This document shows positions 1-35,737 of a DNA stretch of 35,737 bases, piece by piece. Made by a program: the position numbers and the translations under genes. The DNA comes from an uncultured Prevotellaceae bacterium (GTDB lineage Bacteria; Bacteroidota; Bacteroidia; Bacteroidales; Bacteroidaceae). The notes below the pieces were generated by a model, which ran no database searches, had not been told where the DNA came from, and saw nothing but the letters and a program-made list of their open reading frames with translations. Positions within the stretch are counted from its first letter, which is position 1. Every line of letters begins with the position of its first letter. Where the stretch lies: positions 1 through 35,737 of the forward strand of contig CASFNA010000009.1 in NCBI GenBank assembly GCA_949295905.1. The letters run 5' to 3'.

Positions 1-74
1 CCGAAGACAGATTCGTTTAACGTAACCTTTCTCCCAGTGTCCTCACCTTTGATATTTAATACGTTAATTTCCAT
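1..74 (-). CDS. rplD: 50S ribosomal protein L4, N-terminal part (cut by window edge)
   Basis: L4 is a primary binder of 23S rRNA that lines the peptide exit tunnel. Only the first 24 codons are present, beginning [14 protein letters not shown], typical of Bacteroidetes L4. The start codon (72-74, complement) overlaps the rplC stop by one base in a TAATG junction, which implies translational coupling with rplC. The identification rests on the short N-terminus and on the conserved order rpsJ-rplC-rplD. The rest of the gene lies outside the window. Confidence 0.88.
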   Translation of the reverse strand, partial: MEINVLNIKGEDTGRKVTLNESVF

Positions 75-688
75 TATTTCTCAATTAAAACGGTTGAACC
101 TTTGCAACCAGCAACACTACCTTTCACAAGGATGAGGTTATGCTCCGGTATTACTTTTAACACTTTGAGATTCTGGGTTGTGACCCTGTCGCCACCCATC
201 TGTCCGGCCATGCGCATTCCCTTGAACACCTTTGCAGGATAAGAACATGCGCCGATAGAACCCGGCTTACGGGCGCGGTCGTCCTGACCGTGGGTGCTCT
301 GACCTACACCACCGAAACCATGACGCTTCATTACACCCTGGAAACCTTTTCCTTTTGACGTACCAACAACGTCTACAAAAGTAGTGTCGTTGAAGATTTC
401 AACGGTGATGGTGTCACCAAGGTTGTACTCTTCATCAAACTTGAACTCGGCCAAGTGTCTCTTCGGTGTCGTTCCAGCCTTCTTGAAGACTCCCTGCATA
501 GGCTTTGTGGTGTTCTTTTCCTTAGCTTCACCGAAGCCAAGCTGAACAGCCTTGTAGCCGTCTTTCTCGACAGTCTTCACCTGGGTAACAACACAAGGAC
601 CAGCTTCGATAACAGTGCACGGCACATTCTTGCCGTCGGCACTGAAAACGGATGTCATTCCGATTTTTCTTCCAATTAATCCTGGCAT
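74..688 (-). CDS. rplC: 50S ribosomal protein L3
   Basis: L3 is an early-assembly large-subunit protein whose central extension reaches toward the peptidyl transferase centre. The 204-aa protein begins [15 protein letters not shown] and carries the family signature around [17 protein letters not shown] and the glutamine-containing loop [10 protein letters not shown], then KMAGQMG-like residues ([14 protein letters not shown]). Length is normal for the family. It lies 24 bases after rpsJ, overlaps rplD by one base, and belongs to the S10-type ribosomal operon read leftwards. Expression is expected to be constitutive and growth-rate dependent. Confidence 0.98.
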
Positions 689-712
689 TTCAATTAATAT
701 TAAAAAGTTATA

Positions 713-1018
713 CTATACTTTAATCTCTACCTCAACACCACTCGGCAACTCAAGCTTCATGAGCGCGTCAACAGTCTTAGCCGTTGAACTGTAGATGTCG
801 ATAAGACGCTTGTAATCGCTGAGCTGGAACTGCTCGCGCGCCTTCTTGTTCACAAACGTACTGCGGTTTACAGTGAAAATGCGCTTGTGTGTAGGCAGGG
901 GGATAGGACCGCTAACGATTGCGCCTGTAGCCTTCACGGCTTTAACGATTTTCTCTGCTGACTTGTCAACCAACTTGTGGTCGTAAGACTTCAGCTTGAT
1001 TCTGATTTTCTGACTCAT
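713..1018 (-). CDS. rpsJ: 30S ribosomal protein S10
   Basis: S10 is a small-subunit head protein; in other bacteria it also binds NusB in antitermination complexes. The 101-aa product starts [18 protein letters not shown] and contains the conserved [17 protein letters not shown] segment, so family membership is clear and the length is standard. It sits between fusA (95-base gap) and rplC (24-base gap). The fusA-rpsJ gap has an inverted repeat (1048-1058 with 1092-1103) that could fold in the mRNA but has no T-run in the direction of transcription, so readthrough from fusA is likely. Confidence 0.98.
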
Positions 1019-1113
1019 CTTGTTTTAATTTTTAAATTAAAGTTTTTAAGAGAGGAGGTACGCCCGTTAAGAGTCATTCGCTAACGTGACGCCTCACTCT
1101 CTTTATCATTTCA

Positions 1114-3231
1114 TTATACCAAGTCTACTCGGCCTTTGATTTCCTCAAGGACAGTCTTTGCGATAGAGCTTGAAAGCGGAGCGTGATGGTCGTACTCCAT
1201 AGAGCTTGTCGCACGTCCAGAAGTGATTGTACGGAGCGCGGTAACATAACCGAACATTTCAGCCAGCGGCACCATAGCCCTGATGATACGCGCACCACTA
1301 CGTGTCTCGTCCATGCCTTCTACCTGGCCGCGACGCTTGTTCAAGTCGCCGATGACGTCACCCATGTTCTCCTCGGGAGTAACAACCTCAAGCTTCATGA
1401 TAGGTTCCATCAGCACAGGTCCAGCCTTTACACAAGCACTCTTATAAGCGTTGAGAGCTGCTATTTCGAACGACAACTGGTCAGAGTCTACCGGGTGGAA
1501 CGAACCGTCAAGCAGGGTAACCTTCAGGCTGTCCATAGGATAACCGCCGAGCACACCGCTCTTCATAGCGGTCTCAAAGCCCTTCTGTACAGAAGGAATG
1601 AACTCCTTAGGAATGTTACCGCCCTTGACTTCGTTAATGAACTGCAATCCGCCTTCCTTGTAATCCTCGTCGATAGGACCAACGTTTACAATTATATCGG
1701 CAAACTTACCACGGCCACCGCTCTGCTTCTTGTAAACCTCACGAAGGTTGACAGTCTTGGTGATAGCCTCCTTGTAGTTAACCTGCGGCTTGCCTTGGTT
1801 GCACTCAACCTTGAACTCCCTCTTCAGACGGTCAAGGATGATGTCGAGGTGAAGCTCACCCATACCAGAGATAACGGTCTGGCCGCTCTGCTCGTCAGTA
1901 TGTACGGTAAATGTCGGGTCCTCCTCTGCAAGTTTTGCGAGACCGATGCCCAGCTTGTCTACGTCTGCCTGGCTCTTAGGCTCAACGGCAATACCGATGA
2001 CAGGGTCAGGGAATGTGATTGACTCAAGCACGATAGGATGAGCCTCGTCACACAAAGTGTCACCTGTACGGATATCCTTGAAGCCAACACCTGCACCTAT
2101 GTCTCCGGCATCGATTACTTCCATCGGAACCTGCTTGTTTGAGTTCATCTGGAACAAGCGGCTTACGCGCTCCTTCTTGCCAGAACGGGTGTTGTAAACA
2201 TACGAGCCGGCCTCAACCTTTCCTGAATAAACGCGGAAGAACACCAGACGGCCAACATACGGGTCGGTAGCAATCTTGAATGCGAGTGCAGAAGTAGGCT
2301 CGCTCTCTGACGGCTTACGGTCTTCCTCCTCGCCGGTCGTCGGGTTTGTACCAACGATATTCGGAGTGTCGAGCGGCGACGGAAGGAATGCGCAAATATA
2401 GTCGAGCAAAGTCTGTACGCCCTTGTTCTTGAAAGAAGAACCACAGAGCATAGGAGTGCACTGCATTGCCAACGTACCCTTGCGGATTGCGGCGATGATT
2501 TCCTCTTCCGTAATTGTATTCGGGTCATCAAAGAACTTCTCCATAAGAGCCTCGTCGTACTCAGCCGCAGCCTCGAGAAGCTTGCCCCTCCACTCTTCAG
2601 CCTCGTCCTTGAGGTCAGCGGGGATGTCGTCAATCTCAAACTCTGCGCCCTGAGTCTCGTCGTGCCAGAAAATGGCCTTCATCTTAATCAGGTCAACAAG
2701 TCCCTTAAAGGTTTCCTCGCTGCCGATAGGGATAACCAACGACACAGGATTTGCGCCGAGAACCTCTTTCATCTGGCGAAGAACATCGAAATAGTCTGCA
2801 CCAGAACGGTCCATCTTGTTCACATATCCAAGACGCGGAACGTTGTACTTGTCTGCCTGGCGCCATACAGTCTCTGACTGGGGCTGAACGCCGCCTACGG
2901 CGCAATATGTAGCAACGGCACCGTCAAGCACGCGCAAAGAACGCTCCACCTCGGCGGTGAAGTCAACGTGCCCCGGAGTGTCAATCAAGTTTATCTTGAA
3001 CTGCTTGTTGTCATAATGCCAATAACATGTGGTGGCAGCAGAGGTGATGGTTATACCACGCTCCTGCTCCTGTGCCATCCAGTCCATTGTAGCAGCACCG
3101 TCATGAACCTCGCCGATTTTGTGAGTCTTACCCGTATAGTAAAGGATACGCTCAGAAGTCGTTGTCTTACCGGCATCGATGTGAGCCATGATGCCGATGT
3201 TGCGAGTCAAATGTAAGTCTTGCTTTGCCAT
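1114..3231 (-). CDS. fusA: Elongation factor G
   Basis: EF-G is the translational GTPase that drives translocation and, with RRF, ribosome recycling. The 705-aa protein shows G1 [12 protein letters not shown] near the N-terminus, G3 DTPGHVDF, G4 NKMDRSG, and later [18 protein letters not shown] of domain III and the domain IV-V sequence ending in GRVDLV. Length is normal and all GTPase motifs are intact. It is downstream of rpsG (23-base gap) and upstream of rpsJ, the usual str-operon order, except that no tuf gene follows. Bacteroidetes often carry additional EF-G paralogues; the operon position supports the housekeeping copy. Confidence 0.98.
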
Positions 3232-3254
3232 GTTTCTTTTTACCTAACTATGTT

Positions 3255-3731
3255 TTAAAACCTGAAGTGTGCGAATGCACGGTTAGCCTCGGCCATACGG
3301 TGCATGTCCTCCTTGCGCTTGAAGGCTCCGCCCTGGTTGTTGTAAGCGTCCATGATTTCAGCAGCGAGCTTGTCAGCCATGGTCTTGCCGCCACGCTTGC
3401 GTGCGAAGTTAATCATGTTCTTCATCGAGATGCTCTCCTTGCGGTCCGGACGTATTTCAGTAGGAACCTGGAACGTAGCACCACCAATACGGCGGCTCTT
3501 CACCTCAACCTGCGGAGTGATGTTGTCGAGGGCGGCCTTCCATATGTCAAGAGCCGACTTCTCCTCGTTGGCCATCTTCTCCTTTACGGTGTCCAATGCT
3601 TTGTAGAAAATCTCATAAGATGTATTCTTCTTTCCGTCATACATCAAATGATTAACGAATTTCGAGACCTTCTGGTCGTTGTACACGGGATCCGGCAGGA
3701 TCACGCGCTTCTTTGGTTTTGCTTTTCTCAT
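3255..3731 (-). CDS. rpsG: 30S ribosomal protein S7
   Basis: S7 nucleates assembly of the 30S head and contacts tRNA at the E site. The 158-aa product begins [19 protein letters not shown] and has the conserved [24 protein letters not shown] and [19 protein letters not shown] segments. The length matches the family. It follows rpsL after 151 bases with no gene in between; I see no clear terminator there, and the three genes rpsL-rpsG-fusA probably share a transcript. In other bacteria S7 feeds back on this operon, but no recognisable S7 target could be assigned here. Confidence 0.98.
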
Positions 3732-3882
3732 TTCTTTGTTTGAAAATAATTCTGCATGGGGCTGTTCACTTGTTCTTCAGCTTTCCCTCCGGAAACACTT
3801 ACTCAACCTTTATAACAAATCTCCAGCAAAACGTTGATAAAAATGTCTGTTGTGTCCTTATTTACCGTCTGCAAAGGCGTTA

Positions 3883-4263
3883 TTACTTCTTAGCCTTGGG
3901 ACGCTTTGCACCATACTTTGAACGACGCTGTGTACGGTTTGCAACGCCTGCGGTATCAAGAGTACCGCGAACGATGTGATAACGTACACCGGGCAGGTCC
4001 TTCACACGGCCGCCGCGCACAAGTACGATAGAGTGCTCCTGAAGGTTGTGTCCCTCTCCCGGTATGTAGGAGTTCACTTCCTTCTGGTTTGTCAAACGAA
4101 CACGGGCAACCTTACGCATTGCCGAATTAGGTTTCTTCGGGGTTGTTGTGTACACACGAACACATACGCCACGACGCTGCGGACATGAGTCCAGCGCAGG
4201 CGATTTGCTCTTGTCAACAAGCGCCTTTCTACCTTTTCTTACCAATTGTTGAATTGTAGGCAT
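3883..4263 (-). CDS. rpsL: 30S ribosomal protein S12
   Basis: S12 sits at the decoding centre and influences accuracy. The 126-aa product contains [19 protein letters not shown] and [20 protein letters not shown]. Lysines at positions 43 and 88, the classical sites of streptomycin-resistance substitutions, are both present, so the sequence gives no hint of ribosomal streptomycin resistance. It is the first gene of the str-type operon and has its own candidate promoter upstream (4346-4353, complement), separated from DUF3467 by a likely terminator. Confidence 0.98.
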
Positions 4264-4345
4264 TGTTGTTAATTTTTAGTTATATATTTATTTTTTGTTA
4301 TTGTCACGACTAAGCATGGCTCGGACACAAGCCATATTTGGGCTG

Positions 4346-4353
4346 CAAAGGTA
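4346..4353 (-). promoter_or_regulatory. Candidate -7 element for rpsL operon
   Basis: The complement strand reads TACCTTTGC, a match to the Bacteroidetes -7 consensus TAnnTTTG. It lies about 83 bases upstream of the rpsL start and downstream of the hairpin that follows DUF3467. No good TTG -33 element is found at 19-21 bases. Its placement suggests the ribosomal genes are transcribed independently of DUF3467. Confidence 0.5.
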
Positions 4354-4392
4354 CGAATAAATATTCAAACTACCTAATTATAAAGAACAACA

Positions 4393-4432
4393 AAAGCCCA
4401 TACCGCCCGAAAATTCAAGCAATATAGGCTTT
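4393..4432 (-). terminator. Likely terminator after DUF3467
   Basis: On the complement strand AAAGCCTATA and TATGGGCTTT form a 10-bp stem with one wobble pair around a 20-base loop, followed by the T-rich tract TGTTGTTCTTT. It lies 20 bases past the DUF3467 stop and before the rpsL promoter candidate. Confidence 0.5.
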
Positions 4433-4451
4433 ATTAAAATAAATTAACTCT

Positions 4452-4769
4452 TTATGCTTCGCCTTTGTTGATGTTAAAAGGCGCAATTGTACCTTTTTCC
4501 TGCTGCGGCATCTTGATTTGTCCGAAAGCGTTTTCATATCTTACGATATTGTCTTTCAGAGCCATAAGCAGCCTCTTGGCGTGCTCCGGCGCAAGGATTA
4601 CGCGCGACTTGACCATCGCCTTGGGCACTCCGGGCAGTATTCGTGCAAAGTCGAGCACGAAGTCCGAACTTGAATGGGTTATTATCGCGAAGTTGGCATA
4701 TTCGCCTTGTGCCACATCTTGAGGCAGTTCAATCTGAAACTGCCCCTGCTTGTTGTTGTTATTTTCCAT
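4452..4769 (-). CDS. DUF3467 family protein, between RNAP and str gene blocks
   Basis: A 105-aa soluble protein with no signal peptide, starting MENNNNKQGQFQIELPQDVA and containing GEYANFAIITHSSSDFVLDF and the KSRVILAPEHAKRLLMAL segment typical of DUF3467. The biochemical function is unknown. From my knowledge of Bacteroidetes genomes this gene usually sits directly between rpoC and rpsL, implying a link to transcription or translation; that role is inference. Here it keeps its place before rpsL but is separated from rpoC by about 19.6 kb. Six bases before its start lies a perfect 12-bp palindrome, TTAATATATTAA (4776-4787), possibly an operator or promoter-related AT tract. Confidence 0.85.
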   Translation of the reverse strand: MENNNNKQGQFQIELPQDVAQGEYANFAIITHSSSDFVLDFARILPGVPKAMVKSRVILAPEHAKRLLMALKDNIVRYENAFGQIKMPQQEKGTIAPFNINKGEA

Positions 4770-4804
4770 TTGTCGTTAATATATTAATAAGGTGCAATCT
4801 TGCG

Positions 4805-4921
4805 AAATGAATAATGAATAATGAAAAATGAATAATCAGGCTACACCTTGCACCTATTCAGCCATTGCAATCCACACATTCCATTATTCATCATTCATTT
4901 TTCATTATTCATTGTTCATTT
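4805..4921. repeat. AT-rich long inverted repeat between trpS and DUF3467
   Basis: Left arm 4805-4836 is built from AATGAAT/AATGAAA words. The right arm 4883-4921 is its reverse complement with one mismatch and a 7-base insertion, leaving a loop of about 46 bases. The right arm begins one base past the trpS stop codon. A shorter inverted pair, GGTGCAA (4791-4797) and TTGCACC (4847-4853), is nested with it. It may act as a weak terminator of trpS or be an intergenic repeat of microsatellite origin. There is no gene here. Confidence 0.7.
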
Positions 4922-4922
4922 A

Positions 4923-6017
<1,095 letters not shown>

Positions 6018-6080
6018 TTACTTTTTCTATCGTTATACCTTGCAAATCCGATTATTCAACGCCTCAAAACCACCTGCTTT

Positions 6081-6168
6081 GCAAAAGGTGGCATTTCGGC
6101 TTGCAAAAGACCGTCTTTCACACAGCAAAAGGCCGTCTTTTGCAACGTGAAAGACCGCATATTGCAGA
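6081..6168. repeat. 22-bp-period palindromic array A (4 units)
   Basis: Four units begin at 6081, 6103, 6125 and 6147, an exact 22-base period. Units 2 and 3 are the cleanest (AAAAGACCGTCTTTC and AAAAGGCCGTCTTTT); units 1 and 4 are degenerate. The core fits AAAGRCSGYCTTT, a 13-bp near-palindrome centred on S. The array lies between the divergent trpS and lipoprotein-leader transcription units. See arrays B-E. Confidence 0.9.
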
Positions 6169-6197
6169 ACCATCGGACAAAACCGATTTACGAGTTG

Positions 6198-6205
6198 CAA
6201 ACTTA
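6198..6205 (-). promoter_or_regulatory. Weak candidate -7 element for trpS
   Basis: The complement strand reads TAAGTTTGC, matching TAnnTTTG. No -33 TTG lies at the proper distance. If used, the trpS transcript would have a leader of about 180 bases that includes repeat array A. Confidence 0.3.
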
Positions 6206-6256
6206 CTAATTTTTTACGACAAACCGCCTATATGCCCATAATAAACAGCAAAACAA

Positions 6257-6287
6257 TTTGTAAATAGACAAAAAATCCATATATTTG
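6257..6287 (+). promoter_or_regulatory. Promoter of the lipoprotein leader RNA
   Basis: TTTG at 6257-6260 and TATATTTG at 6280-6287 are separated by 19 bases, a full match to the Bacteroidetes -33/-7 promoter. Transcription should start near 6294, giving a leader of about 350 bases before the lipoprotein ATG at 6648. Confidence 0.75.
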
Positions 6288-6293
6288 CACCGA

Positions 6294-6647
6294 TTTAACA
6301 CATGTACAACCATTTAAACTTTTAGCACAAAAAACAGATATAAACATGAACGCAACGCTATGAGACAACAAGCGGCCTATGGTTGCACTTGTCTCGACAA
6401 AAAACAACAAAACAAAACAGTACAAAAGCGTTCCATTTCGATACTTATATAAATATTGAACTTTAAGTTGTTGTTCTTATTTTCTGAATACCGCCAATAT
6501 TCACAATACCAAGGACAAGCAAACTCGAAGTTCACGTTTAGGCGTGAACTATTCCTTGCTTGTTGGTATTAGGTAACTTGGCGGTAACCCAGAAAATGAC
6601 AAGTATTGAACGGTTACACGCCTTTTTTAATTAAAAACCAAATAAAA
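6294..6647 (+). promoter_or_regulatory. Structured leader RNA, candidate transcription attenuator
   Basis: The stretch contains no gene of credible length. A first hairpin pairs GAGACAA (6362-6368) with TTGTCTC (6389-6395), with an inner GC-rich stem. A second, about 119 bases long (6479-6597), has five paired segments totalling 39 bp: 6479-6486/6590-6597, 6489-6497/6578-6586, 6505-6512/6563-6570, 6516-6522/6556-6562 and 6530-6536/6543-6549, with a TTTAGG loop. Bases 6580-6589, used in the long hairpin, can instead pair with 6612-6622 to form a terminator followed by six T residues. The two folds exclude each other. The alternative reading is a free-standing small RNA of about 330 bases ending at the terminator. 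Confidence 0.6.
6580..6628 (+). terminator. Terminator hairpin in the lipoprotein leader
   Basis: GGCGGTAACC (6580-6589) pairs with GGTTAC-A-CGCC (6612-6622), ten pairs with one bulged A, followed at once by TTTTTT (6623-6628). Only 19 bases separate it from the lipoprotein ATG, too little for another promoter, so transcription of that gene must read through it. Confidence 0.6.
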
Positions 6648-7430
6648 ATGAAAACCAACAAATCATCTTTGTTTTTAATTGCAGCTCTATTCTGCACAAT
6701 GACGATTACCTCATGTAATAATGACGACGAGAATGACGGCGGAGACAAAGGCCAAGGCGGGAAACCGACAATCCACAAGAAGGTAGCCGACTTCAACGGT
6801 GTCATATACGATGAACAAGGCCGCATCACCTACACACCCCGCTTAAGAATAAACGTCACTTACGGAAAAGACAAAATCGAAGTCAAGGGTATTTCAGATG
6901 ACAATTACGAGTTCACACACACATACAACCTTAACGAAGACGGATTAATAGTTTCAGGTCCGTTAGGTGAATTCGAATACGACGACGAAGGACATCTTGT
7001 AAAAATGAGTTATGAAGTGACAAACATTGCAGGCTATCAGGAAACAAAAGTAGTCCGATACATCTGGAACGACGGCAACATAACCGAAATATCATCTGTT
7101 GAAGCATATGACCGGCTAAGAAAATTCCAAACCTTCGAATATTCGACAGATGAATACATCGGGGATGTGGCCGAATACATCGGCTATCCAGACAACTATA
7201 CAAACGACGAGTTCCTTATTGACTATGGTTACTTCGGTGTAAGGTGCAAGAATTTATGTACTCGGATAAACGAATACAACCTCGACGGAGAAAAAATTGA
7301 CAGGTATCTTACATACGACTACACCCTTAACGCGGAAGGGTACATAACAAAAGTCGTGGAAAAAATAATCACACCCAACGGACAAGCTAACAATCCATAC
7401 ATAACAAACATATCATACCGGGATTTATAA
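6648..7430 (+). CDS. Surface lipoprotein with YD-type repeats, DUF4595-like
   Basis: A 260-aa lipoprotein. MKTNKSSLFLIAALFC is a lysine-bearing hydrophobic signal, and the lipobox ITSC places the lipidated cysteine at residue 23. The following NNDDEND is an acidic stretch like the Bacteroidetes lipoprotein export signal, so exposure on the outer surface is likely. The body has repeated strands of the type FEYDDEGHLVKM, RYIWNDGNITEI and YTLNAEGYITKV, as in DUF4595-like and YD-repeat beta proteins. The ligand is unknown. I chose the start at 6648 because it gives the signal peptide directly; an in-frame ATG at 6606 would lie upstream of the terminator T-run. Expression is probably governed by the attenuator-like leader. 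It ends in a shared terminator with the convergent HAD gene. Confidence 0.8.
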   Translation: MKTNKSSLFLIAALFCTMTITSCNNDDENDGGDKGQGGKPTIHKKVADFNGVIYDEQGRITYTPRLRINVTYGKDKIEVKGISDDNYEFTHTYNLNEDGLIVSGPLGEFEYDDEGHLVKMSYEVTNIAGYQETKVVRYIWNDGNITEISSVEAYDRLRKFQTFEYSTDEYIGDVAEYIGYPDNYTNDEFLIDYGYFGVRCKNLCTRINEYNLDGEKIDRYLTYDYTLNAEGYITKVVEKIITPNGQANNPYITNISYRDL

Positions 7431-7435
7431 TCGAC

Positions 7436-7478
7436 AAACGTAAAAGGCATCCACTACGAGCGGATGCCTTTTGCGTTT
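7436..7478. terminator. Bidirectional terminator between lipoprotein and HAD-hotdog genes
   Basis: AAACGTAAAAGGCATCC (7436-7452) and GGATGCCTTTTGCGTTT (7462-7478) form a 17-bp stem with one T-G wobble and a 9-base loop. A-tracts and T-tracts flank it in both directions. It serves two convergent genes. Confidence 0.85.
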
Positions 7479-7485
7479 GCCCCTT

Positions 7486-8718
7486 TCACCTCTTCTTCAT
7501 TATGCTGTTCACCACGCGGATGCTCGACACGAGCTTGTTGGTGGAGGTGAACACATCGACATTCCACACGTGCGACGAGCGTCCGCGGTGTACGATGGTG
7601 CCTACGGCGCGCACCGTGTCGCCCTCGTGCGCCGAGGAAACGTGGTTGCCGCTAACCTGCATGCCCACAACGATTTCGTCGGGCTGGCAGGTTATCATCG
7701 AGCCGAGGCCCGCCACTGTCTCGGCCAGGGCCAGCGTCGCGCCTCCGTGCAGTATGCCGAAGGGCTGGCGCGTGCGCTCGTCAACGGGCATGGTAGCCTC
7801 TATGCGGTCGGGCGAGGCGTAGGTGTACTGTATTCCGAGGTTGCCCATCAGTGCGTGCTTTGCCTGGGCGTTGAGCAAGTCGAGCGGAATTTCAGACGCA
7901 TGAACCTCCGAAAGGATAAGTTTCTCTACAGCCTGGGCCACGCCGTCCTCCTCGTTGGAGCCTGTCACGTAGTCGGCGCACACCTTGACGGAGTCTTGCG
8001 CGTGCCCCATGGCAACGCTCTTGCCTGCCAACTGCAGCATCGTAACGTCGGCCACGCCGTCGCCGATGGCTATTACCTCCTCGCGCTTCACGCCAAGCTG
8101 CTCCATGAGCACGGCCAAGGTGTTGGCCTTGTCAACGCCGAAGGGAACGACCTCGAGGAAATACGGCTCAGAGGGGAACACGTCGAGCACGCCGGCCAGC
8201 CGCCGCTTCCAGTGGTTTTCCAGTCCGCGCAGGGCCTCGTAGTCGTCGCTTACCAGCACGCACTTGCACGGGGCGAAGTCTATTGCGATTGAAAATTCAG
8301 GCTCTTCCATTATTTTCAGGTGGTTGAGCCATGCCTCGCGGCGTATGTGTATATCGTCGGCGTTGTCCGTAAGGATGTATTCGTCGTGGTAGGTGAATAT
8401 GGAAAAGCCGTTCTTGCGCGACTTCTTCTCAAGGTATGGTATTTGTTCGGGATTGATGCGGCGCTCGAACATCACCTCGCCCGTGCCCGCCTTGATTACC
8501 TGGCAGCCGTTGTAAGCCAGTATGTAACCGCCGAAATTGCCCAGTTCGAGAGCCTTTGCCAACGGCATAAGCCCCGACGTGGGCCTGCCCGAGGCCAGCA
8601 CGATGCGTATTCCCATGTGTTGCACTTTAAGCAAGGCCGCAAGCGTGCGCTTGCTTATCTCCATCTCGTTGTTAAGCAGTGTCCCGTCTACATCGAGAAC
8701 CAATAGTTTGTATTTCAT
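7486..8718 (-). CDS. Fusion of a Cof-type HAD phosphatase and a hotdog thioesterase
   Basis: A 410-aa two-domain cytosolic protein. Residues 1 to about 270 are a HAD-superfamily hydrolase of the Cof/IIB type: LDVDGTL with the nucleophile and acid Asp9/Asp11, LASGRPTSG, and GDGVAD around Asp220. The last motif normally reads GDGxND; the Asn is Ala here while the second Asp remains. Residues about 275-410 are a PaaI/DHNA-CoA-type hotdog thioesterase, with GILHGGATLALAETVAGLGSM including the catalytic Glu context. The likely activities are hydrolysis of a small phosphorylated metabolite and of an acyl- or aroyl-CoA; substrates are not evident. A menaquinone-related DHNA-CoA role is possible for the C-terminal half. 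The fusion is in frame with no sign of a sequencing join. It has its own promoter. Confidence 0.9.
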   Translation of the reverse strand: MKYKLLVLDVDGTLLNNEMEISKRTLAALLKVQHMGIRIVLASGRPTSGLMPLAKALELGNFGGYILAYNGCQVIKAGTGEVMFERRINPEQIPYLEKKSRKNGFSIFTYHDEYILTDNADDIHIRREAWLNHLKIMEEPEFSIAIDFAPCKCVLVSDDYEALRGLENHWKRRLAGVLDVFPSEPYFLEVVPFGVDKANTLAVLMEQLGVKREEVIAIGDGVADVTMLQLAGKSVAMGHAQDSVKVCADYVTGSNEEDGVAQAVEKLILSEVHASEIPLDLLNAQAKHALMGNLGIQYTYASPDRIEATMPVDERTRQPFGILHGGATLALAETVAGLGSMITCQPDEIVVGMQVSGNHVSSAHEGDTVRAVGTIVHRGRSSHVWNVDVFTSTNKLVSSIRVVNSIMKKR

Positions 8719-8811
8719 AGCGTCGGGCGTTTTGGTTTGTAACTAAAAAGACAGAGCATACGGGACGACGGCCAACCTGCCTGCTACATCCCTTATGCCG
8801 CTTATCTTTTG

Positions 8812-8841
8812 CAAATATAGCGAAAGACAGCGTGATACCAA
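8812..8841 (-). promoter_or_regulatory. Promoter of the HAD-hotdog gene
   Basis: On the complement strand TTG (8839-8841) and TATATTTG (8812-8819) are 19 bases apart, a good Bacteroidetes promoter. It lies about 94 bases upstream of the ATG. Repeat array B starts about 50 bases further upstream. Confidence 0.7.
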
Positions 8842-8892
8842 TACATTTGCAGGATTATTTCAAGTTTAAAAAAGTTAACGGCGGCGCATCAT

Positions 8893-8980
8893 GCAAAAGG
8901 CCGCCTTCCGGCTTCTGAAAGACGGCCTTTTACACGATAAAAGACGGCCTTCCGCATTACGAAAGGCCGTCTTTTGCAAA
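8893..8980. repeat. 22-bp-period palindromic array B (4 units)
   Basis: Units start at 8893, 8915, 8937 and 8959. Cores are AAAGGCCGCCTTC, AAAGACGGCCTTT, AAAGACGGCCTTC and AAAGGCCGTCTTT, so both orientations of the near-palindrome occur. The array begins ten bases past the flavoprotein stop and upstream of the HAD promoter. Confidence 0.95.
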
Positions 8981-8990
8981 ACGCGCGCAC

Positions 8991-9617
8991 CTATCTTATG
9001 AAGCTTGTCATTATGCCCGGCTCCCTCTCGGGCACGGGCTGGCCGCCGTTCTTCAGGCTCTTCAGCACCCAGGCCATGTTCCGGCCAAGCGTGCGCATGG
9101 TCTGAAGGCCCTCGGCGTCTTGCTCCGCCTCGCCCTTGGCGCGGCCGTGCACGCTGTTCCAATACTGCGAGCTTACCACGGGCATGCAGCTCATCATGAA
9201 ATACTTGTTAAGCCTGTCGAACGTAGCGCTCGCCCCTCCGCGGCGGCACACGGCGACAGAGGCCGCAGGCTTGTAGCGCAGCAGCGGCGCAGCCGAGTAG
9301 AAGAGCCTGTCGAGCAGGGCGCAGAGCGAGCCGTTGGGGCCGGCGTAATACACGGGCGAACCTACCACAATGGCGTCGGCCGTCTCCAGTTTTTCACGCA
9401 CATTATTATATAATGTGTCATTGAACACGCACCGGCCAATCTCCGCACACTTGCCGCAGACTATGCAGCCCTGCACCGCCTTCGTGCCGATTGACACGAT
9501 TTCAGCCTCTACGCCTTCCGCCTCGAGCGTCTTCGCCACCTCTGACAGGGCTATGTACGTGTTGCCCTCGCCGCGCGGACTTCCGTTAATCAGTAATACC
9601 TTCATATTGTCTTTCAT
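8991..9617 (-). CDS. Iron-sulfur flavoprotein / NADPH-dependent FMN reductase family
   Basis: A 208-aa flavodoxin-fold protein. GSPRGEGNT (residues 12-20) is the FMN phosphate loop, and VVGSPVYYAG the second flavin-binding loop. Four cysteines, Cys51, Cys54, Cys57 and Cys63 (C-x2-C-x2-C-x5-C), match the compact cluster motif of iron-sulfur flavoproteins, which bind [4Fe-4S] and move electrons in anaerobes, for example against oxygen or reactive oxygen species. The physiological donor and acceptor here are unknown. The start could be 9617 (MKDNMKVLL) or four codons later at 9605. It is monocistronic and divergent from the GH3 gene. Confidence 0.87.
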   Translation of the reverse strand: MKDNMKVLLINGSPRGEGNTYIALSEVAKTLEAEGVEAEIVSIGTKAVQGCIVCGKCAEIGRCVFNDTLYNNVREKLETADAIVVGSPVYYAGPNGSLCALLDRLFYSAAPLLRYKPAASVAVCRRGGASATFDRLNKYFMMSCMPVVSSQYWNSVHGRAKGEAEQDAEGLQTMRTLGRNMAWVLKSLKNGGQPVPEREPGIMTSFIR

Positions 9618-9654
9618 TTTATAACAACGTTGCGTTTGTTTCGTTTATCCTCTG

Positions 9655-9662
9655 CAAAGGTA
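9655..9662 (-). promoter_or_regulatory. Candidate -7 element for the flavoprotein gene
   Basis: The complement strand reads TACCTTTGC, matching TAnnTTTG, 38 bases before the ATG at 9617. The -33 region is T-rich without a clear TTG. Confidence 0.5.
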
Positions 9663-9750
9663 CTGATTAGCGGCTAAAAACGCGTAAACTGATTACCTGT
9701 TTTAGAAACAATATTACGCTTTCAGACCATGCCCGGCCACAGACACTTTC

Positions 9751-9838
9751 CCAAAAGACGGCAAAACGGAGCGCAAAAGGCGGTCTTTCGCAGCGTAAAA
9801 GGCGGCCTTTGGCAAGGCGAAAGACCGCCTTTTGAAAC
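9751..9838. repeat. 22-bp-period palindromic array C (4 units)
   Basis: Units start at 9751, 9773, 9795 and 9817. Unit 1 is degenerate in its right half (AAAGACGGCAAAA); units 2-4 read AAAGGCGGTCTTT, AAAGGCGGCCTTT and AAAGACCGCCTTT. The array sits in the divergent region between the flavoprotein promoter and the GH3 promoter. The rest of the 395-base gap holds only those promoters. Confidence 0.93.
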
Positions 9839-9968
9839 GCAAGCGGTAACACTCTGTGTTCCAGCATGTTACCGTTTGCCGCCGAAAAGCGTGGCCAAGG
9901 ACGTAGCGGAAGGGCTGATAAAAAATGTCAAACGCGGCCGATTGCACCGAAATGTAAAATTAAATTGC

Positions 9969-9976
9969 TATATTTG
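9969..9976 (+). promoter_or_regulatory. Candidate -7 element for the GH3 gene
   Basis: TATATTTG matches the consensus and lies 36 bases before the ATG at 10013. The nearest TTG (9942-9944) is 24 bases upstream, longer than usual, so the promoter may be weak or activator dependent. Confidence 0.5.
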
Positions 9977-10012
9977 CACATTGTTTATTTATTCAAGGTA
10001 AAATCTAAAGCA

Positions 10013-12601
10013 ATGAAAAACTTACTTAACAAACTCATTATGGCCGGCTGCGCCATGCTCGCCTTGTCGTGCGGCAGCAACATGCCATACCAAGACCCCG
10101 ACCTCTCTGCCGACGAACGGGCGGCCGACCTGGTAAGCCGGCTTACGCTGGAAGAGAAAGTATCGCTCATGCAATATGACTCGCCGCCCATAGACAGGCT
10201 CGGCATCAAGGGCTACAACTGGTGGAGCGAGGCCCTGCACGGCGTGGGGCGCGCCGGTCTGGCTACGGTGTTCCCGCAGTGCATAGGCATGGCAGCGTCG
10301 TGGAACGACGCCCTCGTGCAGGACGTTTTCACCGCCGTGAGCGACGAGGCGAGGGCCAAGAACAACGAGATAATAAAGAAAGGCGACCCGAAAATATACC
10401 AGGGCCTTACTTTCTGGACACCCAACATCAACATATTCCGCGACCCGCGGTGGGGACGCGGACAGGAAACCTACGGCGAAGACCCCTACCTCACGGCGCG
10501 CATGGGCGTGAGCGTGGTCAACGGCCTGCAAGGCCCCAAGGACGAGAAGTATAACAAGCTGCACGCCTGCGCCAAGCACTACGCCGTACACTCGGGCCCG
10601 GAATGGAACCGGCACGTGTTCAACGCCGAGAACATAGACCCGCGCGATTTGTGGGAAACGTACCTTCCGGCGTTCAAAACCGCAGTGCAGGAGGCAGGCG
10701 TAAAGGAGGTGATGTGCGCCTACAACCGCTACGAGGGCGAGCCGTGCTGCGGCAGCAACCGCCTGCTCCAGCAAATACTGCGCGACGAATGGGGCTACAA
10801 GGGCATCGTGGTGTCCGACTGTTGGGCAATAACCGACTTCTACACGGAAGGCGCGCACAACACCGAGCCTGACTCGGCGCACGCTTCGGCCAAGGCCGTG
10901 GCAAGCGGCACCGACCTTGAATGCGGCCAGACTTACCAGTCGCTCGTCGATGCCGTCAACGCCAGACTCATCAGCGAGAGCCGCCTCGACACCGCCGTGA
11001 CACGCCTGATGAAGGCGCGCATAGAGCTTGGCGAGTTCGACGAGGACGTGCCCTGGCGCAACATCCCGTACAGCGTGGTTGACAGCAAGGAGCACCGCGA
11101 CCTGGCTCTGCGCATGGCTCAACAGAGCATCGTGCTGTTGCAAAACAACGGCGGACTGCTGCCTCTGCCCAAGACGGGGCTGAAAATAGCCGTAATCGGC
11201 CCCAACGCCAACGACAGTGTGATGCAGTGGGGCAACTACAACGGCTTCCCGTCGCACACAATTACCCTGTTGCAGGGCTTGCAGAGCAGAGTGCCGGAGG
11301 ACAAGCTGATATACGAGTACGGATGCGACTACACGTCGTCAGTAGGCCTGCAAAGCCTCTTCGCCGACTGCCAGGCTGACGGCAAGCGCGGCTTCAAGGC
11401 ATCATACTGGAACACACTGGAGCCGGAAGGCAAGCCCGACGTGGTTACACACGTGTCTGACCCGTTCCGCTTCACCACCGCCGGAGCCATAGTATTCGCC
11501 CCGGGCGTGCAGCTGGGAGGCTTCTACGCCGAATACGAGACTACGTTCAGCCCCAAGAAGAGCGAGGAAGTGGTGTTCAGTTTCCAGACGCAGGGCAAGG
11601 CTCACCTGCACATCAACGGCAAGGAAGTGGCCGAAGCGCTTAACACAAAGAACAACAGGGCTTACGCGATGAAGGTGGAAGCCGGTAAGACTTACGACAT
11701 AAAGGTGGACTTCAAGGCGAGCGAAGGCGACTGCGCCACGCTTAACTTCGACTTCGGACGCGAGGTGCCGCTCGACATTCAGCAAAGTGTCAACAAGGTG
11801 AAAGACGCCGACGTAATCATCTTCGCAGGCGGAATAACGCCCGGACTCGAGGGCGAGGAGATGCCGATAACCGTGCCCGGTTTCCGCGGAGGCGACCGCG
11901 AGTGGATAGAACTGCCCGAAGTGCAGACACGACTGCTGGCCGAACTCAAGAAGACGGGCAAGAAAATAGTGTTTGTCAACTTCTCAGGCTCGGCCATAGC
12001 ACTGACCCGCGAGGCCGCCATGTGCGACGCGATAGTGCAGGCATGGTACCCGGGACAGGCCGGTGGCGATGCCATCGCGTCGGTGCTCTTCGGCGAATAC
12101 AACCCTGCGGGCCGACTGCCCATAACGTTCTACAAGAGCACCAAGCAGCTGCCCGGCTTCGAGGACTACTCAATGAAGGGGCGCACGTACCGCTACATGA
12201 CGGACGAGCCGCTCTTCCCCTTCGGCTACGGACTTAGCTACACCACGTTCGCTTACGGCGACGCGGCGGTGTCCGCCACCGAATTCGACGCCGACGAGGG
12301 CTGCACGCTGACCGTTCCCGTCACCAATACGGGCACAAGAGACGGCGACGAAGTGGTGCAGGTGTACATGCGCCGTCCGTCAGACAAGGAAGGGCCGGTG
12401 AAGACGCTGCGCGCATTCCGCCGCGTAACGCTGAAGAAGGGCGAGACGAAGAACGTTGAGTTCAAGCTCGACGGCAAGTCGTTTGAGTGGTACGACACGC
12501 AGTCGAACACCGTCCGCCCCGTAAGCGGAGAATACGAAATAATGTACGGCGGCACGTCAGACAGCAAGGCGTTGAAGACCGTAAAGGTCAGCCTTAAATG
12601 A
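10013..12601 (+). CDS. GH3 glycosidase lipoprotein, beta-xylosidase/beta-glucosidase type with PA14 insert
   Basis: An 862-aa exo-acting retaining glycosidase that releases terminal beta-linked sugars. MKNLLNKLIMAGCAMLALSC is a lipoprotein signal with Cys20 lipidated; the next residues (GSNMPYQD) lack an immediate acidic run, so a periplasmic location is possible. The N-terminal GH3 barrel has YNWWSEALHGVGRAG, FRDPRWGRGQETYGEDPYL and CAKHYAVHSGPE. The nucleophile is Asp269 in VVSDCW. A PA14-like beta domain (about residues 460-590) is inserted in the second domain, then PGQAGGDAIASVLFGEYNPA and a C-terminal fibronectin-III-like domain. This architecture resembles Prevotella xylosidases, hence the xylose preference, but glucosidase or arabinosidase activity cannot be excluded. 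The start at 10013 gives the signal peptide. The stop codon lies inside the terminator stem. Confidence 0.93.
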   Translation: MKNLLNKLIMAGCAMLALSCGSNMPYQDPDLSADERAADLVSRLTLEEKVSLMQYDSPPIDRLGIKGYNWWSEALHGVGRAGLATVFPQCIGMAASWNDALVQDVFTAVSDEARAKNNEIIKKGDPKIYQGLTFWTPNINIFRDPRWGRGQETYGEDPYLTARMGVSVVNGLQGPKDEKYNKLHACAKHYAVHSGPEWNRHVFNAENIDPRDLWETYLPAFKTAVQEAGVKEVMCAYNRYEGEPCCGSNRLLQQILRDEWGYKGIVVSDCWAITDFYTEGAHNTEPDSAHASAKAVASGTDLECGQTYQSLVDAVNARLISESRLDTAVTRLMKARIELGEFDEDVPWRNIPYSVVDSKEHRDLALRMAQQSIVLLQNNGGLLPLPKTGLKIAVIGPNANDSVMQWGNYNGFPSHTITLLQGLQSRVPEDKLIYEYGCDYTSSVGLQSLFADCQADGKRGFKASYWNTLEPEGKPDVVTHVSDPFRFTTAGAIVFAPGVQLGGFYAEYETTFSPKKSEEVVFSFQTQGKAHLHINGKEVAEALNTKNNRAYAMKVEAGKTYDIKVDFKASEGDCATLNFDFGREVPLDIQQSVNKVKDADVIIFAGGITPGLEGEEMPITVPGFRGGDREWIELPEVQTRLLAELKKTGKKIVFVNFSGSAIALTREAAMCDAIVQAWYPGQAGGDAIASVLFGEYNPAGRLPITFYKSTKQLPGFEDYSMKGRTYRYMTDEPLFPFGYGLSYTTFAYGDAAVSATEFDADEGCTLTVPVTNTGTRDGDEVVQVYMRRPSDKEGPVKTLRAFRRVTLKKGETKNVEFKLDGKSFEWYDTQSNTVRPVSGEYEIMYGGTSDSKALKTVKVSLK

Positions 12602-12644
12602 AAAAGAAAGTCCAAGGAGACAGCTCCTTGGACTTTCTTTTTCA
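12599..12644. terminator. Perfect 21-bp terminator shared by GH3 and MscS genes
   Basis: The bases 12599-12619 and 12624-12644 are exact reverse complements with an ACAG loop. The left arm begins with the GH3 TGA stop. The A5/T5 tracts at the stem base work in both directions for the two convergent genes. Confidence 0.9.
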
Positions 12645-12679
12645 TCTTTCTTTTCCCACCTTCTCAATCTCTAACCTTC

Positions 12680-13870
12680 TCACCCTTTAAAATCTCTTCC
12701 AGCCGGACGCTGGAAGATGCGCAGGCCGAACTCCTGCGCCATTACGACGGCATAGTCGAGCACGGAGCTTTGGAACCGCTCGAACGGAGTCCAGTCTACA
12801 AAGCGGCAGAAGCAATACAGCTCGAGCGGAAGTCCCTCGGGCGTAGGCTGCAACATGCGCACCATTATCATCATGTCGCTTTGCACGTCGGGATGGTGCT
12901 CCATGAAGTCATACATGAAGTCGCGGTACACCTGCGTATTGGCAACAGGCCCAGCAGCACCGGCATAACGCCCGTCCGTGACGTAACCCTTGGCGGCAAA
13001 CCGATCCATCTCGTCGGCCGAACAGAAGTGCACGGTGTTGGCGTCTACGTACACTGACAGCTTCAGCCGCCGCCCGCCCGACTCGCGCATACCGCGCCAG
13101 TTCTGGAAAGAGTCGCTCACGAGGGCGTAAGGCGGTATGGTGGTTATGGTCTTGTCGAAGTTCTGCACCTTGACCGTTGTCAGAGACACCTCGAGCACAT
13201 AGCCGTTGGCCCCGTACTTCTGCATGGTTATCCAGTCGCCCGGCCGCAGCATGTCGTTGGCCGAGAGCTGCACGCCCGCCACAAGGCCAAGTATGGAGTC
13301 CTTGAAGATGAGCATCAGCACGGCGGCCGACGCGCCCAGGCCTGCCAGCACGGCGGTGGCGCTCTTGTCGATGATGATGCTCACTATGAGGATGCACCCG
13401 ACGACAAATGCCAGCAGGTTGAACATCTGGTAGATGCCTTTCAGCGGACGGTTGCGCAGTTTCTGGTGCGACTCGGATATTCCGTAGAGCGAATGTATGA
13501 ACGCGCTGACGAACAGCAGGGACACAACCACCAGGTAAACGTTGCACACCTTGAACAGCACGGACTGCATCCACGGATGGTGGGGCAGCACAAGGGGCAG
13601 GCATACATACCACACCACGGGCGGAATGATGCGGCGGAAGGCACGCATGACGCGGCGGTTGAACAGGTAGTCGTCCCATGTCGCCTTAGTCCTCGCCGTG
13701 ACCTTCTGCACGGCGGGCATCACCCCGAAGCGGAAAACCGCCGTACACACAAACGAGAGCAGCGTCACGGCGAACGCCGCCACGAGCGGATACACCCACC
13801 CAACGATGTCCTCGGACACGCCTGCGGTATATCTCAGAAAGTCGATAAGATATTTGTAAATGTCGCCCAT
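12680..13870 (-). CDS. Mechanosensitive channel of the MscS family, YbdG-like
   Basis: A 396-aa inner-membrane protein that should open on membrane tension to release solutes on osmotic downshock. Hydrophobic segments include WVYPLVAAFAVTLLSFVCTA, VVWYVCLPLVLP, VYLVVVSLLFVSAFI and AFVVGCILIVSIII. The pore-lining MscS helix is TAVLAGLGASAAVLMLIF, followed by DSILGLVAGVQLSANDMLRPGDWI and the beta domain. The C-terminal part (PLELYCFCRFVDWTPFERFQS) resembles the YbdG/YnaI branch. I set the start at 13870 (MGDIYKYLIDF); the frame stays open 128 codons further upstream, but that extension runs through repeat array D and the promoter and is not coding. It is monocistronic and convergent with GH3. 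Confidence 0.9.
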   Translation of the reverse strand: MGDIYKYLIDFLRYTAGVSEDIVGWVYPLVAAFAVTLLSFVCTAVFRFGVMPAVQKVTARTKATWDDYLFNRRVMRAFRRIIPPVVWYVCLPLVLPHHPWMQSVLFKVCNVYLVVVSLLFVSAFIHSLYGISESHQKLRNRPLKGIYQMFNLLAFVVGCILIVSIIIDKSATAVLAGLGASAAVLMLIFKDSILGLVAGVQLSANDMLRPGDWITMQKYGANGYVLEVSLTTVKVQNFDKTITTIPPYALVSDSFQNWRGMRESGGRRLKLSVYVDANTVHFCSADEMDRFAAKGYVTDGRYAGAAGPVANTQVYRDFMYDFMEHHPDVQSDMMIMVRMLQPTPEGLPLELYCFCRFVDWTPFERFQSSVLDYAVVMAQEFGLRIFQRPAGRDFKG

Positions 13871-13899
13871 ACGATTAACGCGTGATTGGTTAGCGTGGG

Positions 13900-13931
13900 C
13901 AAAAATACAAAATAATGGGGAAAAAAGCAAA
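13900..13931 (-). promoter_or_regulatory. Promoter of the MscS-family gene
   Basis: On the complement strand TTTG (13928-13931) and TATTTTTG (13900-13907) are 20 bases apart. The -7 element lies 30 bases before the ATG, which also argues against the longer upstream start. Confidence 0.65.
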
Positions 13932-13995
13932 CAAAAAGCCTCATCGGGGAAGCCTCTCACGGCAGGCCGCGCAACAGGCTGTCCCTCAACGCGTT

Positions 13996-14083
13996 GCAAA
14001 AGGCCGTCTTTCAGACGGCGAAAGACGGCCTTTTGGCGTGCGATTTGCGGCCTTTCAGAATACGAAAGACGGCCTTTCAGGAT
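13996..14083. repeat. 22-bp-period palindromic array D (4 units)
   Basis: Units start at 13996, 14018, 14040 and 14062. Units 1, 2 and 4 read AAAGGCCGTCTTT, AAAGACGGCCTTT and AAAGACGGCCTTT. Unit 3 has its left half replaced (TTTGCGGCCTTTC), the same change as in unit 3 of array E. The array lies between the divergent MscS and CE8 promoters, 64 and 92 bases from them. Confidence 0.95.
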
Positions 14084-14175
14084 TATGACGCAAGCCTGCA
14101 CCCCGCCAATACAGACAAAAAACGGACAAGAACGGCGAAAATGGCGAAAATGAAAATATTTTCCGACCAAGCCGC

Positions 14176-14204
14176 TTGCATTCCAAAGATTATGCTTATC
14201 TTTG
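14176..14204 (+). promoter_or_regulatory. Promoter of the pectinesterase-pectate lyase unit
   Basis: TTG (14176-14178) and TATCTTTG (14197-14204) are 18 bases apart. Transcription should start near 14211, giving a leader of about 210 bases before the CE8 ATG. Confidence 0.65.
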
Positions 14205-14210
14205 CCAGCC

Positions 14211-14421
14211 GATATGAAGCGCCGCGGCTTTACATGGATGAAAAGCCGCCGCATTACGGCTGATTATCAATTCAACAAACAACTTAAGACGGCGCAGCCG
14301 CCACCGACAACCGGCAATACACGGGCACATGCCGCGCGATGCGGCGTGGAGGAGCAAGCCTGCAAGGAAGACTTTACACATTATATTATTATTCAATACT
14401 AACTAATCAAACAACAAATCT
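14211..14421 (+). promoter_or_regulatory. Long GC-rich leader of the CE8 gene with two hairpins
   Basis: GCGGCTTT (14224-14231) pairs with AAAGCCGC (14242-14249), and CATGCCGC (14328-14335) pairs with GCGGCGTG (14341-14348). No T-run follows either, so they are not terminators. The last 60 bases are AT-rich and free of structure, suiting ribosome access. A leader of this length is unusual beside the 30-40 base leaders of the neighbouring genes. Confidence 0.45.
14214..14402 (+). CDS. Possible small leader ORF before CE8 (62 codons)
   Basis: An open frame begins MKRRGFTWMKSRRITADYQF, three bases after the inferred transcription start, and ends 19 bases before the CE8 ATG. The product would be basic at the N-terminus and 62 aa long, with no signal peptide or known domain. 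There is no room for a ribosome binding site, so translation would be leaderless. It spans both leader hairpins, so it may simply be an open frame in a GC-rich structured leader. I do not recognise a family. Confidence 0.25.
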   Translation: MKRRGFTWMKSRRITADYQFNKQLKTAQPPPTTGNTRAHAARCGVEEQACKEDFTHYIIIQY

Positions 14422-17400
14422 ATGGTAAACAAACATTTACACGCTTTTGTTTGTACGCTCGTAGCCCTGTTGGGAGCATTATTCCCGATGGCAGCCGGCG
14501 CACAAGACGTAAACTCCGAGGTAACGGCTACATGGCCCTTCGACCTTGGAACGGAAGGACAGGCCGCGACCGTCACGCCGACGGAAGGCGGCGAATGGTT
14601 CAAGAGCAGCTATGTGATGTTGGGAAGCAACTTCACATACAATGGAACGGAAAAGCCGAAAGATAAAAACGGCAACGTTGACAACACCAACGAACCGACG
14701 CAGACAAAAATAAAATCGGCAGGGAAAGACGGTGGCGCGACAGAAAACAACGCCATCGAGTTCATGCTCTCACCAAAAACAGGAATGAAGTTCACACCGA
14801 CAAAGGTCGAGTTTACATCCTCCAAATTCGGCACGGGAGGCGGACGCTTCGACATATCATGGGTAAACGCCGACGGTTCAACCATATCATTGGCAACAAA
14901 CCAGAATCCGGCACGCAACGACGCCACCGACCCCGACGGACAACTTAGCACGAGGTTCAGCTACAATGTGACAGAAGCCATCGCTTCTGAAGGCGCATGC
15001 GGCCTGCGCATCAACGTCTACAACCTTGACGCCGGAAAGAATGTGGGTTTTGCCAATGTCGTAATAGAGGGCAGAATTGAAGGCACGGTACAGGAAGTCA
15101 AGCAGTGCAACCTCACCGTGCAAGTGTCTCCCGAAGGGGCCGGTTCTGTCAACGTACAGCCTGCCGGAAGCATGACTTTCGACGAAGGCACCGAAATAAC
15201 ACTTACCCAGACACGCAACTTCGGCTACAAGTTCGCAGGATGGAACATAGGCGGCAAGACCGTATCAACGGACAGCGAATACAAGTTCACCATAACAGAC
15301 GACACGGACGTTACCGCCAACTACGAGAAAATAGACACCTACGCCCTGACTTATGGCGCAACGGGCGGCGGCAAGGACTACATGATTACGCCGACACCCG
15401 CGCCGACGGTAATCGACGGCAAGAACATGTACGAGGACGGACAGGAAGTAACGCTCACGGCAACAGGCAACTACATACTCGATTTCGCCAACTGGAGCAA
15501 CGGCGAGACAACACCCGAGATAAAGGTCGCAATGGAACAGGACGTGAACATCACAGCGGCATTCTCGGCATCAAAGGACTGCATTGCTGGATGGGACTTC
15601 CATACAGCAGGCGGCAACGGGCGCAAGGCCGACTTCCATGCCGCCGACAACGACGCCACCACACTGACGCTGCGCAATGAGGAAGGGCCTGCAAACGGAT
15701 GGCTTGACAAAAGCTACGAGGCCGACAACAACGGATATGAGGGCAGATACGCAGTGGTCAACTGGCGCACCGACGGCCTCGGCAAATACTACTGGCAGAC
15801 AACGGTCAACGCCGCCGCATTCAAAGACATAAAGGTACGCGCCGAAATGATGTACAACTATAACGCATACACAAAGCAGGACGTGGAATGGTCTTTGGAC
15901 GGAAATACTTGGCACCTGCTCGGCTCATACAACATAGAAGGAAGGAAAGCCTGGACCGAAGAAGAGTTCGCCGTCCCTGCGGAAGCCGACAACCAGGAGG
16001 CTGTGTACATCCGTTGGAAATCAGACACAAGCTCAAACGTTGACGGAACAGAATCAAACAACGACGGCATAGCCATCGCCGGCATATACATCACTGGCGT
16101 ACAAGAGATAGTTGACGACGGAATCGCACCCAAGCTCGTGTCTACCGTCCCGGCGGAAGGCGCAGACAACGCCTCGGCCAACGGGCGCATAGTGCTCAAC
16201 TTCGATGAAAAGGTCAAAATAAAGGAAGGTACGGCCGCGACGCTTGGAGCACAAGAACTGCAGCCTGTCGTATCAGGAAAGAGCATCATGTTTGAATACA
16301 GAGGCCTCGACTACTCCACCCTGTATACATTCACACTGCCCGGGAACACGGTAAGCGACCTTACCGACAACTACATCGCCAGCCCCATAACGCTGAACTT
16401 CACCACAATGACAAAGCCGGTGGTCACTAAAGCAGAATTCGACTTCATCGTACCCGACGACGGTTCGATAACAGAAGCCTTCACTGCGGCGGCCGCACGC
16501 GAGAACACGGCCAACCAGTTCCGCATCTTCGTGAAACAAGGCGACTACGTAATACCTGCATCAGAAACATCAACCCCAATCACCGGCTCTGACGGCAAGG
16601 AATACGACAACCCGATAACCACACTGAACACGCCCAACGTGTCAATCATAGGCGAGGGAATGGACAACACATCGTTTGTCAACACCGTGCCTTACACCGC
16701 CCCAGGCACAAAAAACCCGATAGAGGGACTTGGCAAATGCGAGACGTTTGAATTCGGGAAAAACGCCACAGGCATATACATGCAGGACATAACCGTTAAA
16801 AACGGCCTTGAGGACAACACCGGACGAGGAGCCGCGCTTGAAGACGGAGGCAACAAGAACGTGTTTAAAAACGTGCGCCTTTACGGCTATCAGGACACTT
16901 ACCTGTCCGATAACCAGAACGGACGCTTCTACTTCGAAGGCGGCGAACTGCGCGGACGCACTGACTTCCTTTGCGGCAAAGGCGACGTATTCTACAACGG
17001 AGTAACCCTCGTAATGTGCGAAAAGGGCGGATATCTCGCAGTGCCTTCCGTGCCCAAACAGTACGGCTACATATTCAAGGACTGCGTCATCAAAGGCGAA
17101 AGTGACGACGTTGACGGCAACTATACGCTCGGACGCCCATGGGGAGACGGCACTCCCATCGCGCTGTACATAGACACCAGGATGGAAGCCCAACCGTCTG
17201 CAATAGGATGGGCCGACATGGGTACAGGATGGCCGGAACGCTTTGCGGAATACAACTCAACAACATCGTCGGGCACGGTCATTTCACTTAACGACAGGAA
17301 AAAGACATTCAACGGCCATGAAAACAATCCTTCGCTGACAGAGGAGGAAGCCGCATTCTATACTGTAGAAAATGTCATGGGAGCCGATGACGACTGGAAT

Positions 17401-17799
17401 CCCACATCATTGACCGAACAGGCGTCAGCTCCGACAAACGTTGTCATCAACGGCACCACAATGACATGGGACAACAGCGACTACATACTCTGCTGGGCGG
17501 TATGCAAAGACGGCAAGGTGGTTGACTTCACCATAGAGCCTACATACACAGTCACAGACACCAACGCGGAATACTCCGTGCGTGCAGCCAACCAGATGGG
17601 AGGCCTCGGCGAAGCAACCAAAGCGACAACCGGCACCGGTATTGACGAGGTTGAGACCGATGAAGCGGGCAAGACCGTAAGCACAGCATACTACAGCGTG
17701 CAGGGTGAACGGGTAAGCAGCTCGTACCGGGGCATCGTGATAGAAGTAAAAACCATGGCGGACGGCAGCAAAGCCGTGCGCAAGACCATAAGGAAATAA
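14422..17799 (+). CDS. Modular secreted pectin methylesterase (CE8)
   Basis: A 1125-aa exported enzyme that removes methyl esters from homogalacturonan. A signal peptide (residues 1 to about 27, ending AAGAQ) is followed by an N-terminal beta module, two InlB-B-like repeats (YKFAGWNIGGKTV and LDFANWSNGETTPEI contexts, about 230-390), a jelly-roll-like segment from about 395, and an Ig-like Big_5 domain (about 570-670, DDGIAPKLVSTVPAEGADNA). The catalytic beta-helix lies at about 675-980: GYQDTYL with Gln824/Asp825, GRTDFLCGKGD with nucleophile Asp848, and LGRPWG with Arg905, all the CE8 active-site residues. The tail (YYSVQGERVSSSYRGIVIEV) resembles Bacteroidetes T9SS sorting tails, suggesting secretion to the surface. 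It is followed after 91 bases by PL1, probably on one transcript. Confidence 0.93.
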   Translation: MVNKHLHAFVCTLVALLGALFPMAAGAQDVNSEVTATWPFDLGTEGQAATVTPTEGGEWFKSSYVMLGSNFTYNGTEKPKDKNGNVDNTNEPTQTKIKSAGKDGGATENNAIEFMLSPKTGMKFTPTKVEFTSSKFGTGGGRFDISWVNADGSTISLATNQNPARNDATDPDGQLSTRFSYNVTEAIASEGACGLRINVYNLDAGKNVGFANVVIEGRIEGTVQEVKQCNLTVQVSPEGAGSVNVQPAGSMTFDEGTEITLTQTRNFGYKFAGWNIGGKTVSTDSEYKFTITDDTDVTANYEKIDTYALTYGATGGGKDYMITPTPAPTVIDGKNMYEDGQEVTLTATGNYILDFANWSNGETTPEIKVAMEQDVNITAAFSASKDCIAGWDFHTAGGNGRKADFHAADNDATTLTLRNEEGPANGWLDKSYEADNNGYEGRYAVVNWRTDGLGKYYWQTTVNAAAFKDIKVRAEMMYNYNAYTKQDVEWSLDGNTWHLLGSYNIEGRKAWTEEEFAVPAEADNQEAVYIRWKSDTSSNVDGTESNNDGIAIAGIYITGVQEIVDDGIAPKLVSTVPAEGADNASANGRIVLNFDEKVKIKEGTAATLGAQELQPVVSGKSIMFEYRGLDYSTLYTFTLPGNTVSDLTDNYIASPITLNFTTMTKPVVTKAEFDFIVPDDGSITEAFTAAAARENTANQFRIFVKQGDYVIPASETSTPITGSDGKEYDNPITTLNTPNVSIIGEGMDNTSFVNTVPYTAPGTKNPIEGLGKCETFEFGKNATGIYMQDITVKNGLEDNTGRGAALEDGGNKNVFKNVRLYGYQDTYLSDNQNGRFYFEGGELRGRTDFLCGKGDVFYNGVTLVMCEKGGYLAVPSVPKQYGYIFKDCVIKGESDDVDGNYTLGRPWGDGTPIALYIDTRMEAQPSAIGWADMGTGWPERFAEYNSTTSSGTVISLNDRKKTFNGHENNPSLTEEEAAFYTVENVMGADDDWNPTSLTEQASAPTNVVINGTTMTWDNSDYILCWAVCKDGKVVDFTIEPTYTVTDTNAEYSVRAANQMGGLGEATKATTGTGIDEVETDEAGKTVSTAYYSVQGERVSSSYRGIVIEVKTMADGSKAVRKTIRK

Positions 17800-17806
17800 G
17801 CCTTCA

Positions 17807-17854
17807 TCGGCCTTACCGAGTGCAGCCAACAATACACCGCACAGGTAAGGCCGA
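17807..17854 (+). terminator. Intercistronic hairpin between CE8 and PL1
   Basis: TCGGCCTTACC (17807-17817) and GGTAAGGCCGA (17844-17854) form a perfect 11-bp stem with a 26-base loop. Only a weak TTTT follows. No promoter is visible before PL1, so this is more likely an RNA-processing or partial-termination site than a full terminator. Confidence 0.5.
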
Positions 17855-17890
17855 AGTGCTTTTACATATTCAACCAAAATCTCAAATATT

Positions 17891-20014
17891 ATGCTAAAAA
17901 GATTTTTACACTCTCTGCTGCTGACAATGGGGCTGCTCCTCACCGCCAACGGCACACAAGCGCAACAAACGCCGGCATTTCCCGGGGCCGAAGGCTTCGG
18001 AATGTACACCACCGGCGGACGTGGCGGCACGGTATACCACGTCACCACTCTTGAAGACACTGAGGGGAAAGGCTCGCTGCGCTACGCCATCAACCAGAAA
18101 GACACCCGTACAGTAGTATTCGACGTATCGGGTACGATACATCTCAAGAAAGAACTAAAAATCGACAGAGACAACATAACCATAGCCGGGCAGACTGCAC
18201 CCGGCGACGGAATATGCGTGGCCGACTATCCGGTTGTGATTTCTGCGAACAACGTAATCATACGCTTCATGCGCTTCCGCCTCGGCAACAAGGAAGTAGC
18301 ACACCATGAGGGCGACGGACTCGGCGGCACGGACAACAAGAACATCATAATCGACCACTGTTCGGTAAGCTGGAGCATAGACGAATGCCTCTCCGTTTAC
18401 GGCAGCGAGAACCTTACCGTGCAATGGTGCATCGCATCACAGAGCCTGCGTGCGTCAGGACACACGAAAGGCAACCACGGCTACGGCGGCAACTGGGGCG
18501 GCTCCGGCGCATCTTACCATCACAACCTGATGGCGCACCACGACTCACGCGTTCCGCGCCTCGGACCGAGACCCGGCACACAGACAGACGAGCGCATGGA
18601 CATGCGCAACAACGTGTTCTACAACTGGGGCGGAAACGGATGCTACGGTGGCGAAGGCATGAACGTAAACATTGTGAACAACTACTACAAGCCGGGACCG
18701 GCAACGATGAAGCGCGGCACCAACATACAAAAGCGCATAGCCGGCATTGGCATACGCACCAGCGAATACACAAACCACGGAACGCCTGAAGCCAACGAAT
18801 GGGACAAGATGTGGCATGTATGGGGCGACTTCTACGTTAAAGGCAATGTAAATCCCCTAAATGCAGACGTGACACGGGACAACTGGACTTACGGCATATA
18901 CAACCAAATTAAGAACTCGGACGTTGACAACACATTCACCCAAGAGACACGCGACACCATGAGAATGGATGCGCCCCTGACATTCTACGCCGTAACCACA
19001 CACTCTGCCGAGGATGCCTACGAACGCGTACTGGAATACGCAGGAGCTTCGCTGCGCCGCGACTGGGTTGACGAGCTGATAGTCAACGACACATACGAGG
19101 GCACAGCCACTTGCACCGGAACAAAAAGCAACATCCCGGGCATCATCGACTCGCAGGACGACCTGAAGCAGGCGTTCCCTGACGCAGGCGCAGACTGGAA
19201 CCCCTGGCCGGAACTGGCAAGCGAACCGGCACCGCTCGACACAGACCAGGACGGAATGCCGGACGACTGGGAAGACGCCAACGGCCTTGACAAGAACAAC
19301 GCCGCCGACGGTGCGGCCATTGGTGCCGACGGTTACTCGAACCTTGAGACATACATGAACAGCCTCGTACAAGACATAATGGACGGAGGCAACGAGGGCG
19401 GAACGCTGCTTAGCGGCAACCAGGAGTTCGGCGAACAAGGCGGAGGCGACGAACCGTCGCAAAACGTGGTCTACGAACTGTCTGACGCAACATATACGGC
19501 ATCGCCCGAAAAGACGACATGGAACTTCAACAACGGCTTCAGCATAACAAACGGGAAAGACAAAGGTTACGGCAAGGGCGACAATGGCTGCATGAAATTC
19601 TCCCGCAACGTACAGTTCACAATCGTCATACCCGAGGGCAAAAAAATAAGCAAGGTGGGCATAATCGGTTACGACAACTACGCCGACACCGACGGGTACC
19701 TGGCCGAGCTTAACGGCATGGAATACAGCGAGACCGAATACGTATTCCCAAAGAAGGACAACGACGAGCCCGTGTATACAACCCACGAAATCGAGCTGGC
19801 CACGCCGGCTGAAGGGACGATGACATTCACCGTGAGCGGCCAGCAATGCGCACTCAAGTTCAACCTTACCGCAGAAGTGTCAACAGGCATAACCGACATA
19901 AACGCCGGACACAGGCCTGACGGCAGAATATACAACCTGCAAGGCATCGAGGTGAAAGAGCCGCTACGCCCGGGAATATACATCCGCGACGGAAAGAAAT
20001 TCGTCAAAAGGTAA
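17891..20014 (+). CDS. Secreted pectate lyase (PL1)
   Basis: A 707-aa exported enzyme that cleaves demethylated polygalacturonate by beta-elimination and needs calcium. After a signal peptide (1 to about 25, ending TQAQ) comes FPGAEGFGMYTTGGRGG, the usual N-terminus of Bacteroidetes PL1 enzymes, then the parallel beta-helix with IIIDHCSVSWSIDECLSVYG and SRVPRLGPRPG; Arg220 in RVPR is the likely catalytic base. DTDQDGMPDDWEDANGLD (about 455-475) is a calcium-binding EF/TSP3-like segment. The C-terminal module (about 530-660) looks like a carbohydrate-binding jelly roll. The tail IYNLQGIEVKEPLRPGIYI resembles T9SS sorting tails. It should act after the upstream methylesterase. Confidence 0.93.
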   Translation: MLKRFLHSLLLTMGLLLTANGTQAQQTPAFPGAEGFGMYTTGGRGGTVYHVTTLEDTEGKGSLRYAINQKDTRTVVFDVSGTIHLKKELKIDRDNITIAGQTAPGDGICVADYPVVISANNVIIRFMRFRLGNKEVAHHEGDGLGGTDNKNIIIDHCSVSWSIDECLSVYGSENLTVQWCIASQSLRASGHTKGNHGYGGNWGGSGASYHHNLMAHHDSRVPRLGPRPGTQTDERMDMRNNVFYNWGGNGCYGGEGMNVNIVNNYYKPGPATMKRGTNIQKRIAGIGIRTSEYTNHGTPEANEWDKMWHVWGDFYVKGNVNPLNADVTRDNWTYGIYNQIKNSDVDNTFTQETRDTMRMDAPLTFYAVTTHSAEDAYERVLEYAGASLRRDWVDELIVNDTYEGTATCTGTKSNIPGIIDSQDDLKQAFPDAGADWNPWPELASEPAPLDTDQDGMPDDWEDANGLDKNNAADGAAIGADGYSNLETYMNSLVQDIMDGGNEGGTLLSGNQEFGEQGGGDEPSQNVVYELSDATYTASPEKTTWNFNNGFSITNGKDKGYGKGDNGCMKFSRNVQFTIVIPEGKKISKVGIIGYDNYADTDGYLAELNGMEYSETEYVFPKKDNDEPVYTTHEIELATPAEGTMTFTVSGQQCALKFNLTAEVSTGITDINAGHRPDGRIYNLQGIEVKEPLRPGIYIRDGKKFVKR

Positions 20015-20084
20015 GAAAGCGATACGGCGAGACGGTGGAAAAGCCGTTGAGACGAGCCGTAAAAAACCGTCAATGCAAAACGTG

Positions 20085-20117
20085 AGAGCCGCCCAAACGA
20101 CGCGTTAGGGCGGCTCT
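20085..20117 (+). terminator. Hairpin after PL1
   Basis: AGAGCCGCCC (20085-20094) and GGGCGGCTCT (20108-20117) form a perfect 10-bp stem with a 13-base loop, 70 bases past the PL1 stop. No T-run follows, so termination is less certain than structure. Confidence 0.5.
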
Positions 20118-20156
20118 ATCCGTATCCGCGGCTAAACGGCTGACAGCCAGCGGTTT

Positions 20157-20244
20157 GGCAAACGCCGTGTTTCACATTCCAAAAGGCCGCCTTTTGTATT
20201 GCCGTTTGCGGCCTTTCGTCTTGCAGAAGGTCGCCTTTCAGCTT
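20157..20244. repeat. 22-bp-period palindromic array E (4 units)
   Basis: Units start at 20157, 20179, 20201 and 20223. Unit 2 is canonical (AAAGGCCGCCTTT); units 1, 3 and 4 are diverged (AAACGCCGTGTTT, TTTGCGGCCTTTC, GAAGGTCGCCTTT), but the 22-base phase is kept. Located between PL1 and the conjugative-element scar. Confidence 0.85.
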
Positions 20245-20264
20245 CATCCGCAGTTTGTTTGGAT

Positions 20265-20291
20265 GAGATAATTGCATCTCCTTTTGTTTTT
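20265..20291 (+). terminator. Possible terminator before the traQ relic
   Basis: GAGAT (20265-20269) and ATCTC (20276-20280) form a short stem with a 6-base loop, followed by the T-rich CTTTTGTTTTT. The stem is only 5 bp. Confidence 0.3.
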
Positions 20292-20308
20292 GTCATTACA
20301 TTTTGTAT

Positions 20309-20736
20309 ATGAAGAACGTAATGTATAAAATCCTTGTGAGCTGCTACATCATGGCTGTCCTTGTGTTTGGTCTATACCTGTAATGACGGACTGGACATTC
20401 AGCAGGCTTACCCGTTCACGGTGGAAACGCTGCCCGTACCCAAGAAACAGAAAGTGAGCGAAACGGCGGAACTCCGCGGCCAGTTGGTGCGAAGCGGCGA
20501 CTACCTGCCAACGACGCTATTTCCAGTCTGACGGCAAAGGAAAGCTGAAAATGGACGACGGCACGGTGTTCCTGCCCAACGACCTGTACTCGCTGGAGAA
20601 AGAGACTTTCCGGCTCTACTACACATCGGCATCGACCGACCAGCAGACGATTGACATTTATATCATCGACAGCTTCGGGCAGATGCAGCAGATCTCTTTT
20701 TCGTTTAATAATGAGAACAACAAGGATGACGAATAA
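20309..20736 (+). pseudogene. traQ: Decayed conjugative transposon gene traQ (DUF3872)
   Basis: TraQ is a small lipoprotein-like component of the Bacteroidetes conjugative transposon mating apparatus. Pieces of it are readable in three frame segments. The first (from 20309) is MKNVMYKILVSCYIMAVLVF. A shift leads to TCNDGLDIQQAYPFTVETLP and on to LFPV-stop. A second shift leads to RYFQSDGKGKLKMDDGTVFL and ends QMQQISFSFNNENNKDDE. Two frameshifts separate these, so the gene is dead. Recognition is from memory of TraQ sequences (the LDIQQAYPFTVET and LYYTS...DQQTIDIYI signatures). No other tra gene is intact in the window, so this is a remnant. Confidence 0.85.
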
Positions 20737-20959
20737 AGATAAACCTGTATCTGTTCATCAGAATTATACGATAAATTTATAAGAGATGAAACAAAAAACA
20801 TAAATGCTGGGCAGACCCGCCAGAAAGCATCGACAGACTGTTACTATAATCAAGAAGTCTTTGAGTTAAGGTTGTGATATAATAGGATATAAAAATGTCA
20901 CAAAGAGTTAAGAGGTTGTTAATTGTGTAATTAAGATTTTATGATGGTATCATTTTCCG

Positions 20960-20967
20960 TATATTTG
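20960..20967 (+). promoter_or_regulatory. Candidate -7 element for the small AT-rich ORF
   Basis: TATATTTG lies 42 bases before the ATG at 21010. TTTT sits 19 bases upstream in place of the usual TTTG. Confidence 0.5.
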
Positions 20968-21009
20968 TACTCTAATATGATATTATATGTAACATAAAAT
21001 AATTCAACT

Positions 21010-21300
21010 ATGAGTACAAGCACAGATTTTAAGGTATTCCTCTGCGAAATTGAAGATTTAGAAGATGCTTTTTGTTTAGACCAAACTATTCGGACAGGTA
21101 GTGATTATGGTTCTTATCATTATAATGAAAAAGGTGAGAAAGTGTTCATAACTTCTGATTGTTGGGAAGATACTCTTATGTTAGCAAATGAGAAATCAAA
21201 AGAATATTTTCTACATTTGCTGGAGGAACATTGGTCTGAAGAAGGAATGCAATTAGATGTCTATTATGAAATGAAGAGACAGATTGCTAAAGAAGACTGA
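21010..21300 (+). CDS. Small acidic protein of unknown function inside the conjugative scar
   Basis: An intact 96-aa frame, starting MSTSTDFKVFLCEIEDLEDA and ending MKRQIAKED. It is acidic and rich in aromatic residues, with no signal peptide, membrane segment or motif that I recognise. Its base composition is much more AT-rich than the flanking pectin genes, and it has its own promoter. It lies between two traQ-like 3' ends, both decayed, yet carries no stop or frameshift itself, which suggests recent arrival or selection. An immunity or antitoxin role would fit its size and charge but is speculation. Confidence 0.6.
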   Translation: MSTSTDFKVFLCEIEDLEDAFCLDQTIRTGSDYGSYHYNEKGEKVFITSDCWEDTLMLANEKSKEYFLHLLEEHWSEEGMQLDVYYEMKRQIAKED

Positions 21301-21399
21301 CTTTATTAAATTGAACATGAGGTAAATACCAACTAATTAGAGGTATTTATCTCATGCTTAGAATTATCATTAATCTTCTCATTATTCCGGTAGAGAATT

Positions 21400-21519
21400 A
21401 AGTTACCGATAGTGCAATGCCCTCATCCTTGACTTTCAACAACGACAACAACAAGGATGAAAAAACGGAATGTTTTGCAGGTATCCATCTGTATATGTAC
21501 CATCCTTGTACTGAATAAT
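21400..21519 (+). pseudogene. Second traQ-like 3' end fragment
   Basis: The frame reading LTFNNDNNKDE (21429-21461) resembles the end of the decayed traQ at 20736 (FNNENNKDDE). Further downstream, about 21528-21580 resembles about 20799-20848 at the nucleotide level, sharing AGAAGCATCG-type words. The rest of the gene is absent. It looks like a diverged duplicate or a second element's relic. Confidence 0.4.
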
Positions 21520-21644
21520 ACGTAAAACGTAAATGTCTGTAGATAGTCCGCATAGAAGCATCGGTGAGCTGTTTCTATGATAGGGAAAACGAAAGGCTTC
21601 TTTGTTACTTTCTTCACCGCAGACAAGCTCATGGAAAAAGTAGC

Positions 21645-21662
21645 GGCGGCATTTCTGCCGCC
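21645..21662. terminator. Small GC hairpin at the end of the minus-strand pseudogene
   Basis: GGCGGC (21645-21650) and GCCGCC (21657-21662) pair around ATTTCT, 17 bases past the stop of the pseudogene at 21679-22155. On the complement strand a T5 tract follows seven bases later. Confidence 0.4.
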
Positions 21663-21678
21663 TTTATATCAACTGATT

Positions 21679-22155
21679 TTAAGGCTCTTTACGGGTACAT
21701 ACTTCTCCAACCACGTCTCGCTTTACCTGTTCAAAGTTGTATTCGCCCGTTATGACCGCCGTATACTCGTTTATGGCTATAAACCAGATACTCTCATAGC
21801 TGTTTACCAAGCCTTGCAGGGAACAGACACCCCACGTGTCTGCATCCTCAAAAAGGCTGCGGTCTATTTAGCTGATTGGCTCGTCGAAAACCACTATCAT
21901 TGTCTGAAAGTCCGGCTTGTCCTCCAGCAGCCGCAAATGGTGCAACGTGCCGAACTCGTCAGACTTGCGTCCTATGCCCAATCCTCCGTGTAGAAATCAT
22001 CGCCACAATGGTGCGGATGGTCGAAACGCACTTTCACGTTTACCGAATATTCGTTTTTCCTCCGTGTCCTCAATAACACCCGTTACCATCATGCCCGTAA
22101 AAATGCACTCGCAACGCTTTCCGATTAGGCCTTTGCTTACTTCTGTCGTTTTCAT
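21679..22155 (-). pseudogene. Broken conjugative-element-associated hypothetical gene
   Basis: Read leftwards, the gene begins MKTTEVSKGLIGKRCECIFT and GMMVTGVIEDTEE. A frameshift in a run of A leads to EYSVNVKVRFDHPHHCGDDF, then another shift to RKSDEFGTLHHLRLLEDKP and VVFDEPIS, where a TAA stop interrupts before IDRSLFEDADTWGV and GEYNFEQVKRDVVGEV. Two shifts and one stop make it inactive. From memory the intact protein is a common hypothetical of Bacteroidetes conjugative transposons near traQ; I cannot name a domain. The opposite strand happens to stay open for 138 codons (21577-21993), but that is a shadow. Confidence 0.7.
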
Positions 22156-22716
22156 ATCTCAAAATTTTATTGGTTACGGTTACCGACCCCTGGATTATAG
22201 CAGGATGCAGCCATAAATAAGAAAGATAAACGCAGGAATAAATGTTTTCATACCATCCAAACAAACTGCGGACGAAGCGCCTTTCGCGGTTCGCCACATT
22301 TCATACAAAAAAACATCAGTTAAGCAAAATTAACTCGCGGAAGCGAGAGAAATACAAACACATGCAGTAACTTTGTCGCGCAAATCAGTTTTTCTGAAAG
22401 GAGATTACATTACCTTGGCAATTCGGCCGGAGCCAATCCGCAGTACGGCTGAAAGTAATGGGACGGCTCTTCTCCTTACACTTACTTGAACGTCTGCATC
22501 CCGTCTTGCAGAATTTTCACAAGGCTGAAGCCCGCAAACATGCGCGGCCGGCCGGAGACAATTCGATGCAACAGACAGGAGGATTTGCCGCAGCAGCGAC
22601 AGCACGTTATTTACAGCAATCGACATACACGCACGCAACCGCATCCGCGCGGCTGCGAAATTCCTTTTTGCGTAAAAATTTCCTACAAACATTTTATTCA
22701 AAAAACACAAAACAGC
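22156..22716. other. 561-base gap, no gene recognised
   Basis: It starts as an AT-rich extension of the scar and becomes GC-rich after about 22400. A CTCGC-GGAA-GCGAG hairpin (22334-22347) and a TTGGC/GCCAA pair (22415-22436) are present. TAACTTTG at 22368-22375 is a possible -7 element for the next gene. The frame of that gene stays open upstream to 22486, but the extension has no signal peptide and unlikely composition. Confidence 0.5.
22368..22375 (+). promoter_or_regulatory. Weak -7 candidate for the second lipoprotein gene
   Basis: TAACTTTG fits TAnnTTTG, but no -33 TTG is found and the distance to the ATG is about 340 bases. No better match occurs closer to the gene. Confidence 0.25.
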
Positions 22717-24282
22717 ATGAAGAAGTTTAAATTACTTGCAATGGCCGCGGCGATGATGCTCACGGCAACGTGCTTCACTGCGTGCGGCGACGACGAGGGC
22801 GGCGACATAGGCAACATCGACCTGTCCACGCCGCAGTACGAAGAAGTAAGCGGAAAGTATGAAATCACGTCGGCCGGCTCGCCATACGAGAGCATAGAGC
22901 TTGGCGCAAGCGGCAACTACATCGTAACGCGCGGCTACGGCGGCTACAGCCACGCGCCAAAGACGGAAGGACGGACAAGGACGGCACTGATGGCAAAGCG
23001 CAGCGCGACGCACTCAACTGAATACGGCGGCATAATCTACGGAACGTTCACCAACCTTGGCGGTAACGAGTACGCCCTCGACGGCTTCGGCACAATCAAG
23101 CTTGAATACAGCGGCAATAAAGTGACGGGCATTGAGGTGACAACCGACGGCACGACCACCGCCTACTCCGCAGAAAAAGCCCCGGCAATGGGCAACGACA
23201 ACATAACCAGCGCGCTCTGCCGCACGTGGAAGGTGGAAAAAGTGCGCGACGTGTACTTCGATAAGGAGACCGGCAAGAAAAGCGACGTGACCGTAACACC
23301 TGAAAATCCCGGCGAGTTCGGCGGCGACATGGGCAGGGAAGTAATGTTCTCAAAGTCGGGCACGTACCTCATATCGCGCCTTGACGGCTCTCTCGACATG
23401 GCCGAATGGAAATGGAAAAACCGCGGCGCAGGCCAGCTGTATTACGCATGGGACGGAGAATGGACGGGCGACTACGCCACAATCACCTTCGACGGCAACC
23501 GCGCCGTGATACATGACAAATGGGAAGACGAATACGGACGCGACGAGTCGTGGACTTACCTCGTAACCGACGGCGCAACCGAGACGCCCGGCACCGACCT
23601 GCCCGAAGACATGTCGCCGCTCGCCAACGTGTTCACGGGCAAGCTGCTCAAGGAAATGGCCGGCGACCGCTTCGTCTACGAAAACGGGTTTCTCACGCAA
23701 ATAGTGAAAAGCTACGAGACCATAACCTTCCGCTACAACTACATCACCAACCCTGGCGCAGGACTGCCCGACGTACAGGTGATGGACGGCGACGAGGTGG
23801 AATATGAAGTGGAGCTGAATGAGCAAGGCTTTGCCGAGCGCGTTTACGGCTTAAAGCACGACGACACAAGCATCTTCACATACGACGGAGAAGGACACGT
23901 CACCGCCATAGACGACGGACGCGAGGGGCGCATGTACACACTTGTATGGGAAGACGGCAACCTCGTAAGAATGAGCTATACGCACAAAAGCGACGGACAC
24001 CCCGGTAACGATTGCCGCTACGAATACGACGGACAAGCCAACTCAAACAACATAATGCTGTACTACAAGATTTTCAGCGTTGACCTTGACGAAATACAGA
24101 ATCTCTACTACGCAGGCCTGTTAGGCAAGTCCACCGCGCAACTACCAGTCATGGAAATCGACATTGACGACAACAGCACCAATACATACGTTTGGACGGA
24201 CAACGGCTATACAAGCCTTAACGAAGGCGAAACAATACAGCCGGGAGACGAACAAGACGCAACTTTCAGCTTCTACGAATAA
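22717..24282 (+). CDS. DUF4595-like surface lipoprotein
   Basis: A 521-aa lipoprotein. MKKFKLLAMAAAMMLTATCFTAC is the signal, with lipobox FTAC and Cys23 lipidated; GDDEGGD after it is an acidic surface-export-like signal. The middle (about 60-290) has two lipocalin-like stretches (WKVEKVRDVYFDKETGKKSD, YLISRLDGSLDMAEWKWKN). The C-terminal half has YD-type strands (FTYDGEGHVTAIDD, YTLVWEDGNLVRMSY, CRYEYDGQANSNN) typical of DUF4595. The function is unknown, but such proteins are abundant at Bacteroidetes surfaces. The start was chosen for the signal peptide. It is convergent with rpoC and shares a terminator with it. It is similar in type to the lipoprotein at 6648-7430 but twice as long. Confidence 0.82.
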   Translation: MKKFKLLAMAAAMMLTATCFTACGDDEGGDIGNIDLSTPQYEEVSGKYEITSAGSPYESIELGASGNYIVTRGYGGYSHAPKTEGRTRTALMAKRSATHSTEYGGIIYGTFTNLGGNEYALDGFGTIKLEYSGNKVTGIEVTTDGTTTAYSAEKAPAMGNDNITSALCRTWKVEKVRDVYFDKETGKKSDVTVTPENPGEFGGDMGREVMFSKSGTYLISRLDGSLDMAEWKWKNRGAGQLYYAWDGEWTGDYATITFDGNRAVIHDKWEDEYGRDESWTYLVTDGATETPGTDLPEDMSPLANVFTGKLLKEMAGDRFVYENGFLTQIVKSYETITFRYNYITNPGAGLPDVQVMDGDEVEYEVELNEQGFAERVYGLKHDDTSIFTYDGEGHVTAIDDGREGRMYTLVWEDGNLVRMSYTHKSDGHPGNDCRYEYDGQANSNNIMLYYKIFSVDLDEIQNLYYAGLLGKSTAQLPVMEIDIDDNSTNTYVWTDNGYTSLNEGETIQPGDEQDATFSFYE

Positions 24283-24316
24283 CAACATTCAAATCTCAAC
24301 CAACACATCACAATGA

Positions 24317-24353
24317 AAAAGGCGATGCGGAAAAACTGTCCGCATCGCCTTTT
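24317..24353. terminator. Bidirectional terminator between lipoprotein and rpoC
   Basis: AAAAGGCGATGCGG (24317-24330) and CCGCATCGCCTTTT (24340-24353) form a perfect 14-bp stem with a 9-base loop, flanked by A and T tracts. It marks the 3' end of the secE-rpoC gene block. Confidence 0.9.
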
Positions 24354-24373
24354 CTTTATTACATGAAGCCTGC

Positions 24374-27300
24374 TTATTCGGCCTCAACCTTCTCTTTCTC
24401 ACTATAGTCTATGACGTTCTTGCGGTTGGCCTGCATACGGTCATAGTCTTCCTTTGAGCCGACAATGATTTTCTCGAACTCGCGCAAGCCTGTACCGGCA
24501 GGGATAAGGTGACCGCAGATAACGTTCTCCTTCATTCCCTCGAGATAGTCTACCTTGCCGCGGATTGCAGCCTCGTTGAGCACCTTGGTGGTCTCCTGGA
24601 ACGAAGCGGCCGACATGAAGCTCTTTGTCTGGAGAGCGGCGCGCGTGATACCCTGGAGTATCTGCGTAGACGTAGCGGGCACGGCATCGCGCACCTGCAC
24701 GGTCCTCAAGTCGCGGCGCTTCAGCGTAGAGTTCTCGTCGCGCAGCTTGCGGGCGGTGACGATTTGTCCGGGCTTGAGCGTCTCGCTGTCGCCTGCATCG
24801 GTGACAACCTTCTTGCCCCAGATGCGGTCGTTCTCCTCTGCGAAGTCGAGCTTGTCAACGATTTCCTGCTCAAGGAAAGTGGTGTCGCCCGGGTCGTTGA
24901 TTTGAACCTTGCGCATCATCTGGCGCACGATAATCTCGAAGTGCTTGTCGTTAATCTTCACACCTTGCAGACGGTAAACGTCCTGCACCTCGTTGACGAT
25001 ATACTCCTGAACGGCTGTCGGGCCCTTGATGGCCAGAATGTCGTTAGGCGTGATTACACCGTCAGAGAGCGGAGTGCCGGCGCGCACGGCATCGTGCTCC
25101 TGCACAAGGATTTGCTTTGACAGCGACACGAGATATTTGCGCTGCTCGCCAGTTTTCGAGGTGACGATGATTTCGCGGTTGCCTCGCTTAACCTTGCCCA
25201 TGGTTACCTCGCCGTCGATTTCGCTGACAACGGCCGGGTTTGACGGGTTGCGCGCCTCGAACAACTCTGTGACACGGGGAAGACCTCCGGTGATGTCGCC
25301 CGCCTTGCCGACGGTACGCGGAATTTTCACAAGGGTTGTACCGGTCTTCACCTTCTGGCCGTCTTCCACGACAACGTGGCCGCCCACAGGGAAGATGTAT
25401 GTGCCGACAACATCGCCGTTTGCGTCGATTATGTCGCAGGTAGGCACCTTGCTCTTGTCCTTCGACTCGGTGATGATTTTCTCCGTAAGTCCGGTGGTAT
25501 CGTCGGTCTCCGAGTGGAAAGTCACGCCGTCGATGACATCACGGAACTTGAGCGTACCTGCATATTCGGTCACGATTACGGCGTTGAACGGGTCCCAACG
25601 GGCTATCATGTCGCCCTTCTTCACAACAGAACCGCCCTTGAAATAAAGCGAACTGCCGTAAGGAACGTTCAAAGTAGAAAGGACTATATTGGTGTTCGGG
25701 TCAACGAAACGGATTTCGGCCAGACGGCTTACAACCATTTCGCAAGCTACAGGGCCGTTGTCGCCTTCTTCCTCGAACGGCACGGTACGAAGCTCGTCAA
25801 ACTCTATGCGGCTGTCGTTCTTCGCCACGATTGAAGCGTTTGCCGCCGCGTTGGCAGCCACACCTCCGGCGTGGAATGTACGGAGCGTAAGCTGCGTACC
25901 GGGCTCACCGATGGCCTGTGCGGCTATGACACCCACAGCCTCGCCCTTCTGCACCATGCGGCTGGTGGCAAGGTTGCGTCCGTAACACTTCATGCAGACG
26001 CCCTTCTTGCTCTCGCAAGTGAGCACGGAACGGATTTCGACGCTCTCGATGGGGCTCTCCTCTATTATCTTGGCGATTGGCTCTGTTATTTCCTCGCCTG
26101 CCGCCACAATGAGTTCGCCCGTATTGGGATGGATTATGTCATGAACCGATACACGGCCAAGTATGCGCTCGTAAAGCGAAGATATGATTTCGTCGCCGTT
26201 CTTCAGAGCCGTGCAGACAAGTCCGCGCAGCGTGCCGCAATCCTCTTCTGTGATGATGACATCGTGTGAAACGTCAACAAGACGGCGTGTCAGATAACCT
26301 GCATCGGCGGTCTTCATCGCGGTGTCGGCAAGACCCTTGCGCGCACCGTGGGTAGAGATAAAGTATTCGAGCACGCTCATTCCCTCCTTGAAGTTGGAGA
26401 GAATAGGATTCTCGATAATCTGCGCACCCTCGGCACCGGCCTTCTGCGGCTTCGCCATAAGTCCACGCATACCCGCCAACTGGCGTATCTGGTCCTTTGA
26501 ACCACGGGCACCGGAGTCGAGCATCATGTAAACGGCGTTGAAACCCTGGTCGGCTTCGGTCATTTCCTTCATCAGGACGTCGCCAAGTTCGTTGTTTACG
26601 TGCGTCCAAGCGTCGATGACCTGGTTGTAACGCTCGTTGTCGGTGATGAAGCCCATGTTGTAGTTGTCGGTAATCTGGCGTACTTCCTCGTTACCTTTCT
26701 CTACCAGCTCGGCCTTCTCCTTCGGGATAATGATGTCGTCAAGGTTGAACGAAAGTCCGGCAAGATAAGCCATGCGGTAACCAAGGTTCTTGATACCGTC
26801 AAGGAACTCGCACGCACGGGCGAAACCTACGGCCTTGATTACGTCGGCAATGATGTCGCGCAGGCTCTTCTTTGAAATAATCTTATTTACGAAGCCAACC
26901 TCTTCGGGTATGATGCCGTTGACTATTACACGGCCAACCGAAGTCTCAACCATGTGGTCATAGTAGTTGCCGTCCTTGTCAATGTCCTTGACTATGACCT
27001 TCACCTGGGAGTGAAGGTCGCACTTGCCTTCATTATATGCTATAATGGCCTCTTCCGGACCATAGAACGTAAGTCCTTCACCCTTAGCCCCCGGACGTAT
27101 CTTGGTGATATAGTAAAGTCCGAGCACCATGTCCTGCGACGGCACTGTGATAGGCGCGCCATTGGCAGGATTAAGGATGTTATGGCTCTGGAGCATCAAG
27201 ATTTGCGCCTCAAGCACTGCCTCGTTGCTCAACGGAAGGTGTACGGCCATCTGGTCACCGTCGAAGTCGGCGTTGAACGCAGTACATGCCAACGGGTGAA

Positions 27301-28708
27301 GCTGTATGGCCTTACCCTCGATAAGCTTTGGCTGGAACGCCTGTATACCGAGACGGTGAAGCGTCGGGGCACGGTTGAGCAGAACGGGATGTCCCTTCAT
27401 CACATTCTCGAGAATGTCCCAGATAACTGGCTCGCGGCGGTCAACTATCTTCTTGGCACTCTTCACGGTCTTCACAATGCCGCGCTCTATGAGCTTGCGG
27501 ATGATGAAAGGCTTGTAAAGCTCTGCGGCCATCAGCTTAGGCAGACCGCACTCGCCCATCTTCAGCTCCGGGCCTACGACGATAACCGAACGTGCAGAAT
27601 AATCGACACGCTTACCGAGAAGGTTCTGGCGGAAGCGTCCCTGCTTACCTTTCAACGAGTCTGACAAAGACTTCAACGGACGGTTTGACTCGCTCTTTAC
27701 CGCACTGCTCTTGCGTGAGTTGTCGAAAAGGCTGTCAACAGCTTCCTGCAACATACGCTTCTCGTTGCGCAGTATGACTTCGGGAGCCTTGATTTCCATG
27801 AGCCTCTTCAAGCGGTTGTTACGTATGATGACACGGCGGTAAAGGTCATTGAGGTCAGACGTAGCGAAGCGTCCGCCGTCAAGCGGCACGAGCGGACGAA
27901 GCTCGGGCGGCGTAACGGGGATTATCTTCATTATCATCCACTCGGGCCTGTTGATATTGCGGCTTGCACGGAACGCCTCTACCACCTGCAAACGCTTCAA
28001 CGCCTCGGTCTTGCGCTGCTGTGAAGAGTCGCTGTTGGCACGGTCGCGCAGTTCGTAAGACAGAGAATCGAGGTCAAGGCCTACGAGCAAGTCATAGACA
28101 GCCTCGGCACCCATCTTGGCAATGAACTTGTTAGGGTCACTGTCATCAAGATACTCGTTCCCGTCTGGCAGGTTGTCCATTATGTCGATATACTCGTCCT
28201 CAGTCAACAAGTCCATCTTGTGCGAACCGTTCACTTCCATGTCCTCGGCGTCTTTCTTGCCTTCCATTACGCCGGGCTGTACCACGATGTACTTCTCGTA
28301 GTAAATTACAGCGTCGAGCTTCTTCGTAGGAAGTCCGAGAAGATAACCTATCTTGTTGGGCAACGAACGGAAATACCAGATATGGGCAACCGGAACAACC
28401 AGTTCGATGTGTCCTGTGCGCTCGCGACGCACCTTCTTTTCGGTAACCTCTACGCCGCAACGGTCGCAGACTATACCTTTATATCTAATGCGCTTGTACT
28501 TTCCGCAGGCGCACTCATAGTCCTTGGTAGGACCAAAAATACGCTCACAGAACAGACCGTCGCGCTCAGGCTTGTAAGTACGGTAGTTTATGGTCTCAGG
28601 CTTTGTCACCTCGCCATAAGAATTTTCGAGGATTTCCTCAGGCGACGCAAGGCTGATGGTAATCTTCGTAAAATTACTCTTTATCTTAGAATCTTTCTTG
28701 AAAGCCAT
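24374..28708 (-). CDS. rpoC: RNA polymerase beta' subunit
   Basis: The 1444-aa catalytic subunit of RNA polymerase. The N-terminal zinc ribbon is visible ([20 protein letters not shown]). The active-site loop [12 protein letters not shown] holds the three magnesium-binding aspartates Asp481, Asp483 and Asp485. The bridge and trigger regions follow ([19 protein letters not shown], and [18 protein letters not shown]). Length is normal for Bacteroidetes. It starts 40 bases after the rpoB stop, so the two are co-transcribed. Its 3' end faces a lipoprotein gene and a strong terminator rather than the DUF3467-rpsL genes expected in this phylum. Confidence 0.99.
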
Positions 28709-28748
28709 ATTTTCTTATGTTGTATTTGTTATGTAAAGAGTTCAGTTG

Positions 28749-31700
28749 TTAGTCGAGGGTAATGCTCAAGCCGAGTCCGCGTAGCTCGTGCAACAGCACA
28801 TTGAGCGACTCGGGAATGCCCGGCGTAGGCATTGGCTCGCCCTTTACTATAGCCTCGTAAGCCTTTGAACGGCCTACTACGTCGTCTGACTTAATGGTAA
28901 GGATTTCCTGAAGCACATGGCTCGCGCCGAACGCCTCAAGTGCCCAGACCTCCATCTCTCCGAAACGCTGTCCACCGAACTGCGCCTTACCGCCAAGCGG
29001 CTGCTGGGTGATGAGCGAGTACGGACCGATGCTGCGGGCGTGCATCTTGTCTTCAACCATATGCCCGAGCTTAAGGAAGTAGGTTATGCCGACGGTTGCA
29101 GGCTGGTCGAACTGCTCTCCTGTCTCACCGTCATAAAGATGGGTTGAGCACAGGCGCGGCAGCCCTGCCTTGTCAGTCCATTCCTGAAGGTCGTCAAGCT
29201 TGGCACCGTCGAAAATAGGCGTAGCGAACTTAACACCGAGACGCTTGCCTGCGGCACCGAGAATAGCCTCGAAAATCTGTCCGAGGTTCATACGCGAAGG
29301 CACACCCAACGGGTTGAGCACAAGGTCAACGGGGCGTCCGTCCTCAAGGAACGGCATGTCTTCCTGGCGTACGACCTTTGAGACGATACCCTTGTTACCG
29401 TGACGTCCTGCGAGCTTGTCACCCACGCCAATCTTGCGCTTCTTGGCAACATAAACCTTTGCCATCTGTAGGATGCCGGAAGGCAGCTCGTCGCCGATAG
29501 TTATGGCAAACTTGCGGCGCTTCAACTCCGCGTCAAGAAGCTTGTACTTCTTGATGAAGTTCATTATGAGCTTCTGGATAAGCTCGTTAGTATGCTCATC
29601 CTCGGTCCAGTTATTAGACTGTATGCCGTCATACTCAAGGTTCTTGAGCTGCGCCATGGTAAACTTGCTACCCTTGGTTATTATCTCCGCGCCGGTATAA
29701 TCCTTGATGCCCATAGAAGACTTATCCTCTGTAAGCGTAAGGAGCTTGTCTACCAATATGTCTTTCAGGTCGTCAATCTTGGCTGCATACTCCTCGTCTA
29801 TCTTTGCAAGCACAACCTTGTCCTGCTGCTTGGACGCACGGGTCTTAACCGCACGCGAGAACAGTTTTTTGTCAATAACAACACCTGTAAGAGACGGATT
29901 AGCCTTCAATGAGGAGTCCTTCACGTCTCCTGCCTTGTCACCGAAGATTGCACGGAGCAACTTTTCCTCCGGCGACGGGTCGCTCTCACCCTTGGGCGAA
30001 ATCTTGCCGATGAGGATGTCTCCCGGCTCTACACGCGCACCGACACGGATGATACCGTTGTCGTCAAGGTCTTTAGTCGCTTCTTCGCTGACATTCGGAA
30101 TATCGCTCGTAAACTCCTCCATGCCTCGCTTGGTCTCACGCACATCGAGCGAATATTCGTCTACATGCACGGAAGTAAGGATGTCCTCACGTACAACACG
30201 CTCGTTGAGCACGATAGCGTCCTCGTAATTGTAGCCCTTCCATGGCATGTAAGCCACGAGAAGGTTGCGTCCGAGAGCGAGTTCTCCGTTCTCCGTAGCG
30301 TATCCTTCCGTCAGGATATCGCCCTTCTTCACCCTCTGTCCCTTGTCGCATATCGGACGGAGGTCGATTGTCATATTCTGGTTGGTACGGCGGAACTTCG
30401 GGATTCTGTATTCCTTGAGCGCAGGCTCAAAGCTTACGAACTCTTCTTCCTCCGTACGGTCATAAAGTATTCGTATGGTTGTAGCGTCAACGTACTCAAT
30501 GACACCGTCGCCCTCGGCGGTAATCATCGTGCGCGAGTCAACACAGACCTGACGCTCTATACCGGTTCCTACGATAGGAGCCTCATTATGGAGCAACGGA
30601 ACGGCCTGGCGCATCATGTTGCTGCCCATCAATGCACGGTGCGCATCGTCATGCTCCAAGAACGGAATCAAGCCCGCGGCGATTGAAGCAATCTGCTGCG
30701 GCGACACGTCCATAAGGTCTACTTCCGACGGCGGAACAACCGGGAAGTCGGCATCCTGACGGCACTTCACAACATCACGAATGAACGTACCGTCATCATT
30801 AAGCGGAGCATTGCCCTGTCCTATAATATGGTCTTCTTCCTCCTCGGCCGTGAGATATACGATATTTTCGTTGTCCAAATCAACGACACCATCCTTCACC
30901 TTGCGGTAAGGAGTCTCGATGAAACCAAGGTCGTTAATCTTTGCATAGACACAAAGAGACGAGATAAGTCCGATATTCGGGCCTTCAGGACTTTCAATCG
31001 GACAAAGTCGGCCATAATGAGTATAGTGAACGTCACGTACCTCGAAACCAGCACGCTCGCGCGACAAGCCACCAGGGCCAAGGGCAGACAAACGGCGCTT
31101 GTGTGTAACTTCGGCAAGCGGGTTGGTCTGGTCCATAAACTGAGACAACGGGTTGGTTCCGAAGAACGAATTGATTACGCTTGAAATAGTCTTGGCGTTA
31201 ATCAAATCGGTAGGCGTGAACACCTCGTTGTCACGTACATTCATACGCTCGCGGATGGTACGGCTCATACGTGCCAAACCTATTGAGAACTGGTTGCTGA
31301 GCTGTTCGCCGACAGTACGCACACGGCGGTTGCTCAAGTGGTCGATATCATCTACAGTAGCATTTGAATTAACCAGCTGTATAAGATACTTGATGATTTC
31401 GATTATGTCCTCCTTGGTGAGGATACGCACGTCCATGTCTGTATCCAGGCCAAGCTTCTTATTTATGCGGTAACGGCCAACAGTGCCGAGGTCATAACGC
31501 TTGTCTGAAAAGAACAGGTTTTGTATGACCTCCCTTGCACTTGCATCGTCTGCAGGGTCGGCATTGCGCAACTGGCGATATATATAAAGCACAGCCTCCT
31601 TCTCGGAGTTGCTCGGGTCTTTCTGCAAAGTATTGAATATTATCGAATACTTGCTTGCCGCGTCAGCGTCCTTGTGCAGCAATATGGTAGAAGCGCCACT

Positions 31701-32561
31701 GTCGATGATGTCATCTATATTGTCCTTTGTGATTTCTGTCTCACGCTCCATTATGACTTCATTGCGCTCTATTGAAACGACCTCGCCCGTATCCTCGTCA
31801 ACAAAGTCTTCATTCCAGCTCTTCAATACCCTTGCGGCCAGCCTGCGGCCTATGGCCTCCTTCATGTTCTTCTTGTTAACCTTGATTTCTTCCGCCAAGT
31901 CGAAAATCTGAAGGATGTCCTTGTCCGTCTCAAAGCCGATAGCCCTGAGCAAAGTTGTAACCGGTAACTTTTTCTTTCTGTCGATGTAGGCATACATCAC
32001 ATTGTTGATATCCGTTGCAAACTCTATCCAAGAGCCCTTGAACGGTATAATGCGCGCAGAATAAAGCACTGTACCGTTAGCATGGACGCCCTGTCCGAAG
32101 AAAACTCCCGGCGACCTGTGCAACTGCGATACGACAACGCGCTCCGCTCCATTGATAATGAACGTACCGTTGTCCGTCATGTAAGGTATCGTGCCAAGGA
32201 ACACGTCCTGGATGAATGTGCCAAAGTCCTCATGGTCTGGGTCGGTACAGTACAGCTTCATCTTCGCCTTGAGGGGTACGCTATACGTCAATCCACGCTC
32301 CAGACACTCGTCTATAGTGTAACGCGGCGGGTCGATGTAGTAATCCAAGAACTCAAGAACGAAATTATTTCTCGTGTCTGTGATAGGGAAATTCTCGGCG
32401 AATACCTTATACAAACCGTCATTCTTGCGTTCTTCGGGCGGTGTGTCCAACTGTAAGAAGTCCCTGAAAGACTTTAATTGCACATCGAGAAAATCCGGAT
32501 ACGGCATCGGATTTTTCACGCTGGCAAAGTTTACTCTGTTATCAACAATTTTTGAAGCCAT
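28749..32561 (-). CDS. rpoB: RNA polymerase beta subunit
   Basis: The 1270-aa beta subunit. The rifampicin-binding region reads [20 protein letters not shown] and [20 protein letters not shown]. Asp477, His487 and Ser492, equivalent to E. coli 516, 526 and 531, are wild type, so no common rifampicin-resistance substitution is present. C-terminal motifs include [13 protein letters not shown] and [20 protein letters not shown]. It is preceded by rplL, with a 176-base gap holding a terminator-like attenuator, and followed by rpoC. Confidence 0.99.
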
Positions 32562-32677
32562 TACAGATTAATGTTACCGTTATAAATGCCACCATTCAAA
32601 AAAGCACCAGGCATGTAAACGTCGCAAAACTTACAACCTGCAAATGCAGCGGTGGATGACTGCATCATAAAAGACAC

Positions 32678-32715
32678 AAAAAGGTTAAGACTCTCCGACT
32701 GGGAGAATCTTAACC
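32678..32715 (-). terminator. Attenuator-like terminator between rplL and rpoB
   Basis: On the complement strand GGTTAAGATTCTCCC (32701-32715) pairs with GGAGAGTCTTAACC (32683-32696) around a 4-base loop, with one internal irregularity, and TTTTT (32678-32682) follows directly. It lies 22 bases past the rplL stop. A partial terminator at this same place is known in Escherichia coli, where it lowers rpoBC relative to ribosomal protein expression. Confidence 0.75.
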
Positions 32716-32737
32716 CGTTATATTCTTTAAGTCTCAA

Positions 32738-33118
32738 TTATTTGAGCTCAACCTTAGCTCCAGCCTCTTCGATAGCCTTCTTCAGGTTCTCTGCCTCGTC
32801 CTTAGAAAGGCCTTCCTTCAGTGTAGAAGGAGCACCGTCTACGAGGTCCTTAGCTTCCTTCAAGCCAAGGCCGCAAGCTTCCTTAACAGCCTTTACAACC
32901 TGCAGCTTAGCGCCACCAACCTCAGCGAGGACAACGTCGAAAGATGTCTTCTCCTCAGCCTCGGCAGCTGCACCGCCAGCAGTGGGACCAGCAGCAACAG
33001 CAACAGCTGCAGCAGCGGGCTCAATTCCATACTCGTCCTTCAGGACTGTTGCCAACTCGTTAACTTCCTTAACTGTCAAATTTACCAATTCTTCAGCAAT
33101 AGCTTTGATATCTGCCAT
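32738..33118 (-). CDS. rplL: 50S ribosomal protein L7/L12
   Basis: The stalk protein that recruits translational GTPases, present in several copies per ribosome through L10. The 126-aa product has an N-terminal dimerisation region ([20 protein letters not shown]), an alanine- and glycine-rich hinge ([20 protein letters not shown]) and the C-terminal factor-binding domain ([20 protein letters not shown]). Length is typical. It follows rplJ after 49 bases and precedes the attenuator before rpoB, which fits its higher required dosage. Confidence 0.98.
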
Positions 33119-33167
33119 TTTATTCTAAATTTTTAATGTTTTTAATGTTAAATGTTTTGGTTTTTAC

Positions 33168-33686
33168 TTATTCAGGACGCTCGCCTAATGTCTTGAGGAC
33201 ACCATGTATTGTATTCGCGCCTGACTGAAGAGCCGAAACAACGTTCTTTGCCGGAGACTGGAGCAAAGCGACAATCTCTGCGATAACCTCGTTCTTGCTC
33301 TTGAGTGATGCAAGTTCTTCCAGCTTGTCAGCACCAACATAAATGCTTTCCTCTGCATATGCAGCCTTCAAAGCGGGAATCCCCTCCTTAGTGTAGTTCT
33401 TCAGCAACTTTGCAGGAACATTGGCCGTATTGCAGAAAAGCACAGCCGTACTGCCTTTGAGGCAACCATACAAAGGTTCGAAATCAACGTCAGAAGCCTC
33501 GAAAGCCTTGTGGAGAAGAGTATTCTTCACAACGACCATCTTGATTTCGCTCTTGAAGCACTCGCGGCGAAGCTTGCTTGTAGCACCGGCATTCAGCCCC
33601 GTCACGTCAACGAGGTAAAAATGGGGATATGCCTTCAGCTTCTCTCCGAGTTCAACAACTATAGTATCTTTTACTTCTTTTCTCAT
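33168..33686 (-). CDS. rplJ: 50S ribosomal protein L10
   Basis: L10 anchors L7/L12 dimers to 23S rRNA. The 172-aa protein begins MRKEVKDTIVVELGEKLKAY and contains FYLVDVTGLNAGATSKLRRE and MVVVKNTLLHKAFE, typical of the rRNA-binding half. The C-terminal helix carries L12-binding turns. Only 18 bases separate it from rplA, so there is no room for an independent L10 leader of the E. coli kind upstream; autogenous control would have to act elsewhere. Confidence 0.97.
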   Translation of the reverse strand: MRKEVKDTIVVELGEKLKAYPHFYLVDVTGLNAGATSKLRRECFKSEIKMVVVKNTLLHKAFEASDVDFEPLYGCLKGSTAVLFCNTANVPAKLLKNYTKEGIPALKAAYAEESIYVGADKLEELASLKSKNEVIAEIVALLQSPAKNVVSALQSGANTIHGVLKTLGERPE

Positions 33687-33704
33687 CTTACAAAACTTTT
33701 AGAG

Positions 33705-34397
33705 TTATTCAACTGATTTAGGATCAATCTTGATACCCCTACTCATCGTGCTCGAAATATAGATACTCTTGACGTATGTACCTTTGGCAGCAGCAGGTTT
33801 CAACTTGATTACAGTAGCGATAAACTCTTTCGCATTCTGATAAATCTGCTCCGCAGAGAAAGAAACCTTGCCAATGGAAGCATGTATGATACCGGTCTTG
33901 TCAACCTTGAAGTCTATCTTACCTTGCTTAACCTCTTTAACTGCTTTAGCAACATCCATAGTTACAGTGCCGCTCTTGGGGTTAGGCATCAAGCCGCGCG
34001 GACCGAGGACACGTCCAAGAGGTCCGATTTTACCCATGCACGACGGCATAGTGATGATGACGTCAACGTCAGTCCATCCGCCCTTAATCTTGTCGATATA
34101 TTCGTCAAGACCAACATAATCAGCGCCTGCCTCTTTTGCAGCAGCCTCAGCATCCGGTGTACAAAGGCACAACACACGCGTAACCTTACCTGTACCGTTA
34201 GGCAGGGAAACGACACCCCTGACCATCTGGTTGGCCTTGCGCGGGTCAACGCCCAAGCGTACATCGATATCAAGAGAAGCGTCGAACTTTGTCGTAGTAA
34301 TCTCCTTGACAAGTTCAGCAGCTTCCTTCAAAGAGTATGCTTTCCCTACTTCAACCTTATCAGCTACTGATTTTTGATTTTTTGTCAGTTTACTCAT
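33705..34397 (-). CDS. rplA: 50S ribosomal protein L1
   Basis: L1 forms the mobile L1 stalk that moves E-site tRNA. The 230-aa protein contains the hallmark [20 protein letters not shown] and begins [20 protein letters not shown]. Length is normal. It follows rplK after 17 bases and precedes rplJ after 18, a compact L11-L1-L10-L12 arrangement. In other bacteria L1 represses its own operon by binding the mRNA near rplK; no such site was identified here by eye. Confidence 0.98.
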
Positions 34398-34414
34398 GTT
34401 CTTGAAGTTATAAA

Positions 34415-34855
34415 TTATTTACCAGGGAAATCCCCTTTTACAGTGATGCCCATGCTTCTTGCAGTACCTGCAACGAGTTTCATCGCCGACTCAACAGTAA
34501 AGCAGTTGAGGTCAGCCATCTTGTCCTCGGCGATGGCGCGTACCTGTTCCCAAGTAACAGAAGCCACCTTCTTACGGTTAGGCTCGGCCGAACCGCCCTT
34601 GACCTTGGCCGCCTCCATGAGCTGAACTGCTGCCGGAGGAGTCTTAATCTCGAAGCTGTATGACTTGTCAGCATAGTAAGTGATAACGACCGGAAGCACT
34701 TTTCCAGCCTTATCCTGGGTTCTGGCGTTGAATTCCTTGCAGAATCCCATGATGTTGATACCCTTTGAACCGAGAGCCGGGCCTACGGGAGGAGAGGGAT
34801 TTGCAGCGCCACCTTTAATCTGTAATTTGATTAATCCAGCAACTTCTTTAGCCAT
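34415..34855 (-). CDS. rplK: 50S ribosomal protein L11
   Basis: L11 binds the GTPase-associated region of 23S rRNA and is needed for RelA-type stringent signalling in other bacteria. The 146-aa protein has the proline-rich N-terminal switch [20 protein letters not shown] and the C-terminal RNA-binding domain ([30 protein letters not shown]). Length is typical. It follows nusG after 59 bases. Confidence 0.98.
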
Positions 34856-34914
34856 TTCTTTTGTTAATTAAAAATTGGTAGATATAAAAGAACACCCACA
34901 TCCGTAACAATGTG

Positions 34915-35457
34915 TCATTCTTTTGCAACTTGCATAAAACCGAGTTCCAGAGGCGTCTTGCGTCCGAAAATCTTTACCATGACCTTAAGTTTGTGCTTCT
35001 CGGTATTCACCTCTTCGATGACACCGGTAAAGCCACTGAATGGTCCATCCGTAACCTTTACCGTTTCGTCCACGCTGAAAGGAATGTTCACTTCCTCTGC
35101 AAGCTCTGACTCCTCGGCCGTGCCAAGTATGCGGTTCACATCAGACTGCTTTACGGGGGTAGGATTATCCAGTCCTCCGAGGAAGCCTAACACGTTAGGC
35201 ATAAAGCGCAAGGTATGTGCGACATCGCCTTTAAGCTCCGCCTCGACAAGCACGTAACCCGGAAGGGCTATCTTTTCCTTGACAACCCTCTTTCCATTAC
35301 GCAGCATGGCATGCTTCTCCATGGGTATGAGCACCTGGGAAACATACGACGAGAGCATTGTGTTGTGCTTCAGTTCGGCCTCGATGTATTCTTTAACCTT
35401 GGCCTCCTTGCCGCTGACGGCACGCAACACATACCATTTCTTACCTGATTCTGCCAT
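34915..35457 (-). CDS. nusG: Transcription antitermination/elongation factor NusG
   Basis: NusG binds RNA polymerase and connects it to Rho or to the ribosome. The 180-aa protein begins MAESGKKWYVLRAVSGKEAK (NGN domain) and ends with a KOW domain (VKVTDGPFSGFTGVIEEVNT). Position after secE and before rplK, with standard length, marks it as the housekeeping NusG rather than the specialised UpxY-type paralogues of capsule loci. Confidence 0.98.
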   Translation of the reverse strand: MAESGKKWYVLRAVSGKEAKVKEYIEAELKHNTMLSSYVSQVLIPMEKHAMLRNGKRVVKEKIALPGYVLVEAELKGDVAHTLRFMPNVLGFLGGLDNPTPVKQSDVNRILGTAEESELAEEVNIPFSVDETVKVTDGPFSGFTGVIEEVNTEKHKLKVMVKIFGRKTPLELGFMQVAKE

Positions 35458-35472
35458 TTTACTCTTAACGGA

Positions 35473-35664
35473 TTAATTAGGATAGACGGTACTCATGACA
35501 AACCTGAACACGGAATCCATAATGAACACCACAATCGCAATGATTAAGGAAGCAGATAATACAACCATTGCGGTGTGAGTAAGTTCGGCCCGTGTTGGCC
35601 ATGACGTTTTATGCACAAGTTCGTCATAGCAAACTTTGCAATAATTTGTTACAGTCTTAAACAT
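35473..35664 (-). CDS. secE: Preprotein translocase subunit SecE
   Basis: SecE is the clamp subunit of the SecYEG channel. The 63-aa protein has an amphipathic N-terminal helix (YCKVCYDELVHKTSWPTRAE, including the conserved SWPT) and one transmembrane helix (MVVLSASLIIAIVVFIM). I chose the start MFKTVTNYCK at 35664; the frame stays open for 15 more codons, but that stretch runs into the tRNA-Trp gene. It lies 15 bases before nusG, and 15 bases separate it from the tRNA. Confidence 0.96.
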   Translation of the reverse strand: MFKTVTNYCKVCYDELVHKTSWPTRAELTHTAMVVLSASLIIAIVVFIMDSVFRFVMSTVYPN

Positions 35665-35679
35665 ATTATCTCTTTTTAG

Positions 35680-35737
35680 CACGGGAAGAGAGGCTCGAAC
35701 TCCCGACACCTGGTTTTGGAGACCAGTGCTCTACCAA
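35680..35737 (-). tRNA. tRNA-Trp (anticodon CCA), cut by window edge
   Basis: The complement strand gives the anticodon arm CTGGTCTCCAAAACCAG with anticodon CCA at 35717-35719, the T arm GGGAGTTCGAGCCTCTC, and the 3' acceptor strand TTCCCGT plus discriminator G. CCA is not encoded. The 5' acceptor strand and part of the D arm lie outside the window. It sits just upstream of secE and probably shares its transcript. Confidence 0.95.

What the first reader, a model, noticed from the sequence alone, without database searches (positions are those of the whole stretch)
6081..20244. Five dispersed 88-bp arrays, each four near-palindromes at an exact 22-bp period
Arrays A (6081-6168), B (8893-8980), C (9751-9838), D (13996-14083) and E (20157-20244) each contain four units whose starts are exactly 22 bases apart. 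The unit core is AAAGRCSGYCTTT, a 13-bp near-palindrome present in both orientations. No array has more or fewer than four convincing units. All occur in the interposed 19.6 kb and none in the flanking ribosomal/RNAP blocks. The 22-bp spacing is close to two helical turns, so a protein bound at each unit would face nearly the same side of the DNA. I know of no named family with this design. It could be a REP/MITE-like intergenic repeat, a multi-site operator, or a nucleoid-protein binding array.
Basis: seen in the sequence. Interest (0 to 1): 0.78.

Follow-up and report, generated by a model that had tools for sequence, protein, structure and literature searches.

The report
Evenly spaced Prevotella intergenic palindrome arrays
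Some Prevotella genomes carry hundreds of copies of a short non-coding DNA element built from about four 22-base palindromes, and in three related species the copies sit between genes at surprisingly even intervals, which suggests either a role in organising the chromosome or a mobile element that spaces itself out.

Summary
In detail: all five arrays are in exact 22-bp register, with 18 of 20 slots scoring. The host genome has 821 adjacent-unit pairs against 0 for a reversed control, and 125 arrays in the 761 kb sampled, about 450 genome-wide by extrapolation. The 22-bp architecture recurs in the genus with species-specific cores: 35 of 398 genomes have 100 or more matches. Copies are polarised by a flanking dyad, TAAC..TTGA..TCAA. 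Of 125 arrays, 120 lie in gene gaps, never two in one gap, and they are overdispersed: CV of neighbour distances 0.46 against 0.77-0.85 expected, replicated in two related species (0.40 vs 0.93; 0.43 vs 0.80) but not clearly in two others. Unit pairs covary without the strand bias expected of RNA. The published P. intermedia repeat PINSR is almost certainly one species' version. No transposase was linked. Best reading: a PINSR-like dispersed element acting at DNA level as a multi-dimer binding site that punctuates the chromosome. Close rival: a selfish element with local transposition immunity. Function is inferred, not shown.

The parts
6081..6168 (.). Array A, four 22-bp units, between a trpS-like gene (start 6011, -) and a + gene; lies between a conserved promoter-like sequence and the trpS start
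8893..8980 (.). Array B, four units, 10 bp beyond the stop codon of the (-) gene 8991-9617
9751..9838 (-). Array C, three scoring units and one degraded, between divergent genes; orientation given by its End-1 dyad
9845..9873 (-). End-1 dyad of array C (GGTAACAC...GTTACC palindrome)
13996..14083 (+). Array D, four units (third degraded, ATTTGCGGCCTTT), between divergent genes
13972..13993 (+). End-1 dyad of array D
20157..20244 (+). Array E, three scoring units and one degraded, after the + gene 17891-20014
20133..20154 (+). End-1 dyad of array E

Best explanation
Each array is the body of one copy of a polarised, non-coding dispersed element of about 120-190 bp: an 'End-1' dyad (TAAC..TTGA..TCAA) followed, at distances differing by 11 bp, by about four 22-bp palindromic units. 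Shown: it is dispersed, intergenic, polarised, constrained at DNA level (no strand preference in the paired units 1-2, no preferred orientation to transcription), species-specific in core but shared in architecture, and overdispersed along the chromosome in three species. Inferred: a sequence-specific dimeric DNA-binding protein occupies each unit, four dimers lying side by side on nearly the same DNA face, and the complex marks boundaries between transcription units at quasi-regular intervals (about 5-10 kb, by species) as a chromosome-domain or insulator element. Copies arise by an unidentified dispersal process; core and reader change together between species.
For: Strict 22-bp register. 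Overdispersion in G000: 6 of 113 neighbour distances under 2 kb against 21.5-28.6 expected and CV 0.46 against 0.77-0.85, 0 of 3000 nulls for either under all six gap definitions; replicated in G102 (23 distances, minimum 5456 bp, CV 0.40 vs 0.93, 0 of 3000) and G089 (25 distances, CV 0.43 vs 0.80, P 0.0003) with different mean spacings. No gap of 120 holds two arrays. Of 68 classifiable arrays 67 are intergenic. Occupancy of 300-600 bp gaps: divergent 18 of 23, convergent 8 of 11, tandem 19 of 40. DNA-level constraint: G.T 57 vs A.C 59 mispairs in U1-U2, n 45; orientation 12 with and 9 against tandem genes. Architecture shared by species with other cores. At 4 loci filled in both G108 and G017, slots 1 and 3 plus spacers 1-3 differ at 14 of 212 sites, flanks 90 of 631, End-1 39 of 124; see the caveat in the Against line.
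Against: No binding protein or function was found. The low divergence of slots 1 and 3 and spacers is a post hoc selection: with slots 2 and 4 and spacer 4 the array interior differs at 41 of 352 sites, close to the flanks. Overdispersion is weak in G108 (CV 0.76 vs 0.87, P 0.25; under 3 kb 2 vs 6.5, P 0.015) and not significant in G317 (9 arrays, P 0.19). In G000 contigs C2, C5 and C22 fail alone because each has a void, C6, C4 and C3 pass; under 1 kb the deficit is small (1 vs 3.5-7.1, P 0.005-0.10). Sites turn over between sister species, unexpected for an essential boundary. A self-spacing selfish element would give much of the same pattern.
Confidence: 0.42

Rival explanations
1. A selfish non-autonomous transposable element with local target immunity: a trans-acting transposase binds the 22-bp units, and bound arrays repel new insertions within several kb, so the copies space themselves. 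The core tracks the transposase.
For: The closest pairs of copies share spacers, and in the printed alignments their similarity stops at about TGTAAC and just after unit 4. At trpS the array is present in G000 and G089 but absent from G004, G077 and G102, where the same promoter-like sequence leads into a short leader. One void contains many small co-oriented genes and an AAA_22 protein, which I read as a Mu-like prophage. Overdispersion is what immunity near saturation would give.
Against: No cognate transposase: Y1_Tnp in 13 of 31 array-rich and 13 of 29 array-free genomes; Mu-transpos_C over its cut-off in 0 of 60, a weak test because the model also rang in none of 14 control genomes. One G108 copy missing from G017 left the element's right end behind, so it is a deletion there. 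Two array-like sequences lie in genes; one of them, compared with 13 orthologs, shows no length change.
Confidence: 0.37
2. An RNA element, for example a bidirectional terminator or mRNA 3'-end hairpin, formed by unit 1 with unit 2 and unit 3 with unit 4.
For: Covariation in the 1-2 and 3-4 frames (70 cells changed on both sides vs 47.5 +/- 6.1 shuffled, 0 of 500), not in the 2-3 frame nor within units. Arrays lie near stop codons (median 88 bp). At a convergent gap three relatives carry unrelated long hairpins instead. U3-U4 has more G.T than A.C: 81 vs 68 (P 0.33), 26 vs 14 in the 17 well-formed cases (P 0.08).
Against: In the best-formed helix, U1-U2, G.T and A.C are equal, 57 vs 59; 20 vs 14 in the second sample. 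Orientation to transcription is not biased, and long divergent gaps are the most often occupied. After orientation the 3-4 covariation is absent in the larger group (z 0.3, n 32) and present in the smaller (z 2.9, n 13); independent arrays give z 1.9 for 1-2 and 2.7 for 3-4.
Confidence: 0.08
3. The unit-to-unit complementarity is mutational: quasi-palindrome correction by template switching copies one unit onto another, without selection for a hairpin. (Explains the covariation only, so it can hold beside the others.)
For: Slot 4 differs as a block between G108 and G017 at 3 of 4 orthologous loci: at two it complements slot 2 in both species although both slots changed, at one it complements slot 3 in G108 and slot 2 in G017; at the fourth only slot 2 changed and pairing was lost (read from the alignments). 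Spacers 1-4 differ at 13 of 144 sites. The partner differs by species: 1-2 and 3-4 in G000, 2-4 in G108.
Against: Does not explain the 22-bp register, the shared architecture or the spacing; U2-U3 is equally close but shows no covariation in G000.
Confidence: 0.12

Closest known systems
[quoted passage not shown] 2015, PMC4755523)
   Same: [quoted passage not shown] The G108 element is about 190 bp and lies downstream of a tnaA-like gene, so it is almost certainly PINSR and shares the End-1 plus 22-bp-unit architecture.
   Different: The G000 core (RCSGY) differs from G108's. PINSR was reported as confined to one clade by PCR and without terminal inverted repeats; '22-bp' occurs 0 times in the main text. 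The published consensus is in a figure not held, so letters were not compared.
BrickBuilt MITE of Porphyromonas gingivalis (PMC4596501)
   Same: Intergenic element of a Bacteroidales species with a tandem repeat between distinct ends (abstract, opening part and passages seen).
   Different: 23-nt repeats, 1 to 22.8 copies, IS5-like terminal inverted repeats, 19 copies in strain ATCC 33277; here 22 bp, palindromic, about four units, hundreds of copies.
REP/BIME elements and RAYT transposases (PMC2817692)
   Same: Many species-specific extragenic palindromes, in BIMEs in alternating orientation, suggested to bind proteins and organise the chromosome (passages including the abstract seen).
   Different: Units lack the GTAG/GTGG start of the REPs seen in that paper's table, have a fixed 22-bp period, occupy divergent gaps most often, and show no association with Y1_Tnp.
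Tn7/Mu transposon ends (recalled, from no call)
   Same: Arrays of 22-bp transposase sites and transposition immunity over kilobases.
   Different: Those sites are, as I recall, not palindromic; no Mu-transpos_C protein over cut-off in 60 genomes.

Membership tests
PINSR | Intergenic, non-coding, high copy number | tested here: met
   67 of 68 classifiable arrays intergenic; about 450 copies extrapolated from 125 in 761,180 bp
PINSR | Located downstream of tnaA in P. intermedia | tested here: met
   Met for G108 only: element read by eye in the sequence downstream of its best Beta_elim_lyase hit, which I take for tnaA (the script's own hit list was uninformative). Not seen within 700 bp in G361 or G017. 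Species name of G108 not known; G000 not tested
PINSR | 188-bp published consensus | not testable with these tools
   Consensus is in a figure; figures not held. G108 element length about 190 bp
REP/BIME | Association with a RAYT (Y1_Tnp) gene | tested here: not met
   13 of 31 array-rich vs 13 of 29 array-free genomes; none found in G375, G108, G342, G403 or G102
REP/BIME | GTAG/GTGG start beside the palindrome | tested here: not met
   Unit profile TGYRAAAGRCSGYCTTTYRCA against REP sequences seen in PMC2817692
MITE | Terminal inverted repeats and target-site duplication | tested here: inconclusive
   G000 copies show no evident inverted repeat at their ends (by eye); G108 ends look weakly inverted (TGTAAAnATnnTTC, by eye); no clean TSD established
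BrickBuilt | 23-nt direct repeats with IS5-like ends | tested here: not met
   Period 22 or 44 only; palindromic units; IS5-like ends not searched for
Structured RNA (Rfam) | Match to a curated family | tested here: not met
   At gathering threshold only two tRNA matches in 6 sources, 135,737 bases
Mu/Tn7-like element | MuA/TnsB-type transposase present | tested here: inconclusive
   PF09299 over cut-off in 0 of 60 genomes and in 0 of 14 controls

The most novel reading that the evidence does not exclude
A self-spacing chromosome punctuation system: a fast-evolving DNA-binding protein reads a species-specific core on about four phased 22-bp dyads, and its action sets a species-characteristic distance between neighbouring elements (mean 5.2 kb in G000, 6.3 kb in G089, 9.9 kb in G102), re-established after sites turn over. 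The core evolves in part by block switching of whole units, often in complementary pairs, rather than by point mutation alone.
Probability: 0.3. Interest if true: 0.9.

Novelty: new variant of a known kind. Interest (0 to 1): 0.74.

Why it matters
I found no description of an evenly spaced bacterial intergenic repeat at kilobase scale in the listings of my literature searches (open-licence papers only). If functional, it would offer a sequence-defined handle on chromosome domains in Bacteroidales. If selfish, it would be an unusually clear natural case of transposition immunity setting genome-wide spacing. Either way it places the little-studied PINSR repeat (one paper in the library) in a wider family whose architecture is shared while its core differs between species, so the reader protein should be findable by pull-down or by co-variation of gene and core.

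Tried and rejected
RAYT/REP origin: rejected on co-occurrence; the array-free genomes may still hold arrays of a motif my pattern misses. Mu/Tn7-type transposase by PF09299: no signal, a weak test. Terminator or RNA reading: demoted. Known RNA family: none at gathering threshold. Phage carriage: the generalised pattern hits 3 stretches in 2 IMG/VR contigs. 'End-2' (TCATCCGCAGTTT..) was first taken as the element's other end; 10 flanks matched, not all convincingly, and at array E it begins a 57-nt inverted repeat bounding about 2 kb, so I treat it as a neighbouring element. On re-checking for this report I found that slot 4 complements slot 2 in both species at two, not three, of the four orthologous loci, and that low divergence holds only with slots 2 and 4 left out; I lowered the best explanation from 0.45 to 0.42 and raised the immunity rival from 0.35 to 0.37.

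Selections that affect counts. Arrays need two or more scoring units; two single-unit hits were dropped. Orientation by End-1 was possible for 45 arrays with a hit within 50 bp; of 70 arrays 21 had no End-1 hit and 19 neither end motif. The End-1 matrix was trained on array flanks. Alignment A2 holds 31 elements: of 33 candidates with End-1 at 27-28 bp, one crossed a stretch boundary and I left out the one inside a gene. In one search one measure, pairs with a change on both sides, is not extreme (20 vs 17.2, 56 of 500). The G000 spacing test used 113 distances among 121 arrays, from segments of five or more arrays after splitting at voids over 20 kb; the first four arrays of C5 fell out. G102 and G089 were not split. 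G108 copies were found by exact slot 1, so slot-1 invariance there is by construction; the looser search found 29 arrays, 28 with that slot 1, but its reversed control also gave 25, which I attribute, unverified, to the same arrays read through their spacers. G108 orthology placed 7 of 28 elements because only part of G017 and G361 was fetched; 4 filled pairs entered the divergence count. Slot pairing 2-4: G108 26 of 29 (shuffles 0 of 2000), G017 8 of 13 (142 of 2000). Gene calls come from my own hexamer script. The array-rich and array-free lists were chosen by me. G375 and G010, array-rich, gave only 1 and 3 arrays in 80 kb each.
Full report
Check. The five arrays are in the window at the stated coordinates, each as four slots in exact 22-bp register. 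In the first 426,657 bp examined, sites matching the core with at most one mismatch are only ever 22 or 44 bp from a close neighbour. The own genome (G000, 2.73 Mb, 23 contigs; the window is contig C9 entire) has 821 adjacent-unit pairs against none for the reversed pattern. My weight matrix finds 125 arrays of two or more units in 761,180 bp: 78 span four slots, 34 three, 10 two and 3 five. Of the window's 20 slots, 18 score 5 bits or more; C1 and E3 do not.

Distribution. A core-free pattern, AAAG-N5-CTTT three times at 22 bp with up to three mismatches, matches 167 of 398 genus genomes, many of them with counts near the control; 35 have 100 or more matches, one of them (G368) with an equally high control. 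Cores differ by species. Unit number depends on species: mostly four in G000, G089 (25 of 28) and G102 (20 of 25); four to seven in G108 and four to six in G317 by generic detection, four or five in 28 of 29 G108 arrays by a stricter one.

Anatomy. One flank carries a dyad, TAAC-nn-GTTGA-nnn-TCAAC ('End-1'), mostly starting 27-28, 39 or 50 bp before the first core, i.e. in steps of 11 bp; 49 of 70 arrays have a hit. Of 90 strong hits of this motif on both strands of 426,657 bp, 79 lie within 150 bp of an array; the motif was trained on array flanks. Oriented by it, slots have position-specific cores: slot 1 GCCGT, slot 2 ACGGC, GCGGC or GTGGC, slot 3 often ATTG or ATTT at its left half. Beside arrays of other species it scores strongly in 2 of 28 loci tried (G004, G335) and weakly in others; in G108 it is placed exactly 27 bp before slot 1 in 28 of 29 arrays, with scores from 4 to 21 bits. 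Closely related G000 copies share spacers, and the printed alignments stop matching near TGTAAC on one side and just after unit 4 on the other.

Pairing. Across 45 four-unit arrays unit 1 resembles the reverse complement of unit 2 (z 5.8, 0 of 2000) and unit 3 that of unit 4 (z 3.6, 1 of 2000), while 2-3 does not (z -3.5). Once oriented, 1-2 holds in both groups (z 4.7, n 32; z 2.8, n 13), but 3-4 only in the smaller (z 0.3 and 2.9). On 31 aligned elements the 1-2/3-4 structure with End-1 has 70 cells changed on both sides against 47.5 +/- 6.1 in shuffles (0 of 500); the 2-3 frame and within-unit pairing show no excess. In 28 oriented arrays from new stretches the signal is weaker: z 1.9 for 1-2 (95 of 2000) and 2.7 for 3-4 (12 of 2000). 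In U1-U2 mispairs show no strand bias (G.T 57, A.C 59); in U3-U4 they are 81 and 68 (P 0.33). Elements point with tandem genes 12 times and against them 9 times. So the constraint is on DNA, or arises by DNA-level mutation, rather than on RNA.

Placement. Of 70 arrays in the first sample, 67 were intergenic, 1 overlapped a gene and 2 were at edges. With all 761 kb, 120 of 125 arrays lie in called gene gaps and no gap holds two. In gaps of 300-600 bp net, occupancy is 18 of 23 divergent, 8 of 11 convergent and 19 of 40 tandem; distance to a stop codon has median 88 bp and to a start codon 240 bp. Neighbouring arrays avoid each other: 6 of 113 distances under 2 kb against 21.5-28.6 for random choice among eligible gaps, CV 0.46 against 0.77-0.85, none of 3000 nulls reaching either under six gap definitions; mean 5.2 kb (from the distances). 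By contig, C6, C4 and C3 pass (P 0.001 or less) and C2, C5 and C22 do not, each having a void. Two further species replicate it with different means: G102 mean 9851 bp, minimum 5456, CV 0.40 vs 0.93 (0 of 3000); G089 mean 6349 bp, CV 0.43 vs 0.80 (P 0.0003). It is weak in G108 and not significant in G317, where detection is generic. One void holds many small co-oriented genes and an AAA_22 protein, which I read as a Mu-like prophage.

Turnover and evolution. Upstream of trpS (gene name and promoter reading are mine) the array lies between a conserved promoter-like sequence and the start codon in G000 and G089, with one unit fewer in G089, and is absent from G004, G077 and G102. At C5:87559, between convergent genes, G000 and G077 have arrays while G089, G004 and G102 have unrelated long hairpins. 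In G108 28 elements found by exact slot 1 are nearly uniform in the other units too but variable inside End-1; slot 4 is close to the reverse complement of slot 2 in 26 of 29. At four loci filled in both G108 and G017, slots 1 and 3 plus spacers 1-3 differ at 14 of 212 positions, flanks at 90 of 631 and End-1 at 39 of 124; slots 2 and 4 differ at 12 of 52 each, in blocks, and the whole interior at 41 of 352. At two loci slot 4 complements slot 2 in both species although both changed; at one it complements slot 3 in G108 and slot 2 in G017; at one pairing is lost in G017 (read). One G108 element is partly deleted in G017, leaving its right end. These patterns fit partial selection on the units, templated block changes, or both, rather than simple decay of dead copies.

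Known relatives. PINSR is a 188-bp intergenic repeat of the P. intermedia group with 177 and 184 copies in two strains, about three quarters at shared regions (PMC4755523, section 3.4 read whole). The G108 element is about 190 bp and lies downstream of a tnaA-like gene as PINSR does, so I take them as the same, though the published consensus could not be compared. In the library PINSR appears only in that paper. REP/BIME membership fails on RAYT association and on the unit's start; BrickBuilt differs in period and unit number. PMC5771137 was seen in passages only.

Mechanism. I favour a multi-dimer DNA-binding site marking transcription-unit boundaries at set intervals (0.42). A self-spacing selfish element is close behind (0.37). 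What is shown is the family, its polarity, its DNA-level constraint and its overdispersion in three species; the protein, the dispersal route and the function are inferred.

Noticed in passing
window 20241-20297 and 22222-22278: 57-nt inverted repeats (72% complementary) bound a roughly 2-kb segment that begins where array E ends; similar TCATCCGCAGTTT..TGGATGA motifs adjoin several other arrays, so a second mobile family may insert beside arrays.
   Followed up: partly
window 4805-4921: 32-nt inverted repeat (94% complementary) made of heptad-like AATGAAT/ATTCATT repeats between two genes; similar long hairpins take the place of an array at a convergent gap in G089, G004 and G102.
   Followed up: partly
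L063:1650-1950 (G000 C4:61763) and G000 C4:46783: Array-like units plus End-1-like motifs inside two genes. In the first, 13 orthologs have nearly the same length, so the pattern is in place without insertion; the second was not compared with orthologs. Unexplained.
   Followed up: partly
L055:16055-16157 and 16705-16823: Two long near-perfect palindromes in G000, with similar sequences elsewhere in related genomes on both strands.
   Followed up: no
G368 and G387: The reversed control pattern scores 474 and 63 there, as if other 22-bp-period motifs or low-complexity repeats exist in these genomes.
   Followed up: no
G000 C3:1200-1547: A Y1_Tnp gene lies a few hundred bases from an array (C3:766), although Y1_Tnp shows no association across genomes.
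   Followed up: partly
G108 L277:2741 in G017: The sequences flanking this element lie on two different G017 contigs, a possible rearrangement or contig break at the element.
   Followed up: no
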